From contig JAFLBS010000001.1 in NCBI GenBank assembly GCA_017303755.1, forward strand, positions 1,116,001 through 1,180,000: 64,000 nucleotides of DNA, read 5' to 3'. The stretch is from Flavobacteriales bacterium (GTDB lineage Bacteria; Bacteroidota; Bacteroidia; Flavobacteriales; Flavobacteriaceae). Position 1 is the stretch's first letter, and every line of letters begins with the position of its first letter. Below the pieces are notes generated by a model. That model made no database searches, was not told where the DNA came from, and saw only the letters and a list, made by a program, of their open reading frames with translations. This document shows positions 1-64,000 of the stretch, one piece after another. The position numbers and the translations under genes were made by a program.

Positions 1-5
1 AAACA

Positions 6-2015
6 CTAAAACTTCCAAATCGCATAAAATTGCCAATAATTAAAATCTTTTTCAAAATTCAAATAATACCGAATTCCAACACTCGGGCCAATACGTGCAA
101 AACCAAAAGTAGCATCAGCAAATACACTTGCGTTCATTTTTTCAAAGGCTTTGGTTGACGTTTCTTGCGAATCGGTCATACTCATTGATTCAATTTCTTC
201 GCCAGCAGAAGGCGGATCGGTATTGAAATCGGGTGCAAATACTTTTCGACTTCGATTCACTTCTGTAGTTTCATTCAACAATACCGAAAACTGCGGTCCG
301 ACGCCAACACCAATGTAATTGTTGATGTTGTAACGTAACGAAATCGGAACTACTTCGGCCAAATTTCGTACGGTTTTGGTACTCGATGAGGTTTGGGTAA
401 ATCCAGTGTCATAAACAACACCTGTACTCAAAATTATGGGCGGATTAAATTGCACTTGCTGTAACCCCGATTCACTTGATGAACCACTTTCAAAATAATT
501 ATAATACAATTCCGATTGCCAATAAAAACGATACGATTTGTAAGGTGAAATCGTCGCTCCTAAAAAGTAACTTTTCGGATTTTCTTGATCAGTGTAAAGA
601 TTATAACCTGTTCGAACACCAATCGAAACTCCGGGTAAAAACCGAGTTACCGCATAATTGGTAATCACAGGTTCGTTTTTATCAAAAATGATAGCAGTTC
701 GGCTCAGTGTTTTTTCTTTGTGAAAATCTTTGGCAAATTTCATGGTGTATTTCACAAAACCTTTAGTCGAATCGCGTTCGGTTACATTCTTTTGTTGGCT
801 TCCTGGTATGTAAATGTTTTTAAAGGTAAAATGAATTTGTTTTTGTTTGATGATGGTGTCCAAACAACTGTAATTGACTTCTTCGTCTTTGGGACAAATT
901 GGGCATTTCGGATAGGAATCGACAATTTTTAAGGTTTTTTTATCGAACATATCCGGAATATCTGTTTCCAAACGAATCATGCGCGCCGGACCTTCACCAT
1001 CGTTTTGAAAACGCGTTTTGAAATTGACGGTTTTCAATCGCACGGTTCGGTAATTCATAAACATCGCATTACTTGACATTTTATTTGGGTCGTGCGAGGT
1101 TACAATCTCCATTTCCAAGGTTTTCTTTTTGTGGTTTTTGTAACTTCGATCTGGAACATAAACTCCGCGCATTCTGACGGTCGCGCTTGTGTCTTTAATC
1201 ATTTCGGGAGTGGTTTTGAACGTAAAGAAAACATTGCGGGTTTCTTTCGAATTCATTCCGTCAAACTCAAACGTTTTGTAGTTTCTGAATTGCGATTTGC
1301 TTTCGGCCAATGTGAGTTCTAAATCTTCATTTTCATTCCAAAACGGAATTTGAAACGCCGCATTCTCATCTGCGGAAGCGATAGAAGAGTAGGAATTGTT
1401 CTCGTCTTCTACAAAGGCAATTCCGTTCTCAGAAATTTCGCGTTCACCATAATGCGTGCGGGTTTCAACTAATTCGAAATTATCGTTCTTGAATTCTTTA
1501 TCGTTGTAAAACAAATACAATTTACCATTGGCAACATAATCTAACAGATTTTGATAACTCAACACTACAACCATTTCTTCTTCGGGCATGGGTTCGCGGT
1601 TGGCAAAAAGATGAATAGAAGTCGAATCAGCCAATGTCGCCACATCGTCAAAATTGGTATCAATAACTTCAGTAACAGCTACTGTTTTCGGACGTGTTTT
1701 GGGTGGCTTTCCGTTGTCGTAATTATTCGTTACGCTAACATTGACTTTGTATTCACCAGGTTTTTTGTATACTTTCTTGGGTTCAGCAGTTTTGCTGTAG
1801 GTTCCGTCGCCGTATTCCCAGAAAAACGTGTAATTGGCTTTGGGTGCGCCAGCAATCTGAATCAAAGGCGGAGTTTCAGCTTTAAAAGCAACAACATTTC
1901 CTTTTTGGTCGTACACCACATTCGCTCGTCGAGTGATGGTATCTTTTACCTTTGTTTGTGAAAAAGAGGAGGAAATTCCAAACAGAAAAACGAGTAGAAC
2001 AACTATTTTTTTCAT
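6..2015 (-). CDS. Secreted PKD-domain protein with C-terminal outer-membrane barrel-like region
   Basis: The start is taken at the MKKIVVLLVFLFG methionine because this begins a clean signal peptide (cleavage near SSFSQ); an upstream in-frame ATG would put a polar stretch before it. After the signal, about residues 50-110 (from FWEYGDGTYSKTAEP to VNVSVTN) look like one PKD immunoglobulin-like domain, which usually serves as a spacer in extracellular proteins. The last ~200 residues alternate aromatic and polar residues and end in an aromatic residue (FYAIWKF), as in outer-membrane beta-barrels of the porin type. The middle has no domain I recognise. Function unknown; probably an outer-membrane or surface protein. 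It is the last gene of a minus-strand block of exported proteins but is separated from its neighbour by a hairpin terminator. Confidence 0.75.
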   Translation of the reverse strand: MKKIVVLLVFLFGISSSFSQTKVKDTITRRANVVYDQKGNVVAFKAETPPLIQIAGAPKANYTFFWEYGDGTYSKTAEPKKVYKKPGEYKVNVSVTNNYDNGKPPKTRPKTVAVTEVIDTNFDDVATLADSTSIHLFANREPMPEEEMVVVLSYQNLLDYVANGKLYLFYNDKEFKNDNFELVETRTHYGEREISENGIAFVEDENNSYSSIASADENAAFQIPFWNENEDLELTLAESKSQFRNYKTFEFDGMNSKETRNVFFTFKTTPEMIKDTSATVRMRGVYVPDRSYKNHKKKTLEMEIVTSHDPNKMSSNAMFMNYRTVRLKTVNFKTRFQNDGEGPARMIRLETDIPDMFDKKTLKIVDSYPKCPICPKDEEVNYSCLDTIIKQKQIHFTFKNIYIPGSQQKNVTERDSTKGFVKYTMKFAKDFHKEKTLSRTAIIFDKNEPVITNYAVTRFLPGVSIGVRTGYNLYTDQENPKSYFLGATISPYKSYRFYWQSELYYNYFESGSSSESGLQQVQFNPPIILSTGVVYDTGFTQTSSSTKTVRNLAEVVPISLRYNINNYIGVGVGPQFSVLLNETTEVNRSRKVFAPDFNTDPPSAGEEIESMSMTDSQETSTKAFEKMNASVFADATFGFARIGPSVGIRYYLNFEKDFNYWQFYAIWKF

Positions 2016-2051
2016 AATCAAGGGTTTGGTTAGCATTTATAAAAGTAACAA

Positions 2052-2076
2052 AAAGTGGTGAACTAGTCACCACTTT
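2052..2076 (-). terminator. Hairpin terminator after the 329-residue lipoprotein gene
   Basis: A perfect 10-bp stem (AAAGTGGTGA / TCACCACTTT) with a 5-nt loop is followed on the minus strand by a T-rich run. It lies between the lipoprotein gene stop at 2110 and the next start at 2015, so the two genes are probably separate transcripts. Confidence 0.75.
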
Positions 2077-2109
2077 CCACAAAAAACTAAATTAACCTAA
2101 CTATTACTT

Positions 2110-3099
2110 TTAAGGTAAAGCGTTGATGGCAGCTACTAATTGAGCTTCGGTTCCGAGTGTAGTTTCAGCATCAGTGAACACATATACATCTCCAGCGCCA
2201 ACGGTTACAGCTTTTATCGCGTAACGGTAATTTCCATTATCTTCGGTTACAAAAATCACGTGCATTTGCAATCCAATTGGCACTTGACCGTAATGTTCTG
2301 AGAATTGATTGGTTCCTGAATTGAACGTATCTAATTTGGCTAATGCACTTCCTTCTCCATCATAATGTAAATACACTGCACTGTTTTGAAAATTATAACC
2401 ATCAGGAACTTCAGCTAAAATGGTAGTTTTTGGTCCAGGATTACTGTAAAAACGATCCACATTCGTCCATCCAAAATCATTCAAGAAAGAGTAGTACGGA
2501 GCATTAGCACCTTGACCTTCTGTGAAAACACCACCTTGTGGGCCAGCAGTTCCGGGTTCTTGTTCATCCCAATCTAAGTTACCGTTTTCATCTATAGTTC
2601 CATCCCAAAGTGACATTCCAGGATCAGCGCCACCCGTTAAAGTAGAAGGAATAAGCAATTGCATTGGGCAAGTGATGTCTAATTGAACGCCGCCTTGAGT
2701 AGCGTTGATGTAAAATTCGCCACCCGAAATGATCAAAGCCATATCACCATTGGGTAATCTTCCCATAGTTGTTTTATCTGTTACTAGCATTGTTCCTGGG
2801 TCAAATACTTCTGCGTATTCCAATTGTACTGCTCCAGTCACTGGATTTCCGTTTTTGGTTAAACAATTTCCGTTGATGGTCAATTGAACTCCTTTTGCGG
2901 TTGTAAAAGTGGCTGGACCATCTTCTGCGTTGAAAGTAAAATTTTGAGTAATGTTGTTTAAAGCATCATTTCGTAAGGCCAACCATTCGCCTGTACTAGG
3001 TCTGTAGATGGTGTCTGCTGCTTTGTCGTCGTCTGAACAACTGGTAAAAGCTAATGAGGCTAAAAGTAAAAGGCCGATGTTTTTAAATTGATTTTTCAT
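2110..3099 (-). CDS. Exported lipoprotein, unknown function
   Basis: The N-terminus MKNQFKNIGLLLLASLAFTSC is a lipoprotein signal with the lipobox ending in Cys at about residue 21, followed by SDDDK, an acidic start that is compatible with surface export of lipoproteins in Bacteroidota. The mature part of about 305 residues is predicted soluble and rich in Gly, Asn and Thr. The segment TAKGVQLTINGNCLTKNGNPV (split here for reading: TAKGVQLTIN then GNCLTKNGNPV) resembles the start of carboxypeptidase-regulatory-like or beta-sandwich folds, but I cannot name a family. A GGGTAAC-N14-TTGATATA motif lies 45 nt before the start codon, the same arrangement as in the next two genes, so it probably belongs to the regulon of the ECF sigma factor encoded at 4524. 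Confidence 0.8.
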   Translation of the reverse strand: MKNQFKNIGLLLLASLAFTSCSDDDKAADTIYRPSTGEWLALRNDALNNITQNFTFNAEDGPATFTTAKGVQLTINGNCLTKNGNPVTGAVQLEYAEVFDPGTMLVTDKTTMGRLPNGDMALIISGGEFYINATQGGVQLDITCPMQLLIPSTLTGGADPGMSLWDGTIDENGNLDWDEQEPGTAGPQGGVFTEGQGANAPYYSFLNDFGWTNVDRFYSNPGPKTTILAEVPDGYNFQNSAVYLHYDGEGSALAKLDTFNSGTNQFSEHYGQVPIGLQMHVIFVTEDNGNYRYAIKAVTVGAGDVYVFTDAETTLGTEAQLVAAINALP

Positions 3100-3144
3100 G
3101 ATTTCTGATTTTTTAATGTTTTAAATAGTTTTGATTTCTATAGT

Positions 3145-3175
3145 TATATCAACTGAGGTTTTTATTTGTTACCCC
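3145..3175 (-). promoter_or_regulatory. Putative ECF-sigma promoter, copy 1
   Basis: On the minus strand GGGGTAAC is followed after exactly 14 nt by GTTGATATA, 45 nt before the start codon of the 329-residue lipoprotein. The AAC-containing upstream box fits the usual -35 style of ECF sigma factors. The same two boxes with the same spacer occur at three more places nearby. Confidence 0.6.
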
Positions 3176-3206
3176 ATTTTTTGAATTATTTTTAAAAAAG
3201 TGATTA

Positions 3207-3806
3207 TTAATAGTAAGCAAAGTCCATGTAAGGTATTCCCATGTTCACTAACGGTCCGCCATTTTGGTAAAAATTAGCTCCAGTTATCGTCATAATTCCG
3301 AAGGATTGTGGGAAACTTACCAAAGCTCCAGGTTGATTGACTACGCGTCCAATAATATTAGCAAATTGATTTCCGGCATTGACCATCAATATTGTTCTTC
3401 TGATGGTGTACGATTGATTGGCTACAATTAACGTTGGTGTAATCGAAACGTAACTCGTGTTTGCAGAGGAAAACACATGGTTTCCAGAATAAATTACAGT
3501 ATTAGTGTTGTTGTCTACAATTTCCATTAAGTATGGAGTTGCAGCGATGGCTGGCTGACTTTGATAACCAATACTACAAATGGTTTTGGTTTGGGAAAGG
3601 GTGAATGTGTATTCGTGAATTTCTGTATCAAACGTGTTGGTGTTTTGATGTCCAGGTAACGCTACAACATTTCCGTAAAGTTGATTGAAAATAGTGTTAG
3701 TAGAGCTGCAAGGCGGCACTGGTACTGGTGATGTTCCTGTTGAGCAACTTGCGATGGTTAATCCGATTATGATTAAGATTCCGATGTTTTTAAATAATGT
3801 CTTCAT
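3207..3806 (-). CDS. Small exported lipoprotein, unknown function
   Basis: A lipoprotein signal (MKTLFKNIGILIIIGLTIASC, Cys near 21) precedes about 178 residues of beta-rich, Asn/Thr-rich sequence. The N-terminus is a close relative of that of the downstream lipoprotein (both begin MK-x-x-FKNIG), and the two genes share the promoter motif, so they may be old duplicates in their leader region only; the mature parts do not look alike. The motif IHEYTFTLSQTKTICSIGYQS and the later VISYTI-type strands suggest a single jelly-roll-like domain. No family recognised. Likely anchored in the outer membrane or periplasm. Confidence 0.75.
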   Translation of the reverse strand: MKTLFKNIGILIIIGLTIASCSTGTSPVPVPPCSSTNTIFNQLYGNVVALPGHQNTNTFDTEIHEYTFTLSQTKTICSIGYQSQPAIAATPYLMEIVDNNTNTVIYSGNHVFSSANTSYVSITPTLIVANQSYTIRRTILMVNAGNQFANIIGRVVNQPGALVSFPQSFGIMTITGANFYQNGGPLVNMGIPYMDFAYY

Positions 3807-3838
3807 GATTTCTAAATTTTAAGGTTGATTTCTATTAC

Positions 3839-3869
3839 TATATCAACTGAGTTTTTAAATTGTTACCCC
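3839..3869 (-). promoter_or_regulatory. Putative ECF-sigma promoter, copy 2
   Basis: Minus-strand GGGGTAAC, a 14-nt spacer, then GTTGATATA, 32 nt before the start of the 199-residue lipoprotein gene. Box sequences and spacer length equal those of copy 1. Confidence 0.6.
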
Positions 3870-3879
3870 ATTTTTTAAA

Positions 3880-4323
3880 TTATTTTTCAAAATCAGCGCT
3901 TTGGATGATTTTATAGCTCAAAATGGCGCCAGTACTGACTAATTCGATCATTTTTTTAGCCTGACTTTCTGAGGATGAAAATCCTTTTGCGGTTCCAGAA
4001 TCGGTAGTTACTTCCCAAAAGAACAATCGTAAAGTGTTGGAAGCTACAGTTGATTTTTCTTGATAGAAACTTTCTACTTTTTTGGATAAGATGATTTCTC
4101 CAGTCGATACAATGGCGATCATTTTTTGTGCTTCTTCTAATGAATTGGCAGTTCCTGAATAATTGCCTTGGTTGGTGGTTACATTCCAATCGAATACTTC
4201 TGTAATTTGATCTCTTGTAAGAGTAGTTGTTTCGATAGTGTTTGAAGTGAATTGTACTTCTGTTGCATAGCTGTTAGAAAATGATACTGCTATGATGGCT
4301 AATGTTGTGATTACTTTTTTCAT
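3880..4323 (-). CDS. Small secreted protein with two internal repeats
   Basis: A signal peptide (MKKVITTLAIIAVSFSNSYA) is followed by two copies of a domain of about 45 residues: FDWNVTTNQGNYSGTANSLE.. at about 45-85 and FFWEVTTDSGTAKGFSSSES.. at about 100-140. Both have the pattern W-x-VTT-x-x-G, then an EAQKMI or QAKKMI helix and an STG turn before a beta strand. This looks like an internal duplication of a small alpha-beta unit. No lipobox is present, so the product is probably periplasmic or secreted. Function unknown. The gene is closest to the divergent sigma-factor gene and is preceded by two copies of the shared promoter motif. Confidence 0.75.
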   Translation of the reverse strand: MKKVITTLAIIAVSFSNSYATEVQFTSNTIETTTLTRDQITEVFDWNVTTNQGNYSGTANSLEEAQKMIAIVSTGEIILSKKVESFYQEKSTVASNTLRLFFWEVTTDSGTAKGFSSSESQAKKMIELVSTGAILSYKIIQSADFEK

Positions 4324-4364
4324 GATTTCTAAATTTTAAATTGTTAGTGTTTGATTTATACTGT

Positions 4365-4393
4365 TATATCAATTAGCTTTTTAATTTGTTACC
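4365..4393 (-). promoter_or_regulatory. Putative ECF-sigma promoter, copy 3
   Basis: Minus-strand GGTAAC, 14-nt spacer, ATTGATATA, 41 nt before the start of the 147-residue secreted protein gene. One G shorter in the upstream box than copies 1 and 2. Confidence 0.55.
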
Positions 4394-4449
4394 ATTGAAT
4401 TGAATTTTTATTCGAAAGGCATTTCACTAATTGAAGAACGTTACATCTC

Positions 4450-4479
4450 TATATCAATTGATTTAGAATTTTGTTACCC
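4450..4479 (-). promoter_or_regulatory. Putative ECF-sigma promoter, copy 4, beside the sigma gene
   Basis: Minus-strand GGGTAAC, 14-nt spacer, ATTGATATA. It lies 57 nt upstream of copy 3, so it could be a second promoter for the same secreted protein. Because its downstream box sits in the perfect palindrome ATCAATTGAT it might also work toward the sigma gene at 4524, but no matching upstream box is evident in that direction. Confidence 0.45.
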
Positions 4480-4523
4480 TTTATTGTTAATTTTTTTTAA
4501 ATTAGCCATCTAATCAATGAATT

Positions 4524-5105
4524 ATGGCCGAAAAAAATCTTCATCCCGATCAACTCTATATTGACGGATTGGTTCAAAACAATTCGACTGTCATTCAAAC
4601 CATCTACAAAAAATTTGTCCCGAAAGTCAAAAACTACATTCGTATGAATAGCGGTGATGACGATGAAGCACAAGATGTCATCCAGGAAGTATTAATCACT
4701 ATATATAATCAAGCCAAAACCAAAGGTCTACAACTATCGTGTCCGTTTGATGCTTACTTTTTTTTACTGTGTAAACGCCGATGGCTCAACGAATTAAAAA
4801 AAACATCCAATAAAGAGGTAACATTACAAGATGAAAATGTATCTATAGATGAATCCGTTCAAGAAATGACATTCCAAACCGAAGTTTTTGATGAAAAACA
4901 ATCATTATTTGATGAGATGTTTCAAAAATTAGGCGAAAAATGTCAGGAAGTACTCAAACTGAGTTTTATAACTAAAACGATGGAAGAAGTAGCGGCCAAA
5001 TTGAACGTGACTTATGCTTATGTGAGAAAGAAAAAATCACTCTGCACCGGTCAATTAACAGAAATGATTCAGCAATCTAATAGATACCAATCATTAAAAA
5101 GCTAA
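4524..5105 (+). CDS. ECF-type RNA polymerase sigma factor
   Basis: At 193 residues it has the size and two-domain layout of an extracytoplasmic-function sigma factor. Region 2 is at about 25-90 (IYKKFVPKVKNYI ... DDDEAQDVIQEVLITIYNQ, then FFLLCKRRWLNELKK), region 4 at about 130-180 (LGEKCQEVLKLSFITKTMEE with the helix-turn-helix VAAKLNVTYAYVRKKK). It directs RNA polymerase to a small set of promoters. The following gene starts 4 nt after its stop and encodes a single-span membrane protein of the kind that often pairs with such sigma factors in Bacteroidota. The four identical-spacer motifs between 3145 and 4479 are the likely targets (inference). Confidence 0.88.
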   Translation: MAEKNLHPDQLYIDGLVQNNSTVIQTIYKKFVPKVKNYIRMNSGDDDEAQDVIQEVLITIYNQAKTKGLQLSCPFDAYFFLLCKRRWLNELKKTSNKEVTLQDENVSIDESVQEMTFQTEVFDEKQSLFDEMFQKLGEKCQEVLKLSFITKTMEEVAAKLNVTYAYVRKKKSLCTGQLTEMIQQSNRYQSLKS

Positions 5106-5109
5106 AGCC

Positions 5110-5841
5110 ATGAATGAAGAAACCTACATCCGCTTTGAGAATTACCTCGCCAACGAACTATCTTCCGAAGAAAAAACACTCTTTGAAGAACAACTGCAAA
5201 ACGACGCTCAATTCAACGAAAGTTTTTCTCTTTATAAAGAAACCACACAGTTTTTGGAGCATAAATTTTCTAATGAAACCCTTGATTTTAAAGAGAATTT
5301 AAAGGCCATTTCCAATCAACATTTTGAAACTCTTTCATCGTCAAAAACACAGAAAAAAGGTAAAGTCATTGCTTTCAAGCCTTGGTATTACGCCGTTGCT
5401 GCTTCTGTTGTTGTGTTTATGGGAATGTGGTTTATGATGCAAAACGATCCTAATTACAGCGATTACAATCAACACGATACCGCTTTGTTTATGGAACGCA
5501 GCGTTGGTGACAACAACCTAAAAGAGGCGCAAGAAGCATTCAATACCAAAGACTACAAAAAAGCCGTAACTGCTTTTGACAAAATAACCGATTTTAGAGA
5601 TCCAGAATTGCAATTGTTCTATGCGATTTCGTTAATCGAAACCAATAATTATACTAAAGCTCAATTGTTTTTAGATCAATTACGCCAAGGACATTCAGTC
5701 TACAAACACAAAGCTACTTGGTATTTGGCGTTGTCGTATTTGAAACAAGACAAAAAAGAAGAGTGTAAATCCACTTTAAAAGAAATTCCAACTGATGCTG
5801 AGGATTTTGAAAAAGCACAGGAATTACTGAACAAATTATAA
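5110..5841 (+). CDS. Membrane TPR protein, possible anti-sigma partner
   Basis: About residues 1-60 are cytoplasmic, acidic and helical (FENYLANELSSEEKTLFEEQL), the pattern found at the start of many anti-sigma-like proteins of Bacteroidota. One transmembrane segment lies at about 95-112 (WYYAVAASVVVFMGMWFMM). After it, about 130-243 form two or three tetratricopeptide-like helical pairs (LKEAQEAFNTKDYKKAVTAF, ELQLFYAISLIETNNYTKAQ, ATWYLALSYLKQDKKEECKS). No zinc-binding HxxxCxxC is present, so it is not a ZAS-type anti-sigma factor. Co-transcription with the sigma gene is suggested by the 4-nt gap. A role in sensing envelope state for the sigma factor is inference. Confidence 0.7.
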   Translation: MNEETYIRFENYLANELSSEEKTLFEEQLQNDAQFNESFSLYKETTQFLEHKFSNETLDFKENLKAISNQHFETLSSSKTQKKGKVIAFKPWYYAVAASVVVFMGMWFMMQNDPNYSDYNQHDTALFMERSVGDNNLKEAQEAFNTKDYKKAVTAFDKITDFRDPELQLFYAISLIETNNYTKAQLFLDQLRQGHSVYKHKATWYLALSYLKQDKKEECKSTLKEIPTDAEDFEKAQELLNKL

Positions 5842-5862
5842 TAAAAGTTTTTCAACACAAAC

Positions 5863-5937
5863 TTGTCATTCCGACGAAGGAGGAATCTCCTCAAAACAGT
5901 CTTTGATTATGAGATTCCTCCTTCGTCGGAATGACAA
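5863..5937. repeat. Large perfect inverted repeat, 27-bp arms
   Basis: Two perfect 27-bp arms at 5863-5889 and 5911-5937 enclose a 21-nt loop; each arm holds CATTCCGACGAAGGAGGAAT or its complement. The hairpin lies 22 nt after the TPR gene and ends about 66 nt before the tatD start, so it could terminate transcription, but the arm is far longer than needed and has no T-tract. It resembles a dispersed palindromic repeat (REP/BIME-like) of Flavobacteria. Confidence 0.85.
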
Positions 5938-6003
5938 AACACTCAGGAACAATAACAGTTAAATTGAAATCTTTCGTTACTTTTGTTGTTCAAAAAAATC
6001 AAA

Positions 6004-6774
6004 ATGATTCTCACCGATACACACACTCATTTATACTCCGAAGAATTCCAAAACGACCGAAACGAAATGATGCAACGCGCCATCAATTCAGGTGTCTCAC
6101 GATTGTTTGTTCCGTCTATTGATTCGACTTATACTTCAAAAATGTACGATTTGGAGGGTCAATTTCCAGAAAATGTTTTTTTAATGATGGGATTGCATCC
6201 GTGTTATGTAAAGCCCGAAACAGTTGAAGCTGAATTGCAACATGTCGAAACCGAATTGGCGCGACGCAATTTCTATGCGGTAGGTGAAATCGGAATTGAT
6301 TTGTATTGGGATAAAACAACATTAGATATTCAGAAAATAGCGTTCAAGCAGCAAATTCAATTGGCAAAAAAGCATCAGCTGGGAATTAACATTCACTGTC
6401 GCGATGCCTTTGATGAAATTTTTGAAGTGTTGGAAAGTGAGCGTAGTGATGACTTGTTTGGAATTTTCCATTGTTTTACAGGAGATTACGATCAAGCACA
6501 ACACGCCATCGATTTGAATATGAAACTCGGAATTGGCGGTGTTGCTACTTTCAAAAACGGCAAAATAGATCAGTTTTTGAATCAAATTGATTTGCAACAC
6601 ATCGTACTCGAAACCGATTCACCTTATTTGGCTCCAGTTCCACATCGCGGCAAGCGAAACGAAAGCAGTTATACGGTTTTGGTTGCTCAGAAATTAGCCG
6701 AAATTTACGGAGTTTCCATAGAAGAAATTGCCCAAATCACAACTGAAAATTCCAAAGCTATTTTTGGGGTTTAA
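6004..6774 (+). CDS. tatD: TatD family metal-dependent hydrolase (DNase)
   Basis: The start is set at MILTDTHTHLYSEEF, since the family begins almost at the metal-binding HxH; the seven residues an upstream ATG would add (MLFKKIK) are atypical. The TatD TIM-barrel signatures are present: TDTHTHL at the N-terminus, MMGLHPCYV, VGEIGIDLYWD (metal-ligand Glu), INIHCRDAFDEI, FHCFTGDYDQA, and the closing LETDSPYLAPVPHRGKRNE. Length of 256 residues is normal. TatD proteins are magnesium-dependent 3'-5' exonucleases of the cytosol, linked to DNA repair and apoptosis-like degradation in other organisms. A TACTTTTG sequence about 40 nt upstream fits the Bacteroidota -7 box. Confidence 0.93.
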   Translation: MILTDTHTHLYSEEFQNDRNEMMQRAINSGVSRLFVPSIDSTYTSKMYDLEGQFPENVFLMMGLHPCYVKPETVEAELQHVETELARRNFYAVGEIGIDLYWDKTTLDIQKIAFKQQIQLAKKHQLGINIHCRDAFDEIFEVLESERSDDLFGIFHCFTGDYDQAQHAIDLNMKLGIGGVATFKNGKIDQFLNQIDLQHIVLETDSPYLAPVPHRGKRNESSYTVLVAQKLAEIYGVSIEEIAQITTENSKAIFGV

Positions 6775-6945
6775 TTTTTTTCAGTTTTTTCTTTTTTCAA
6801 GTCTGTAACTGATATTTTCTTGAAATAGGATGAAAAATGTTCTTGATTTTTTTCGTAAAAGGTTCAACATGAGCAAAATATTTCTTACTTTAGGCGCTAG
6901 GAATTCACATTCCGCTGTCAAAATAAAAACATAAACCCTTTTGCT

Positions 6946-9900
6946 ATGATGAAATTTTACCTAAAAAGTTGCTTATTGCTGCTTTGTTTTTTTGGCTATT
7001 CGCAAACCAAGAACACAACCCAACAGTATTCTTTAATTCCGCTGAATCATCAGTCTCACCCTGAGTTGGGAAAAACTACTCACAACGTATCTCTTCATGA
7101 GGTTGATTATGAATTGGTACATGAAAGAACAAAGTATTCTCGAACGTTTCTCAATACTAACAAAACAAAAACCACAGTTCAATCGTCAACACCTTTGCAT
7201 TATCTAGCAGATGATGGTTTTTGGCATTCAATTGATTATGCTTGGTCGCAAAATGGGAATACAATTACATATCCCAAACAGCATCCTTTTTTTGAGATGA
7301 ATAATGGTCAAACATCATTAAAAATTGACAATCAGCAAATTAAATTTGAAGGTCAGAGTAATTTTGTTTTTCTAGATGAAAACGACAAAATTGTGACAAC
7401 AATTACCTCCAATCAGCAAAAAGCTATCGTCAAGTCGGATAATGAAATAGAGTTTAAAAACACAGCAACTGGCCTTGACAAAAGCATTGCAATGTATGGT
7501 GAGGCAATGAAGTACAGCTATCTAATCAATCAATCAAATTTTTTCCCCAATCAATTTAATAAACTATTGGTGGAGGAAATGATTGAATTGCCCAAAGGAT
7601 TTTCTATTCGAGAGGAAAACAATCAAATAGTTATAGCCAATCAAAGAGGAGAAACTGCGTTAGTGTTTCAACTACCTGTTATTTCAGATAGTAAAGTGGC
7701 TGTTCGAGGTATTCGTATGCAACCTTATGAAGCAAAATACCAATTGGTACAACTGACAGAAACTCATTATAAAATTCAAATTGAAGTAGATGGTTCGTGG
7801 TTACAATCAACAGATAGAGTATTTCCAATCAACATCGATCCAGTAGTAACAGTTACTAATACAGATGTTGTTAATTCTTGTTTTTTCCCAGCTTATCAAC
7901 AGGCAATATTACAAGTTGCTGTTCCAGACGGTCAATCAGTTTTGTCTTCTTCTATCAGTTATGATTTTGTTGCTGTTAATGGTTCAGGTGCTTGGATGGC
8001 TGATCAACGAAGTTTTGTGTCAGGACCAAATGGGCAAACACCAGTAATTAATGGTGTTGGTAACGCAGAAGGTTTGTACACTTACACGATTACAGATAGT
8101 CCTATTGGTAATGTAGTGTCAACAGGTCTGATTGATTATACGTTCAATTTTTCTAGAAATTGGGGAGGAACAGGATGTAATGCTACTTATAATTTGGTGA
8201 ACAGACGTCAGGTTGCTGTAACCTATGGTTCGATAGAATTTGGAAATGGACCGTTATTGATAAATGAATATTGTGCTTCCAACCGAAATTTTAATGATGG
8301 TTTTAATAGAAATGAAGACTGGATTGAATTATTCAACTCGAGCCCAGATACTTATTTTAATTTAGCAGGTTACTATTTGAGCAATAACTCAAACAATCCA
8401 ACCAAGTGGCAGATTCAAAACGGTGTTATCCCACCTAACAGCCGAGTTTTAATCTTTTGTTCTAACAGAGACATTTCATCAGGAACCGTTTTACATGCTA
8501 ATTTTGATCTTACTCAAACCGATGCAGATGAAGTTGTTTTGTCAGATCCGAGCGGTACAGTTTTAGAGTCTCATGCAATGTTTATTACTCAAACCAATCA
8601 TTCAGCTGGAAGAACATCAGATGGAGCAGCAACTTGGAGTGTTTTTAGTACACCTACTCCGGGAACTTCTAATACTGGTGGTTTTTCTAATTACACGACT
8701 AAACCATTATTCAGCGTGCCACCCGGAAAATATACTAGTCCTGTAACCGTACAATTATCTTCAACAGGTACTAATGAACAAATCCGATACACATTGAATG
8801 GTGCTACTCCAACGGCTACATCAACGCTTTACACAGGTCCGATAACTATCTCACAGTCTGCTGTTGTACGCGCCAGATCGTTTAGCACGGTAGCTGGAAA
8901 AATTCCAGGATTTATAGAAACTAACACTTACTTCATCAATGAAAATTCCTCTTTACCTGTGATTTCTTTATCAGGTGATGCGGATTTGTTGCAACTGCTT
9001 AATGGTACTCAAAACGAACCTACAGGATACCTCGAATATTTTGAAAGCGATGGTACTTTTATCGATGAAAATATGGGTGATTTTGATAAGCACGGTAATG
9101 ATTCATGGGCTTATAATCAACGAGGAATTGATTTTATTTCTCGTGATGATCATGGTTATAAACGTCGTTTAGAACATCAGTTTTTTAACACAACCAATCG
9201 CGGAAATTTTAGAAGATTGATACTAAAAGCTGCTGGAAGTGATAATTATCCACATCAAACAGGTGGAGCTCATTTTAGAGATGTATTTGTACAAAAAGTT
9301 TCTGAATTATCCGATTTAGAATTGGATGAGAGAAGAAGTACCTATGTTTCTCTTTTTGTCAATGGTCAATATTGGGGAATTTATGACATGAGAGAAAAAG
9401 TTGACGACAATCAATATACTGATTATTATTATGGACAAGATTACATTTATAGAGACAGTGATCAGTACATACAATACATAAAAACATGGGGCGATACTTA
9501 CCCAGAATTTGGTAACCAGCCTGCTGAAGATGCTTGGCAAAGTTTATTGGATTATGTACAGAATAATGATATGGCTGTGGAAGCCAATTACAACTATGTA
9601 GAAAGTCAACTCAATATTGATAGTTTGGTGGATTATTTTGTGCTTAACTCCTATATGGTAAACAGAGATTGGCTCAATTGGAATACCTCGTGGTGGCGTG
9701 GAACTAATCCTGCTGGTGGCGCTTTAAAATGGCGTTATGCACTTTGGGATATGGACGGTGTATTAGGTCACTATACCAATTATACCGGAATTCCTGATCC
9801 TTCATCAAATGCTGAGCCTTGTCAGGTGGAAGATTTAACCGTAGGTGTCGGTCATGCTCAAACCATAAAAAAATTGGTTGACGAAAGTCCGATAGTGAGA

Positions 9901-11208
9901 CAGAAATACATCACCCGATATGCCGATTTGCTCAATACTCATCTTTCTTGCGAACGAGTTACTCAAGTATTTGACAGTATTGTAGCTGTTATTACACCTG
10001 AAATGCCTCGACAAATTCAACGTTGGGGTGGAAGTATGGCTACTTGGCAGGCGAATGTGCTAGCTGCCCGAAATTTTTTACTCAGTCGCTGTTCACAAAC
10101 CATTAGTACCGGACTTGTAGGTTGTTACCAAGTTACCGGACCATTTGCTACCACTTTTCAGGTTGAACCAGCCAATACTGGAAAAATAAAAATGAATTCG
10201 GAGTGGTTAGCCAATTATCCATTTACTGCTCAAGTATTTGGTAATATCCAGACTATGTTGAAAGCAGAGGCTAATATAGGTTATGAATTTAGTCATTGGG
10301 TAGTAGATGGAGCTGTCATCCAGCCCGATCCAACAAATCTGGACATTATACTTCAAATTTCTCAGGCTACAACGGTTACTGCCTATTTTACTCAAATTGT
10401 GACTGGTGGAGAAGAATCCATTTATTACTGGCATTTCAATACGTTGGTAACACCAAATGATGTTACAACCATTCCAGCTGATTTTAGCCTTATTCCAAGT
10501 GCCCAACCTTTGCTGACTTATACAGGAACAGGTGTTAGAGATATCGATGTAAATGATACTGGTTCAGATCTCAATTTACATTTCAATCAAGCTTCTGGAA
10601 AATCAGCAAGAGTCAGAAACCCTTCAGATGGTCGATCACTTGTACTTGACTTGTCTACTATTGGATATAAAGACATCAAATTTGCCTATGCCGTACAACG
10701 TACCAATCAAGGTCAATTGATTAATCATATTTCATACAGTACAGACGGAGTGAATTATACTCAGGCCAATTTGAGTCAGACCTCATTTAATGTTGGAACT
10801 GATTTTAGCTTGGTAGAAGTTGATTTTAGTTCGATTACTGCGGTCGATAACAACCCAAATTTTAAAGTGAAAATAACTTTTGAAGGCAATACCACTGCTG
10901 CAAATGGGAACAACAGATTCGATAACATCACATTAAAAGGTGTAGTGTATAATTTATCTGTGCCAACCAATAATGCGACAACGTATCAAGTTTTTCCTAA
11001 TCCTTTTACCAATACGATTCAGATTATAAGTAGCGAGCAAATGACCGAACTGACTGTCTATGATATGGTTGGAAAAAGAATTTGGCAAAAAACGAATGTC
11101 AACCAAAATTCTGAAATAATTGATTTAGAAACGTTGAATACTGGTGTTTATCTTCTGAAAATTAAAACACCAACAGGTAGTATAACTCACCAACTGATTA
11201 AGCAATAG
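6946..11208 (+). CDS. Secreted CotH kinase / lamin-tail protein with T9SS sorting tail
   Basis: A 1420-residue secreted protein. Signal peptide MMKFYLKSCLLLLCFFGYSQ; an uncharacterised N-terminal region to about 430; a lamin-tail (LTD) domain beginning LLINEYCASNRNFNDGFN and EDWIELFNSS; a chitobiase/hexosaminidase C-terminal-like domain (KPLFSVPPGKYTSPVTVQLS, RYTLNGATPTA); a CotH kinase-like domain from PVISLSGDADLLQLL to the region WRYALWDMDGVLGH; a beta-sandwich region; and a type A T9SS sorting domain over the last ~80 residues (VFPNPFTNTIQI ... LNTGVYLLKIKT). CotH proteins in spore formers phosphorylate coat proteins; in Bacteroidota their target is not known. T9SS export and surface attachment follow from the tail. 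The gene stands alone. Confidence 0.88.
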   Translation: MMKFYLKSCLLLLCFFGYSQTKNTTQQYSLIPLNHQSHPELGKTTHNVSLHEVDYELVHERTKYSRTFLNTNKTKTTVQSSTPLHYLADDGFWHSIDYAWSQNGNTITYPKQHPFFEMNNGQTSLKIDNQQIKFEGQSNFVFLDENDKIVTTITSNQQKAIVKSDNEIEFKNTATGLDKSIAMYGEAMKYSYLINQSNFFPNQFNKLLVEEMIELPKGFSIREENNQIVIANQRGETALVFQLPVISDSKVAVRGIRMQPYEAKYQLVQLTETHYKIQIEVDGSWLQSTDRVFPINIDPVVTVTNTDVVNSCFFPAYQQAILQVAVPDGQSVLSSSISYDFVAVNGSGAWMADQRSFVSGPNGQTPVINGVGNAEGLYTYTITDSPIGNVVSTGLIDYTFNFSRNWGGTGCNATYNLVNRRQVAVTYGSIEFGNGPLLINEYCASNRNFNDGFNRNEDWIELFNSSPDTYFNLAGYYLSNNSNNPTKWQIQNGVIPPNSRVLIFCSNRDISSGTVLHANFDLTQTDADEVVLSDPSGTVLESHAMFITQTNHSAGRTSDGAATWSVFSTPTPGTSNTGGFSNYTTKPLFSVPPGKYTSPVTVQLSSTGTNEQIRYTLNGATPTATSTLYTGPITISQSAVVRARSFSTVAGKIPGFIETNTYFINENSSLPVISLSGDADLLQLLNGTQNEPTGYLEYFESDGTFIDENMGDFDKHGNDSWAYNQRGIDFISRDDHGYKRRLEHQFFNTTNRGNFRRLILKAAGSDNYPHQTGGAHFRDVFVQKVSELSDLELDERRSTYVSLFVNGQYWGIYDMREKVDDNQYTDYYYGQDYIYRDSDQYIQYIKTWGDTYPEFGNQPAEDAWQSLLDYVQNNDMAVEANYNYVESQLNIDSLVDYFVLNSYMVNRDWLNWNTSWWRGTNPAGGALKWRYALWDMDGVLGHYTNYTGIPDPSSNAEPCQVEDLTVGVGHAQTIKKLVDESPIVRQKYITRYADLLNTHLSCERVTQVFDSIVAVITPEMPRQIQRWGGSMATWQANVLAARNFLLSRCSQTISTGLVGCYQVTGPFATTFQVEPANTGKIKMNSEWLANYPFTAQVFGNIQTMLKAEANIGYEFSHWVVDGAVIQPDPTNLDIILQISQATTVTAYFTQIVTGGEESIYYWHFNTLVTPNDVTTIPADFSLIPSAQPLLTYTGTGVRDIDVNDTGSDLNLHFNQASGKSARVRNPSDGRSLVLDLSTIGYKDIKFAYAVQRTNQGQLINHISYSTDGVNYTQANLSQTSFNVGTDFSLVEVDFSSITAVDNNPNFKVKITFEGNTTAANGNNRFDNITLKGVVYNLSVPTNNATTYQVFPNPFTNTIQIISSEQMTELTVYDMVGKRIWQKTNVNQNSEIIDLETLNTGVYLLKIKTPTGSITHQLIKQ

Positions 11209-11354
11209 TTGTTGTGTGAGATTTAAGTGGAGCGATTTTGTGGAAAGTATACTAAAGGCTGTACTTCTTACTAAATCGCTCTATTCTTAACCTTGTTTTA
11301 ATTAAAAAGTCATATTTTTTTTGTTCTTTTGTTCTTCTTAAAATAAAAACCAAA

Positions 11355-12491
11355 ATGCAGAAATTTGACGCCATTCGTCCGTATTACGATGCTGAAGTAA
11401 ACGAAGCAATTCTTTCAGCATTGAATCATCCGATGATGAAAGCACTAATGAATTTTGCTTATCCTAATGTGGATGATGAGGTATGGAAAGAACAACTCAA
11501 ACGAACTCATTCGATTCGTGATTTTCAAATCAATTTTGCTTATAAAGCGGTAAAAAAAGTTCTTGAAAGAAGTTCGGAAGGATTGACCACTTCGGGATTT
11601 GAACAATTGGAACCCAATACATCGTATCTTTTTATTTCCAATCACCGCGACATTATTTTGGATACTTCTCTTTTGAATGTTTGTTTGCATGAACATCGAT
11701 TGGTTATGACTGCATCGGCCATTGGAGATAATTTAGTAAAGAAAGATTTCTTAAAAACCTTATCCAAACTCAATAGAAATTTTGTGGTTCAACGCGGTTT
11801 ACCGCCAAGAGAATTGCTCGAAAGTTCTAAATTGATGTCAGAATACATTGCACAATTGCTGCTTCGTGAAAATCGTTCGGTTTGGATTGCACAACGCGAA
11901 GGCCGTACCAAAGACGGTAATGATGCCACTCATTCGGGTGTTTTAAAAATGCTAGCCATGGGTTCGGATGAGAAGAACGTGATGAATTATTTTAAGAGAA
12001 TTAAGATTGTTCCAGTTTCTATTTCCTACGAATATGATCCAACGGATGCTTTAAAAATGCCACAATTAATGGCCGAAGCCAACGACGAAATTTACAAGAA
12101 AGAAAAAAATGAGGATTTCATCACATTGTTGAGTGGAGTGATTGGTCAGAAAAAACGCATCCACATTCACGTAGGTAAGGTTTTAAATGAAGAAATTGAT
12201 GCGATTGTGGCTGAAAACGACAACAGCAACAAACAAATTCAGGCATTAGCCCAAGCCATCGACGATTCGATTTTGCAATCGTATAAATTATGGCCAACCA
12301 ATTATATTGCTTACGATTTATTGCAGAAAACGGATAAATACAAAAGCCATTATACTGACGACGAAAAATCACTTTTTGAGCGTCGCTACGAATTAAAAAT
12401 TGACACTACCAACGAGCAAATGGTGGAAGGCTTTTTGGCCATGTATGCCAATCCAGTTGTGAATAAATCCAAGTATCAGAATGCAGTCTAA
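11355..12491 (+). CDS. PlsC-type glycerolipid acyltransferase
   Basis: The acyltransferase core is seen at FISNHRDIILDTSLLN (about 95-110) and later VWIAQREGRTKDGND (about 178-192), corresponding to the His/Asp catalytic block and the substrate-binding EGTRS-like block of 1-acyl-sn-glycerol-3-phosphate acyltransferases. The His-to-Asp spacing is one residue longer than the canonical HX4D (HRDIILD), a variation to note. The C-terminal ~150 residues are helical without a recognised domain. It would acylate a lysophospholipid or related lipid at the inner membrane. It overlaps the asparaginase gene by 11 nt, which indicates co-transcription. Confidence 0.85.
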   Translation: MQKFDAIRPYYDAEVNEAILSALNHPMMKALMNFAYPNVDDEVWKEQLKRTHSIRDFQINFAYKAVKKVLERSSEGLTTSGFEQLEPNTSYLFISNHRDIILDTSLLNVCLHEHRLVMTASAIGDNLVKKDFLKTLSKLNRNFVVQRGLPPRELLESSKLMSEYIAQLLLRENRSVWIAQREGRTKDGNDATHSGVLKMLAMGSDEKNVMNYFKRIKIVPVSISYEYDPTDALKMPQLMAEANDEIYKKEKNEDFITLLSGVIGQKKRIHIHVGKVLNEEIDAIVAENDNSNKQIQALAQAIDDSILQSYKLWPTNYIAYDLLQKTDKYKSHYTDDEKSLFERRYELKIDTTNEQMVEGFLAMYANPVVNKSKYQNAV

Positions 12492-13506
12492 ACCTTCTAT
12501 ATTATTGATTTATACTGGTGGAACCATTGGTATGATGAAAGACTTTGAAACAGGCGCTTTAAAGGCATTCAATTTTAAAAAATTACTTCAAAAAATTCCG
12601 GAAATCAAACAATTGGATTGTGTGATTGAAACGATTTCATTTGAAAAACCCATTGATTCATCCAATATGAATCCCCAAAAATGGGTTCAAATTGCGACTA
12701 TAATTGAAGAAAATTACGTAGCATTTGACGGTTTCATCGTACTTCACGGTTCAGATACCATGTCGTATTCGGCATCGGCATTGAGTTTTATGCTCGAAAA
12801 TCTGAATAAACCAGTTGTATTTACAGGTTCGCAATTGCCGATAGGAGATTTACGAACCGATGCCAAAGAAAATTTAATTACGGCGATTCAAATAGCATCC
12901 TTACAGCAAAAAGGAAAACCGGTCATTAACGAAGTGTGTTTGTATTTTGAATACAAATTGTACCGAGGAAATCGGACAACTAAAATCAATGCCGAGCACT
13001 TTAATGCATTCACATCACCTAATTATCCGCCATTGGCCGAATCGGGTGTGCATTTAAATGTGAATAACAATTTACTTACTTCAAAAAGTTCTAAGAAGTT
13101 AGTGGTTCGAAAAGAACTCAACGATAATGTGGCAATTATCAAGATGTTTCCGGGAATTAACGAATCGGTTTTGTCGGCCATTTTCTCCATTCCCAATTTA
13201 AAAGGAGTGGTTTTAGAAACCTACGGTTCGGGTAATGCACCAACTCACGATTGGTTCCTTCAGATTTTGAAAAATGCCATAAAAAATGGATTGTTTATCG
13301 TGAATGTCACCCAATGTTCGGGTGGAAGTGTCAATATGGGACAATACGAAACGAGTACTCAGCTCAAAAAAATCGGGATTATTTCAGGAAAAGACATTAC
13401 GACTGAGGCAGCCATTACCAAAATGATGTATTTATTAGGTCAGAATGTAGCTCCTAAAGTGTTCAAAACCATTTTTGAAACCCCACTGCGCGGCGAAATG
13501 GAATAA
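12481..13506 (+). CDS. ansA: Type I (cytosolic) L-asparaginase
   Basis: The N-terminal LLIYTGGTIGMMKD has the nucleophile Thr of the first asparaginase signature, and GFIVLHGSDTMSYSASALSF is the second signature with the TD-type pair written as SD. PVVFTGSQLPIGDLRTDAKE and the C-terminal ILKNAIKNGLFIVNVTQCSGG continue the fold. No signal peptide is present, so it is the cytosolic form. It hydrolyses L-asparagine to aspartate and ammonia. The length of 341 residues is usual. The start codon lies inside the end of the acyltransferase gene. It is the last chromosomal gene before the tRNA-Ser attachment site. Confidence 0.92.
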   Translation: MQSKPSILLIYTGGTIGMMKDFETGALKAFNFKKLLQKIPEIKQLDCVIETISFEKPIDSSNMNPQKWVQIATIIEENYVAFDGFIVLHGSDTMSYSASALSFMLENLNKPVVFTGSQLPIGDLRTDAKENLITAIQIASLQQKGKPVINEVCLYFEYKLYRGNRTTKINAEHFNAFTSPNYPPLAESGVHLNVNNNLLTSKSSKKLVVRKELNDNVAIIKMFPGINESVLSAIFSIPNLKGVVLETYGSGNAPTHDWFLQILKNAIKNGLFIVNVTQCSGGSVNMGQYETSTQLKKIGIISGKDITTEAAITKMMYLLGQNVAPKVFKTIFETPLRGEME

Positions 13507-13547
13507 TACTTTTTTATTTGCAAAAAAAATCGGTTCTTTGTACCAAT

Positions 13548-13634
13548 AGAGAGGTGTCCGAGTGGTTGAAGGAGCAAGCCTGGAAAGTTTGTATATGGGT
13601 AACTGTATCGTGGGTTCGAATCCCATCCTCTCTG
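13548..13634 (+). tRNA. tRNA-Ser(GGA)
   Basis: The acceptor stem pairs AGAGAGG (13548-13554) with CCTCTCT (13627-13633) and the discriminator base is G. The D arm is TCC...GGA, the anticodon stem CAAGC/GTTTG encloses the loop CTGGAAA with anticodon GGA, a long variable arm typical of class II tRNAs follows, and the T arm has TTCGAAT. The 3' CCA is not encoded. The 3' end is the attachment site of the integrative element. Confidence 0.95.
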
Positions 13635-13635
13635 C
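13621..13635 (+). repeat. attL: 15-bp direct repeat at the tRNA-Ser 3' end
   Basis: TCCCATCCTCTCTGC covers the end of the T arm, the acceptor 3' strand, the discriminator and one extra base. The identical 15 bases occur again at 37080-37094, beside the integrase gene. Bases on both sides differ between the two copies. Confidence 0.88.
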
Positions 13636-13640
13636 GAATA

Positions 13641-13682
13641 AAAACTGTAAACATTTGTAAATAAATAGTTTGCAGTTTTTTT
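13641..13682 (+). terminator. Hairpin terminator just after tRNA-Ser
   Basis: AAAACTGTAAAC (13641-13652) pairs with GTTTGCAGTTTT (13668-13679) with one G-T pair, followed by a run of T. It lies inside the integrated element, 6 nt after the tRNA end, so the element supplies a terminator to the tRNA transcript. Confidence 0.65.
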
Positions 13683-13827
13683 GTTTTCACCTTGTCCAAC
13701 ATTTGTTCCAGCTTTGTTTTTTTAAAATATCTTTTTCCTAAATAAGTTTTATTAATTTGGTTAATCTTTTATACTAAACTTTATCTACTTTAGTTATAAA
13801 AGTTCTGAATCAGATAAAAAAACGATT

Positions 13828-14715
13828 ATGTATTTTAATTACGAAGATATTCAAAATAGAAAATTTGTTCAATCATTAAAAATTGAAGAATTAGACCTTT
13901 CAAATATTGACAATCTTGTTTTAAAAGGAATATACATAGAAGAACAACCATCCAAATATCAAATTCCTTTTAAAAGTGAAGGCGTGTTTAAAGATGAAGA
14001 TTCAACAGAAATAGGAGCTTATATTCATCTGAATTCTAAGGATTATCATTTGAACGAAATCATTCAAAAAGAAATATATACATCCATACGTTTTTTCGTT
14101 GAATGTGCAGATACTGATACAACTTTAGATTTAAGTAAAATTTCAGCTAATCTAGAAGGTAGAATTGAAAAAACTGATAAGATTAAGTATTTACATAAAA
14201 AACATAAAGATTTATATTCACTAGTTAATAACGAACCAGAATTTCTTGTTTATTGTGGAATTAAAGAATTCAACGGTTATAATAATTGGGAAGAGTACAT
14301 TTACGATAATCTTTACTGTGATAGTGAATTAATAATTAAATATTTGACCACAGATTTTGAAAAAAAAGATATTTTTCAACCTGTTTTTGAGATATGGAAA
14401 AGATATTATGTAATAAAAACTCAAATTGATTTTTGCAAGGAACAACTTAACATAATTCAAGGCAATAGTTACAAACCTGAGACGATCGATTCTTCGTATC
14501 AAGTTTTTTTAATTGAAGAAATTCTTAGGATAGATAACTGGGATGATTTAAGTGCTACAAAAAAGGGTGTAATTTTAAGTTGCTTGTTAGGTAAGAACAA
14601 AGACAATTTGAAAAAGGTTTATATTGAAATTGGGAAGAAAATTTCTCTAAATTCTGATAAACTATTAAGTGATAGAAAGAAAGCCGAAGAAACAATTAAA
14701 AAACTATTAGGGTGA
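13828..14715 (+). CDS. Unknown 295-residue protein of the element
   Basis: A soluble, charged, mostly helical protein with no signal peptide or membrane segment. I do not recognise a family. The last third (FLIEEILRIDNWDDLSATKK, then GVILSCLLGKNKDNLKKVYI) is reminiscent in layout of accessory proteins found next to excisionase genes in mobile elements of Bacteroidota, where the C-terminus ends in a helical segment after a short hydrophobic SCLLG stretch; this is only a resemblance. Position at the left end, next to the excisionase-like gene and reading the same way, suggests a role in element control rather than cargo. Confidence 0.6.
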   Translation: MYFNYEDIQNRKFVQSLKIEELDLSNIDNLVLKGIYIEEQPSKYQIPFKSEGVFKDEDSTEIGAYIHLNSKDYHLNEIIQKEIYTSIRFFVECADTDTTLDLSKISANLEGRIEKTDKIKYLHKKHKDLYSLVNNEPEFLVYCGIKEFNGYNNWEEYIYDNLYCDSELIIKYLTTDFEKKDIFQPVFEIWKRYYVIKTQIDFCKEQLNIIQGNSYKPETIDSSYQVFLIEEILRIDNWDDLSATKKGVILSCLLGKNKDNLKKVYIEIGKKISLNSDKLLSDRKKAEETIKKLLG

Positions 14716-14792
14716 CCTTTAGAGTTACCCCAATAGCTTTAACTACATTTGACAGAATTAAGTTTGTGCCATAATTAAAAAAAAACATAATT

Positions 14793-15086
14793 ATGGTGAA
14801 AGAAATCTTACAACTTGAAAACACAAACGCTACTGATTTTAAAAACGAAATCGTAAAAGACGTTACTGAAGTTCTTAAAGGATATGCTTCTTCTTTGCAG
14901 AATCCTGACAATGACCAACTTTTAACAAGAGAAGAAACAGCTAAAATGCTCTCTGTATCACTTGTGACTTTATGGTCATGGACCAAGTCTGATATTATTC
15001 CTGCTTATAGAATAGGTAATAAAGTACGCTATAAAAAGGCGGAAGTCATAACCGCACTGCGTCAAATGAATAAGTTTCCTGCTTAA
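14793..15086 (+). CDS. Excisionase-like helix-turn-helix protein
   Basis: The C-terminal half (about 45-95) is a MerR/excisionase-type winged HTH: LLTREETAKMLSVSLVTLWS, then WTKSDIIPAYRIGNKVRYKK and a final helix AEVITALRQM. This HTH_17-type domain is common in small DNA-binding proteins of Bacteroidota mobile elements, where it directs excision or regulates the adjacent replication genes. The N-terminal ~40 residues are helical and may dimerise. It lies 77 nt after the preceding gene and 80 nt before the primase start. Confidence 0.8.
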   Translation: MVKEILQLENTNATDFKNEIVKDVTEVLKGYASSLQNPDNDQLLTREETAKMLSVSLVTLWSWTKSDIIPAYRIGNKVRYKKAEVITALRQMNKFPA

Positions 15087-15118
15087 TCCTATTCTAAAAA
15101 ATCATTAACAAAAAAACC

Positions 15119-15148
15119 ATTGCAATAACTTTCTACATAATTGCAATG
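15119..15148 (+). promoter_or_regulatory. Paired TTGCAAT sites before the primase gene
   Basis: TTGCAAT occurs at 15120-15126 and 15141-15147, the centre pieces of a larger inverted repeat (AAAACCATTGCAAT against ATTGCAATGGTTTT, about 15113-15155). The same word is the unit of the iteron arrays 3 kb downstream. The sites lie just before the ATG at 15167 and could let the iteron-binding protein repress its own gene, or act as a terminator stem. Confidence 0.5.
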
Positions 15149-15166
15149 GTTTTAAAATTTCGTGCT

Positions 15167-17380
15167 ATGAACATCAATTCAATAAGCAAAGATGTAATAT
15201 TGAAGCATACAACTTGCAACGATATTTATTTAAAATTTCTAGGACTTAGCGATTTTCCAAAAGGAAATATATCTAGTCCATTTTCAACCGATAAAAGACC
15301 TAGTTTTAAAGTCTATCAAAACAATGGGACTTTTAAATGCAATAGTACAGGAAAGCAAGGCGATGTATGGCAATTTGTAGCTTATTTAAACAATCTTGAT
15401 TGCAAAACAAATTTTAAAGAAGTATTAGAAATAATTGCGCATCAAATGAATATTGCTGTGCAAAACTATCACCTTCCTTTTGCTGTCTATCAAAACACTA
15501 CTACACCCAAAAGTTCAGCAATGGTTAGAGTTCTAAATAATAAATTAAGTGAAAATAACAAGCATCTTGAAGAAGAAAAAACACCATCAAAATTAACGGT
15601 AACAATTAGAGAATTTACGGAGTTAGATTTATCCTATTGGAGCAAATTAGGCGTTGATAAATCACTATTAGAAAAATACAAATTACACTCAATTTCGAGT
15701 TATTGCTGGACTGATAAAAAACCTATTTATACTAAAGGTCAAAGTGTTTCTTTTGCATTTGAATTGAATGGAAATTTCAAACTTTATATTCCGAATCAAC
15801 CTCAAATCGGAATTAAAAAGAATGTTTTACCACCCTTTCCAAATGGAATTTTCGGACTTAAACAATTGGGATCAGAAAAATTAGAAAATTTAATTATTTG
15901 CGCAGGAGAAAAAGACACTATAGTGGCCAGTTCAAGAGGGTTTAATGCTGTGACTTTTGGAAGTGAAGCGATTCACCCAAAAGAGGAGCTAATAAAACAA
16001 CTCCAACTTCGATGTGTTAATCTATTTGTTTGCTATGACAATGATAAAACAGGTGAAAACGGAAGAGATAATTTAGTAAAAAGATTTTCTAAAATCATAC
16101 CATTACGACTCCCTTTAAAAGAGAAAGTAAAAGGATATGATATTACGGATTATTTTCAAGACCATACATCAAATGACTTTCAAAAAATAATCGATTTAGC
16201 TCTTAAAAATAAAAATGTTGTTCCTACTCCAAATGAAAGTCAGGTAACAACAATAATTCATATAACTGAAAACTACCTGAATCAAAACTATGATATTAGA
16301 CATAATATAATTGCTAATGAAATTGAGGTAAGCCCAAAAGATGAAAATCAGTGGTCGCCTTGCAATGAGAATACACTTTGGATTGAAATGCAGAAAAAAA
16401 ATATCAAAGTACCAGCTTCAACACTTGAGAAGATTCTAAAAAGTAATTTTGTTGCTAAATTCAATCCTCTTATCAATTATTTTGACAGTTTGCCTCTTTG
16501 GGATGCTAAAATTGACTACATAAAGCAATACACACATTACATCACTTTGGCAAAAGATGAAGACAGACAACAATTCGAGTATCATTTCAAAAAATGGTGC
16601 GTAAGGGCTGTTAAATGTGCAACAATTGATGGTTATTTCAATAAAAATGCTTTTGTGTTGTCGGACGATGGAAAAGGGCAAAATATTGGTAAAACAACTT
16701 GGATAAGGTACTTATGTCCAGATATTCTCTCAGATTATATTGTTGAGAATATGCCAAAGGATGAAAAGGATGCTAAAATACTGTTAACTCAAAACTTCTT
16801 AATTAATTTAGATGAATTAGCCTCGCTGACCAAACAAGAAATAAATACTTTAAAATCACTCTTTAGTGCTGATAAGATAAAAGTTCGTTTTCCCTACGAC
16901 AAAAAGGACACTATTGTTAGACGGGTGGGTAGTTTTATTGGTTCAACTAATATGAGTACTTTTTTACAAGATGAAACAGGTTCCGTGAGATGGCTTTGTT
17001 TTGTAGTTGATAAAATATGTTTTGATTACAAAAAAGAGTTTGATATTAATAACCTATGGTCACAGGCCTACTATTTGTCAAAAGATGGTTCTTTTGATGA
17101 AACAATTACATCTGAGGATATGCAACTCAATGAAATCCGAAATACTAAATTTCAAATTTCATCGCCTGAAAAAGATTTAATTAATAAATATTTGGAGATT
17201 CCACAAAATGTTGAAGAGACAGAATACATGTATGCAACAGAAATTCAAAAATATTTGCAAGAATTAGCCTATAACGTACCTCTTCACTCTAACGCTTTAG
17301 GGAAAGCACTAAAGAGTTTAAAGTTTGTCAATGTCAGAAATTCAAAAGGCAATGTTTATGCAGTAAAAAAAAAGATTTGA
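15167..17380 (+). CDS. Primase / VirE-type replication helicase
   Basis: About 737 residues in three parts. Residues 10-95 resemble a primase zinc-finger region (SSPFSTDKRPSFKVYQNNGT, FKCNSTGKQGDVWQFV) though only one of the expected Cys remains, so zinc binding is doubtful. A TOPRIM-like part follows, with the acidic residue in IICAGEKDTIVASSRG (about 243-260) and VCYDNDKTGENGRDN (about 288-303). The C-terminal half is a virulence-associated-E type P-loop ATPase: Walker A SDDGKGQNIGKTTW near 500 and Walker B FLINLDELASL near 545. Such proteins prime and unwind DNA at plasmid or phage-satellite origins. The ATG at 15167 is preferred to the one at 15146, which lies inside a repeated operator-like site. 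A terminator hairpin follows. Confidence 0.85.
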   Translation: MNINSISKDVILKHTTCNDIYLKFLGLSDFPKGNISSPFSTDKRPSFKVYQNNGTFKCNSTGKQGDVWQFVAYLNNLDCKTNFKEVLEIIAHQMNIAVQNYHLPFAVYQNTTTPKSSAMVRVLNNKLSENNKHLEEEKTPSKLTVTIREFTELDLSYWSKLGVDKSLLEKYKLHSISSYCWTDKKPIYTKGQSVSFAFELNGNFKLYIPNQPQIGIKKNVLPPFPNGIFGLKQLGSEKLENLIICAGEKDTIVASSRGFNAVTFGSEAIHPKEELIKQLQLRCVNLFVCYDNDKTGENGRDNLVKRFSKIIPLRLPLKEKVKGYDITDYFQDHTSNDFQKIIDLALKNKNVVPTPNESQVTTIIHITENYLNQNYDIRHNIIANEIEVSPKDENQWSPCNENTLWIEMQKKNIKVPASTLEKILKSNFVAKFNPLINYFDSLPLWDAKIDYIKQYTHYITLAKDEDRQQFEYHFKKWCVRAVKCATIDGYFNKNAFVLSDDGKGQNIGKTTWIRYLCPDILSDYIVENMPKDEKDAKILLTQNFLINLDELASLTKQEINTLKSLFSADKIKVRFPYDKKDTIVRRVGSFIGSTNMSTFLQDETGSVRWLCFVVDKICFDYKKEFDINNLWSQAYYLSKDGSFDETITSEDMQLNEIRNTKFQISSPEKDLINKYLEIPQNVEETEYMYATEIQKYLQELAYNVPLHSNALGKALKSLKFVNVRNSKGNVYAVKKKI

Positions 17381-17412
17381 GTATTGCTTAAAAATTAGAG
17401 AATTCAAAACTG

Positions 17413-17440
17413 AGTGTTACAGAAATGTAACACTTTTTTT
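17413..17440 (+). terminator. Hairpin terminator after the primase gene
   Basis: A perfect 9-bp stem (AGTGTTACA / TGTAACACT) with a 4-nt loop and seven T after it, 33 nt past the primase stop. Confidence 0.85.
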
Positions 17441-17477
17441 AGCGTAAAATCATAGAATTTAAAATGTTAAATACTTG

Positions 17478-17687
17478 CCTACACTGACTACATTACTTAC
17501 ATAAAGCTAGAAAATATATGCCATTAGAGAATGATTTTTGATTTGGCAAGCCTACAGTAACCTACATCATCCTACATTGAAAAAACTAGTGTAGGTTGAA
17601 TTAAAAAAATGTATGATAATGTAAGGGTGATAAAATGTGTTAAGTTCTATGAATAAAGGAAAGTGTATGTTTTGTAGGTAATGTAGG
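17478..17687. repeat. CCTACA iterons in both orientations
   Basis: CCTACA and close variants occur at 17478, 17487 and 17496 (9-bp steps), perfectly at 17551, 17561 and 17571 (10-bp steps), then in the opposite orientation as TGTAGG at 17590, 17673 and 17682 (the last two 9 bp apart) with a weaker copy at 17620. Confidence 0.7.
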
Positions 17688-17963
17688 CACATTTTCAAGA
17701 AAATAAATAATTTTTACTTTCTGCATATTTCCAATGCAAAATGAATAAACTTTAATGGCCTTGTTATGTATTGATGAGGATTGCAGGATGGATTGACCAT
17801 TAATCCTAAACTAGATTCTAAGAAAAAAAATTATATGCGATATCCTTTTTTTGCTTTAAAAGTATTGAACTCTCATAGTTTCATATTTGATAGGTTAGTA
17901 AAAAGAAATCCTTGTAACAGAGGATTTTTATGTATTGTCTAATAATCGACCTAAATATTGATA

Positions 17964-18103
17964 ATTGCAATGGTATTGCAATACCATTGCAATGATATTT
18001 TAATGCTATAGATGTTGTATCGTCCTGAAAAAGGCGTTTAATTATATTAAGTTGCAATACATTTGCAATACATTTGCAATATCATTGCTCTGTAATTGCA
18101 ATT
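17964..18103. repeat. TTGCAAT iterons with exact 11-bp steps
   Basis: ATTGCAAT is its own reverse complement. TTGCAAT lies at 17965, 17976 and 17987 (two steps of 11 bp), and at 18052, 18063, 18074 and 18096, with a degenerate TTGCTCT at 18085 filling the 11-bp grid. Two groups of three and five sites on one face of the helix. The same word precedes the primase gene. Confidence 0.8.
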
Positions 18104-18383
18104 ATTGTGTCAAGCGAAAAATTGATAACCTTGTTTTTTAAAAACACAACAAAAGTGTTAATTCCAATATAACATATTACCTAAAAAATCTATCCTCGAA
18201 ATTTATTTTTTTGGATGAATTTACCATTTTCATTTTTTTATCTAAATCCATTTCTAAGCAAATAAATCTGTCTTGGGAATGATAACCTAAATTCTTTTTT
18301 CTTACTGGAGAAAATGATTTTCTTTCCGTCGTGAAAATAAAATTAAGGGTACATGATTTAAAGCTTTTTTAATTGATTTTGTA

Positions 18384-18546
18384 CGTGAAATGCGTGAAAA
18401 GTACGTGAAACGTGCGTGAAACGATACGTGGCGTTCGACGTGAACTGTCGTGACGTTGTGCGTGACGACTACGTGACGTATTACGTGAAGCGGACGTGGC
18501 GTTAAGCGTGACGACTACGTGACGCAAAACGTGAAACTAACGTGGC
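18384..18546. repeat. Phased CGTG array, 16 copies, 23-bp double period
   Basis: CGTG starts at 18384, 18393, 18404, 18411, 18415, 18427, 18439, 18449, 18461, 18472, 18484, 18495, 18507, 18518, 18530 and 18541. From 18449 onward the steps alternate strictly 12, 11, 12, 11, so the true unit is 23 bp with two CGTGAcg or CGTGgcg half units. The right edge decays at 18553. The array is much richer in GC than its surroundings and contains no open frame of note. Confidence 0.85.
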
Positions 18547-18672
18547 GAATAGGATGAAAATAGATCATTATTTTTTTAGAGCAACTAAATTATTGTTAAC
18601 TCCAAGAATAATTGCAATTAAAATTGTGCTTTTTTAAAATGTGAAAAGATTGGTGATAAATATCTATTATAA

Positions 18673-19050
18673 TTAAGAAATCTTTGCACTGATTCTTTTT
18701 ACTTTTTCGTATCGCTCTTGATGGATATTTTCTATAAAATTAAAAATATTCATTTGCCAATTTCTATCGCAGAATGGAGCTATAAAAATAATAGGGATAT
18801 TATTTTTTTGATAAATCAAACTTCTTCTTTCGTAATCTGGTAAATGAGGATTTCTCATAACTACGATATAAATGCCTAATTCAGGTTAATAAAAATCAGG
18901 TGCGAAAATTCTAGGTCTATTTGCATTAACAGATAAGAATACTTGTTGATCATAAATCCAAGATACACGTATTTGTTTTAAATAATCATAAACCAATAAT
19001 TCGGCTTATAACATAGCATCATAAACTTGACAAATCAAGTTTTACTTTAA
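18673..19050 (-). pseudogene. Decayed nuclease-like gene at the end of the defence operon
   Basis: Read on the minus strand in one frame, the sequence translates through two in-frame stops (TAA at 19006-19008 and TAA at 18886-18888): LVYDYLKQIRVSWIYDQQ, NANRPRIFAPDFY-stop-PELGIYI, MRNPHLPDYERRSLIYQKNN, IPIIFIAPF, ending at 18673. PDFY with a following beta strand and the YERR..Y..NNIPIIFI tail recall small PD-(D/E)XK endonuclease-like proteins in which the first stop replaced a Leu or similar (PDFYLPE). The first credible ATG-led part covers only the last 61 residues. It follows the FokI-like gene immediately and reads the same way, so it may be the former last gene of that operon. Confidence 0.5.
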
Positions 19051-20397
19051 TTATACATCATCAAATTCTTCAATTATATTTTTAGCTTCTATTGGATTTC
19101 CTAGGCTTACTAAAGTTTCAATAATTGTTGCTGGTGGAATTCTATCTTTTGTTTTGAAAGCTAATAAATACAATAAAGCTTCTGATGATAAAAGAATAAA
19201 TCTTTTAATGTCCGTGTTCCAAGTTATTTCATTAATAAAACTATCAAAGTTTGATTTGAATGAATTGCTTACTATTATAAATCCGATTTTTTTATAACCC
19301 TCTTTTTGTAGTTTTGGACAATAATGGTTAATATATTCTTTTATAGCTCTGTCATCAATTCCTAGGCTGTAACCATTGGAGTAGGCTTTAGCATCTACAA
19401 GAAAAGCAGTGTTTTCTTCTCTGTGTCTTAAAATTGCATCAGGATTTCTACCACTTCCTTGTCCTAAAGATTCTACTTCAAAATCTAATTGTTTAAATAT
19501 TTCAGCAACTAGTTTTTCGTAAGCACTTCCTTTTGAAGATGCTGATTTATCGGTTTCACTTCCTAACTCAACTAGTTTAGCTACTTTTGGTATTAAATAA
19601 TCTGACAACTCAAAAGAGGCATTTACAGCGATTATTTTTTCTTTTTCTACATCTACCTCAACAATAGGTTTATTTTCCTTCTTAGTTGGTGTAATAATTG
19701 GTTTATTTGGGTTTCCTTTAAAATTCCAAAAAGCGTGTTCCGCATCCCAATTTGATTTTTCTTTACCTGTGTGTGCTTTTAAAATATTTTTTATTTCTTC
19801 ATTTAAAGCATAGAAATAACGGTAGCCTTCAACTTGGTTTTCAGTTTCTTTCCAAAGTCCTAATTCTGTAAAAGCATTAATCAAAGAAGTGTATAGAATT
19901 GGGTATTTACTTTCATCTTGTATTTGCCAAAAATAAGAGAGGAAATAAGACACTGAGCCAGGATTTGGAACTTTTCTTTTGTCTTTGGCGTTATTGAAAA
20001 TCGTTTGACAATGTTTTTCTAAATTTCCAATTTTAGCTAGTGCTTCATCTAAAGAGTTAGGTATAAAAATGGACTGTTTTAGCAACTGGGTTAATTTTTC
20101 AATACTAGCTTCATTATTTTTCACTAACTGATTAAAAAACATTTGTCCTTTTGTAGCTGTAAAACCCCAAAGATTATTTCTTTTATTATAGCTATCTACA
20201 TTAGTTTTGAACTCATAAATATTAGAATTACCATTTTGAAAATCCTCGATAAATTTTTTGAGTTCTACAATAGCTGAACGTCTTGCATCATCAATATTAA
20301 CTAATTCATTACCTTTTGTATCTAAAACCGTGCGGTTGTTTTCTATATAATTATCCCAGATGGTTTGGATTTGTTTTATTTTATCTTTAGGTATCAT
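19051..20397 (-). CDS. FokI-like nuclease with an unknown N-terminal region
   Basis: The C-terminal ~165 residues match the FokI cleavage domain in order: helix AYEKLVAEIFKQLDF (292-306), the PD-(D/E)XK residues GSGRNPDAIL (Asp320) and FLVDAKAYSNGYSLGI (Asp335, Lys337), then DDRAIKEYINHY, IGFIIVSNSFKSNF and FILLSSEALLYLL. FokI reads D..DTKAYSGGYNL and FLFVSGHFKGNY at these places. The N-terminal ~230 residues have VSYFLSYFWQIQDESKYPILY (149-169), a pattern seen in regions of McrBC-like and related restriction proteins, and no helicase. It is the last intact gene of the defence operon; the start lies 25 nt after the ATPase gene stop. It probably cuts DNA when the complex or ATPase is triggered (inference). 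Confidence 0.75.
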   Translation of the reverse strand: MIPKDKIKQIQTIWDNYIENNRTVLDTKGNELVNIDDARRSAIVELKKFIEDFQNGNSNIYEFKTNVDSYNKRNNLWGFTATKGQMFFNQLVKNNEASIEKLTQLLKQSIFIPNSLDEALAKIGNLEKHCQTIFNNAKDKRKVPNPGSVSYFLSYFWQIQDESKYPILYTSLINAFTELGLWKETENQVEGYRYFYALNEEIKNILKAHTGKEKSNWDAEHAFWNFKGNPNKPIITPTKKENKPIVEVDVEKEKIIAVNASFELSDYLIPKVAKLVELGSETDKSASSKGSAYEKLVAEIFKQLDFEVESLGQGSGRNPDAILRHREENTAFLVDAKAYSNGYSLGIDDRAIKEYINHYCPKLQKEGYKKIGFIIVSNSFKSNFDSFINEITWNTDIKRFILLSSEALLYLLAFKTKDRIPPATIIETLVSLGNPIEAKNIIEEFDDV

Positions 20398-20421
20398 CTC
20401 TATTCATTATTTATTTTAAAA

Positions 20422-22188
20422 TCATTTTTGTTTACCATTATTTCTAGTGACTTTCTCCTCATCATAAAAAACTTCTTTATCATTAATTATATCTTTAAGT
20501 TTATCAATTAAAACTTGAAAACCTATTAACTCTATGTTTGTAAATGAATCTAAATTTTTTCCTAATTCGTCTTTTATATTTTGTCTCAAATCCTTTGGGA
20601 AACTATTAAAAGTACCACTGGCATTATTAATACATTTTTTGGCAACTTCACTTTTTTTATCTACTGAAAAATAATCTTCAATAACAAAATCTGTTTCATT
20701 ATGTCCAGCTGTTTTTGGTAACATAAGAAACATACAATTATTTTTTTTGTATGTATTAATATTATTTCTACCTCCTTTTGTAAAATGTACGCACGATTTC
20801 ATACCACCTTTTTCAGAACCTAAACCTGCTTCATCTCTATCAAATAGAACGATAACTTTCTTGTCATCAGGGACACATTTTAATATTTCGTCAATAAATT
20901 CTTTTGCATTACCTGCTCCTCCGAAAGGTAATACATCAATATCCAATTCGTTTTTTTTTGTTAGGGCATCAATTGCCCTTTTTATATAGGCAACATCTCC
21001 CTTACCTTCAACTAATAAGAGCGGTTTTTTAGAGCTTATTGCTATAGTTGCTGACATTAAAGTAAACTCACCATTTGTTAGGTTTTCTAATGCTTCCATT
21101 TTAGCTAAATAAATAGCTTCTAAACCTTTGTTTTCAGTGGTTTTTATTATTCGTACATTTTCATCTTTAGTACTATGCAATATTTTGGGAGAATGAGTTG
21201 TAAAAATTGTAAAATGATTTGGCTGATTTATAATTTCAACTATTTCTTTTTTTCGTTCAATATGTACATGTGAATCTGGTTCATCTAAAAGAATTAATGT
21301 TTGCTCATCTGCTAATAAATGTAAAATACAGTTTATCAGTATTAATTTTTTTTCACCTTCACTTAATTTTGCAACATCAATACCATTAAAACTAACATTA
21401 GATTTAAGAATAATTTTATCTGTATTAATTTTAGCTTTTTCATTTTTCACAGGCATTCCTGTAATAAATAGATTGTAAAATAAACGTCTTACTAAAGCTT
21501 TATTATCTAAAGCGTCTGGATTGATTGAGCTTATTTGATTTAAAACTAATTTTCCTTTCGAATCTGCTTGAAGTTTTATTAATGCTTCAACAAATAAGAT
21601 TGCTTTATTTTTAGGATATGTTTTTATATTGTCATCCTTAAAATTAAATGAAATAGTTACTTTATCTGAGTCAATTTTTAATACTTCTTTTATGAATACT
21701 TTTACTTGTGGTTTGTCAGAAGACAAAAGTGCTATTAGTGCATAATCCCAAACATATTTATTAATATAAAGCATTTCGGGGGCAGATTCTGTAGAAGATT
21801 TAATATCTCTGAAAAATGCTGAATATGAAGTAAAATAAATCTCCTCCCACATCCTTAATTCCTCGCCGCTATAAGATGTAATAACATTTGCTGGTAGATA
21901 CTGAAAATGATTATCTCTTTTTATTCTTTTTTTTACTGTCATTACATCATTTTCTACCTTAATGGTATCTCCGCTCAATTCATAAACTATTTCATACTGA
22001 AATGGGGTAGATGTTTTTTGGTATAGGTTAGAAAATATGATACTTATAGCCTCCAAAATATTGCTTTTACCACTTCCATTTAAGCCAATAAGTGCCACGT
22101 AATTAGTGCATTTTGAAAAATCAAAACAGGCTTTAGTACTATCTTTAAGGTTTTTATAACCCTGTATTTGTAAACTAAGTATTTTCAT
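20422..22188 (-). CDS. OLD-like ATPase with TOPRIM nuclease domain
   Basis: The start MKILSLQIQGYKNLKD is taken 14 codons inside the longest frame, because the ATPase fold begins there and this gives the usual 14-nt overlap with hsdS. Walker A GLNGSGKS at 35-42, ABC signature LSEGEKK at 275-281, Walker B LILLDEPDSH at 298-307, H-loop TTHSPK at 330-335. A TOPRIM domain follows: LLVEGKGDVAYIKRA (Glu394) and VIVLFDRDEAG (450-452). This is the layout of overcoming-lysogenization-defect (OLD) nucleases and of GajA-like defence proteins. Such proteins cut DNA under nucleotide control in anti-phage defence. It lies between hsdS and the FokI-like gene in a tight operon. Confidence 0.85.
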   Translation of the reverse strand: MKILSLQIQGYKNLKDSTKACFDFSKCTNYVALIGLNGSGKSNILEAISIIFSNLYQKTSTPFQYEIVYELSGDTIKVENDVMTVKKRIKRDNHFQYLPANVITSYSGEELRMWEEIYFTSYSAFFRDIKSSTESAPEMLYINKYVWDYALIALLSSDKPQVKVFIKEVLKIDSDKVTISFNFKDDNIKTYPKNKAILFVEALIKLQADSKGKLVLNQISSINPDALDNKALVRRLFYNLFITGMPVKNEKAKINTDKIILKSNVSFNGIDVAKLSEGEKKLILINCILHLLADEQTLILLDEPDSHVHIERKKEIVEIINQPNHFTIFTTHSPKILHSTKDENVRIIKTTENKGLEAIYLAKMEALENLTNGEFTLMSATIAISSKKPLLLVEGKGDVAYIKRAIDALTKKNELDIDVLPFGGAGNAKEFIDEILKCVPDDKKVIVLFDRDEAGLGSEKGGMKSCVHFTKGGRNNINTYKKNNCMFLMLPKTAGHNETDFVIEDYFSVDKKSEVAKKCINNASGTFNSFPKDLRQNIKDELGKNLDSFTNIELIGFQVLIDKLKDIINDKEVFYDEEKVTRNNGKQK

Positions 22189-23566
22189 TAATTCTGTTAA
22201 AAATTTGATGTTCAAAATCAAGTAATGCATTTCTTTTTAATTCACTACATTTTTTAGAAAAATTGCTAATTTCAATCTTTATTTGGTTAATTTTTTCAAT
22301 AAGATTAATTTGAATAGACTTTGGTGGTATTGGGATTTCGGTATCATAAATCATTCTTGCATTAATATTAGGCTGAGCACTACCATAAGCTTTGGATTTT
22401 AAAGTTTCAGTTTGAGATTGTAAGTAGATCCAAACATAATCCGCTAAAACTTCTTCATTAAAGTTAAACAATACTGCACACGCTTGATTTGTTGTTGCCT
22501 GAATGCCTAATTTTGCAGTTTTACCTATAGTAGCACCATACATTGCAACAACAATACTACCTTTACTATATAATTTTGCACTACTATTATTTAATCCTTT
22601 CTCTGTAATTTTTTCTTCAGTCTCATAAATAATATTATCTTTTAGTTCACCTGTTTTAATCCAAGGAATATTACCATTAAAGTAATCTTGTCTTGAACGA
22701 GATGGAGTTCCTCCACTACTTATTTCACAAATATGCCCAATCTTTTTTTGAGGGTAAAAGTTACTTGAATTGTACTTGATTGTGTCTAAACTCCAAAAAT
22801 CTAACTCTTTAAACCTAACAAAATTTAAACCCAAGTTATACTCTTTTGTATTTTCATTTGAAATTCCTAATGACTTTTTAATATACAATTGCATTTTTCT
22901 AGCTTGTTCAATTGCTCTTTGGTTGGCTGCTTTTGCATCTTCTATTTTTTGATTATATGCAGCCACAAATCTTTTTTGGGTCATAGAATTAGGTAAATTT
23001 TTATTTTTTGCATCCTCATCGTCTAATGGTGGTAAAGGAATTTGAACAGAAAGAAAAGCATCAACATCAAGTCGTTGTCTGTTTGTAGTGCCGCTACTAC
23101 TTGATTGAGCAAATTCAATAAATTTTTTAGTTGTAGTTATCAATACTAGATATTCCGTATTTATTATTGAATTATCTACATCAAATACTGGAAAATCATT
23201 TGTTACAATTGCTCCATCCAATTCATCTGGAACAAAACCCATAGCACCATTTCTAGCATCAATTCTTGAAAAAATAAACTGTTTTTTTCTTACCTCAAAT
23301 TGCTTTTTTGTCCCAATGTTTTCACCAACTTCAATATCTCTTAAAAATACGCCTCCATTATTTATTTTTATTTTGACTCTTTTATACGAAATGCCATTTT
23401 GAACGTTAATTGTTCTTCTACTTCTTTTCAAAAAACTACCTATTTCAACTAAAGGAAATTCTTGGTTGTAAGAAAAAGTATCTTCTAATAAATATTGTAC
23501 ACTCCAATTATATAATTTGGAGAATTTCACAAATTCAATATTTGGTATTGTAGATGTCATTACCAT
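22175..23566 (-). CDS. hsdS: Type I restriction specificity subunit
   Basis: Two target-recognition domains are visible. The first ends with SGTTNRQRLDVDAFLSVQIP LPPLDDE, the conserved end of a TRD before the helical spacer (KRFVAAYNQKIEDAKAANQR). The second starts IGHICEISSGGTPSRSRQDY and NGNIPWIKTGELK, ends AQPNINARMIYDTEIPIPPK and is followed by the second coiled helix (INLIEKINQIKIEISNFSKK). The 463 residues are normal for HsdS. It overlaps the methylase gene by 7 nt. It sets the DNA sequence recognised by the methylase; each TRD binds one half of a split site. Confidence 0.9.
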   Translation of the reverse strand: MVMTSTIPNIEFVKFSKLYNWSVQYLLEDTFSYNQEFPLVEIGSFLKRSRRTINVQNGISYKRVKIKINNGGVFLRDIEVGENIGTKKQFEVRKKQFIFSRIDARNGAMGFVPDELDGAIVTNDFPVFDVDNSIINTEYLVLITTTKKFIEFAQSSSSGTTNRQRLDVDAFLSVQIPLPPLDDEDAKNKNLPNSMTQKRFVAAYNQKIEDAKAANQRAIEQARKMQLYIKKSLGISNENTKEYNLGLNFVRFKELDFWSLDTIKYNSSNFYPQKKIGHICEISSGGTPSRSRQDYFNGNIPWIKTGELKDNIIYETEEKITEKGLNNSSAKLYSKGSIVVAMYGATIGKTAKLGIQATTNQACAVLFNFNEEVLADYVWIYLQSQTETLKSKAYGSAQPNINARMIYDTEIPIPPKSIQINLIEKINQIKIEISNFSKKCSELKRNALLDFEHQIFNRINENT

Positions 23567-25899
23567 TCAATTGTTGATATTTCGTTTTGGTTTTTAATAC
23601 GTTCTACCTTGCCTGATTTACTACTCCATTTATATTCAAATACAGGCTTCACATCTTTCCAAAGCTGGTGAGTTGTTCTGTAAGGTGTGTATTGTTTATG
23701 TATATCTGTCAATTCATTATCGGTAACTGCTCCTGTGCTACTTATACCTGCTTTTTCTACGGTAGCAATAGGTATGTCATAATCAAATTTTTCTTTTACC
23801 ATTGTTCGAATCTCAACCTCTATGCCATCTTCTATTTTTTTCTTTTTAGTTCGGAGCATTTTTTTTGTTTCTGCATCTGGTGCATCGTTACCTTTTGATG
23901 ATAATTTACTTACTATTAGATCAAGTTCACTCTGATATTTATTTTTTACTTTTTTTGTAGTTTCCTTTGTGATTTTTTCCCATTGGTTAGCTTCATCAAC
24001 AGTGAATTTTTTAAGAAACACTAGACTTGATTTTACTGTAGCTCCGCTTTTCATAAATACCTCTTGAGGTATAGAAGTGATAAGAATAATTTTGGCTGTG
24101 CCTTCTAAGTACTGTCTTACCTTGCCTAAGTTTTGTGTATTTAACACACCTTCAGGTAATACAATTCCTAATCTTCCACCTGGCTTTAATAGGTTTATAC
24201 ATCTTTCTATAAAAAGCACTTCCGTTAAGCCGCTCATGCCTTCTCTGCCGATGTGCAGAGTATCTAACACAGGTTTGCCTTTAGAAGATTCTTCGTCAAA
24301 TTCTAATTGTTGCATAGCCCGAGCATATATATCATCGCCATACATTTTTTTATATTTAGCTATACGATATGCATCCGTAATTTGGTCAGCTTTTGTTATT
24401 AACAAAGACTTTTCAACTCTTGCTCCAAAAGGTGGGTTAGTAAGAATCACATCAAAACGATTTTCAAAAATACCGTTGATGTTTAGCAAGCCATCTCTAT
24501 GATGAACTCCACCGTGCCCATCACCGTGCATAATCATATTCATTTTGGCAGTTCTTGCCATACGAGGATTAGCATCAGTACCAAAAATACAAGTGGCAGA
24601 TAGTTTTTCAAGACGTGAAATGAATTTGTTTTTTTCTCTTGCCTTTTCTTGTTCTAAACTTTTACGAATTTGAGTTTCGTAACCTAACTTATGAATGATC
24701 TCGTTTGAAACTTCTTTTAATTTTTCCTGATCTTTTTCCATTGCTTTCTCAGCTAATTCGTCAAAAGCTCTATTTACTCTTTCTTTTTCTTTTTTTATGT
24801 CCTGTTCTATTTTATCTCTTACATATTCAAATGCTTTTATTAAAAATCCACCTGAACCACAACAGGGGTCGCAAATAATTTCGTCCTCTTGTGGGTCTAA
24901 TATACCAACTATAAAATCGACAATAGTTCTGGGTGTAAAAAATTGTCCTAATTCGCCTCTAAAAGTCCCGCCTAAGAACTGTTCAAAAGCTATACCTTTT
25001 ACATCATCACTGGTAGTTGATAAATTGTATTTCTGTAATTTCTTTACAATTTCCTTAAAGGATGCTTCCTTAATTTTTATTTTTTCATTTTTATCGAAAA
25101 GTTCATCTTCTTCAAATTCATCTTTTGTTAATTCGAACCAGTAGTCCATATATGGAATATCATCTTTTGGTCCATTTCGTTTAATATTAACAGGTCTAAT
25201 ATTTTTTTCGTAATTAGCTTCTTGTTTTTCAAATTGCTTTAACGTAAAAATATTTTCTTCATCAGGATTTCTTTCGTACCTAATTTTCATAAATAGAATT
25301 TTACTAATCTCATCAAAAGCAGCTTCTGGCGAAAGTTTATCATTATTTCTAATTACATTATGACATTGAAAAAGCAATTTTGAAAATTCATCTCTTTCAA
25401 AAGCTTTAGTTTGGTCTAATAATTTTTTAATTTTATCATCATTATTAGCATCTTTTGCAAAGGGGATATCTAAAATTTCTTCACTTAAAGTTTTTGGCGT
25501 TACATCAAGATTTACTTTAAAAATTTTTGTTTCTTTTTCATTAGTAGTGACGAAGAAAGGAGCATTAGCAAAACGAGCGTAGTTTTGACCTTGATAATAA
25601 TCTTCGCTCTTAATATCTATATATTCTGCTTTACATTCAACAACTATTATTGGATTTTTACTATTCTTTTTATCGGCTTTACTTCTCCATACTACAATAT
25701 CAGCACTTGCTCGACCTGTACCTCTTTTGGCTCCAGTTAATTTTACTTCTTGTGCCATTTGTTCCAATTCATAGCCATAAGTATTCACTAACTTAATTAT
25801 ATACTTTTGTCTTATTTCTTCCTCAGGAGTTTTAATCAGTTCTTTTCCTTTTAAAGGAGCAAATATTTTATTGCCATTTATTTGAAGCTCTAATGTCAT
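23560..25899 (-). CDS. hsdM: HsdR_N-type nuclease fused to an N6-adenine methyltransferase (HsdM-like)
   Basis: Residues about 25-130 resemble the N-terminal nuclease region of type I R subunits: Asp67 in SADIVVWRSK and VVECKAEYIDI with the E-x-K at 88-90. Then a helical HsdM_N-like part and the methyltransferase: FTPRTIVDFI (321-330), motif I DPCCGSGGFLI (344-354, with Cys for the usual Ala), GTDANPRM (440-447) and motif IV NPPFGARV (488-495). A charged coiled stretch near 365-430 is long for HsdM. A combined cutting and methylating subunit together with HsdS is the plan of type IIB/IIG enzymes such as BcgI. No separate HsdR translocase gene is present in the element. It starts 1 nt after the controller gene. 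Confidence 0.85.
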   Translation of the reverse strand: MTLELQINGNKIFAPLKGKELIKTPEEEIRQKYIIKLVNTYGYELEQMAQEVKLTGAKRGTGRASADIVVWRSKADKKNSKNPIIVVECKAEYIDIKSEDYYQGQNYARFANAPFFVTTNEKETKIFKVNLDVTPKTLSEEILDIPFAKDANNDDKIKKLLDQTKAFERDEFSKLLFQCHNVIRNNDKLSPEAAFDEISKILFMKIRYERNPDEENIFTLKQFEKQEANYEKNIRPVNIKRNGPKDDIPYMDYWFELTKDEFEEDELFDKNEKIKIKEASFKEIVKKLQKYNLSTTSDDVKGIAFEQFLGGTFRGELGQFFTPRTIVDFIVGILDPQEDEIICDPCCGSGGFLIKAFEYVRDKIEQDIKKEKERVNRAFDELAEKAMEKDQEKLKEVSNEIIHKLGYETQIRKSLEQEKAREKNKFISRLEKLSATCIFGTDANPRMARTAKMNMIMHGDGHGGVHHRDGLLNINGIFENRFDVILTNPPFGARVEKSLLITKADQITDAYRIAKYKKMYGDDIYARAMQQLEFDEESSKGKPVLDTLHIGREGMSGLTEVLFIERCINLLKPGGRLGIVLPEGVLNTQNLGKVRQYLEGTAKIILITSIPQEVFMKSGATVKSSLVFLKKFTVDEANQWEKITKETTKKVKNKYQSELDLIVSKLSSKGNDAPDAETKKMLRTKKKKIEDGIEVEIRTMVKEKFDYDIPIATVEKAGISSTGAVTDNELTDIHKQYTPYRTTHQLWKDVKPVFEYKWSSKSGKVERIKNQNEISTIEW

Positions 25900-25900
25900 T

Positions 25901-26191
25901 TTATTTTTTCTTTATTGTATTTGAAATTGATTTTAAAACCTTTTCTATATTCGCTTGATCTTTTACCAAATTTAGTACCTGATCGGCTAACCAAACTGTT
26001 GTTAAATCATCAATACTAGTTTTTAAGACTTTAGCAAGAATGGGGATTTGTTCTTTTTTTGCTTTTCGTTCTCCTCTTTCAATTTTGCTATATAAGGGAG
26101 TGTCAATATTTAGAGCATTAGCTAAATGCTTCTGAAATAAATTATTTTTTAAACGAAGTTCTCTTACTTTATTTCCAAACTGATTTGACAT
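25901..26191 (-). CDS. XRE-family controller of the defence operon
   Basis: A 96-residue Cro/C1-type helix-turn-helix protein: FGNKVRELRLKNNLFQKHLA, NALNIDTPLYSKIERGERKA and KKEQIPILAKVLKTS. It is the first gene of the operon, 2 nt ahead of the methylase start. Small XRE proteins in this position act as restriction-modification controllers that delay expression of the nuclease until DNA is methylated. A palindromic ATTTGAC-TT-GTCAAAT site 9 nt before the start codon, and a half site overlapping the start, are likely binding sites, so the operon is probably autoregulated. Confidence 0.85.
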   Translation of the reverse strand: MSNQFGNKVRELRLKNNLFQKHLANALNIDTPLYSKIERGERKAKKEQIPILAKVLKTSIDDLTTVWLADQVLNLVKDQANIEKVLKSISNTIKKK

Positions 26192-26199
26192 AGTACAAA

Positions 26200-26215
26200 A
26201 TTTGACTTGTCAAAT
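26200..26215. promoter_or_regulatory. Palindromic operator before the XRE controller gene
   Basis: ATTTGAC-TT-GTCAAAT forms a perfect 7-bp inverted repeat 9 nt upstream of the controller start. A further ATTTGACA half site lies at 26183-26190 and includes the start codon. Confidence 0.55.
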
Positions 26216-26962
26216 ATCGCTAAACAATTCCAGTAAAACAAGATATGAAGTAGGACGTTTATTATAACACAATGAATGCCTAAAATAAAGGCCCAAAAAG
26301 TATTTAAACCTAATTTTAATTATTAAAGTGAGGCAATCCCCTCTTTTTTTTCGCATCTAAATTTGATAACAAAATTGCAGTTAATATTTTTTAAGTTTAA
26401 AAGATTTCAATGCAATTGTTTTTTAATGTGTATTGCATACATAATAAAACAATATTTAAATCGTTTATTCAGATTTTTGATATTAAAAAAGTGACCTGAT
26501 ATTAAAAAAGTGACCTGACATGTTAAAAAGTGATATTAATTTCATTTTTTTTCGGAATTAGGGTGTTTTTCCTGTATGCAGTTAGCGAAAAAAAATAATA
26601 TTTGTGTCAATGTTTCAACGAAGCAAAAAAGTCGTCTTTATAAGTTGTAATTAGTTTATGGTCATTATTTGCTCTTAAATATACAGCATTTTTTTATTAT
26701 TGTCTATAGGAAACTGGTAATTTTCAAAAATGAACACAAGAATAGATTTTGCCTGCGCTAAACTCGGGCTTTGTTTATTTGTTTTCATAGCTTATTGGTG
26801 CTAATTTGAGACTTTAGATGAATTAACAAACTTTTTTTTAACAAAATGTACACTTTTTGCTCACTTTTTTTAGAAAACTATTTAATTTCTTTGCCCCTTA
26901 AAAAGAGAAGCAAGAAAACGATCACTTTTCAGATGTTTATGTAATTTTTAAAACCAATTTAT
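26216..26962. other. Intergenic region between defence operon and Rhs module
   Basis: About 750 nt with no intact gene. It holds a tandem repeat at 26479-26516 and, on the minus strand at about 26607-26693, a 28-codon open stretch (NAVYLRANNDHKLITTYKDD, then FFASLKH, stop) that reads like the last part of a lost protein. AT-rich elsewhere. Promoters for the XRE operon and for the T9SS/Rhs genes must lie here; I could not place them with confidence. Confidence 0.5.
26479..26516. repeat. Tandem 19-bp repeat with a degenerate third copy
   Basis: GATATTAAAAAAGTGACCT occurs twice without a gap (26479-26497, 26498-26516). A third, weaker copy (GACATGTTAAAAAGTGATAT) follows directly. Confidence 0.75.
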
Positions 26963-27409
26963 ATGATTAAACACTTAACCACTTTGTTATTGGTTATTGG
27001 TTTAAATGCATTTTCGCAGACCAATAAAATCCAATTCAACTACGACACAGCGGGAAACCAGATAACTAGGCAACTTTGTTTATCCTGTTTGTCGAGAACT
27101 AATCAAAACATCAAGAACTTTGAACAAGTAACCACAGATGATTTTCAGAAATTTTCTCCTGAGGATAATTTTTCTTATTATCCCAATCCTGTAAAAGAGG
27201 AGTTATATCTCAAATGGGAGATAAAAGACGTTTTAATAAGTTCTATCGAATTATATAATTTAAACGGTTCTCTATTAAAAAGTTTAACCGAGTTAAATGG
27301 AGTTTCTACACAATCGATCAATTTTTCAGGTTACCCAGTAGGGACTTATGTGTTACATATTTTGGACAGCAGCGGGAATACAAAGACAATCAAAGTAATT
27401 AAACAGTAA
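26963..27409 (+). CDS. Small T9SS-tailed companion of the Rhs protein
   Basis: Signal peptide MIKHLTTLLLVIGLNAFSQ, then NKIQFNYDTAGNQITRQLC, which is one YD-repeat-like motif, then a type A T9SS sorting domain over the last ~80 residues (FSYYPNPVKEELYLKWEI ... GYPVGTYVLHILDSSG). It is 148 residues long and ends 11 nt before the Rhs gene. Small proteins of this plan directly upstream of Rhs genes are something I associate with Bacteroidota; the single YD motif might dock on the Rhs shell while the tail brings export by T9SS. That role is inference. Confidence 0.75.
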   Translation: MIKHLTTLLLVIGLNAFSQTNKIQFNYDTAGNQITRQLCLSCLSRTNQNIKNFEQVTTDDFQKFSPEDNFSYYPNPVKEELYLKWEIKDVLISSIELYNLNGSLLKSLTELNGVSTQSINFSGYPVGTYVLHILDSSGNTKTIKVIKQ

Positions 27410-27420
27410 AAGCCTTAATT

Positions 27421-30400
27421 ATGAAACTTAAACTACTACTTTTTTTACTGCTGTTTAGCAGTTATATTAATGGTCAAAATTTCCACGATACGCAGGGTAA
27501 GTTGGAGATTTCAAACAATGGTCAGTCTGTTTATACTTTGCCTGTTGCAATGCCCCCAAGTATAAAAGATGTAGGACCAATTATTAACCTTATTTATTCG
27601 TCTGGACAAAACGGTGGAATTGCTGGGCAAGGATGGAATATAAGTACCATTTCAACCATCAACAGAATTTCAACTCGACCTGATATTGACGGTTTTAGAG
27701 ACGGAGTTGACTTTGATAACAATGATAAATTAGCTTTAGATGGTCAGCGTTTGTTACTCAAATCTGGTGCTTATTGGGCAGATGGCTCAACTTATGAGAC
27801 AGAAGTTCAAAGCAATCAAAAAATTGAGCTTATTGGAAGTGGGACAACAATGTATTTTATTGTTACATCTCCTGATGGTTCAAGGACTTGGTATGGAAAC
27901 TATGGCGGTATGAACGCCACAGATGCGACGGCATACTATGTAGTTCGTTATGAAGATATGCATCGTAATTTTATTACTTATCATTATGCCAAACCACTAA
28001 ATAAAAGTATTTGTGTTACTGAAATTCGTTTTAGTGCCAACACAGTAACAAACCCAACACCACTTAACAAAATTGTGTTTACTTATAAAACTGCAATTAG
28101 AAAAGAGTATGCCTATATAAAAGGGAGTAAAATTGAAAAAGCAGAGCTTTTAGATAAAATCGAAGTTTTCACTAATAGCTTACTTTTTAAAAGTTATGTT
28201 TTAACACATTCAGATGATACTGAGGGCTATCAAAGAGTAACAAAAATTCAGGAATTTAACAGTGCATCTGAGCCAGCAAATCCTGTTGAATTTGAGTATA
28301 GAGAAACTCCAAGTAGCGTAAGCGAAGTACAATCATCTTACAATGATGCACTTGATTTGTCAACTAGTCCAGATTTGTCAGGGGATTTTGATGGAGATGG
28401 AAAATTAGATTTCGTATCAGGAGCTAAACTCTATACAAAACTTTTTCAAGAGGGCGGAAATGTATACACATTGCCTTTTATAGGAACTGCCAGACAAAAA
28501 TTTACTGCAACCACACTAACAAATAATAAACTCAATCAAAAACAGTCTCTTGTTTATGCTAAGGAGAATCTCGAAAGTGTTGATTTTAGGGTGTACAATC
28601 AAGAAGGCAATAGTTTTGTTCAGAGCTACAATAAAATAATCCCATTGGATAATATGGGGTATTGTTATGACAATTGTACTGTTTTTGACTATGATGAAGA
28701 AGGGCATATTTTAACTGGCCCAGGGCATCCAGTTTCTCTGTGTAGCAGTGATACATTTATCAAAAACTCCAATAAGTATATTGAAGGTGACTTTAATGGT
28801 GACGGAATTTCAGAGGTATTAGTTTTGAGTTATTATCAATCAAAGGTGTATCAACCAATTCAAAATTCTGTTCAAAGGAGTGAAGAACCAGGTCCTTCAA
28901 ATTGTGAACTTGTTCAAAATACAACTATACATATATCGGGAGCAAGAATTGTAGATTTAAATCCTTCAAGCCCAATAGAAGATAATTCTTATGGGAATTT
29001 TGCGCTTTTAGGGGCTCAATTACAGTTGTTACAAAGTGGTGAAAGATATGTAATGGATTTTAATGCAGATGGAAAATCAGACATATTAGTTATTGAAGAA
29101 AACAAAAACTACCGAGTAATTAACTTCAAACAGATGGCAAATGCTCCTTGGGTAGAATTAGAGGTTATTGGTCAAGGGGTAATGGAAGATTATATAAAAG
29201 ACAAGCAACTTCTATTTGGTGATTATAATGGTGATGGTAAGTTAGACGTAATGATGCCTAATGGAACAGCACAAGGTTGTTCGGGTTGTGTTCAGTGGCA
29301 TATTTATTATAGTAATCCACAAATAGCTGGAGGTGTTTTCTTTACAAAAGAAACTCACAATGCAGCCGAGTACTGGGCATATACTGGTAATGAATACGAG
29401 TCACAATGGCATACAAGCAATTATTATGCAATGGATGTTAACAAAGATGGTAAGTCAGATTTGGTAAGAGTTTGGACTAAACTTTATCAGCCTGATCCTT
29501 TTTGGGACCCCCAAAACATCAATTCTCAATGGTTTGTTGAGGTGTATTTGAATAATGTTGGACTAAACGGTGGATTTTCTTACTATTATCAATCCCCGAC
29601 AAATCATGCAAATGATGATAATTCAAGACCATTTAGTTTGGCAAGCAATTTTAAATACAAAGGACTGGATTGTGAACTTCTTGTTTTGCGTTACCACGGG
29701 AACAACTCTTTTGAAAAGACAGTCACATATATTGACTTCAAAAAAGACTTTAATCAAGAAAATCTCTTGGAGAAAGTTACTCAATCTGAGGGAGGGATTG
29801 TTGATAGAGTTTATTATGAAACTATGGTTTCAAGTGAATCAAATAACGGCTTTGGAAATCTTTTTGATTTTTACTCTTCTACAGAGTCATTATATTACCC
29901 ATTTGTAGAAATAAAGCAAATGCCAACAAATTATTTAGTCAAAAAAATTAGTAACACATCTGCTGGGGTTCAAAAAAGTCAGGATTTTATTTATCATGGT
30001 TTAGGGATTAATATGAATGGATTGGGGTTTGTAGGGTTTAAGAAAACAGCACGTTCAGGTTGGTATGTTAGTGAGAATGACAAAAAGACTTGGAATGTTT
30101 CTGAAAACGACCTTCATAAAAGAGCAGCTTTAATTTGTGGATATGTAAAAGAACCATCAAGTAATTTGTTTAGTTTTGAAAGTATTCCAAGTGGTTATAT
30201 CACATTGAATGAGAATAGTTACTCAGAATCAATAGACCCTGTTACGAAAAGATATACCATTTTGCTGGCTACTCAAAGAACAACAAATACCCTAACTGGA
30301 GTAGTTACCCAAAAAAATTACAATTCGTATTCTAATGATAATTTATTGCCTTTAAGCGAAACAACAAATAATTATATTGGAACTATTTTGCACGGTAGTG

Positions 30401-33400
30401 CTACAGTAATTAACGATTACTGGCCTAGTAGTACAACAGGAATCGGGGTTAATTATCATATTGGTCGTCCAAAAGAAGTAACAACTACAAAAACTGTCTA
30501 TGTAGATACAGTTACTGGTTCACCAGATGTTAAAGTAACTAATGAAAAGTATGAATACACTAATGGTAATTTAACTAGAATTGAGAAGAAAGCAAATAAC
30601 GATACAGTCACTTTAGTTGAAGTAATGAATTATTTTTCTACAGGTTTACTAAAAAATAAAACTATGAGTGCAACTGGCACAACAAGTGAGAATGCTGTTT
30701 CTCCAAGAACTGTTTCGTATACTTATGACTCAACTAATCGTTTTATCAAAACAGAGACTAATGCTGAAGGTAGAGTTACTACTTATGTTTCCTATCATCC
30801 TGTATATGGATTGCCTTTAGAAGTTAAGAATTCATTTAATCAATCAACCAAAAATATTTATGATAATTGGGGTAAGAGAACTAAAGTTACAGATTTTTTA
30901 AATAAAAACATTAATTACACTTACTCCAAAATTAATGGGAATTATACAACTCTTCAAGTAGGTGATGATGATGCTAACAGTATGGTTGAGAGTGATGCAC
31001 TTGCGCGTGAGGTTAAAAAGGGAGCAAAGGACATAAATGGAAATTGGGTTTATATTAGTACTGAGTTTGATTATTTGGGTAGAAAAATAAAGGAGAGTGA
31101 GCCTTATTTCGGCTCCGCTTCCCCAAATCAATGGACAACTTTTGAGTATGATGATTTTTCACGACCTACTAAAACAACTAAACATACGGGGAAAATTATT
31201 ACGACTACATATGATGGACTCATTGTTTCATCATTTGATAGTGTGATGTCAAAATCCAAAACATTGAATGCTAATGGAGTTGTGATAAGTGCTACAGACT
31301 TCCCAGGAGGTACAATAAATTATAAATATGATGCAAACGGGAATCTCGTAGCCTCAAATTATGATGGAGTTGAAACAACAGCCCAATATGATAATTGGGG
31401 GAGAAAAACACAGTTGGTAGAAAGTTCTGCGGGAACTTATACATACAAGTATAATGCTTTCGGGGAGATCTTACTGGAAACTACACCAAAAGGAACAACC
31501 AATTATACACTAAATGCAGTTGGTAAAGTGCTAACAAAAGTTGTTTCAGGTGATGGGACTTCAATAACAAGTACTTATACGTATGACCCAACAAATAAAT
31601 GGCTAACCAACATTGCTGTGATAAATCCTAATGATGGAAATAGTAATTATGCTTACACTTATGATACAGTTACAAAGCAACTCAATAAAACAATTGAAAC
31701 ACTCTATCCGGTTGGTTACATAACAGCTTACGCTACATTTACAAAACAAGTTACGTTCGATTTGTTTGGAAGAGTTTCTAACGAGACAAATACTGCGGTT
31801 TCACACGGAAAAACAAGCTCTAAAACAGTAACACATACTTATAAAAATGGATTGAATTGGCAAATAAAAGATGGAACTACAATTCTTTGGCAAGTTAACT
31901 CGACATCGGTAAGAGGTCAACTAACAGGAGCCTCCTTAGGAAACGGGATTGCTGTAAACAATGCCTACGACAATTATGGTTACCATCAACAAATCAAACA
32001 CGATTTGGGAGCAACCAATATAATGACCTTAAACACTACTTTTGAACCCGTTTTGGGAAATCTTGAGAGTCGTTACTCAAGTTTGTTTAATTTATCTGAG
32101 ACATTTGAGTATGATGAATTGGATAGGTTGAACAAGTGGAAGTCAGATGGAACAACAATTTTAAATTTACAATTTAATTCAGGTGTAGAAGGATTTGTTA
32201 CGTTAAATGGTTCGGGAAGTTTTGCAAATTACCAAGGTAAATTAAAAGTTAATGCCTACAATTACGATAGTGGAGTAAAACGAGAGATTACAAATAACTC
32301 ATCAGTTGGCACAGAATTTACAATTAGTTTTGATTACAATAGAGATCCTACAAATGGAATAGTTCATGCTAAACTTATTGAAAGTGACCCTGTGACAGGT
32401 GAGTATTATGAAGAGCTATTAGGAACCTTAACCAATGGAATGTTTCAAACGAATTATACAACACAATACTATCCGAAACTTGAAATTGCATATTATGTTG
32501 CTGAATTAGAAGATGGAGGAATTATAGTTGACCCAGGAGAAGGTGGAACAGTTATACCTACGTCAATATTTACCGTAGATAATTTTATTGTAAAAAAGAA
32601 TGATATTTATGAGCAAAATTATGATGTTAGAGGTAGAATAACTCAAAATGAGCTTGGTTTGTATCAGTACGAAAACAATGATAAACCTTACCAAAATACT
32701 TCTGTAAACACAACAGATTTAGCAACATCTTATTATCAAACGAGACCACTTCAAAATATTTCCTACAATGCTTTTAAAGCACCAATAAACATTGAGGAAC
32801 AAGGTGTAGATGTTTTAAGTTTTGGATATAACGCTTTTCATAAGCGTTCGATTATGTACTATGGAAACACGAATAGTAATAAACTAGATAGACCATATAG
32901 AAAGTACTATAGTCAGAATGGTAACTTTGAAGTAAAAGTAACTTTCAACGCTGGTAATACATCGACACCTGCAAGTGTAGACTTTATTATGTATATTGGA
33001 GGTGATGCTTATACGGCCCCAATAGTATTAAAAAGTAATGGTACAACGCAAAAATATTTCTATCTTCATAGAGATTACCAAGGTAGTATACTTGCGGTAA
33101 CCAGTTCAAATGGAGTAGTTGTTGAAAAGAGACTATTTGACCCTTGGGGAGCCATCAAAAAAGTGCAAGATGGAAGTGGAAATATTTTAACCAAATTAAC
33201 GTTCTTTGATAGGGGTTATACGGGTCATGAACATTTAGAAAGTGTTGGGTTAATAAATATGAATGGTCGTATTTACGACCCAAAATTACATCGATTTTTA
33301 CAACCTGATAATTTTGTTCAAGATACGTACAATACCCAAAATTACAATAGATATGGATACTGTTTAAACAACCCGTTTAAATATACTGACCCAAGTGGAG

Positions 33401-34356
33401 AGGTAATTGAAGCTGTCTTAATAGGAGCGGGTGTTGGTTTGTTTGCTTATTTTACAGCAAATTTCATTAATGACCAACCTATAACTTTAAAAGGTGCATT
33501 AACAGCTACTTTTGTTGGAGCTTTGAGTGGAGCTGTTACATTTGGTATTGGTGAGTGGACAAACACAATTAGCACATTTGCGATGAAGACTACAACTCAA
33601 GCATTAGCACATGGTTTGTTCCAAGGGACTCTCAGCGGAATTCAAGGAGGTGGTTTTTGGGCTGGCTTTGCAAGTGGTTCTTTATCAAGTATAGCTTCTA
33701 GTTTGTATGTTGGTGTTGGCCCAGATAATGCAGGCTGGCATGGATTAGGGGGGTGTTCTGGTAGTTCCAAGACAGGAATGATTATTTTTGGCTCAGTTAT
33801 GGGTGGTGCTGGTGCATCACTTACAGGAGGTAATTTTTGGAGAGGAGCTGTAACGGGTCTCATTGTTTCTGGATTAAATCATTCCTTACATGATTCTTTT
33901 GATTCTCAAGAACAAGAACCTACTAAAGAGAAGAAAGTATTAAGTCATGAAGATGCTCTTGAGTTCTTTAAGAAAGAGTTTGAATCATATGAGGAGATTA
34001 AAGACTTAATTGATAGTGTTATAGATTGGACTGGCGATTATGCTCCAATAGGTGTTGTAAAAGACCTTCTTTCTAAATCATTAACTTATTCTCCTTATGC
34101 TTTGTTCGGAACTCAACTTTCTGTAGAGTCGAAGACTATGGATAAGGCCTTCAAAAGCTTGTATAATATTAGAGAAAAGTACTTAAATTTGCATGCAAAG
34201 GATGCATCATCTCTAAAAGGAGTTACAATAGAAATAGAAACTTATGTATATCCTGCAGCATCATATTCTGGAGGAATGGGAAAAATATCGACCTATTATA
34301 AGATTTATGATAATTACACAAAAACATTATTAGGACAGTATGAAACTACAAGATAG
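27421..34356 (+). CDS. SpvB/Rhs polymorphic toxin, 2311 residues
   Basis: Signal peptide MKLKLLLFLLLFSSYINGQN; SpvB-like N-terminal domain (GKLEISNNGQSVYTLPVAMP, PIINLIYSSGQNGGIAGQGW); FG-GAP/VCBS-type repeats with calcium-loop motifs DFDGDGKLDF, DFNGDGISEV, DFNADGKSDI, DYNGDGKLDV and DVNKDGKSDL; a TcdB middle-like part; many YD repeats (YDNWGKRTKV, YDANGNLVAS, YDELDRLNKW); and the Rhs-associated core (YFYLHRDYQGSILAVT, GRIYDPKLHRFLQPDNFVQ, YGYCLNNPFKYTDPSGEV) near 1930-1990. After the core, a Gly-rich hydrophobic region and a C-terminal toxin of about 130 residues that I do not recognise. The YD shell is expected to enclose the toxin. It is cargo of the tRNA-Ser element and is followed by two small exported or membrane proteins as putative immunity factors. 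Confidence 0.9.
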   Translation: MKLKLLLFLLLFSSYINGQNFHDTQGKLEISNNGQSVYTLPVAMPPSIKDVGPIINLIYSSGQNGGIAGQGWNISTISTINRISTRPDIDGFRDGVDFDNNDKLALDGQRLLLKSGAYWADGSTYETEVQSNQKIELIGSGTTMYFIVTSPDGSRTWYGNYGGMNATDATAYYVVRYEDMHRNFITYHYAKPLNKSICVTEIRFSANTVTNPTPLNKIVFTYKTAIRKEYAYIKGSKIEKAELLDKIEVFTNSLLFKSYVLTHSDDTEGYQRVTKIQEFNSASEPANPVEFEYRETPSSVSEVQSSYNDALDLSTSPDLSGDFDGDGKLDFVSGAKLYTKLFQEGGNVYTLPFIGTARQKFTATTLTNNKLNQKQSLVYAKENLESVDFRVYNQEGNSFVQSYNKIIPLDNMGYCYDNCTVFDYDEEGHILTGPGHPVSLCSSDTFIKNSNKYIEGDFNGDGISEVLVLSYYQSKVYQPIQNSVQRSEEPGPSNCELVQNTTIHISGARIVDLNPSSPIEDNSYGNFALLGAQLQLLQSGERYVMDFNADGKSDILVIEENKNYRVINFKQMANAPWVELEVIGQGVMEDYIKDKQLLFGDYNGDGKLDVMMPNGTAQGCSGCVQWHIYYSNPQIAGGVFFTKETHNAAEYWAYTGNEYESQWHTSNYYAMDVNKDGKSDLVRVWTKLYQPDPFWDPQNINSQWFVEVYLNNVGLNGGFSYYYQSPTNHANDDNSRPFSLASNFKYKGLDCELLVLRYHGNNSFEKTVTYIDFKKDFNQENLLEKVTQSEGGIVDRVYYETMVSSESNNGFGNLFDFYSSTESLYYPFVEIKQMPTNYLVKKISNTSAGVQKSQDFIYHGLGINMNGLGFVGFKKTARSGWYVSENDKKTWNVSENDLHKRAALICGYVKEPSSNLFSFESIPSGYITLNENSYSESIDPVTKRYTILLATQRTTNTLTGVVTQKNYNSYSNDNLLPLSETTNNYIGTILHGSATVINDYWPSSTTGIGVNYHIGRPKEVTTTKTVYVDTVTGSPDVKVTNEKYEYTNGNLTRIEKKANNDTVTLVEVMNYFSTGLLKNKTMSATGTTSENAVSPRTVSYTYDSTNRFIKTETNAEGRVTTYVSYHPVYGLPLEVKNSFNQSTKNIYDNWGKRTKVTDFLNKNINYTYSKINGNYTTLQVGDDDANSMVESDALAREVKKGAKDINGNWVYISTEFDYLGRKIKESEPYFGSASPNQWTTFEYDDFSRPTKTTKHTGKIITTTYDGLIVSSFDSVMSKSKTLNANGVVISATDFPGGTINYKYDANGNLVASNYDGVETTAQYDNWGRKTQLVESSAGTYTYKYNAFGEILLETTPKGTTNYTLNAVGKVLTKVVSGDGTSITSTYTYDPTNKWLTNIAVINPNDGNSNYAYTYDTVTKQLNKTIETLYPVGYITAYATFTKQVTFDLFGRVSNETNTAVSHGKTSSKTVTHTYKNGLNWQIKDGTTILWQVNSTSVRGQLTGASLGNGIAVNNAYDNYGYHQQIKHDLGATNIMTLNTTFEPVLGNLESRYSSLFNLSETFEYDELDRLNKWKSDGTTILNLQFNSGVEGFVTLNGSGSFANYQGKLKVNAYNYDSGVKREITNNSSVGTEFTISFDYNRDPTNGIVHAKLIESDPVTGEYYEELLGTLTNGMFQTNYTTQYYPKLEIAYYVAELEDGGIIVDPGEGGTVIPTSIFTVDNFIVKKNDIYEQNYDVRGRITQNELGLYQYENNDKPYQNTSVNTTDLATSYYQTRPLQNISYNAFKAPINIEEQGVDVLSFGYNAFHKRSIMYYGNTNSNKLDRPYRKYYSQNGNFEVKVTFNAGNTSTPASVDFIMYIGGDAYTAPIVLKSNGTTQKYFYLHRDYQGSILAVTSSNGVVVEKRLFDPWGAIKKVQDGSGNILTKLTFFDRGYTGHEHLESVGLINMNGRIYDPKLHRFLQPDNFVQDTYNTQNYNRYGYCLNNPFKYTDPSGEVIEAVLIGAGVGLFAYFTANFINDQPITLKGALTATFVGALSGAVTFGIGEWTNTISTFAMKTTTQALAHGLFQGTLSGIQGGGFWAGFASGSLSSIASSLYVGVGPDNAGWHGLGGCSGSSKTGMIIFGSVMGGAGASLTGGNFWRGAVTGLIVSGLNHSLHDSFDSQEQEPTKEKKVLSHEDALEFFKKEFESYEEIKDLIDSVIDWTGDYAPIGVVKDLLSKSLTYSPYALFGTQLSVESKTMDKAFKSLYNIREKYLNLHAKDASSLKGVTIEIETYVYPAASYSGGMGKISTYYKIYDNYTKTLLGQYETTR

Positions 34357-34627
34357 AATAAATAGAATGAAACCATATTACATTGCCTCTTTTGTTATTT
34401 TAATAATTTTGAGGATTTGTAAAAGATTTTTCTTTCAAGATATAGATTTTTTTGGAGTCGACCTCAATATGATAACAACTCAATATTTCATTGGACTTGC
34501 ATTAATTTCAATTCCATTTGTTTATTTTAAAAATGAAAAGTGGTTATATTTAATTATTGTTGTGTCTTTAATAATTAATCTGATATTTTCTGTCTCTTAT
34601 TTAATTAAATTTTTCCAACTATATTAA
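34340..34627 (+). CDS. Small membrane protein, putative immunity factor
   Basis: Up to 95 residues with three hydrophobic segments (YYIASFVILIILRI, YFIGLALISIPFVYF, WLYLIIVVSLIINLIFSVSY). The gene overlaps the end of the Rhs gene by 17 nt, the classical place for the immunity partner of a polymorphic toxin, and reads in a different frame. An internal ATG nine codons in is an alternative start that would still overlap nothing. Immunity by position only; no family recognised. Confidence 0.65.
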   Translation: MKLQDRINRMKPYYIASFVILIILRICKRFFFQDIDFFGVDLNMITTQYFIGLALISIPFVYFKNEKWLYLIIVVSLIINLIFSVSYLIKFFQLY

Positions 34628-34647
34628 AAATTTAAACACTTATTATT

Positions 34648-35079
34648 ATGAAAAAAATACTGTTTTTTTTGGTTTTTATTTCAATAACATCTTGTAACAA
34701 AGATGATGATAACTCTGAGAGACAATTAACCCCTAACCATGAAAATTTTGTTGGGGATTGGGAGTATACTTCAATTATTAGATCTAATGGAGCTGAGGAA
34801 CAATATCCTCATAGATGTTCTACCAGTAAGGATTATTCGCATATAGTTTTGAATACTACAATAACGTCACATTATTATTATCAAGATTGTGCAACAACTC
34901 AGTGGAATTGCAATAATTATTTTTTTGAAGGAAATAGAATAAGAAATTGTTTTCCTGAGTTTGATGATGCTAGAGTAACTTCATTAACCGCTTCAACAAT
35001 GAGATTGGAATATGATGAGGATAGGAATTTTGGAGCTATTACGGGAAATGTTAGAGGTCTTATTTTGAAGAAAAGGTAG
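34648..35079 (+). CDS. Lipocalin-like lipoprotein, possible second immunity factor
   Basis: Lipoprotein signal MKKILFFLVFISITSC followed by NKDDDNSE. The mature 127 residues begin with an FVGDWEYTSIIRSNG segment typical of lipocalin-like domains of Bacteroidota (VGTWKL-type start) and contain four Cys. It follows the membrane protein gene by 20 nt and precedes a terminator. Lipoproteins also follow two of the orphan toxin tips near 52.8 and 56.0 kb, which supports an envelope-located protective role, but this remains positional. Confidence 0.65.
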   Translation: MKKILFFLVFISITSCNKDDDNSERQLTPNHENFVGDWEYTSIIRSNGAEEQYPHRCSTSKDYSHIVLNTTITSHYYYQDCATTQWNCNNYFFEGNRIRNCFPEFDDARVTSLTASTMRLEYDEDRNFGAITGNVRGLILKKR

Positions 35080-35135
35080 ATAGATGTAAATTCTTCTTTT
35101 TATGAAGTGAAGTTTACTTGTTTTTAATTCTTATG

Positions 35136-35161
35136 AAAAGCCTAGAGAAATTTAGGCTTTT
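35136..35161 (+). terminator. Hairpin terminator of the Rhs module
   Basis: AAAAGCCTA pairs with TAGGCTTTT around an 8-nt loop, followed by a T-rich run, 57 nt after the lipoprotein stop. Confidence 0.8.
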
Positions 35162-35298
35162 CTTTGTTTTAAAATGGGTGCAAAAAAATATTAAATATTT
35201 AATAATTCATTTAAAGTTAGCTTACTCTAACTGTACATAAATGATTGATTTAGCACTGAATTTGGTTGATGAAATAGCTTATTAAAAGTATACTTAAA

Positions 35299-35415
35299 AT
35301 GCGCTTAGGTTATATTATTAAAGATTTTGGATTAATAGGGTTAGTTGTGATTCGTTTAGCAGAAAGAAATAAATTCAAAAGAATATTTAATTTTTACAAT
35401 GAAACTACAAAATAG
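35299..35415 (+). CDS. Possible 38-residue ORF, perhaps a toxin-tail relic
   Basis: An ATG-led frame encodes MRLGYIIKDFGLIGLVVIRL AERNKFKRIFNFYNETTK. Its last residues and DNA (AATGAAACTACAAAATAG) resemble the end of the large Rhs gene (TATGAAACTACAAGATAG, ending YETTR). This may be a scrap of another tip left by recombination, or chance. No regulatory signals recognised. Confidence 0.25.
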   Translation: MRLGYIIKDFGLIGLVVIRLAERNKFKRIFNFYNETTK

Positions 35416-35487
35416 TATAAAAAAGAGAGTTCTTTCAATTTGACGAAGCTTGTGTTTCTGAAAACATTTGAAAGAATGTTAGATAAT

Positions 35488-35520
35488 AAAGAGGAAAAGC
35501 ACTTAGCGCTTTTTCTCTTT
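35488..35520. terminator. Bidirectional hairpin between the Rhs module and the integrase
   Basis: AAAGAGGAAAAGC pairs with GCTTTTTCTCTTT (one G-T pair) around a 7-nt loop. It lies 36 nt past the integrase stop and could end transcription from both sides. Confidence 0.75.
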
Positions 35521-35555
35521 TTAGTTTGCAAAAGTTTAGAATGTCTTAAAATAAT

Positions 35556-36872
35556 TTATTTAGCAACTCTAAGAATACTTTCCTTTTCCTGTTTTTGACT
35601 TTGAATGTTCCAGTAAACAGCCATTTGTTGAGCATAGTCAATAGGGGTTTTCCCAATGTAGTTTAAGAATTCTTTTTCGGTGCTATGACCCGTTACATTC
35701 AAAAGTAAGCCTGTTGGAATTTCACCATAGTAGTTTGTGGCAAATGAGCGTCTGCAAATATGTGAAGTGACAAGTTCCCACTTTGGAAATTCACCGTTTT
35801 CTTTTCTAGAAGTTTCAGGGTTTATTCTAGCTCCAGAAATTATTTCGGAAATTTTAGCCTCTTTGCAAATATCTTTTATGTATAAATTGAACTTTGCCTT
35901 TGAACTCTCTATGTTTTTACTATAAATAGGTGGGAACTCTCCATTCCTTTTATCTAAAATTGCTTTTACTTTATCATGGACTAGTATAGAAACTCTTTTT
36001 TTTGTCTTTTGCTGAATGAGTTCAATAAAGTCTAATTTTCCAATTTGCTTAATGTTTTGACTGGTTAATTGCAATAAATCACCAACACGTTGCCCGATAT
36101 AACATCCAATTAACAACCAATCTCTTGCATCTTCCAAATATTTTTCCTTCAAATTCACTTCCTCAAGTTTAGTTAATTCATCCCAATTGAGGTAAATTTT
36201 ATCAATTTGAACGCTAAAGCCTTTAATTTGTTGAAGTTGGGGGCTGACTATATAGCCAGATTTTTGAGCATCTAAACAAATTGTTTTTAAAAATTTAATG
36301 TAACGGCCTGCAGTATTTCTTCCTAGTTTTTCTACTTCAAGTAAATATTTTAGAAAATCATTTCTGTATTTTAAATCAATTTCAGATAACTTGTATTTGT
36401 GCCGTTTGAACTCCTGAAAGCCTATAATTTTTAATTTAATAGTTTTGTATTTTGTTATAGTTGCTTTTGATGTTCCTAGTTCGCCTGTTCTATCATTGGT
36501 CTTTAATTCAAGTTTTTCTATATACAGGTCGCAATAATTAACGATGAAATTATTGTCTGTTTTTTCACCTTTATTAAAATGAGAGTTTAAGCAATCGTTT
36601 AGCCAATCTTTATTTATTATATCACCATTAACGTTATTTTCGTTATATTTGCTAATAATGAAATATTCTAAAGTGTCTAGTTGATTTTGTAAAGTATCAC
36701 GTTCTAGGAATTGAGAAACTTTGCGGACTTTGCCACTTGAATTGTTGAAATAAATTGGATTAATAACTAATGGAGTAGCGAGCTTAATGTCTGTTTCTCT
36801 ATTTGCAACAAAACGAACATATATTTTTGTTGGGTTATTGTTTCCTCTTGTTGAGAATTTAATTGTTGCCAT
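35556..36872 (-). CDS. Tyrosine integrase of the tRNA-Ser element
   Basis: 438 residues. The N-terminal arm-binding part (MATIKFSTRGNNNPTKIYVR) is of the kind found in Bacteroidota integrases; a SAM-like core-binding domain lies at about 105-205; the catalytic domain has Arg262 (YIGQRVGDLLQL), His371 and Arg374 (SHICRRSFATNYYG), His396 (VTGHSTEKEF) and the nucleophile Tyr405 (LNYIGK). All catalytic residues are present. It lies 208 nt from the right attachment repeat and reads away from it. It would insert the element into the tRNA-Ser end and, with the excisionase-like protein, remove it. Confidence 0.93.
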   Translation of the reverse strand: MATIKFSTRGNNNPTKIYVRFVANRETDIKLATPLVINPIYFNNSSGKVRKVSQFLERDTLQNQLDTLEYFIISKYNENNVNGDIINKDWLNDCLNSHFNKGEKTDNNFIVNYCDLYIEKLELKTNDRTGELGTSKATITKYKTIKLKIIGFQEFKRHKYKLSEIDLKYRNDFLKYLLEVEKLGRNTAGRYIKFLKTICLDAQKSGYIVSPQLQQIKGFSVQIDKIYLNWDELTKLEEVNLKEKYLEDARDWLLIGCYIGQRVGDLLQLTSQNIKQIGKLDFIELIQQKTKKRVSILVHDKVKAILDKRNGEFPPIYSKNIESSKAKFNLYIKDICKEAKISEIISGARINPETSRKENGEFPKWELVTSHICRRSFATNYYGEIPTGLLLNVTGHSTEKEFLNYIGKTPIDYAQQMAVYWNIQSQKQEKESILRVAK

Positions 36873-36996
36873 AATTTTTTTCTTACAACAAATATAAAAA
36901 GTAGAATCAATAAAAAAAATATTTGTCCAGCTTTTGTCCGACGAAAAGTTAATTAGTTATAATTTATATTAATTATTTTTAATTTCTTTTTATTGC

Positions 36997-37031
36997 AAAA
37001 GCCCTATAAAACATTAATTTACAAGGCTTTT
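36997..37031. terminator. Hairpin near the right element end
   Basis: AAAAGCC (36997-37003) and GGCTTTT (37025-37031) form a 7-bp stem with a 21-nt loop, followed by T. It lies between the integrase start and attR and could stop read-through from outside. Confidence 0.4.
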
Positions 37032-37079
37032 TCATTTTGGTGTGATTGTTTATGAATATAGTACATTAAGGCATTTCGT

Positions 37080-37094
37080 TCCCATCCTCTCTGC
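37080..37094 (+). repeat. attR: second copy of the 15-bp tRNA-Ser end
   Basis: TCCCATCCTCTCTGC, identical to the tRNA-Ser 3' end at 13621-13635. No tRNA body precedes it, so it is the element-distal copy. Confidence 0.88.
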
Positions 37095-37128
37095 AAAAAG
37101 TTTTCAAAAAATTATGACTAAATGAGTG

Positions 37129-37623
37129 TTATTTTTTTACAACTTTTACTTCCCCATTATATGAAACTTTAATTGAGTCTTTGAAGATTTTAATCACTTT
37201 TAATCCTTCTTTCGTTTCATTGTTCTTCAGCTTCAAAAGTTGTCCATTCATTTTTAATAAAACAAGTTCACTTCCACCAGTTTCATTTTTTATATAACCA
37301 TAATAGTTTACTGCTGGGAATGGTTGTTTTGAAATTGGTTTCAAAGCCTTGGAGACAGGTTGATTAACAATAGTTCTTTTAAAAGTGGTTCTTGTGACTT
37401 GAGTTTTTTCAGAATAGGTTTTCCCTAAAAAAGGATCTCTAGATAGCGGTTTCAGTTCAAAAGTGTCTTTACTTTTTATTGTTGAAGTAATAAAATTCAC
37501 ATCATTCTCATTCTCTAAAATAGTTGTGTTGTTAGAAAAATAAGGACTGATGTATTTGTACAAAACAGTTCCCCATAATCCCAAAACGACTATTAAGAGT
37601 ACAATATTGATTTTCTTTTTCAT
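37129..37623 (-). CDS. GspC/PilP-like secretion-pilus protein
   Basis: A single N-terminal membrane span (INIVLLIVVLGLWGTVLYKY) is followed by a linker and a C-terminal beta-rich domain (VNYYGYIKNETGGSELVLLK, then MNGQLLKLKNNETKEGLKV). This is the layout of GspC homology-region or PilP proteins, which link the inner-membrane platform to the secretin. It is the last gene of the operon, overlapping its upstream neighbour by one base. Family assignment rests on layout and operon position more than on sequence. Confidence 0.55.
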   Translation of the reverse strand: MKKKINIVLLIVVLGLWGTVLYKYISPYFSNNTTILENENDVNFITSTIKSKDTFELKPLSRDPFLGKTYSEKTQVTRTTFKRTIVNQPVSKALKPISKQPFPAVNYYGYIKNETGGSELVLLKMNGQLLKLKNNETKEGLKVIKIFKDSIKVSYNGEVKVVKK

Positions 37624-38579
37624 TAATTAATAGTAAATTTAAAAGGAGTACTGCTAACACCAGTATTTCCTGCTAAGTCTTTAGCAATAATTCGCCAATA
37701 ATAATCGCCAGCTGATGTGAAGGTCTGTTGAAAAGTATTGACATTGACATTTGACGATTGAATAATAGTAGCAAACGAAATCGAATTAGAAAATTCAATA
37801 GTATAACTTATAGGCGACATAATAACACCAGAATCAGACGGAATACTCCAACTAAAACTAACCGTTTGATTGATGGTTTGTGTTGAATTATTTGCAGGTA
37901 AAGTATTCACAGGCTGATTGGGCAGAACAGTATCTAAATAGAATTTACGTGCCGAGTAATTGGTTTCTGAAGTTGAATTTACTCCTTTAATTTTCCATCG
38001 GTATTCAGCATTCTGATTCAAAATAGTGCTGTTTAAGTTAAGCGAAGTAGCGGTTAAATTAGACTGTTGATTAATGACCACATCTCCGTTAGTAACTCTA
38101 ACTAATTCAAACGAATAATTATCTGCAGCATTTAAGTTTTGCCAAGTTAACACTAATGACGGATTGTTAGTGTAAAAGCCATCAGCAGGACTAGATAAAA
38201 CAACTTGTTGATTTGTGAGATCATCAGTTTCAAAAATGGTGAAGGTGTGGTTTGTGGAATACGATGAAACATATGCGAAGTTTTCTCCTCTAACTCGCCA
38301 TTGGTATTCACCTTGGCTTAGAGGAAAACTTAAGCTGTTTTGGTTCACCAATGAATCAAGCACAATGCTTGAGTTTTCATCAAAAACCTGAACTCTATAG
38401 TCATCTGCACCGTTCAGACTATTCCACTGAAAGTTAACCACATTACTGTAAATATTCTGGTTGTTTTGAGGATATACAACTTGAACAATATCGTCAGTGA
38501 TGTCTTCTTCTATAATGTCTTCACATGAGTAAAGAAAGATAACAAATAGCAATAAAAGTAAGGGTTTAATAGTTCTCAT
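37623..38579 (-). CDS. Lipoprotein with fibronectin-III-like repeats in the secretion operon
   Basis: Lipobox LLLLFVIFLYSC, then about three fibronectin type III-like domains, each with a W-x-W or Y-x-W-R-I/V-x strand: NVVNFQWNSLNGADDYRVQV ... YQWRVRGENF (about 45-115), LVLTWQNLNAADNYSFELV ... YRWKIKGVNS (about 135-205), and VSFSWSIPSDSG ... YYWRIIAKDLAGN (about 235-310). FN3 arrays are spacers or carbohydrate-binding scaffolds outside the cell. It overlaps the preceding gene by 14 nt, so it belongs to the secretion operon and may be a pilotin-like or substrate-contact part. Confidence 0.75.
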   Translation of the reverse strand: MRTIKPLLLLLFVIFLYSCEDIIEEDITDDIVQVVYPQNNQNIYSNVVNFQWNSLNGADDYRVQVFDENSSIVLDSLVNQNSLSFPLSQGEYQWRVRGENFAYVSSYSTNHTFTIFETDDLTNQQVVLSSPADGFYTNNPSLVLTWQNLNAADNYSFELVRVTNGDVVINQQSNLTATSLNLNSTILNQNAEYRWKIKGVNSTSETNYSARKFYLDTVLPNQPVNTLPANNSTQTINQTVSFSWSIPSDSGVIMSPISYTIEFSNSISFATIIQSSNVNVNTFQQTFTSAGDYYWRIIAKDLAGNTGVSSTPFKFTIN

Positions 38580-39087
38580 ATTTTTGGAATATTATTTTTA
38601 AATGCAAAGTTTCAAATTTATTATTCTTTTTTTCGGTATAGTATTTAGTGCTCACTATCTTGCTGTATTCAAAGTTTTTTTCAAAATTATAAGCAACATT
38701 TAACAAATTAGTAATGCCTCCAGTTAAATCAATTACATAACTATATACTTTATAATTGTTTTCAGTGTATTCATGAATAGGCTGCATGTTATGGATGGAT
38801 ACATTGTTACTGTTCTCTAATAAGAAATTAACTAGCTCTTGCTGTGTTTTTTCTTTATTAACTCCTTCCCGTCCAATCATTCGATCCAAGCTGTTGATTT
38901 CAGATTTTAGATGTCCAATACTGTTTGCCTTTTTACTGAAAGATTCAACCTTATTTCTTAAAATTCTATTTTCCTTTACAGCATCAATCAAAGAGCTAAA
39001 AGACCTTCTGTAAGCAGCTATTGATAGCATAAAAAATAATACTATCAAGACTTTAAACTTGACTTTATAGGAATATTGATTAAACAT
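38566..39087 (-). CDS. GspM/PilO-like assembly protein
   Basis: One membrane span near the N-terminus (VKFKVLIVLFFMLSIAAYRR), a coiled helical stretch (SFSSLIDAVKENRILRNKVE) and a small ferredoxin-like C-terminal domain (VYSYVIDLTGGITNLLNVAYNFEKN), with PilO-like order. It overlaps both neighbours (8 and 14 nt). PilO/GspM proteins make the inner-membrane alignment complex with PilN/GspL. Confidence 0.6.
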   Translation of the reverse strand: MFNQYSYKVKFKVLIVLFFMLSIAAYRRSFSSLIDAVKENRILRNKVESFSKKANSIGHLKSEINSLDRMIGREGVNKEKTQQELVNFLLENSNNVSIHNMQPIHEYTENNYKVYSYVIDLTGGITNLLNVAYNFEKNFEYSKIVSTKYYTEKKNNKFETLHLKIIFQKYENY

Positions 39088-40270
39088 TTTTTAAAAATAA
39101 AGTGATTTCAAAAAAAGTGGTGTTCTTTTTATCTTTTTTTATTGAATTTATTTCAAGGTTTTTAACCCAATTTTGATTCCTTAATAATCCAATCCAATTG
39201 TTAAAAACAGTTTCATTTCTTGTTTCACCTTTCACCATTATTATTTTAGAATCAAATACAATTTCTTTATTGTTTTTAATATCCTCAATTACAGGGAAAG
39301 TTTCCAATGCATTTAAGCTAATTTCAGACGGAACCATTCTAACTATTTCATAATTGTAAAAAGAATTAAATTTGGGAGATGAAATGCCTGTTTTTTTTAC
39401 AATTTCGAGCTTCTTTTCTTTTTGTTTTTCTAACTTTTGAACCAATTCAAAAGATTGATTAGAGTATACGCTTTTAAGATTTAATTCGGTGTTTTTAGAA
39501 TTGTAGTACTGAATCAAAATATAGCTTGACAAAAGCATCACAAAAAAACCAATCAACATAAATAATCCCAAGGTATTGAATGCTTTTTTGTAGAATACTT
39601 CTTCTTTGTTTATTACTTTACTTTCGTTTTTAGCAATGGATGGATGTTGAGTAAAAAAGTGAACCGCAGCGCCATATAATGGCAGATGAAATTTGGATAA
39701 AAGTGTTTCGCCAAATTGATAATTAACATTTTCATCAACTTGTTGTTCGTCTTTAAGCACATCTGTCAAAGACTCTCCTTCAAAATTCAAAATGGAAGTG
39801 TTAGAAAACAGTTTGCTTTTTTGAAGAGTAGAATTTAATAAAGAAGCTACTATTGAACCAATATAAACATCTATTATTTGGTATTCAGTTTTTTGAAACC
39901 GTTCAATTATTTCATCAGTAACGGATTGTCTGCAAATACTAAAAAACTGATTTTCATTTGAACTGTAACTTAAAAAATGAATGGAATTATAGTCTAATTT
40001 TTTCACCCAATCCACATCAACTTCATTTTTTAATTCTATTTTTTTATTTACTATTCCTTTGCCATCAATTAGAAGCAGTACAGGAATTTTAGCGTCTATC
40101 TTGTTTTTTATATGATCAAATTCAGAAAAATAGTCTATGGAAACAATGTTTAGACTTGATTTTTTCTTGCTAATTTTTAGAGCATAATATTCCTCATTAT
40201 CTTCCTTCCGAAAGATGCCAACCACATTGATGGTGTTGAATTGTACTATTTTGTCTAAAAATTTTATCAT
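39080..40270 (-). CDS. GspL/PilMN-like assembly protein
   Basis: A cytoplasmic domain of about 230 residues, with actin-like-fold beta strands (YYALKISKKKSSLNIVSIDY, PVLLLIDGKGIVNKKIEL), a single membrane span near 240-262 (LGLFMLIGFFVMLLSSYILI), a coiled stretch and a periplasmic ferredoxin-like domain (MVPSEISLNALETFPVIEDI, ETRNETVFNNWIGLLRN). This equals GspL or a fused PilM-PilN. Shares one base with the secretin gene (ATG overlapping TGA/TAA style). Confidence 0.65.
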   Translation of the reverse strand: MIKFLDKIVQFNTINVVGIFRKEDNEEYYALKISKKKSSLNIVSIDYFSEFDHIKNKIDAKIPVLLLIDGKGIVNKKIELKNEVDVDWVKKLDYNSIHFLSYSSNENQFFSICRQSVTDEIIERFQKTEYQIIDVYIGSIVASLLNSTLQKSKLFSNTSILNFEGESLTDVLKDEQQVDENVNYQFGETLLSKFHLPLYGAAVHFFTQHPSIAKNESKVINKEEVFYKKAFNTLGLFMLIGFFVMLLSSYILIQYYNSKNTELNLKSVYSNQSFELVQKLEKQKEKKLEIVKKTGISSPKFNSFYNYEIVRMVPSEISLNALETFPVIEDIKNNKEIVFDSKIIMVKGETRNETVFNNWIGLLRNQNWVKNLEINSIKKDKKNTTFFEITLFLKNV

Positions 40271-42186
40271 TAATAAACTACGGTTGGTTTAATAAAAATA
40301 TGCAATTTAGAAGTGCTTTTCGCTTTTTTTCTACTACTAAAAAACCATTTAATGATTGGGATTCTAGAGATTAACGGAACTCCAGAGCCTGAGTTTTCTC
40401 TTTCGAGTTCGTCTAATCCTCCTAATAATACCATTTCGTTGTTTTTGACTCTTACTAAAGATTCAAATTTTTGTGAAGCTTTTCCAGGAGGAGCATTTTC
40501 TCCAGCTCTTCCTAAGAAGGAACTCTTTTCAACCGATATATTTAAAGTTACATTTTCATCAGTTGAAACAAATGGCTTTATTGAAACGCTTAAATTTGCA
40601 TCTGTAGACTTCCATGTTCCAGATTGCAGAATGTTATTATTGATTCCGTTGTTGATAAGTTGATTGCTTTGCTCAAAATAATAACTGGTTTCACCAATTG
40701 AGAGTTTTGCTTCATGACCACTAATGGTGGCAATTTTAGGTGTTGATTCAATTTTAATGATTGAGTTGTTCTCTAATGCTTGTAAGTTGAGGTAAAAAGC
40801 TTCAGTTACTTTTCCTAGTTTAATAAAACCTAAACCATTAAAAGCATCAATAAGACTGTTAACAGATGTGCTGTTCAAATTAACATCTGCACTAGGAAAT
40901 AATACACCGCTGGTTTCTTTTTTTGTGCTTTTATCAATTCCGGCTTTTAAACCAGTTTGAATATCATACGATTTATTGTATTGAACAATAATGACTTCAA
41001 TTTGTACCAATGGCACGACTTTATCAATTTGTTTGATGTAAATTTTTAACTCTTCTACAATAGTTTTCGCACCCGAAACAATGAGTCCATTGAGTTCAAC
41101 AAACTCCTTAATTTCTAATTTTTCTGAAAACACTCTAGGTAATGAAGCTAAAACTGACTCGATTGAACGGTTTTCAAGTTGAATGATTTCAGTCGCTCTT
41201 AAACCTTCTGTAGCTTGCTCACCAATAATGTATAAATCGTTTTGTTTTTTGAAAGTGTATTTTTTGCCTTTAAATACATGTTCTAAGAGGTCGTCAAATG
41301 TTATTTCTTCAGCTAATAATGAAGTTTTTTCATTTTCAGGTTTATTGTAAAAAAAGTAGTTTACGTGTAGTTTTTCAGCAGCTTCAGTTATTAATTCAGT
41401 TGCATCTGCCATATTAGCTTTTACATTTAAAAACCCTGATTTACTTGTGTCCACTTCATAATAACCCGGAGTGCCACTTGCTGCTTTAGTAGTTTTGTTT
41501 TTAGAATTATTGTTTTTGTCATTTGATGCTGATGCTGTTATAGGTTGAGTGTTTTTCTCTAAAAAGTAGAAACCATTTTCATCTTTAGTAACTTGCAAAT
41601 TATTCGATTTTGCCATCATTTCCATAACCTGATCAAAAGGACGATTGAGAATGTAAGCTGAAACTTTTTGAGTTTTGATATCAGGAGAGAGCACAATGTT
41701 TTTGCCTGATTTATCTATGATGGCTTGGGTCACGCTCGGAATGGAATCATTCTCTAATTTTACCGATAAAAAATCATTCTGATTGTTGTAACTGACATCG
41801 ATAACTTTGGGAAGTTTTTTTTCTATTATTTTAATTTCTTTTCTTTTCTTGAAAATAATGATGTTACTCATGATATCTACCTGAAGATCGTATTTTTGAG
41901 TTAAAAACACAAAGACATCTTTCACAGTAACATCAAAGAAGTTGCTGACTACACTTTGAGTTAAGTCGTTGTCTACACTCACGTTGAGTTGGTGCTCCTG
42001 AGCAATAGAAGTAATGAAATCGTATAGAGTTAAGCCCGAAACATCGGTTTTTATGGTTTCGTTTAATCCTTTTTTAACTTTAGAAAACTCATCCAATTTA
42101 CGATTGAGTTCATTGATGTCTTGTTGTGCAAAACACAAGTTAAAAAGAAAAAAACCAATGATGGTTGCTGCAATTTTGTTTGACAT
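40270..42186 (-). CDS. Secretin of the type II secretion/type IV pilus family
   Basis: Signal peptide MSNKIAATIIGFFLFNLCFA; STN-like N-domain (GLTLYDFITSIAQEHQLNVS) at about 50-120; further N-domains (TQAIIDKSGKNIVLSPDIK; ADATELITEAAEKLHVNYFF; IIQLENRSIESVLASLPRVF); and the secretin barrel over the last ~220 residues, with VPLVQIEVIIVQ, SIKPFVSTDENVTLNISVE and the closing signature GSGVPLISRIPIIKWFFSSR. It forms the outer-membrane channel. Four bases separate it from the ATPase gene. The many N-domains are usual for GspD/PilQ. Confidence 0.9.
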   Translation of the reverse strand: MSNKIAATIIGFFLFNLCFAQQDINELNRKLDEFSKVKKGLNETIKTDVSGLTLYDFITSIAQEHQLNVSVDNDLTQSVVSNFFDVTVKDVFVFLTQKYDLQVDIMSNIIIFKKRKEIKIIEKKLPKVIDVSYNNQNDFLSVKLENDSIPSVTQAIIDKSGKNIVLSPDIKTQKVSAYILNRPFDQVMEMMAKSNNLQVTKDENGFYFLEKNTQPITASASNDKNNNSKNKTTKAASGTPGYYEVDTSKSGFLNVKANMADATELITEAAEKLHVNYFFYNKPENEKTSLLAEEITFDDLLEHVFKGKKYTFKKQNDLYIIGEQATEGLRATEIIQLENRSIESVLASLPRVFSEKLEIKEFVELNGLIVSGAKTIVEELKIYIKQIDKVVPLVQIEVIIVQYNKSYDIQTGLKAGIDKSTKKETSGVLFPSADVNLNSTSVNSLIDAFNGLGFIKLGKVTEAFYLNLQALENNSIIKIESTPKIATISGHEAKLSIGETSYYFEQSNQLINNGINNNILQSGTWKSTDANLSVSIKPFVSTDENVTLNISVEKSSFLGRAGENAPPGKASQKFESLVRVKNNEMVLLGGLDELERENSGSGVPLISRIPIIKWFFSSRKKAKSTSKLHIFIKPTVVY

Positions 42187-42190
42187 TGGC

Positions 42191-43594
42191 CTATAAGTTT
42201 ATTAGTATGGAATAGATTTCTTCCAGAGAAGTTTCGCCTTTAGCAAATATATCAAAAGCTTTATCTGAAAGTGTTTTATATTCTTTGTTATTTTCAAAAA
42301 GTTCAACGACAGCGTTATTTTTAATAGCACTTGCGGTTTTGTTATCTATGTTAAGCACTTCGTAAATGGCTGTTCTTCCTCTATAACCAGTGTGATAACA
42401 TTTGTTACAGCCCGAAGGTTTGTAGCATTTGTCTATCGTATACGGAAAGTTAAAATTCAACGGAAAGTCATCAATGTTGACAGGTGTTTCTTTTTTACAA
42501 TCTTCGCATAACTTTCTCACCAACCGTTGGGCAACAGAAAGATTAAGCGTTTCCGCAATCAAATACGAAGGAATTCCCATGTCAATGATTCTCGAAATTG
42601 TCCCTACGGCTGAATTAGTATGTATAGTTGACAATACCAAATGTCCGGTCAATGACGCACGTATGGCCATCATTGCAGTTTCTGGATCACGAATTTCTCC
42701 AAGCATTATGATGTCTGGATCTTGGCGTAAAAAAGAGCGTAGGGCAGAGGCAAAGGTCAATCCGATGTCTTCTTTCAATTGAACTTGGTTGATTCCTTTT
42801 AGTGTATATTCAATTGGATCTTCAACCGTTACTATATTTCGGTGATTGTCGTTTAACAACCGTAAAGTGGCATACAAAGTAGTTGTTTTTCCCGAACCTG
42901 TTGGTCCGCTAATTAGGATGATTCCGTTGGGTTTTCTCACCGCTTCTAAGTACATTTCCAGCTCTTCACTTTTCAATCCTAAAGTGGATAAATCAATGTT
43001 AGACGCATCTTGACCCAATAAACGCATTACTATTTTTTCGCCATAAAGTGTAGGAAGCACCGAAACCCTAATGTCGAAGGACTCGTTGGTGATTCTTCCG
43101 TCTTGCGGTAAGCGTTTTTCGGTGATGTTTAATTTGGATTTGATTTTCACCTTGTTCACCAATTCAAGGTAATTGTCTTTCTCTACTTTGTAGCGCTCTA
43201 TGAGTTGACCATCGATACGAAATCGGATGCGCGCTGAATTTTCATAGATTTCAAAATGAATATCGCTGCTTTTTAATGATTTTGCTTCGTAGAGTAAATT
43301 CTCTAGAAAATCATTTTTATCGATGTTTAACGATTTTGAATTGACACTTTCTCTGTCTTTTCTATAGTATAATGAGAGTGCTTTTTCTATGGCCATATTG
43401 GAACACGAAAAAAAGGAAACCTCTTTTCCTAGCAACAATTCCAATTCATCTTTAATTACGTCTTGGTTTTGATTATCGTCAATAAACAGTTCCAAAAGCG
43501 CATCGTTTCCGCTTTTGGGCACTACCTTATAATGATTGGCTAAATCACTAGAGATTAGATGTTGGTTGTCTTGTGTAACAGCAATTTCTTCCAT
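42191..43594 (-). CDS. GspE/PilB-type assembly ATPase
   Basis: Walker A GPTGSGKTTTLYATLR (230-245), Asp box DPIEY (259-263), Walker B IIMLGEIRDPETA (295-307), His box LVLSTIHTNSAV (319-330) and the zinc-binding Cys set CEDC (363-366) and CNKC (396-399) of GspE/PilB. The N-terminal 90 residues are a reduced N1E-like domain. It powers pseudopilus extension from the cytoplasm. The gene is 1 base after the peptidase gene. Confidence 0.93.
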   Translation of the reverse strand: MEEIAVTQDNQHLISSDLANHYKVVPKSGNDALLELFIDDNQNQDVIKDELELLLGKEVSFFSCSNMAIEKALSLYYRKDRESVNSKSLNIDKNDFLENLLYEAKSLKSSDIHFEIYENSARIRFRIDGQLIERYKVEKDNYLELVNKVKIKSKLNITEKRLPQDGRITNESFDIRVSVLPTLYGEKIVMRLLGQDASNIDLSTLGLKSEELEMYLEAVRKPNGIILISGPTGSGKTTTLYATLRLLNDNHRNIVTVEDPIEYTLKGINQVQLKEDIGLTFASALRSFLRQDPDIIMLGEIRDPETAMMAIRASLTGHLVLSTIHTNSAVGTISRIIDMGIPSYLIAETLNLSVAQRLVRKLCEDCKKETPVNIDDFPLNFNFPYTIDKCYKPSGCNKCYHTGYRGRTAIYEVLNIDNKTASAIKNNAVVELFENNKEYKTLSDKAFDIFAKGETSLEEIYSILINL

Positions 43595-43595
43595 C

Positions 43596-44078
43596 TCAGA
43601 GGATTGTTAGTTTATTGAATTCAAAAAATAAGTCTTTTATAATTATAAATGCCAAAAAAACTGCTGAAAACCCAGCTAATGGAACAGTTTGAGTTTTCAT
43701 TATTCTCTGAAAAATCAACTGCATTAGTACCGAAAAAATCATCGAAAAAACAAAAAACAAAATGTAATTTTCTGTAAGGAATAAAGGTGTAATTGCCAAA
43801 AAGAATAATAAGTCGCCTAAGCCAAAATAATTTTGAAAAGGATTCATAAAAGCCTTGTTTTTGATACTCATATAGAACACCAAAAGAGCAAGAGTCAGAA
43901 CCACAAAAAAAATATTGTACATCAAAATCATAGTTTGAAAAAGGATGTTATTTTTGAAAATATAAAAGCAAAGAGCAAAAATGAGAATAGGAAGCACTAT
44001 ATGAATGTGTCTGTATTTCAAATCTTGAAAAAAAACAAACAATAAACCAATCAATAAAAATAGTACTGCTAGATTCAA
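43596..44078 (-). CDS. Short A24-type prepilin peptidase
   Basis: A 160-residue protein with about five membrane spans and the two aspartates of the A24 family: FFQDLKYRHI near the N-terminus and FGLGDLLFFL (G-x-G-D) at about 87-96. It lacks the N-terminal methylase domain of PilD, so it is a peptidase-only form. It removes the leader of the pseudopilins of the same operon. One base from both neighbours. Confidence 0.8.
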   Translation of the reverse strand: MNLAVLFLLIGLLFVFFQDLKYRHIHIVLPILIFALCFYIFKNNILFQTMILMYNIFFVVLTLALLVFYMSIKNKAFMNPFQNYFGLGDLLFFLAITPLFLTENYILFFVFSMIFSVLMQLIFQRIMKTQTVPLAGFSAVFLAFIIIKDLFFEFNKLTIL

Positions 44079-44079
44079 A

Positions 44080-44517
44080 TTATTCTTTGGTTACTTCGGT
44101 TAGGATTTTTTTGCTGTCGATTTCCCAAGTGTTGAATGCACCATCACTATCTAAATCAGAAACAGAAGTGGCACGTGCCAAAAACGAATCAGTAGAAGCA
44201 TCGACAATTTCAATTTTGTAAACGGCTTGTCCGCCTTCTTCCACAGTCAGTTCTTGTTCAAAACCTATTTCTTCCAAATTACTAGAGTATTTTGAATGAC
44301 GGTAAAAATAACTTTTCTCCAAACCGTACACCTGATTGAGCATAGCCTGAGCTTCAATGGCTTTGGCTTGACTGATTACCGAAGTTTGGTTGGGTAACAC
44401 CATCAATAAGATAATTCCGATGATGCATAAAACAATCAAAATTTCGGTCATCGAATAGGCTTTGACGGTCCATTTTTTGAATTGTCTATAAAACGGAAAC
44501 AATTTTGTTTTTATCAT
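44080..44517 (-). CDS. Major pseudopilin (GspG/PilA-like)
   Basis: Prepilin leader with cleavage before MTEILIVLCIIGIILLMVLP, keeping Glu at +3 or nearby after a short basic leader (KWTVKAYS). The residue before the cleavage is Ser, not the usual Gly, which is a variation. The mature part has the short globular domain of pseudopilins (EAQAMLNQVYGLEKSYFYRH, SKYSSNLEEIGFEQEL). It is the first gene of the lower half of the split operon; about 370 nt of non-coding DNA and the orphan cassette lie before it. Confidence 0.8.
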   Translation of the reverse strand: MIKTKLFPFYRQFKKWTVKAYSMTEILIVLCIIGIILLMVLPNQTSVISQAKAIEAQAMLNQVYGLEKSYFYRHSKYSSNLEEIGFEQELTVEEGGQAVYKIEIVDASTDSFLARATSVSDLDSDGAFNTWEIDSKKILTEVTKE

Positions 44518-44828
44518 ATCAATTTCAATTAGAGTAAATTTTGTGTAACACTTAGTAAAAGTCTAAGACAACTGAACCACTAATTAACTAATTTTTTTTT
44601 TATTATCGTATATTTCAGCTTGTTTTTTTACGTTAAAATTTTGAGTCAAAAAAAGAAATAGTAAATAAACAAGAGAACTCTTTTTTTTGTATTTTAGAAC
44701 AATGAAATTTAGTCTCTTTTTTGAGGTAAAAAAACAGTAAAAAACGCATTAAAGTGCTAATTATTGCAAATTTCAATCTAATGTAAGTTCTTATAAATAG
44801 TGACATCAGCAGTAAATAGATTACTATC
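44518..44828. other. AT-rich gap between gspG and the plus-strand cassette
   Basis: No gene. The divergent starts of gspG and of the orphan cassette flank it. It contains AAAAAACGCATT (near 44734) and GTTCTTATA (near 44789), short matches to the sequence before the cassettes at 54.3 and 57.7 kb, so the cassette's repeated leader probably begins here in degraded form. It must also carry any promoter of gspG. Confidence 0.4.
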
Positions 44829-45847
44829 CTTTTGGAAGTTTAGTACCTAACCGTCACGCCACCGATGGTAGCTATCGTTATGGGTTTAATGGGATGGAAA
44901 AAGATGATGAGTTGAAAGGTAATGGCAATAGCATAAACTATGAAGCTCGTATGCAAGACACAAGGGTAGGAAGATTTTTATCTCTTGATCCTTTAACAAA
45001 GTCATTTCCGCATTATAGCCCTTATCAATTTGCAGGTAATAGTCCCATCTATCACATTGATTTAGATGGAAGAGAGAGATACTCTTATATGAGGGTTTTT
45101 GACAAAAATGGCAAAGAAAGCCTACTATTAGTCAAAAAAGAAGATATTGTAGAAACCGTTATTAGTGGATATCGAAACTCAACTAGTGCAGGGAATGATG
45201 GCCCAATTCCTATCTATAAAACCATTAAAAATAGAAAACAAGAATATATTGTTATAAATGAACATGAAGAAGTTGGATGGATTGATGGCGTTGATGGTGG
45301 GTTAAATGGGCAAAAGAAAGTTATTTATCATATAAGCACTAAGTACAAATCTCTTGAAGACGCTAAGAACAGAAAAAATGGTGTTGATGGTAATGAAAGA
45401 TTGATGTTTTATGCTAAAGTTGGAGCCATGAATTGTCATAATGAGAATAAGGCAAATGGTGGTGGTGGTATGTTTGTTTCAAACTTCAGAAGGAATACAA
45501 TTGTTAAGGAAGCTAACAACATTATTAACTCTTCTGGTATGACAAAATTAGAGGAAGCTTATCAGAATGGAATAGCAGCAGAGGTTAAGATTGGAGGAAG
45601 AACAATTATCTATGAGCCCGACCTACCCGCATCTGGTTTTACATTGATGGAAGAAAATGGATTTGTTCTTGGGCCTCAAGCTTTCAAGACAGAAGCAGAA
45701 TTATCAAAAACACTTTTGCAAGAGTTATTTAGATTAAAAAACAGCAAAGTACCAGAGAAAGGGTTAAGTGGAGGACAGGCTACTTCTGAAACCAACGCAG
45801 CTTTCGAGTTTGCTGAACAAAATGCTAAGAATGTTATAAGAAAATAA
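44829..45847 (+). CDS. Orphan Rhs tip cassette A
   Basis: From 44829 the DNA reads in frame DYYPFGSLVPNRHATDGS then YRYGFNGMEKDDELKGNG, the same as in the core of the full-length Rhs gene; there is no start codon before the internal Met at 44894, which gives 317 residues. The core ends FLSLDPLTKSFPHYSPYQFA, GNSPIYHIDLDGRER. After it comes a toxin-like part of about 250 residues ending with GGQATSETNAAFEFAEQNAK; I do not recognise the fold. Expression as it stands is doubtful. It is followed by a short zinc-ribbon gene and a boundary hairpin and lies inside the secretion operon in the opposite direction. Confidence 0.7.
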
Positions 45848-45855
45848 AGCTATAT

Positions 45856-46095
45856 ATGTTAAAAAAAACAAAGTTATGGATTGACATGGCCAAATTGTAT
45901 TCAAGAGAAAAGCACTCTAAACTATTTTGTCCAGAGTGTAAAGTAGGAGTAATTAAGATTGTTGATGTTTATTTTGATAACAATAAAAAAATTGATAGAT
46001 ATTTTACATGTGATAATTGTGGAAAGTATAACGTATTAACAATGGACAACAATGTGATGGATTCCGATAGCTCTGATATGCAGAAAGGTCAATAA
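45856..46095 (+). CDS. Zinc-ribbon protein, putative immunity factor of cassette A
   Basis: 79 residues with two Cys pairs, FCPECKVGVIKI and FTCDNCGKYN, a zinc ribbon. No signal peptide, so it is cytosolic, unlike the lipoproteins after the other tips. It begins 8 nt after the tip stop. Immunity by position. Confidence 0.6.
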   Translation: MLKKTKLWIDMAKLYSREKHSKLFCPECKVGVIKIVDVYFDNNKKIDRYFTCDNCGKYNVLTMDNNVMDSDSSDMQKGQ

Positions 46096-46098
46096 TAA

Positions 46099-46168
46099 CC
46101 GACAGCACACATTTACAATCTGTGCCAAAATAGTAAAAAAAGCAACTCACCTCCGAGTTGCTTTTTTT
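46099..46168 (+). repeat. Cassette 3' boundary element with terminator hairpin, copy A
   Basis: CCGACAGCACACATTTACAA and TCTGTGCC (46099-46126) followed by the hairpin AGCAACTC / GAGTTGCT (46141-46162) and a T run. Both parts recur, in the same order relative to the cassette, at 52616-52678 and 57951-58019. It also lies just after the recombinase gene on the other strand, so the hairpin may serve both. Confidence 0.75.
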
Positions 46169-46182
46169 ACACTTCAAAACCA

Positions 46183-47226
46183 CTAATACACCCCCAACTT
46201 ATCATGCACTTTATCCATTTCAATGTCAATATACGATTGTGCGTAGTGGACATAGCGGTTAAACGAGCTACTGCCGTGACTGTGGCCGCTTACTTTTCGT
46301 ACTAAATGCTCGGGCATGCCAAGAATGAGTAAGGTCGTGATGGCGGTTCTGCGCATCATGTGCGAACTCATTTTGTCGCAAAAGCGGTCTTTGGTGTCTT
46401 TTTTGGGTGCTATTTTTTTGGCTTTCCCTTGCTTTTCGCGGGAGATTTCGATGGCAGACGTAAACTCGGCCAGTTCGCCCATGCGTTTTAAGTTCTTATT
46501 GAAGTTGAACAGCGTCATCTTTCCAAAAAGTGGAATTCGGCTGTTTTTTTGCTCGTATTTTTTATAAATCGTCACCGCATACGAGGGTAATTTGATGAAG
46601 CTGTACGTTTTGGTTTTCTTCGATTTGATTTTCACATACCAATCGCTACCCGTTTTTTCAAAATTTTTATTGGTCAGCAACATAATATCAGAATACCTCA
46701 AACCAGTAGTACATCCAAAGACAAAAATATCTTTTACTTTTCGCAAACTTATCGTTAGTTTTTCTTCGAAAGTACTATCGTGAATCAGAAACTTCAATTG
46801 ATCGGGCGATAACACTAAAATGTCAATTTCTTCTTTTCGAACGTAAAACAACTTGTGGTAATCTCCCGTAAAAATGTCTTTTTCGTATTTCAAATAGGTA
46901 AAAAATACCCGAATATTTTTGATAGTAAACCCAACGTAATTGTCGTAACAACCCTTTTTATACATGAACTCAGTGAAGTTTTTATAAAACTTTTTCCAGT
47001 AGTTTTTCTCAACAGTGAGTTCCCGTTTCGTGAGTTTAGTGATATCGGTAACCTGTAATTCAAACTTAGTTTCCTCTGAAAATTTCACTAAATTATTATA
47101 CACATATTTGTAATTGGCCAAAGTAGAAGCCGTTATTTTTTCACCATTCTTTTTGAGTCGTTTTCCGGTTTCAGAATCCCGCATGAATTGCTTGAACAAC
47201 GGTAGTAAGGGTTTTGACTTTTTCAT
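46183..47226 (-). CDS. Tyrosine recombinase inside the secretion operon
   Basis: 347 residues: a SAM-like core-binding domain (about 30-115, ITASTLANYKYVYNNLVKFS) and the catalytic set Arg177 (CTTGLRYSDIMLL), His289 and Arg292 (SHMMRRTAITTLL), His315 (KVSGHSHGSSSF) and Tyr325 (NRYVHY). It begins 12 nt after the gspF stop and reads the same way, as if it were an operon member, yet it separates gspF from gspG. Its base composition is visibly richer in G and C than the flanking genes. I found no attachment repeats around it. A role in shuffling the nearby cassettes is possible but unproven. Confidence 0.88.
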   Translation of the reverse strand: MKKSKPLLPLFKQFMRDSETGKRLKKNGEKITASTLANYKYVYNNLVKFSEETKFELQVTDITKLTKRELTVEKNYWKKFYKNFTEFMYKKGCYDNYVGFTIKNIRVFFTYLKYEKDIFTGDYHKLFYVRKEEIDILVLSPDQLKFLIHDSTFEEKLTISLRKVKDIFVFGCTTGLRYSDIMLLTNKNFEKTGSDWYVKIKSKKTKTYSFIKLPSYAVTIYKKYEQKNSRIPLFGKMTLFNFNKNLKRMGELAEFTSAIEISREKQGKAKKIAPKKDTKDRFCDKMSSHMMRRTAITTLLILGMPEHLVRKVSGHSHGSSSFNRYVHYAQSYIDIEMDKVHDKLGVY

Positions 47227-47238
47227 ACAATTACTCCG

Positions 47239-48360
47239 TTATCGTTTAATAATCTTACTCAAGTCGAACATCGGCGCATACATCGAAATCATAATTACGC
47301 CCACAATTATTCCGATAAAAATAATAATCATTGGTTCTAAAACCACTCCAATCATTTTGGTTTGATGATTGATTTCTTCGTTGTACTGATCAGTCAATCG
47401 TTCAAACATACTGTCAAGTTCGTTTACTTGTTCGGCGACTTCAACCATAGAAACCATTTTCCGCTCGTATACTGAATGTTTTTTCAGACTATCACTCAAA
47501 TACACACCCCGAGTGATATCTTCCTTTATTTCTTCTATAGATTGCTCAATCGGGTAAAATCCAATCATTTTTGAAGTCAGCGACAACGAAGTTAGCAAGG
47601 TGGTCTTAGAACCAATCAGTAAATTCATCGATTGACAAAAACGCGAGATGTATATTTTTCGGATGAGTTTTCCGAAATACGGAATTTTCAACACCATTTT
47701 AGAAGTGAAATTTCTATACTTATTATTGGTTTTAAGTACTTGATGCATCACTACCAAACCAACAATTAATCCAAAAAACACCAGGAATAGAGTTCCCGAA
47801 TGATTGGATATTTTCAAGATAATCTGAGTGCTTTTGGGCAATTCGCTTCCAAATTGTTTGAAAACCGAACTGAACATCGGAACCACTTTATTGAGCATAA
47901 AATAAAGTACCGAAATCGTCACTAACATCACAATTGACGGATAGGTTAATACCGAAATGATTTGTCGGCGCATTTGAATTTTTCGATTGAAAAACTTCTG
48001 TAATTCGAGTAAAACAGCCTCCAATCTTCGGGTTTCTTCACCAATTTGAATGCTATAGTATTCGTAAGGCGAAAACTGACCTGTTGACATCATCGATTCG
48101 TAGATGCTTTTGCCATGGATGACTTTGTCTTTAATATCAAAAATAATGGATTGTTCGAGTTTTGAATTGGCTTGATTGCCCATAATTTCTAAGGCTTTTT
48201 TAAAATCAACTCCCGATTTCAAAAGCATACCCAATTCTCTGTAAAAAACCTCTTTCTTTTTGTCGGACAGTTTTTTAGAAAAAGAAAACGCAGGAGTTTC
48301 TAGTTTAAAATCGGCTGATTTTGCTTTCTCCTGTTTGAATGTATTTAAATCAAAACTCAT
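47239..48360 (-). CDS. GspF/PilC-type inner-membrane platform protein
   Basis: Two copies of the T2SSF domain: FYRELGMLLKSGVDFKKALE (about 38-57) and FCQSMNLLIGSKTTLLTSLS (about 245-265), each before an SIYESM or YLSDSL helix, with three membrane spans (SIVMLVTISVLYFML; GTLFLVFFGLIVGLVVM; the C-terminal GVVLEPMIIIFIGIIVGVIM). Normal length of 373 residues. It overlaps the pseudopilin-like gene upstream by 11 nt. Confidence 0.92.
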   Translation of the reverse strand: MSFDLNTFKQEKAKSADFKLETPAFSFSKKLSDKKKEVFYRELGMLLKSGVDFKKALEIMGNQANSKLEQSIIFDIKDKVIHGKSIYESMMSTGQFSPYEYYSIQIGEETRRLEAVLLELQKFFNRKIQMRRQIISVLTYPSIVMLVTISVLYFMLNKVVPMFSSVFKQFGSELPKSTQIILKISNHSGTLFLVFFGLIVGLVVMHQVLKTNNKYRNFTSKMVLKIPYFGKLIRKIYISRFCQSMNLLIGSKTTLLTSLSLTSKMIGFYPIEQSIEEIKEDITRGVYLSDSLKKHSVYERKMVSMVEVAEQVNELDSMFERLTDQYNEEINHQTKMIGVVLEPMIIIFIGIIVGVIMISMYAPMFDLSKIIKR

Positions 48361-48877
48361 CTTTTTTGAACTCTTTTTTTAGGATTTCATTAGAATACAC
48401 TCTTTTAAAAAACGTAAGACGCATTGGTTCTTTATTTACATCAACATTCAAAGTCAGTCGTTGAAAAATGGTTTTCCGACTTCCGTTCTGAATCGTATCC
48501 ATTTTAAATTGCCGAATCGGAATGGCAAAGGTATCTACAAATTCGTTTTTACTTCTCAAAAAATACTCTGGATAGAGTTGGTATTTAACTATTTCACCTG
48601 AATAGGAAGAAAAAGTAATCTGATTTTCCGAAAACACCATCTTTTCCGATTCAAAAATGTCTTTATTGAACGAATACGTCATTCGATTTAAATCGGCCAC
48701 ATATTGATTCTGTTCTTTAAAATCGAGCATCCTTTCTGACAATATCGTAAATATAACAAATATCAACCCAATAACAATAGCCGAAACGACCATGCTTACT
48801 ACGGCTTCCAAAACCGAAAAAGCGGCAATGTAATGGTTCTTATTCATGATTCGTTTGCACGTAATACTCTTTTTCAA
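48350..48877 (-). CDS. Pseudopilin (GspJ-like)
   Basis: A prepilin leader with cleavage before FSVLEAVVSMVVSAIVIGLI, Glu at +5, Ala at -1 in place of Gly. The soluble part of about 130 residues is beta-rich (QNQYVADLNRMTYSFNKDIF). Size and place beside another pseudopilin gene suggest GspJ. It overlaps both neighbours. Confidence 0.7.
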   Translation of the reverse strand: MKKSITCKRIMNKNHYIAAFSVLEAVVSMVVSAIVIGLIFVIFTILSERMLDFKEQNQYVADLNRMTYSFNKDIFESEKMVFSENQITFSSYSGEIVKYQLYPEYFLRSKNEFVDTFAIPIRQFKMDTIQNGSRKTIFQRLTLNVDVNKEPMRLTFFKRVYSNEILKKEFKKDEF

Positions 48878-49184
48878 AAGTAGAATTAGTACTGTCCTTG
48901 TATTTGATGATGACTTGCTTTAAGTTGGCATTTTCATATTCTTCTTCAATAATCAAATTCGGTTTATCGATGGAATTAAGCGAATCACTCTGAACCTGCA
49001 TTAAAAAAAACAATTCATCGAGTTGATTGCTGGTTCCGTAAAATTTGGGAGAAGTTTTGGGAGAAAAAACCGAAGAATACACCAAAACAGCTATGTACAA
49101 ACAGACCGAGATGATGCTGAGTGCAATGACCGATTCGAGTAGCGAATTGGCTTGGATTTTATAACACTTTTTTATACACGCCAT
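48840..49184 (-). CDS. Pseudopilin (GspI-like)
   Basis: Leader MACIKKCYKIQAN then SLLESVIALSIISVCLYIAV, a class III prepilin hydrophobic helix with Glu near +4. Only 114 residues, which fits the short minor pseudopilin GspI. Overlaps the next gene by 38 nt, an unusually long overlap that indicates coupled translation. Confidence 0.65.
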   Translation of the reverse strand: MACIKKCYKIQANSLLESVIALSIISVCLYIAVLVYSSVFSPKTSPKFYGTSNQLDELFFLMQVQSDSLNSIDKPNLIIEEEYENANLKQVIIKYKDSTNSTFEKEYYVQTNHE

Positions 49185-50373
49185 AGTTGGTGTTTTGATC
49201 TTCTAAAATGGGTACAGACACAAAGTAACTTGGTTTTTTAGTCACGTCAATTTCACAGTTCATTATGCAATTTTCATAAGAAGATGATGCTGCTTTGTGA
49301 AACAACCTATTAGTATAAACAGAACCATAAATTTTTCCTTCCATCATCAGTTTTCCCGAGCTATACACATCTCCAACTAGCAATGTTTTTTTGTGAAAAA
49401 CAATTGTATTCAAATCTATTGTTTTGATTTGATTCCCAAAAAGTACAACAGCTCCCATGATTTTACAATCCTCAGAAATGGTAATTTTGCTTTCATTTTC
49501 AGAAGAATTGTAAACGCAAAGTACAGACGGATAGTGTAGGTTTACATTTTTTTCAAGATGAATTTTTTCAGAGGAAAATGCCTGAATTGCACCCTGAAAA
49601 TTCTCTTTAAATGAAATTTTGGGTGATTTCAGAATCACGTCTTCCAATAGTGCGGTACTTTGTACCTGAATGGAATCTTTCGCGTAAATAATAAAATTTC
49701 CTTTGATGACAATATTATCCAAAATAGGATTTGCCAATTGGATTTCAATGGTTTCGTTTTGAAACGAATTGTAGTATACTGAATCGACATTTCGCTCAAC
49801 ATTTTGAAAACTTCTGAGCTTTGCAGGTAAAGACAAACTCATGGTTTTGTATCTATTGCTAATTTCAGGTAAAAAAGGCTTAGAAAGTGCAATCGTTCCC
49901 AAAGATGTTAATTGATTTTGAGTGCTGCTCGCGTAAAATTGCCTAATTTCTGGCGATGGTAATTGTTTGTCACCTATCAACTTAACCTTACCTGAGTACG
50001 AAATAGGTTTGCTAACACCGCTTAGATAAAGACAAATTTTTTCTTTAGGAAAGCTCCCAACGAAATGAGAAGAAGTGACAGTATCTGATTTGATATAACT
50101 TGAAACCAATAACAAGTTAATCAAGCCATGCGGTTTAGTTTTGATTTCCGATTTCACATTGGAAGTGTCCGTTATGAAAACGCTTTCTTCTTTGAGATTG
50201 TTTCCCAATGCAAAATTAACCGCCGATTGATTCTGAATGTAGAGTTGCTCATTGGTGTTGTAAAATAAATTCAATTGATTATAGAGTGTTGCAAAATAAA
50301 GCAATGCGCCACAAAGAATGGCAACAATAAGGCATACATATACCGAATATAAAAGACTATGAGCCTTTAGCAT
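49159..50373 (-). CDS. Secretion-operon membrane-anchored protein with beta-helix-like part
   Basis: An N-terminal hydrophobic helix (LYSVYVCLIVAILCGALLYF) is followed by about 370 residues without further spans. The second half has repeated short strands (ILDNIVIKGNFIIYAKDSIQ, ALLEDVILKSPKISFKENF, DCKIMGAVVLFGNQIKTIDL, GKLMMEGKIYGSVYTN) as in a bactofilin-like or right-handed beta-helix. Position among pseudopilins suggests the place of GspK, but the fold differs. It overlaps the genes on both sides (26 and 17 nt). Function unknown. Confidence 0.6.
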   Translation of the reverse strand: MLKAHSLLYSVYVCLIVAILCGALLYFATLYNQLNLFYNTNEQLYIQNQSAVNFALGNNLKEESVFITDTSNVKSEIKTKPHGLINLLLVSSYIKSDTVTSSHFVGSFPKEKICLYLSGVSKPISYSGKVKLIGDKQLPSPEIRQFYASSTQNQLTSLGTIALSKPFLPEISNRYKTMSLSLPAKLRSFQNVERNVDSVYYNSFQNETIEIQLANPILDNIVIKGNFIIYAKDSIQVQSTALLEDVILKSPKISFKENFQGAIQAFSSEKIHLEKNVNLHYPSVLCVYNSSENESKITISEDCKIMGAVVLFGNQIKTIDLNTIVFHKKTLLVGDVYSSGKLMMEGKIYGSVYTNRLFHKAASSSYENCIMNCEIDVTKKPSYFVSVPILEDQNTNYGVYKKVL

Positions 50374-51094
50374 TGGCTTTTTTAGTTTTATCTTTTTTAG
50401 AAAACAATCGCTTGAAAAATCCGTCTTTTTTTTCAGGCTCAGTTGTTTTTTTTGCTTTGTTAGTCGAATCGTTTTTAGGTTTGGTTTGCTTTGACTTGGA
50501 TTCTTTTTTATCGGTTTCTTTAGAATCTTTAGCTTTCTTGGATTCTTTTGACTCTTTTTCTGATTGTTCTTTTGGTTTTTTTATTTTCTTAATTACCACA
50601 ACGTCATTTCGATAGTTTAGCGTGTCTTTCGCCTCTAAATTATACCATTTCCCTTGTTTTTTGTCGGCTCTAAAAATGCCTTTTAAAATCAATTCGCCTT
50701 TATCATTATAGCTTTTAAAATTACCGTTTTTTTGTCCGCCAGCCCATTCTTGCTCGGTTGCCAACATACCATTTGGATGCCAAGTTTTCCACAAGCCTAT
50801 TTTTTTCCCGTTTTTGAATTTTCCGCTTTCAGCCAATTGATTATTGAGGTAAAATTTATCAAATTCATCATTGAGTAGTTCGCCCGCAATTCCTTCTTCA
50901 GAGGTATGAATGGCGCCACCTTTAAACCAATAGTAGATGATATTGGATTTGGGACGAACTTTCTTATCTGTGGTATAAAATTCGTATTTGAACTGTTTGT
51001 CGGTAATGCGTTTTCTAAAATACGGATCACCAAACGATTGCAAGCTCAATGCCAACAGAACTGCAAAAAACAAAAAGGATACTTTGGTTTTCAA
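50357..51094 (-). CDS. Secreted MORN-repeat (YwqK-like) protein with charged tail
   Basis: Signal peptide MKTKVSFLFFAVLLALSLQSFG. Residues about 75-155 hold MORN/YwqK-like units (NQLAESGKFKNGKKIGLWKT, WHPNGMLATEQEWAGGQKNG, NFKSYNDKGELILKGIFRAD, KKQGKWYNLE). The last ~80 residues are almost only Lys, Glu, Ser, Asp and Thr. YwqK-like names come from Bacillus, but in Bacteroidota these are common envelope proteins. First gene of the minus-strand secretion operon by the 17-nt overlap with the next gene. Confidence 0.75.
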   Translation of the reverse strand: MKTKVSFLFFAVLLALSLQSFGDPYFRKRITDKQFKYEFYTTDKKVRPKSNIIYYWFKGGAIHTSEEGIAGELLNDEFDKFYLNNQLAESGKFKNGKKIGLWKTWHPNGMLATEQEWAGGQKNGNFKSYNDKGELILKGIFRADKKQGKWYNLEAKDTLNYRNDVVVIKKIKKPKEQSEKESKESKKAKDSKETDKKESKSKQTKPKNDSTNKAKKTTEPEKKDGFFKRLFSKKDKTKKANAKGS

Positions 51095-51260
51095 GGCAAA
51101 TGGTTTTATTCTACTAAAATAGTATTTTTTTTAAAGTTTCCGATTTTTCGTTGAATAAAAATTTCTGAGAGTTACTTTTTTAAATGCATAATAATCTTTA
51201 AAAGTATATTACTATTAATCTGAAATGCATTATTTTTACAATACACTAAAAATTAGCCAT

Positions 51261-52589
51261 ATGAAAAATTATGTATTAGCCCTTTTTACTGTGATTCCAG
51301 CCCTATTGTTCTCACAAACCATAACTACTATTGCTGGTACTGGCCTCAGTACTTACAATGGAGAAGGATTGTCTGCAACTGCTACCAATTTAGGAAATAT
51401 TGGAACTCTAGCCTTAAACAGCAACAATGAATTAATATTTCCTACTAGTCTGCAACATTTAATAAGAAAACTAGATAGTAATGGAATTATTACAATAGTT
51501 GCGGGTATTCCTGAAAGTCAAGGATATAATGGGGATAATATACTAGCTAGTAATGCCACTTTATACAATCCTAACTCTATTGCGATAGATGGTTTTGGAA
51601 ATATTTTAATTTCTGATTTTGGAAATTGTCGTATCAGAAAAATTGACACTAATGGGATCATCACAACCATAGCAGGTAATGGAGATTGTGTTTCTTCGGG
51701 TGATTTTGGTTTGGCTGTACAAGCAAGAATAAGATATCCTCAATATATTAGCATAGATATGCAAGGAAACATTTATTTTAGTGAATCAGGATTTCATAAA
51801 GTACGCAAAATAGATACATCGGGAATTATTACTACAATTGCAGGAACGGGTATTGCGGGTTATAACGGAGATGGAATATTAGCTACTAATGCTCAGATTA
51901 ATTTCCCTGTTGGAATCGCTGTAGATTCTCAAGGTAATGTTTTCATTGCTGAGCATTTTGGACATCGGATTCGTAAAATAGATACTAATGGCATCATTTC
52001 AACAATAGCAGGAACGGGAATTGCAGGTTTTAATGGTAATAACATACAAGCAAATACCGCTCAAATTAATAGACCGCAAGGCATGAAAATAGACACTCAA
52101 GGAAATCTTTATTTTGCAGATTCCTATAACAATAGAATTAGAAAGATAAATACCAATGGAGTAATTACTACCATAGCCGGTATGGGATTACAAGGTTATA
52201 CAGGAGATGGCGGTTCTGCTTTATCTGCTATGCTTGATAGACCATATGATATGTTATTTGACACTAATGGCAATATGTACATCAGTGATAATTTTAATTA
52301 CAGAATTCGAAAGGTAACCAATGTTTTGGGTAATGACGATTTCACCATAAGCGAAGGTGATGTTGCATTAGCGCCCAATCCTTCAGCAAATGGATTTACG
52401 ACTGTTTACTTCCCTGAACTAGTTGATGAAATAAAAGTGTTTGATTTATTGGGTCAAATCGTTTTATCTGAAAATGCCCAAGGAAAAGATCACATTGAGA
52501 TTTACCTTCCTAACTCAGGGGTTTACTTAGTTACTTTTTATTCTGCAGGAGCAACCATTACCAAAAAATTGCTGGTAGGGCAGAATTGA
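51261..52589 (+). CDS. NHL-repeat surface protein with T9SS tail, copy 1
   Basis: The start is MKNYVLALFTVIPALLFSQT; an earlier ATG at 51225 is rejected because the 2-bp change before the paralog at 54623 puts that codon out of frame there. Five or six NHL-type propeller repeats follow, each built as IIT-T/I-IAG-x-G ... NA-x-I ... GI-x-ID-x-QGN-I/L-YF-x-D/E ... RI-RKI-DTNG (about 22-355), then a type A T9SS tail (ALAPNPSANGFTTVYFPELV ... LPNSGVYLVTFYSAG). A beta-propeller surface protein. About 85-90 percent alike by eye to copy 2. Function unknown; propellers of this type bind proteins or sugars. Confidence 0.85.
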   Translation: MKNYVLALFTVIPALLFSQTITTIAGTGLSTYNGEGLSATATNLGNIGTLALNSNNELIFPTSLQHLIRKLDSNGIITIVAGIPESQGYNGDNILASNATLYNPNSIAIDGFGNILISDFGNCRIRKIDTNGIITTIAGNGDCVSSGDFGLAVQARIRYPQYISIDMQGNIYFSESGFHKVRKIDTSGIITTIAGTGIAGYNGDGILATNAQINFPVGIAVDSQGNVFIAEHFGHRIRKIDTNGIISTIAGTGIAGFNGNNIQANTAQINRPQGMKIDTQGNLYFADSYNNRIRKINTNGVITTIAGMGLQGYTGDGGSALSAMLDRPYDMLFDTNGNMYISDNFNYRIRKVTNVLGNDDFTISEGDVALAPNPSANGFTTVYFPELVDEIKVFDLLGQIVLSENAQGKDHIEIYLPNSGVYLVTFYSAGATITKKLLVGQN

Positions 52590-52615
52590 GGTTGTTAATA
52601 CAATTTAAAATAAAA

Positions 52616-52678
52616 AGCAACTCGGGTGAGTTGCTTTATATTGTTATGTGGGTGTGATTTGTAAATTTGTGCTATTGG
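52616..52678. repeat. Cassette 3' boundary element with hairpin, copy B
   Basis: Hairpin AGCAACTC / GAGTTGCT (52616-52635), then 32 nt at 52647-52678 that match copy 57988-58019 at 28 of 32 positions; the core is TTGTAAATTTGTGCTATTGG. It lies downstream of the immunity gene of cassette B (minus strand) and also ends the NHL copy-1 transcript. Confidence 0.75.
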
Positions 52679-52825
52679 TTTAACAGATAGACTCCATTTA
52701 TAAATACTTATAAATTTGAAACATAAATTTAGCAATTATATTTGTTTTTTATCAATAGAATGTGCTATCCGTTATGTGAAAGGATTCAACCGCAGCGTTG
52801 GGTTAAGTTATGTCATCAAGCTTTC

Positions 52826-53224
52826 CTATTCTAAAATTAGCGTTTTATTATTCTCTTTTAATATAGCAAATAAACTATCTTCACTGATTAATCGATTCTT
52901 TTTTAAATCTTCTATTATACAGACATTATGATGATTAGGATAACAGATATATAAAATACTATCATGAATACTAGGATAAAAATCTTCAGCATCTCCATGA
53001 ATATCATGTGTTCCTGTCAAGAATCTCATGCCAATTATGGTTGAATCATTTTTATTTAAAAGTTCATAAAATAATGGATTAGTCATTTCAAATTCATTTT
53101 TTTGATAAAACCTTACTTTAAGTATACCCATTTCGTAAATTTTTTTTTCTCCAAGAAATACATATTTATCATTAAAACAAGATGTTAAAACAATTAGTGA
53201 TAATAAAAAAAGTAATTTTTTCAT
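52826..53224 (-). CDS. Lipoprotein, putative immunity factor of cassette B
   Basis: Lipobox MKKLLFLLSLIVLTSC, mature part of 116 residues without a known domain. It begins 2 nt after the stop of orphan tip B. An envelope lipoprotein beside a toxin tip is a usual immunity arrangement; identity as immunity is positional. Confidence 0.65.
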   Translation of the reverse strand: MKKLLFLLSLIVLTSCFNDKYVFLGEKKIYEMGILKVRFYQKNEFEMTNPLFYELLNKNDSTIIGMRFLTGTHDIHGDAEDFYPSIHDSILYICYPNHHNVCIIEDLKKNRLISEDSLFAILKENNKTLILE

Positions 53225-53226
53225 GA

Positions 53227-54267
53227 TTATTGTCTTCTTATAATGTCTTCATCTACTAAAAACAAATTTTTTCCTTTTTCAGCTGGTTTTATGCTTTTTA
53301 ACTCTTTTGGAATACTAAAATTATTAAGCGTAAAATTTGTTTTAAAAAACAAGGGAGTGAAGCTAAGATTTTTAAACTTTTTATCAGTAAAAGTGCCCGG
53401 ATAACTCCTATAAATTATCAATGAAGTGATTGCATCTAATGGCTGTATTAAGTTTTTTATTTTTGTAGTATTCATACCTGATTGAACTATTCTATAAAAA
53501 TTCAACATATTGGATGGTAAGTCTGCTGGTTCAAAAGATGATGAAGATGTAGGATGTAAAGATTGTAGTTTTTCAAATTGAAAACTTACATCTTGGAAAA
53601 TAGTTAATGCAACAGACTTTTTCTCCTCTAATGATAATCCAGCAGATATGGCATACTGTCTTTCGACACCAATCGACATTCCTCCCTTAAGTATATCTTG
53701 TTTGTAAGTAACACTGTAGCAACCCATATGCAGTTTTTCTTTAGAAGGCTCGTTCATAATTTGTCTCCATAAGTTTTGAACGCCTATGTGAGGATCTTTT
53801 CTGGTTGTTTCTGTAAATGCATGGGTTTTATCAACCCATCCATAGTTTTTTGCAAAAAAAATTCTTCCTTCAAGAATTGCTTTTTCATAATCATCTTTAG
53901 GCTTAATCTTTGATACATCTATAGTAGAATTATAGGCTAATTGTGCCTCTTCAGCATTTACGTATGGGCCATATATACTTCCCGATTCTCCGTTAATCTT
54001 ATTAATTTTAAATTCTTCTAAACCCTCAAGTTCTATTGAATCAATTGGTCTGTTTCCACTAAATTGATAAGGAGTATACCATGGATATTTACTCTCAAGC
54101 GGATCCACCGCAAAAAACCTACCCACTCTAGGGTCGTGCATTCTAAAGGTGTAGTTTAATGAATTCCCTTCGCCTTTAATTTCATCATCTTTTTCCTGGC
54201 CTTGGAAGCCATAACGGTAGCTACCATCGGTGGCGTGACGGTTGGGTACTAAACTTCCAAAAGGATA
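53227..54267 (-). CDS. Orphan Rhs tip cassette B
   Basis: The in-frame core remnant starts at 54267 (YPFGSLVPNRHATDGSYRYG, then FQGQEKDDEIKGEGNSLN), but the first Met is at 54141 (MHDPRVGRFFAVDPLESKYP), giving 304 residues; an in-frame TAA lies upstream at about 54316. The toxin part after IELEGLEE is about 255 residues. In it FFAKNYGWVDKTHAFTETTR, SVALTIFQDVSFQFEKLQ and SSSFEPADLPSNMLNFYRIV have the look of a conserved secreted family (I am reminded of DUF4056-type proteins), not a known nuclease. Without a promoter or proper start it is probably silent unless recombined into the full-length gene. Confidence 0.7.
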   Translation of the reverse strand, partial: YPFGSLVPNRHATDGSYRYGFQGQEKDDEIKGEGNSLNYTFRMHDPRVGRFFAVDPLESKYPWYTPYQFSGNRPIDSIELEGLEEFKINKINGESGSIYGPYVNAEEAQLAYNSTIDVSKIKPKDDYEKAILEGRIFFAKNYGWVDKTHAFTETTRKDPHIGVQNLWRQIMNEPSKEKLHMGCYSVTYKQDILKGGMSIGVERQYAISAGLSLEEKKSVALTIFQDVSFQFEKLQSLHPTSSSSFEPADLPSNMLNFYRIVQSGMNTTKIKNLIQPLDAITSLIIYRSYPGTFTDKKFKNLSFTPLFFKTNFTLNNFSIPKELKSIKPAEKGKNLFLVDEDIIRRQ

Positions 54268-54622
54268 TGTACTTTTTTGTATAAGAACGTGAGGTAAATA
54301 TAGGAAAAAACCATATTAAAAATGCGTTTTTTGGAGTTAAATTTTTGTCATTTTAATAAGGAAAAAATGATTGTTTTTTCGAAAAACTGTAACTTAATTT
54401 AATAACAAATATAATATGAATATTACTTTTTGATGGAAATATATGTGATGCTTTTAAAGGATAATTTGATTTGGAGAGTTTTTTTTACCCTATTTTAATA
54501 TCTATAAAAAGGATTTGAATGGAAGTGAATATTATGAATTTAGTATTTATTTACTATTTTTAAAAATGATATTACTATTAATCTAAAATGCATTATTTTT
54601 ACAATATACTAAAAATTAGCCT
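54268..54622. other. Leader repeat of cassette B
   Basis: No gene. About 54268-54470 matches the sequence before cassette C (57724-57900) over most of its length: GTACTTTTTTGTATAAGAAC, GTGAGGTAAATATAGGAAAA, TTTGGAGTTAAATTTTGT, AAAAATGATTGTTTTTT, TACTTTTTGATGGAA. The right part (about 54565-54622) is the duplicated leader of the NHL genes. Confidence 0.6.
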
Positions 54623-55948
54623 ATGAAAAATTATGTATTAGCCCTTTTTACAGTGATTCCATCTCTATTATTTTCTCAAACCATAACTACTATTGCTGGT
54701 ACAGGTCTTTCTACTTACAATGGAGATGGGTTGTCTGCTACTGCCACCAATTTAGGGAATGTTGGAATTATGACTTTCAACAATAATGGAGAGTTACTAT
54801 TCCCGGACAGTTCAAAAAATTTAATACGAAAAGTTCACACTAATGGAGTTATTACTACAATCGCAGGGACTCAAAGCTCGGGATATAACGGCGAAAATAT
54901 ATTGGCAATTAATGCCGATTTATACACTCCAAACGCTGTTGTGGTAGACGGCTTTGGAAATATCTTTTTTAGCGAATTAGGAAATTGTCGTGTCAGAAAA
55001 ATTGACACTAATGGAATCATCACGACCATAGCTGGTAATGGGGAATGTGTTTCATCAGGTGATTTTGGCTTGGCGGTTCAGGCTAGAATACGTTATCCCC
55101 AATCTATTTCTATAGATTCAGGAGGCAACATCTATATCTGTGAATCTGTAACTCATAAAGTACGCAAAATTGACACATCTGGGATTATTACTACAATTGC
55201 AGGTACTGGCATTGCTGGTTATAATGGAGATGGAATATTAGCTACTAATGCTCAAATTAGTCAACCTGGTGGAGTGGTTGTTGATCCACAAGGAAATATT
55301 TTTTTTTCAGAACATTTTGGACAACGGATTCGTAAAATAGATACAAATGGTATTATTTCAACTGTAGCTGGTACAGGAATTGCCGGTTTTAATGGTAATA
55401 ACATTCAAGCAAATACCGCTCAAATCAATAGACCAACAGGAATAAGAATAGACGCTCAGGGAAATCTTTATTTTGCTGATTCCTATAACAATAGAATTAG
55501 AAAGATAAATACCAATGGAGTAATTACTACCATAGCCGGTATGGGATTACAAGGTTATACAGGAGATGGTGGTTCTGCTTTATCTGCTATGCTCAACACA
55601 CCATCCGATTTGTTGTTTGCCCTTGATGGTAGTATGTACATCAGTGATAATTTTAATTATAGAATTCGAAAAGTTACCAATGTTTTGGGCAATGAGGATT
55701 TCACAATAAGCGAAGGTGATGTTGCATTAGCGCCCAATCCTTCAGCAAATGGATATACGACTGTCTACTTTCCTGAACTAGTTGATGAAATAAAAGTATA
55801 CGATTTATTGGGCCAAATCGTTTTATCTGAAAATGCCCAAGGAAAAGATCACATTGAGATTTACCTTCCTAACTCAGGGGTTTACTTAGTTACTTTTTAT
55901 TCTGCAGGAGCAACCATTACCAAAAAACTTGTGGTAGGGCAGAATTAA
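54623..55948 (+). CDS. NHL-repeat surface protein with T9SS tail, copy 2
   Basis: MKNYVLALFTVIPSLLFSQ signal, then the same NHL-type propeller and T9SS tail as copy 1. The differences cluster in the first and middle blades (for example SSKNLIRKVHTNGVITTIAG against LQHLIRKLDSNGIITIVAG) while the last 130 residues are almost identical, which suggests recent gene conversion at the 3' end. The duplicated DNA runs from the 5' leader to the terminator hairpin. Confidence 0.85.
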   Translation: MKNYVLALFTVIPSLLFSQTITTIAGTGLSTYNGDGLSATATNLGNVGIMTFNNNGELLFPDSSKNLIRKVHTNGVITTIAGTQSSGYNGENILAINADLYTPNAVVVDGFGNIFFSELGNCRVRKIDTNGIITTIAGNGECVSSGDFGLAVQARIRYPQSISIDSGGNIYICESVTHKVRKIDTSGIITTIAGTGIAGYNGDGILATNAQISQPGGVVVDPQGNIFFSEHFGQRIRKIDTNGIISTVAGTGIAGFNGNNIQANTAQINRPTGIRIDAQGNLYFADSYNNRIRKINTNGVITTIAGMGLQGYTGDGGSALSAMLNTPSDLLFALDGSMYISDNFNYRIRKVTNVLGNEDFTISEGDVALAPNPSANGYTTVYFPELVDEIKVYDLLGQIVLSENAQGKDHIEIYLPNSGVYLVTFYSAGATITKKLVVGQN

Positions 55949-55971
55949 GGTTGTTAATTCAATTTAAAATA

Positions 55972-56000
55972 AAAGCAACTCGTGTGAGTTGCTTTTTTTA
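55972..56000 (+). terminator. Terminator hairpin after NHL copy 2
   Basis: AAAAGCAACTC, loop GTGT, GAGTTGCTTTTTTT. The stem is the same as in the boundary elements at 46141, 52616 and 57951, but here the 30-nt TTTACAA element does not follow. Confidence 0.8.
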
Positions 56001-56044
56001 TGTATTACATTCACGCTAAGGGATTCTTGTGAGGGCTGTGAAAC

Positions 56045-56725
56045 TTATTCATCAAATGACCAAAAAATTAGAATTTGTTCAGAGTTTTTATTCTCGATTA
56101 AATAATTCTCTATTTCAGTTATTCTTTCTATTTCATCATTAAATTTTAATGAATTAATTTGATAGTAATATTTTGAAATTAAATAACTATCTGAGATTTG
56201 TGGGTTATATAAATAATTATTTCTTGTAGGCTCAAAAAAATAGTCATACTTAAAAAGTAGTTTATTTATTTCCCATTTAATTGGTTTATATGTTATGAAC
56301 CAATCGTTGAAAAAGATATATGAGTTGTATTTTACATAATATTCTTTCCATGTATCATAGTTAATATAATTTATAGAATTTCCTTTAAACTCAATACCAT
56401 CATTAATTATTGAATTTAAAACTTCGTTAGTAAATTCATATTCATTTTTAATATTACCTTTAAAATTAGTTAGGAAAAACTTGTTTTTAGTTAATGATTC
56501 ATAATTTTTTCTTAATTCATTAAGTAAAAATTTAGCATTTGCAATAACAAATTCTTTATCATTATTTTTTTCTATGTAATTAATTTTTTGTAACGCTTTA
56601 TTATACCCATTTTTATTATACAAAGCAATTTCAACATTATCTTCCATATTCATTTTCTTATCGTTACAGGAAAAATTAAATAAAATTAGAATAAAAAATA
56701 AGACTTTATTTACCACTCTTTTCAT
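56045..56725 (-). CDS. Lipoprotein, putative immunity factor of cassette C
   Basis: Lipobox MKRVVNKVLFFILILFNFSC, then 206 residues rich in Asn, Tyr and Lys without a domain I know. It overlaps the end of orphan tip C by 20 nt. Immunity by position. Confidence 0.65.
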   Translation of the reverse strand: MKRVVNKVLFFILILFNFSCNDKKMNMEDNVEIALYNKNGYNKALQKINYIEKNNDKEFVIANAKFLLNELRKNYESLTKNKFFLTNFKGNIKNEYEFTNEVLNSIINDGIEFKGNSINYINYDTWKEYYVKYNSYIFFNDWFITYKPIKWEINKLLFKYDYFFEPTRNNYLYNPQISDSYLISKYYYQINSLKFNDEIERITEIENYLIENKNSEQILIFWSFDE

Positions 56726-57722
56726 ATTGTTCAGTCATATTGTCTATAATAGCTTCTGTATTCTCATTTTGATTATCCCTTAGGATTAATCCTCCACCTA
56801 AACTCTGTAATATTCTTAATTTCTCATCTATAGCGGATTTCGTATTACTGTTTTTTGTAATCTCTAGAAAAGTATCCTTATCAGTGACTAAAACAGTAAT
56901 TTCATTATTAGACTTTCGTTCTTTAGCAGTTTCAATTGCTTGATCAAGACCTTTTAATATCTTGTCTTTAGCACTTCTACCTGATCCAACGGTTTTAATT
57001 TCTGCATAAATCTTTGTTTCACTAGTTAAACTAATCTTTTTTAAATATTCTTTTCCATTAATATCGTTTAATTCTATTCCCAAATCATCTTGATAAATTC
57101 TTATATAACCACCATCTGGACCAATAAATTTCACTCCTTTCTTAGCTTTATCAATCATTGATTTAATTGGATTTACAGTTATTACAGCATCATATTTTTT
57201 ACCTGGTGAGCTTGGTTTAGCAACTGCTCTAAAAAAAGGCAACAATCCTATTGTGAAACTTGAAGCCCCTATCGTCTCTCCGATAGCTCCTTTTAAATTA
57301 CCATGATAAGAAATTAATTGTTTTTCTTGTTGTGGTGTTCTATTTTTAATTTTTCTTAACCTTACATAATTTTCAAAATATAAAAAAACACTTTTGTCAT
57401 ACAAAGGTGCTAAAGGAGCATATTTTATAACTGCTGCATATATTCGCGGGTTGGGATAATCACCATTAATATCTGAATTATATAATGGATTATTATCAGC
57501 ATAACTATATGTTGAAGAATCTGGAAATTCTGTCTCATGAGAATCAGGTGAAAACCATCTACCAACTCTTGGATCCAACATCCTAGCCCCGAAATCATAG
57601 CTATTCCCTTCGCCTTTAACTTCATCATCTTTTTCCATCCCATTAAAGCCATAACGGTAGCTACCATCAGTGGCGTGACGGTTAGGTACTAAACTTCCAA
57701 AAGGATATGTACTTTTTTGTAT
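56706..57722 (-). CDS. Orphan Rhs tip cassette C, nuclease-like
   Basis: In-frame core from about 57722 (YPFGSLVPNRHATDGSYRYG, FNGMEKDDEVKGEGNSYD); first Met is the one of MEKDDEVKG at 57638 (310 residues). The core then diverges (FGARMLDPRVGRWFSPDSHE), unlike tips A and B and the full gene, so this tip comes from another Rhs lineage. The toxin part has KKYDAVITVNPIKSMIDK and, about 60 residues on, IYAEIKTVGSGRSAKDKI, an Asp ... E-x-K arrangement compatible with a PD-(D/E)XK-type nuclease (low certainty). The end LGGGLILRDNQNENTE resembles a restriction-like C-terminal strand. Confidence 0.65.
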   Translation of the reverse strand: MQKSTYPFGSLVPNRHATDGSYRYGFNGMEKDDEVKGEGNSYDFGARMLDPRVGRWFSPDSHETEFPDSSTYSYADNNPLYNSDINGDYPNPRIYAAVIKYAPLAPLYDKSVFLYFENYVRLRKIKNRTPQQEKQLISYHGNLKGAIGETIGASSFTIGLLPFFRAVAKPSSPGKKYDAVITVNPIKSMIDKAKKGVKFIGPDGGYIRIYQDDLGIELNDINGKEYLKKISLTSETKIYAEIKTVGSGRSAKDKILKGLDQAIETAKERKSNNEITVLVTDKDTFLEITKNSNTKSAIDEKLRILQSLGGGLILRDNQNENTEAIIDNMTEQYEKSGK

Positions 57723-57950
57723 AAGAACGTGAGGTAAATATAGGAAAAAATCACATCAAATAATGTAGTTTTTGGAGTTAAATTTTGTTCATTATTAGTA
57801 GGTGAAAAATGATTGTTTTTTGAAAAGTTAAGACTAAATTGAATAACAAAAATAGAATTATGAGTATTGCTTTTTGATGGAATATATAATAAGAATTTGA
57901 AGCGTTTTTTAAAGATTATTGATGCTTTGAGTTTTTGCTTTTTATGAATG
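57723..57950. other. Leader repeat of cassette C
   Basis: No gene. Shares ~200 nt, with small indels, with the DNA before cassette B. The two leaders together define the 5' side of the orphan module outside the core homology. Confidence 0.6.
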
Positions 57951-58019
57951 AAAAAGCAACTCGGTTAAAGTTGCTTTTTTATTGCTTTGTGGGTATGGAT
58001 TGTAAATGTGTGCTATTGG
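57951..58019. repeat. Cassette 3' boundary element with hairpin, full-gene copy
   Basis: Hairpin AAAAAGCAACT / AGTTGCTTTTT (57951-57979) and the 32-nt element at 57988-58019 with ATTGTAAATGTGTGCTATTG. It lies 90 nt downstream of the immunity gene of the full-length Rhs gene (minus strand). Confidence 0.75.
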
Positions 58020-58109
58020 AATTATTAAAATCAAGACTGTTTTATCATTCCGCAAAGTCTCCTGACCTTTCGGAGCTGAAGATTAGTTGCTTTTTTGTTT
58101 ATTGTATGA

Positions 58110-58454
58110 TTACAAATCATCGCTATCAGGTTGTTTTCTTATAAATTCATGAATCCATAAATTTAATAATTCTAACGAATGAAAATCGTCAGAACTATAA
58201 AGTCTAATAATTCTTTCACAGTCATATTTTTTTATACATTTTTCAGCATAATTACTTTTTACAAAAAAATAAAAATTATCAAAAAAGTCTCTTACAATTG
58301 AATCTTCTTTTGCTATAATATAACCTTTAAAGAATATGTAAAAATCTTCCACCTTTTGAATTGAAAAAAGTGAAGGCCTCTCTAATACATATAAAATTAA
58401 ATTTATATTTTCTATTTTAAAATCATTATTTTCCATAATCTGAAAAAAACTCAT
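58110..58454 (-). CDS. Putative immunity protein of the full-length Rhs toxin
   Basis: 114 residues, no signal peptide, acidic and aromatic (FKGYIIAKEDSIVRDFFDNF, YFFVKSNYAEKCIKKYDCER, LELLNLWIHEFIRKQP). It begins 6 nt after the Rhs stop. Cytosolic location and position fit an immunity protein; I know no family. Confidence 0.65.
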   Translation of the reverse strand: MSFFQIMENNDFKIENINLILYVLERPSLFSIQKVEDFYIFFKGYIIAKEDSIVRDFFDNFYFFVKSNYAEKCIKKYDCERIIRLYSSDDFHSLELLNLWIHEFIRKQPDSDDL

Positions 58455-58460
58455 TAATAT

Positions 58461-61400
58461 TTATTTAATTTCTTTTGCAGTCTTCATTATTTCTGCCCCG
58501 CTAATAATTTTTGATGTTTTAGGATCAAAAGCTTCAAGTCCTTTAACAAAATCAGACTTCAATATTCCATTTGGGTTCATATTATCAAAAATATATTCAA
58601 CCCCTTTTATAGTTTTTTGTACAAATTGATGTATTCCTGTTGTGGATAAAGGCACATCTCTCCCATTAACAAGCACACTCATACCCGCACCATTTGGAGC
58701 TTTTATTTCATATTTAGTACCGCCAAATATTTTTTTAAAATCCTTTGCAAATTCCTTACATTTACCATATTGTAATTTACCAACAATTTTAGTTTCAGTA
58801 ATTAAACTTCTAACTTCAGTTATTGTTCTATTGAGTAAAGAAAACTTGTTTGAAGCGCCCGCATACCTTAGTCCATTAACTAACTTACCTCCTCCGCCAA
58901 TCCCAGGAGCTGGAAGAACACGATTACCTAAAACCTCAGTCTTATGATATTGATCCGAAGTTAGTTCAATGTCATCATTATCAGAACTTGTTGTAAAATG
59001 AATAAGTTTGCCATCATTTTTAGACAATCTAAAAATGGAATATCTTTTTTCATGATTCTCTAAAATTCTTATAACTAAGTATGTATCATTCTCTAATGAA
59101 ATTATATTTTCATCAGGGATATTATATTTAGTGATATAAGCATTTAGTCTATTAAGATGATATTGACCTGTTATAGCATTCAATGCCTTAGTGAAAAAAC
59201 TTGGGTCTTTTTCTTCTAATCCTTCAAGCTCTACAAATCTAATCACTTTATTACCTCCAAAACTGTATGGCGAATACCATGGATATGATTTTTCCAACGG
59301 ATCCACTGCAAAAAACCTACCCACTCTAGGGTCATGCATTCTAAAGGTGTAGTTTAATGAATTCCCTTCACCTTTAATTTCGTCGTCTTTTTCCTGGCCT
59401 TGGAAGCCATAACGGTAGCTACCATCGGTGGCGTGACGGTTGGGTACTAAACTTCCAAAAGGATAGTAATCATTATAGGCTAAAACATCAGGTTTAAATA
59501 ACGAAACATAATCTACATTTGATGGATCTACGGCATAGGCATAAAAATCATCAACACTAAAACGCACCGCAGTCGAGTTCTCACAATTGGCTGTTATTGT
59601 AACATAATAGTCGTCAGAAACAGTTGGAGTAAATGAACCAGATACAACATCGTCATTGATCAGAGTACTCCATAAAACTGTTTTATCAAGTTTATCCCTA
59701 ACCTCTAAAGACAAAGGAACTGATGAAGGAAAATTATCTAGTTTTTTTACTTTTACGTTAAACATGACGGTTTGATCTTCCTCTAAACGTAAGGGTAATT
59801 GTATCCCGGTGTTAGCAGCATCGGGTTTGGTCGTGGTAATCAGATCTCCGTATTTGGTATAGTCTAAAACAGCTTCGTTTAAACTAGTCCAGTTTGTTTC
59901 TCTGTCAAATGTATCTATAAAAACACTTCGAGTATTTGTGTTTATTAATTTTCGATCACTAATTACATTTAAGACATTTCCTAAATGATTGGACAATTCG
60001 TAACTTTTATCACCTACTAAACGATAGTAATATTCGGGGTATCTATAGTCGCCATAATTTTGTATTCCTAATCTACTGCTTCCATAAATGTGGTGTTCAA
60101 TTAGCTTATTGTTGATAACCTCTTCGGCAGTATACAAAGAAATGTATTGTTGGTATACTCCTAACACATTTCCTTGTGCATCTCTAGAGTAATAGGTCGT
60201 GGTTGTACCTTCTCTTCGTCCAACATCTTGTTTGGCTATTCGATTACCTAAACCATCATAAAAGAAATTAATTGTTTGACGGCCATTACCTTTTTGTACA
60301 CTTTTTACTTTTCCATCAACTCTCCAGATAATCTTGTCAATATTTTCGGCTTTATCTTGAATCAGTTGGCCAATTTCATCATAAACATAATTATCGTTGT
60401 CCGTTTGATGGTCAATGTCTTCGGTGAAATTGTCACTTATTGTGACATCATCATTAATAGATTTTAGTTTGTTGGTATACGGGATGTAATTGTACTCAAA
60501 GCGATCCATTTTAACTATTGACTCTTGTGTATTACCTGCTAAAATCTTTGGGGCATCTCTGTGTAAGGTTAAGAGATTTCCATTTTTATCATAAGTATAA
60601 TCACTTTCGTAACTTGGTGTTGATGTGACTAATCCGCCAACTTCAGTCGCTTTGTAAGAGTCCATGCCAAATATTCTATTCAACTGGTCATAACTATACA
60701 AGTTTACTTGAGTAGGCAGTATTTCTTCATTCAATCCTCTAACCGAGGTAATCATCCGTTTAATGTTTCCGTTAAATAGATTGGTGCCAGAAAAATTGGT
60801 GTTAGTAGGTGAGACAGAATAAGGGTAAACTGTTCCGGGTTGTCTAGCTTCATAATCGCCATCAAAGTAGGATAACGAAAAACCAAAAGCATCTCTTGAA
60901 ATGTAGTTACCATCTCTTCCCATGTCTTTATTGTTGGCAGCTAAATTCTCTGAATTAACTGTTTTCAACCAACCTTGTAAAGTATAAGCATAGTCAGTAC
61001 CTTGCACTTTTTTGTCACCAGTAATGACTTTGGCTAACGGACCGTGTTCATAATACAAATAAGTGGCATCATTTTCCCAAATAACACCATCTCTAGATGT
61101 CTCTACTGATGTTATTCGGTTGTCTGCATCGTAAGTGTATCGATGTATGAACTGATCCTCTTTTGACCCTTTTTGAAAATGGACTTTATTTACATTTCCG
61201 CTAATTAAGTCGTACTCATAATGAACTCTTTTTATTATTCCATCAGGGTTGTTTTCATCGTTTACTATATTTGGTCCTATTCTTTGGGCCATTTCATCTA
61301 CATTTCCATGGATGTCATAATTATAGAATATAGCAGTATCATTTTCGGCTAATTCTTTCCCTTCAAAATGTGAATCAAAAGTTAAAATAGCAGTAACTCT

Positions 61401-64000
61401 ATTTCGAGTATTCCTAATTTGTTGTGGTGTTAGAAAATCATCTGCATTGAACGGGTCATAAGAATCGTACAATGTTTTGGTAACTTCTGTTTGATTTGAG
61501 GATATCTCATATGGAAAATGAGTAGAATCTACACCAATTTCAGTTCCCAAAGTTACATTTATGAGTCTCCCATTATCATTAATTTCTGCAACCATATTAG
61601 GTAGTAGTTCAAATTCACCAGCTTCAATTATTCTTCCCAAAGGATCATAACGAGTATAACTAAAATCAGACGAAGTATTATTTGCAATTTTAATTTCGCA
61701 TATTCTGGAACCTGGGTCATAGATTCCAAAATCGGCATACATCGGGTCTGAATTTTGGGCTACGGGCTCGTTTACTTGATCTAATAATGAACCATTTTTA
61801 TAAAATTTGATAACACCATTATTTCGGGTTATCTTCATTTTATCACCGTTTATAACGGTATGAATCGGGCCAAAGTCTTGAATACCTTGTCGTAATCTGA
61901 ATTGACCATTTACGTCATAGGAAAAACCATAGTCAACCGAATTATTATCACCAGCAGCATACGACATACCAAATATGACATGCTGAGTACTCGATAAAGG
62001 ATGATTTTCATCAATTCGGATGGTATGCTCAACACTTGAGTTGGTTGAAAGGCTTGACAAACTAGTTCCACCTGAATACTTCCATGAATACGCGCTGCTC
62101 GCTTTATAAACGTAAGTTTCTTCTGTAGACAATGCTGTTTGTAGCGACAAACTTGGATTCAATTCAACCACAGAATTTTTTTGCTTATCGTTTTGTGATG
62201 CTACGATTCTTCCTAATTTGTCATAGGCAAATCGGGTTTCTCCGCCATCTGGGGTTAATTGCCAAACCAATTGATTCAATGAGTTGTATCGGTATTGCGT
62301 TTTAAAATTATGCTCAGGAATCAGAGCGTTGTTTTCAGAATTTGGAGTTTCAATTCTAAGCTGATCAATCAAGTTATTTGTTGATGACGGTAAGGTCGCC
62401 ACTCCTTTTGGGGCAACAGTTTGAATCAAATTACCCGCTTGGTCATAATAATATAAAGTATATTGATATTCTCTATCAGCATAAGATAAATTAAAATTTT
62501 CAATCGCAGTGGCTAATGCTTCTTCTAGATAACGTCGTTTGAACTCAGCTTTTTTAGATTCTAAATAAGCTGCATAGTTTGCCGAATTATATACGTCTGC
62601 TACTGCTGCATTAAACTGTTCGCAAGGTGAGTCCTCTGGTAAACCCACATTAAATGATACAGAAGGAATCATTGGGGTGGGTGGACAAATTTCAGGATGA
62701 GCAATCAAATAAGTAATAATAAACGCTTTCCAGTTTTTAATCTCTGTGTCAGTTGTGGTAGTTAAATAATCTTTATAAGCTAAAATCGCAGAAAGATAAC
62801 CGTCACCACCCGTTGTATAACCATCAAAGCCAAAGTTCAATCCTGTAGCACCAAATTCTGCAATTGTTATATATTGTGCGTGATTTGTTGAGGAAATTTG
62901 TAGTTGTTCAATGTAATCTATATACCCATCTACTAAATACTGTAGATTGTTCCCGCAGAAATAGTCTTTTCTATTTGCATAATATTGAGCTTCATAATTG
63001 GTCGAGCCAAATGTAGTTGACATAAAGGTCATATAAGTTTCATAAGCCTCATCACAGGCTACAGGAACGGGTGGACGTGGAATACAAGGACAGGTGTTTT
63101 GAATGGAATTTGAACTGTTAGTAGCGTATACATAGTTGGTTGGTATTCTTGCAAAATCATTACCGTAAGCCTCAGTTCGGAAGTAACAAATTTTTCCGTT
63201 TCCAGAATTTGTACAAGTTATATAATTATAACCTGCATTTTTAATTAAAGTCGAAATATTAAAACTAAAATCATGAGTAGCTTCATTTGTTGTATTAGTT
63301 ACTGTGTCTGTCCACAAGTATCTTATTCGCATAATATCCCAATTTAAAGGAGATGGATTTGGAAATAATTTTACTTCTAGAACCTCGGTAATGTTTTGTG
63401 ATGTACCAGAGCCGCCTGACAAATAAAATTCGACTGCTGGATCAAAATTATTATTAACACTGTTTTTCCATCTAAACTTATATGGAAATTTATTATTCTT
63501 ATAATATGTAAAAGTATTTTGAGTTGATGTACTATAATTAGGGCTATTAGAACCATAACACTGATCTGTTTTAGCATCAAGAAAATGTTTAATTCTATTT
63601 AAATCTGGATTATTTAACATTAAATAATTATCTCTAAACGCTCCATAAAATGATAAATTATTTCCAATTATTTCTACATTTTGTGGATCATTATTAATTT
63701 GAACAATTTCATTTAATAAATTTTTAAAATGAAGTTCAAAATTTTCTTTGTCTTGACCTATAAAACAATCGCAAACATCACCTAAACCGTCATTATCTGT
63801 ATCATTTTGGTTTTCACTATTAGTATATGGGCAATTATCACAAGCGTTTCCTCTTGAATCATTATCAGAATTCAATTGATTTAAGTTATTAATAGTTGGG
63901 CAATTATCACAAGCATCAGCAATTCCATCTCCGTCTGGACTGTTTTCTTGGCCAGGATTAGGAACATTTGGGCAATTGTCATTTACATTAGGAATTCCAT
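58461..64000 (-). CDS. Full-length Rhs toxin, 5' end outside the window
   Basis: The reading frame is open to the right edge (codons before the Met at 63875 continue thrombospondin type 3 repeats such as NCPNVPNPGQENSPDGDGIA and NCPTINNLNQLNSDNDSRGN). Order: TSP3 repeats, an unrecognised middle, YD repeats (YDKLGRIVAS, YDADNRITSV, YDQLNRIFGM, YDGLGNRIAK), the Rhs-associated core (LSNHLGNVLNVISDRKL, DPRVGRFFAVDPLEKSYPWY, SPYSFGGNKVIRFVELEG), then a C-terminal toxin of about 260 residues. The latter has GKCKEFAKDFKKIF, TTGIHQFVQ and YIFDNMNPNG, a Cys-His-Asp/Asn order compatible with a papain-like toxin fold. It is the only Rhs gene of this locus that can be a full protein and so is the likely recipient of the orphan tips. 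Confidence 0.85.
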   Translation of the reverse strand, partial: GIPNVNDNCPNVPNPGQENSPDGDGIADACDNCPTINNLNQLNSDNDSRGNACDNCPYTNSENQNDTDNDGLGDVCDCFIGQDKENFELHFKNLLNEIVQINNDPQNVEIIGNNLSFYGAFRDNYLMLNNPDLNRIKHFLDAKTDQCYGSNSPNYSTSTQNTFTYYKNNKFPYKFRWKNSVNNNFDPAVEFYLSGGSGTSQNITEVLEVKLFPNPSPLNWDIMRIRYLWTDTVTNTTNEATHDFSFNISTLIKNAGYNYITCTNSGNGKICYFRTEAYGNDFARIPTNYVYATNSSNSIQNTCPCIPRPPVPVACDEAYETYMTFMSTTFGSTNYEAQYYANRKDYFCGNNLQYLVDGYIDYIEQLQISSTNHAQYITIAEFGATGLNFGFDGYTTGGDGYLSAILAYKDYLTTTTDTEIKNWKAFIITYLIAHPEICPPTPMIPSVSFNVGLPEDSPCEQFNAAVADVYNSANYAAYLESKKAEFKRRYLEEALATAIENFNLSYADREYQYTLYYYDQAGNLIQTVAPKGVATLPSSTNNLIDQLRIETPNSENNALIPEHNFKTQYRYNSLNQLVWQLTPDGGETRFAYDKLGRIVASQNDKQKNSVVELNPSLSLQTALSTEETYVYKASSAYSWKYSGGTSLSSLSTNSSVEHTIRIDENHPLSSTQHVIFGMSYAAGDNNSVDYGFSYDVNGQFRLRQGIQDFGPIHTVINGDKMKITRNNGVIKFYKNGSLLDQVNEPVAQNSDPMYADFGIYDPGSRICEIKIANNTSSDFSYTRYDPLGRIIEAGEFELLPNMVAEINDNGRLINVTLGTEIGVDSTHFPYEISSNQTEVTKTLYDSYDPFNADDFLTPQQIRNTRNRVTAILTFDSHFEGKELAENDTAIFYNYDIHGNVDEMAQRIGPNIVNDENNPDGIIKRVHYEYDLISGNVNKVHFQKGSKEDQFIHRYTYDADNRITSVETSRDGVIWENDATYLYYEHGPLAKVITGDKKVQGTDYAYTLQGWLKTVNSENLAANNKDMGRDGNYISRDAFGFSLSYFDGDYEARQPGTVYPYSVSPTNTNFSGTNLFNGNIKRMITSVRGLNEEILPTQVNLYSYDQLNRIFGMDSYKATEVGGLVTSTPSYESDYTYDKNGNLLTLHRDAPKILAGNTQESIVKMDRFEYNYIPYTNKLKSINDDVTISDNFTEDIDHQTDNDNYVYDEIGQLIQDKAENIDKIIWRVDGKVKSVQKGNGRQTINFFYDGLGNRIAKQDVGRREGTTTTYYSRDAQGNVLGVYQQYISLYTAEEVINNKLIEHHIYGSSRLGIQNYGDYRYPEYYYRLVGDKSYELSNHLGNVLNVISDRKLINTNTRSVFIDTFDRETNWTSLNEAVLDYTKYGDLITTTKPDAANTGIQLPLRLEEDQTVMFNVKVKKLDNFPSSVPLSLEVRDKLDKTVLWSTLINDDVVSGSFTPTVSDDYYVTITANCENSTAVRFSVDDFYAYAVDPSNVDYVSLFKPDVLAYNDYYPFGSLVPNRHATDGSYRYGFQGQEKDDEIKGEGNSLNYTFRMHDPRVGRFFAVDPLEKSYPWYSPYSFGGNKVIRFVELEGLEEKDPSFFTKALNAITGQYHLNRLNAYITKYNIPDENIISLENDTYLVIRILENHEKRYSIFRLSKNDGKLIHFTTSSDNDDIELTSDQYHKTEVLGNRVLPAPGIGGGGKLVNGLRYAGASNKFSLLNRTITEVRSLITETKIVGKLQYGKCKEFAKDFKKIFGGTKYEIKAPNGAGMSVLVNGRDVPLSTTGIHQFVQKTIKGVEYIFDNMNPNGILKSDFVKGLEAFDPKTSKIISGAEIMKTAKEIK

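Follow-up and report, generated by a model that had tools for sequence, protein, structure and literature searches.

A probable recombinase-linked inversion switch for Rhs toxin tips in Flavobacteriaceae

The route by which silent Rhs tips enter use has been an open question since the first strings of orphan tips were described. It is raised again by a locus in a Flavobacteriaceae genome, where one full-length Rhs gene shares the end of its core with three orphan tips, one of them on the opposite strand, and with a tyrosine recombinase gene among them. The locus lies in a stretch of 64,000 nucleotides (contig JAFLBS010000001.1), here called the window. In Enterobacteria, as set out in the parts of the source papers available to us, a main Rhs gene is accompanied by downstream orphan rhs-CT/rhsI pairs, and the two models published for their activation invoke homologous recombination, by way of circles or of gene duplication (Jackson 2009; Koskiniemi 2014). 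The observations below make it likely that toxin tips are switched here by site-specific inversion, run by the linked recombinase; the best reading of that switch is that it is reversible, keeps all of its immunity genes and resembles a shufflon.

Anatomy of the locus in the window

The full gene encodes a core with a conserved end motif followed by a variable tip, as expected of an Rhs toxin. The gene begins beyond the edge of the window, at window coordinate 69005; its product of 3514 amino acids matches Rhs_assc_core, RHS_repeat, TSP_3 and DUF6443 and has an N-terminus that looks signal-peptide-like by eye. When up to three mismatches were allowed, the 23-mer TATCCTTTTGGAAGTTTAGTACC was found as four exact copies in the 4.07-Mb genome, all within the Rhs locus, and a reversed control pattern gave no matches in the genome. 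Each copy opens a different tip that is followed by a small gene, and at all four sites the codon phase matches a frame that stays open over 333–346 codons. An earlier note on this DNA had described this anatomy of four core copies, in frame and each with a small gene behind it, and the exact matches bear it out; the shared core start that it proposed also stands, but the site that it put at 57722 has its first base at 57707. The features are as follows.

44825 (+), 54267 (−), 57707 (−) and 59465 (−): first bases of the junction sites, from the 23-mer search
44819–44824, plus strand: GATTAC upstream of the inverted tip's site, as in the full gene
44825–45847, plus strand: inverted partner tip, class A, without a Pfam match
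45856–46095, plus strand: putative immunity gene of the inverted tip, by position, 79 amino acids
46104–46118, plus strand: 3′ boundary element after the 44825 cassette
46183–47226, minus strand: tyrosine recombinase of 347 amino acids, the proposed tip invertase
52659–52673, minus strand: 3′ boundary element after the 54267 cassette
52826–53224, minus strand: putative immunity gene of the 54267 tip, by position, 132 amino acids, N-terminus lipoprotein-like by eye
53227–54267, minus strand: same-strand orphan tip, class B, without a known toxin domain
54283–54302, minus strand: promoter-like element TATATTTA-n4-ACGTTCTT before the 54267 orphan
56045–56725, minus strand: putative immunity gene of the 57707 tip, by position, 226 amino acids
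56706–57707, minus strand: same-strand orphan tip, class B, without a known toxin domain
57723–57742, minus strand: the same promoter-like upstream element before the 57707 orphan
58000–58014, minus strand: 3′ boundary element after the full-gene cassette
58110–58454, minus strand: putative immunity gene of the full-gene tip, by position, 114 amino acids, without a family match
58461–64000, minus strand: C-terminal part of the full-length Rhs gene, the proposed expression copy, continuing to window coordinate 69005
58461–59465, minus strand: tip on the full gene, comprising the core end and a Tox-PL-2 papain-fold toxin domain
59443–59465, minus strand: junction site in the full gene, with GATTAC directly upstream at 59466–59471

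Two further points of the earlier note, that the orphans have no start codon before an internal Met and that a small gene lies close behind each tip, are confirmed: ATG, GTG and TTG are absent from all three orphans ahead of that Met (44894, 54141 and 57638), and the gap to the next gene is 8 nt for the 44825 tip (45847/45856), 2 nt for the 54267 tip (53227/53224) and 6 nt for the full gene (58461/58454), while the 57707 tip and its neighbour overlap by 20 nt (56706/56725). The orphans match Rhs core models, two of the three scoring under the curated cut-off since no more than the end of the core is present in them, and the core fragment of the 54267 tip is the one most like that of the full gene. 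A named toxin domain occurs in one of the four window tips, the Tox-PL-2 domain of the full gene, and the product of 45856–46095 has a zinc-ribbon resemblance below curated cut-offs. The 57707 and 44825 tips found no relative but themselves in 199 genomes of the genus, their own included (E ≤ 1e-8), and no PDB match at E ≤ 1. The window tips are presumably toxins with cognate immunity genes. In total, 175 tips fall into 127 clusters; a Pfam scan of 147 of them matched 27 families, each with one or two members (among them Tox-PL-2, LHH, WHH, AHH, Ntox21, Ntox23, Ntox35, Colicin-DNase and CdiA_C_tRNase), and at least 116 of the 147 had no Pfam match.

It is also worth considering the short elements around the cassettes. 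The TATATTTA-n4-ACGTTCTT element ends 15 nt ahead of the junction site in both class B orphans, and elements of this kind precede similar orphans in other genomes. It resembles the Bacteroidetes −7 promoter box, and given this likeness the description of the orphans as promoterless, which is not established in general, seems doubtful for the two same-strand orphans. As to the conserved 3′ boundary of the earlier note, AGCACANATTTACAA has three exact matches in the genome, which follow three of the four cassettes (none follows the 57707 cassette); with one mismatch, three further sites lie elsewhere in the genome. The element is also kin to the palindrome GCGCGGATTTGCAATCCGTGC, which with up to two mismatches has 1 to 12 copies per genome in seven genomes. 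Since these copies lie mostly away from the locus, we rejected the boundary as a cassette-specific site and treat it as a dispersed repeat.

Layout and junction site across recombinase loci

The recombinase gene sits between the 44825 tip on the plus strand and the full gene on the minus strand. Its product matches the general Phage_integrase model and, weakly and below the cut-off, a tyrosine recombinase model; R177, H289, R292, H315 and Y325, which we take to be the catalytic residues, are invariant in seven recombinase sequences, so that the locus has the linked recombinase with putative catalytic residues expected of an inversion system. No PDB match was found for it at E ≤ 1e-5 (profile) or E ≤ 0.01 (single sequence). 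Among 150 genomes of the genus it occurs in nine (E ≤ 1e-60), all of them among the 64 with an Rhs junction; Rhs junction loci that lack it are found in G004, G016, G033 and G056. Length is conserved in this family, whose members stay next to Rhs junctions even out to Chitinophagaceae.

After removal of duplicates from the same genome (L038, L040, L043, L154, L155, L156, L157, L161, L162 and L164), 92 recombinase loci were counted, with the full gene visible in 46; L158 (a decayed recombinase), L160 (a locus cut by contig ends) and L163 stand outside the 92. Junctions with a site score under 12–14 were excluded from the tip clusters, the locus counts and the tests of the dyad and CTTTTGG described below. 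An opposite-strand orphan is present in 41 of the 46 full-gene loci and absent from the other five within the stretch examined; the class A orphan in L148, and one of four in L077, lies on the strand of the full gene. In 31 of the 41 layouts the recombinase lies inside the segment, between the inverted tip and the full gene, and in 10 it lies beside the orphan, in keeping with the earlier proposal that it belongs to a tip-switching locus. The same proposal had seen the opposite-strand tip as one moved into the secretion operon; this has to be given up, for the inverted partner is a recurrent layout, and flips are seen (below). Inside the segment, the recombinase has the orientation of the full gene in 16 loci and the opposite one in 15, compared with nine and one outside (Fisher p = 0.059), and on the recombinase tree 12 changes of the inside state are counted, where shuffled labels give 10.7 ± 1.5. 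The orientation of the recombinase is random and without phylogenetic signal when it lies inside the segment.

These patterns bear on whether the locus could be a passive store as in Enterobacteria, where displaced tips would be reactivated rarely by RecA-type recombination over the core and the recombinase would have no part in this or be left over from a mobile element. The published model is one of displacement and strings of orphans (Jackson 2009), and in Salmonella an orphan has been shown to recombine onto the main gene (Koskiniemi 2014), both as given in the available parts of those papers; some junction loci, G004 among them, also lack the recombinase. Against passive storage stand the opposite-strand partner in so many full-gene loci, the random orientation of an enclosed recombinase, and a recombinase family that keeps its length, its catalytic residues and its place beside Rhs junctions over such a phylogenetic range.

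The junction itself points in the same direction. When full-gene junctions were compared with opposite-strand orphan junctions in 34 loci, identity jumped from 0.33 to 0.87 at −6, so that the likeness, which fades gradually on the 3′ side, has a sharp 5′ limit at −6 (GATTAC), as a short inverted site would. At +36 to +47, junctions of one locus share an identity of about 0.80 and those of different loci one of 0.36, which suggests local homogenisation. Furthermore, the two tyrosine codons of the site read TAC-TAT in 42 of the 46 full genes, compared with 3 of 16 Rhs junctions whose genomes lack the recombinase (p = 1.3e-7, for loci that are not independent), a preference that indicates constraint at silent sites. 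Both the sharp limit and this codon constraint argue against passive storage. The identical stretch between junctions, on the other hand, is 60 bp in G133; among class A pairs it ranges from 17 bp to 186 bp or more, and in class B pairs it can be as short as 7. In some loci it is long enough for RecA recombination, which is a point for that reading. On balance we regard a passive store as unlikely: a tip-switching store in a Flavobacterium, as the earlier note had it, is retained, and what that note missed is the recurrence of the inverted partner and the flips between such sites.

Two candidates for the crossover within the site were compared. The best 10-6-10 dyad, CCTTTTGGnA-N6-TnCCnAACCG, has a mean of 5.84 of 10 pairs against a background of 2.63 ± 0.72. 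It was dropped as the recombination site because its 6-bp spacer (+13 to +18) differs in 14 of 43 pairs, so that the crossover point is not fixed. A crossover at CTTTTGG (+4 to +10) fits better: 42 of the 43 within-locus pairs, and all 35 of class A, agree over these bases. The one pair without it, in L139, is a junction misplaced by anchoring.

Inversions in relatives and the segment in the window

Two cases among relatives of the window strain present the locus in both orientations. In G133, the start of the contig (1–42293) matches its own end (3231603–3273945) up to both contig ends, a circular overlap left unjoined in the assembly that holds two copies of the locus; the copies are 99.5–99.9% identical overall and 99.5–99.7% in the overlap, where the differences are mostly indels. 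They differ by a 4558-bp inversion that is 99.89% identical when reversed, and the tips of the full gene and the orphan are exchanged between them, an observation at the level of the assembly and in one genome. Likewise, in L080 and L134, from two Flavobacterium genomes, the inner 4808 bp are 99.96% identical and are turned relative to flanks that are 87–98% identical; the crossover is confined to CTTTTGGAATGCTGGTACC (19 bp), and no full gene lies within the stretch examined. The evidence for inversion in relatives is direct, and we infer that the linked recombinase carries it out. Contigs that end at a junction (for example L066, L103, L106, L112 and L118) fit an invertible repeat and plain repeat collapse as well, and are left out of the evidence.

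It is just conceivable that only the recombinase gene is turned, by way of repeats at the 3′ end of each of the two cassettes, and that the tips stay put. In 17 of the 35 loci tested the recombinase is bordered by inverted repeats, so that this gene alone could turn in some of them; in L086/L091 and L152/L093 it is indeed turned with respect to both flanks, and no common tip was found in L086/L091. This explanation is refuted for G133 and L080/L134, where the tips flip along and the breaks are at the core site, and 18 of the 35 loci, the window included, lack inner repeats in the same test. As a general account it is very improbable.

Inversion of tips by the linked recombinase would proceed in the window as follows. 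The full Rhs gene is the sole copy with a start and a putative export N-terminus. The recombinase, encoded inside the segment, would recombine the site at 59465 (−) with that at 44825 (+); the DNA between the sites would flip. The orphan tip would thereby be fused in frame with the full core, and the previous tip and its immunity gene would become the orphan. No immunity gene would be lost in a flip, and the flip would be reversible. Because the 57707 and 54267 orphans lie inside the segment, a first flip would turn them toward the full gene, after which one more could put either of them into use.

The window's own segment may flip as segments in its relatives do. It also carries half of a type II secretion-like operon, whose halves were assigned partly from gene order in relatives:

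39080–44517, minus strand: second half (pilin-like, leader-peptidase-like, T2SSE and secretin genes and one more), outside the segment
47239–51094, minus strand: first half (T2SSF protein gene with the four genes upstream of it), within the segment predicted to invert

With a length of 14.6 kb and half of this operon inside, activity of the segment here is less certain, and a flip would part the gsp operon. One might then ask whether the flip mainly controls the operon, joining and parting its halves, with tip exchange as a side effect. In the window and in G038, G564 and G626, the gene next to gspF is other than gspG, and on one side the break is bordered by a junction or the recombinase. However, across 84 loci without duplicates, and judged within the stretch examined for each, gspF and gspG are apart in the window only, adjacent in 14, reduced to one of the two in seven and both missing in 62; in loci viewed by eye (for example L039, L041, L072, L073, L091 and L093) the whole operon lies outside the segment. 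Control of secretion as the main function is thus a remote prospect, and the exchange of tips is the reading that we carry forward.

Relation to known tip-switching systems

In the R64-type pilV shufflon and other invertible C-terminus switches, a tyrosine recombinase with a linked gene inverts alternative C-terminal ends onto a fixed N-terminal part. The present locus would share with them the linked tyrosine recombinase and the C-terminal ends exchanged by inversion; it differs in that the ends here are putative toxin tips, each with a putative immunity gene, and the sites are coding Rhs core. The R64 shufflon appears among the reference titles of one paper (PMC5903667), in the part available. 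In open-licence PMC titles and the starts of abstracts we found none that reports the switching of Rhs tips by an invertase or shufflon, which is weak evidence of absence.

The likeness to Rhs loci of Enterobacteria, as far as the available parts of the sources describe them, extends to the core, the variable tip and the immunity gene, to tips that can move onto the main gene, and to orphans that begin inside the core without a translation start. The inverted partner tip, the linked tyrosine recombinase and a reversible inversion that keeps both immunity genes set the present locus apart from what those parts describe. Within the Bacteroidetes, TANFOR proteins are large polymorphic toxins with exchangeable tips (PMC7073777, in part) and are similar in size, phylum and tips. 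In contrast, TANFOR is absent from the NCBIfam matches of the full Rhs protein here (E up to 0.01; searched as two overlapping pieces that together span its full length), and the main text of that paper contains no word starting with recombin-, inver- or orphan. A further comparison is with the RHS arrays of Ornithobacterium hominis and Bergeyella cardium, with pseudogene tips for which the authors invoke displacement (PMC13183296); these share the Bacteroidota host, a large Rhs gene and many orphan tips with immunity genes, but an invertible partner is not among the features described in the available part of that paper.

The significance of an inversion route lies in what happens to immunity. 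The tip event in Salmonella, by the available part of its description, would otherwise cost an immunity gene, whereas inverted sites with a recombinase linked to them would provide a programmed and reversible route that spares this loss and predicts mixed, mutually immune populations. We think it rather likely that such a toxin-tip shufflon is widespread in the Flavobacteriaceae, with kin in Chitinophagaceae, and that through inversion at a site within the Rhs core its linked recombinase keeps each population mixed as to which of two or more toxins it deploys, while the immunity genes are kept. If so, clonal cells would be armed differently and yet be mutually immune, and this genome would store four tips that could be reached by one or two successive flips.

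Four copies of a core site at the Rhs locus

The full-length Rhs gene carries, within its last core codons, the 23-bp sequence TATCCTTTTGGAAGTTTAGTACC (first base 59465), and three orphan tips, each a core-end fragment with a variable tip and no start, begin with the same 23-mer. No further copy was found across the 4.07-Mb genome, where a reversed control pattern gave 0 matches. The features concerned are as follows.

69005 (outside the window) to 58461, minus strand: full Rhs gene, 3514 aa
57707, minus strand: orphan tip
54267, minus strand: orphan tip
44825, plus strand: orphan tip
46183–47226: tyrosine recombinase, 347 aa (Phage_integrase, E 5e-12), between the 44825 cassette (tip plus putative immunity gene) and the remaining locus

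Codon phase is common to all four sites, with 333–346 open codons downstream, and a small gene comes after every tip, within 8 nt of it or overlapping it. By its Tox-PL-2 match, the tip on the full gene belongs to the papain-fold toxins; the other three tips in the window gave no toxin match in Pfam or NCBIfam.

Orphans fall into two classes by upstream sequence: class A orphans, like the full gene, have GATTAC or a close form ahead of the site, and class B orphans lack it, which puts 44825 in class A and both 54267 and 57707 in class B. Upstream CGTTCTT occurs in 18/50 class B orphans and 14/45 full genes, and in 4/66 class A orphans; ahead of 54267 and 57707 it stops 15 nt short of the site, a spacing that by eye is common in full genes too. 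Just ahead of CGTTCT, 12 of the 26 class B orphans that have it carry TAnnTTTA or TAnnTTTG (a by-eye count), and this resembles the -7 promoter box of Bacteroidetes; at this position 54267 and 57707 both carry TATATTTA. Of the three orphans, 54267 has the core fragment most like the full gene's (identity 0.95 over +60 to +119 and 0.85 over +120 to +179, counted from the site, versus 0.58–0.65 for the other two orphans), which suggests a recent exchange between them.

Several further features were noted. Near-duplicate NHL-repeat genes (51225–52589 and 54623–55948, the latter carrying a type IX sorting tail) are interleaved with the class B cassettes, and their upstream and terminator-like sequences are likewise duplicated. 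A 2311-aa protein encoded on the plus strand within 27421–36872 is also of Rhs type, and by eye its core end is different; it is followed by two small genes and, farther on, another tyrosine recombinase-like gene (35556–36872, minus strand, Phage_int_SAM_5). Outside the window, C4 of genome G000 has a 1.4-kb stretch (59880–61244) in which the palindrome GCGCGGATTTGCAATCCGTGC occurs four times, once with 2 mismatches; this cluster may mark another cassette array.

The linked recombinase and the layout of its loci

A junction-peptide search of 150 genus genomes returned recurrent pairs of a giant frame and a short opposite-strand frame about 4.3 kb apart. Among 20 stretches then retrieved, the pair was present in six (L038–L043, from five genomes), and in all six a relative of the window's recombinase (68–75% identity) lies between the two frames; among the other 14, all of them orphan clusters or contig pieces, one (L053) also has a relative. 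Residues R177, H289, R292, H315 and Y325, the expected catalytic residues of a tyrosine recombinase, are kept in 7/7 aligned recombinases.

The recombinase was found in 9/150 genus genomes (E<=1e-60), and at E<=1e-110 in 26/398 genus genomes and 13/397 family-drawn genomes, samples that overlap and include the window's own genome. All nine of the first set belong to the 64/150 genomes with an Rhs junction. Scanning named genomes gave 92 confirmed relatives. The best 80 of these 92 loci come from Flavobacterium, Aquimarina, Maribacter, Psychroserpens, Mesonia and others; those in Chitinophagaceae and related MAGs are more distant. One recombinase gene (L158, 9459–10496), adjoining an orphan tip, has ten in-frame stops and is a decayed switch.

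In a census of 92 recombinase loci, duplicates removed, the full gene lies within the retrieved stretch in 46, being otherwise beyond the stretch, lost at a contig end or absent. An orphan tip opposite in strand to the full gene is present in 41 of these 46, the others being L070, L096, L120, L137 and L148. Relative to the full gene, the recombinase has the same orientation in 16 and the opposite in 15 of the 31 loci where it lies inside the segment between the two sites, versus nine and one of the ten where it lies outside, adjoining the orphan (Fisher p=0.059; the p values in the site and census counts are guides only, because the loci share ancestry). In a quick tree built from 41 recombinase rows, orientation among the 31 inside loci requires 12 changes, versus 10.7 +/- 1.5 when their labels are shuffled 300 times, and is thus not inherited. 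In two close pairs of loci (L086/L091 and L152/L093) the recombinase is turned relative to both flanks, the main flank matching at 81–91%.

Layouts vary. Six loci (L084, L095, L099, L103, L124, L129) are larger stores, holding four to six tips that flank the recombinase on one side or on both. L148, L150 and L122 share a variant arrangement: the recombinase is divergent, an orphan of class A or a class A-like kind sits immediately upstream of it, and the gspF block follows. L148 has its full gene and its class A orphan on one strand, which would favour excision over inversion.

Inverted segments and the recombination site

The main contig of genome G133 begins with 42293 bases that match its last 42343, reaching both contig ends (99.5–99.7%, differing mostly by indels), and this redundancy looks like an unresolved circular overlap. 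The two copies differ by a 4558-bp inversion (99.89% identity). Across the four arms, the bases upstream of the site, CCTCC versus TATCC included, keep their position and everything downstream of a shared 60 bp is exchanged, such that the full-gene tip of one copy is the orphan tip of the other, both pairs being 100% identical. Similarly, loci L080 and L134, from whose retrieved stretches the full gene is absent, share an inner 4808 bp (L080 8311–13118, L134 8311–13117) that is turned against its flanks, with crossover inside CTTTTGGAATGCTGGTACC. Because this segment is 99.96% identical and the flanks only 87–98%, the comparison suggests that it was recently exchanged as one unit.

Between full-gene and opposite-strand orphan junctions of 34 two-junction loci, upstream identity is 0.33, near chance, and leaps to 0.87 at -6. 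At +36 to +47 the two copies within a locus agree at about 0.80 versus 0.36 between loci, so exchange keeps the copies alike. CTTTTGG (+4 to +10) is identical in 42/43 pairs. The tyrosine codons TAC-TAT occur in 42/46 full genes with the recombinase versus 3/16 Rhs junctions from recombinase-free genomes, a control set that is non-independent (three are from genome G004) and in which one, L026, looks like a partner site itself.

A proposed toxin-tip switch

In the window, a flip of 44825–59465 would join the 44825 tip in frame to the full gene and would also leave both class B tips facing it; by flipping again, one of these two could be brought onto the full gene. What most weakens the case for activity in the window is a type II secretion-like operon (39080–51094) whose two parts are separated by the inverted tip and the recombinase gene. 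The segment includes the gene for T2SSF together with four genes upstream of it; those for the pilin-like protein, the leader peptidase-like protein (both matches under curated cut-offs), T2SSE and the secretin are outside. In G038, G564 and G626, too, gspF lacks gspG directly after it; the two are adjacent in 14/84 loci. Either the split is tolerated, or flipping is infrequent in genomes that have it.

Invertible C-terminus switches occur in other proteins, and we found no report in the open-licence literature combining one with Rhs orphan tips. Earlier work describes Rhs main genes with orphan tips, how tips are displaced, and how they move onto the main gene by homologous recombination (Jackson et al. 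2009; Koskiniemi et al. 2014). For the event in Salmonella, Koskiniemi et al. (2014) note that the immunity gene of the main locus would be deleted, and they propose that a duplication came first. Under the flips proposed here, the four putative immunity genes would all remain chromosomal at every stage. The case for a tip switch is moderate in the window's own strain and strong for these loci as a class.
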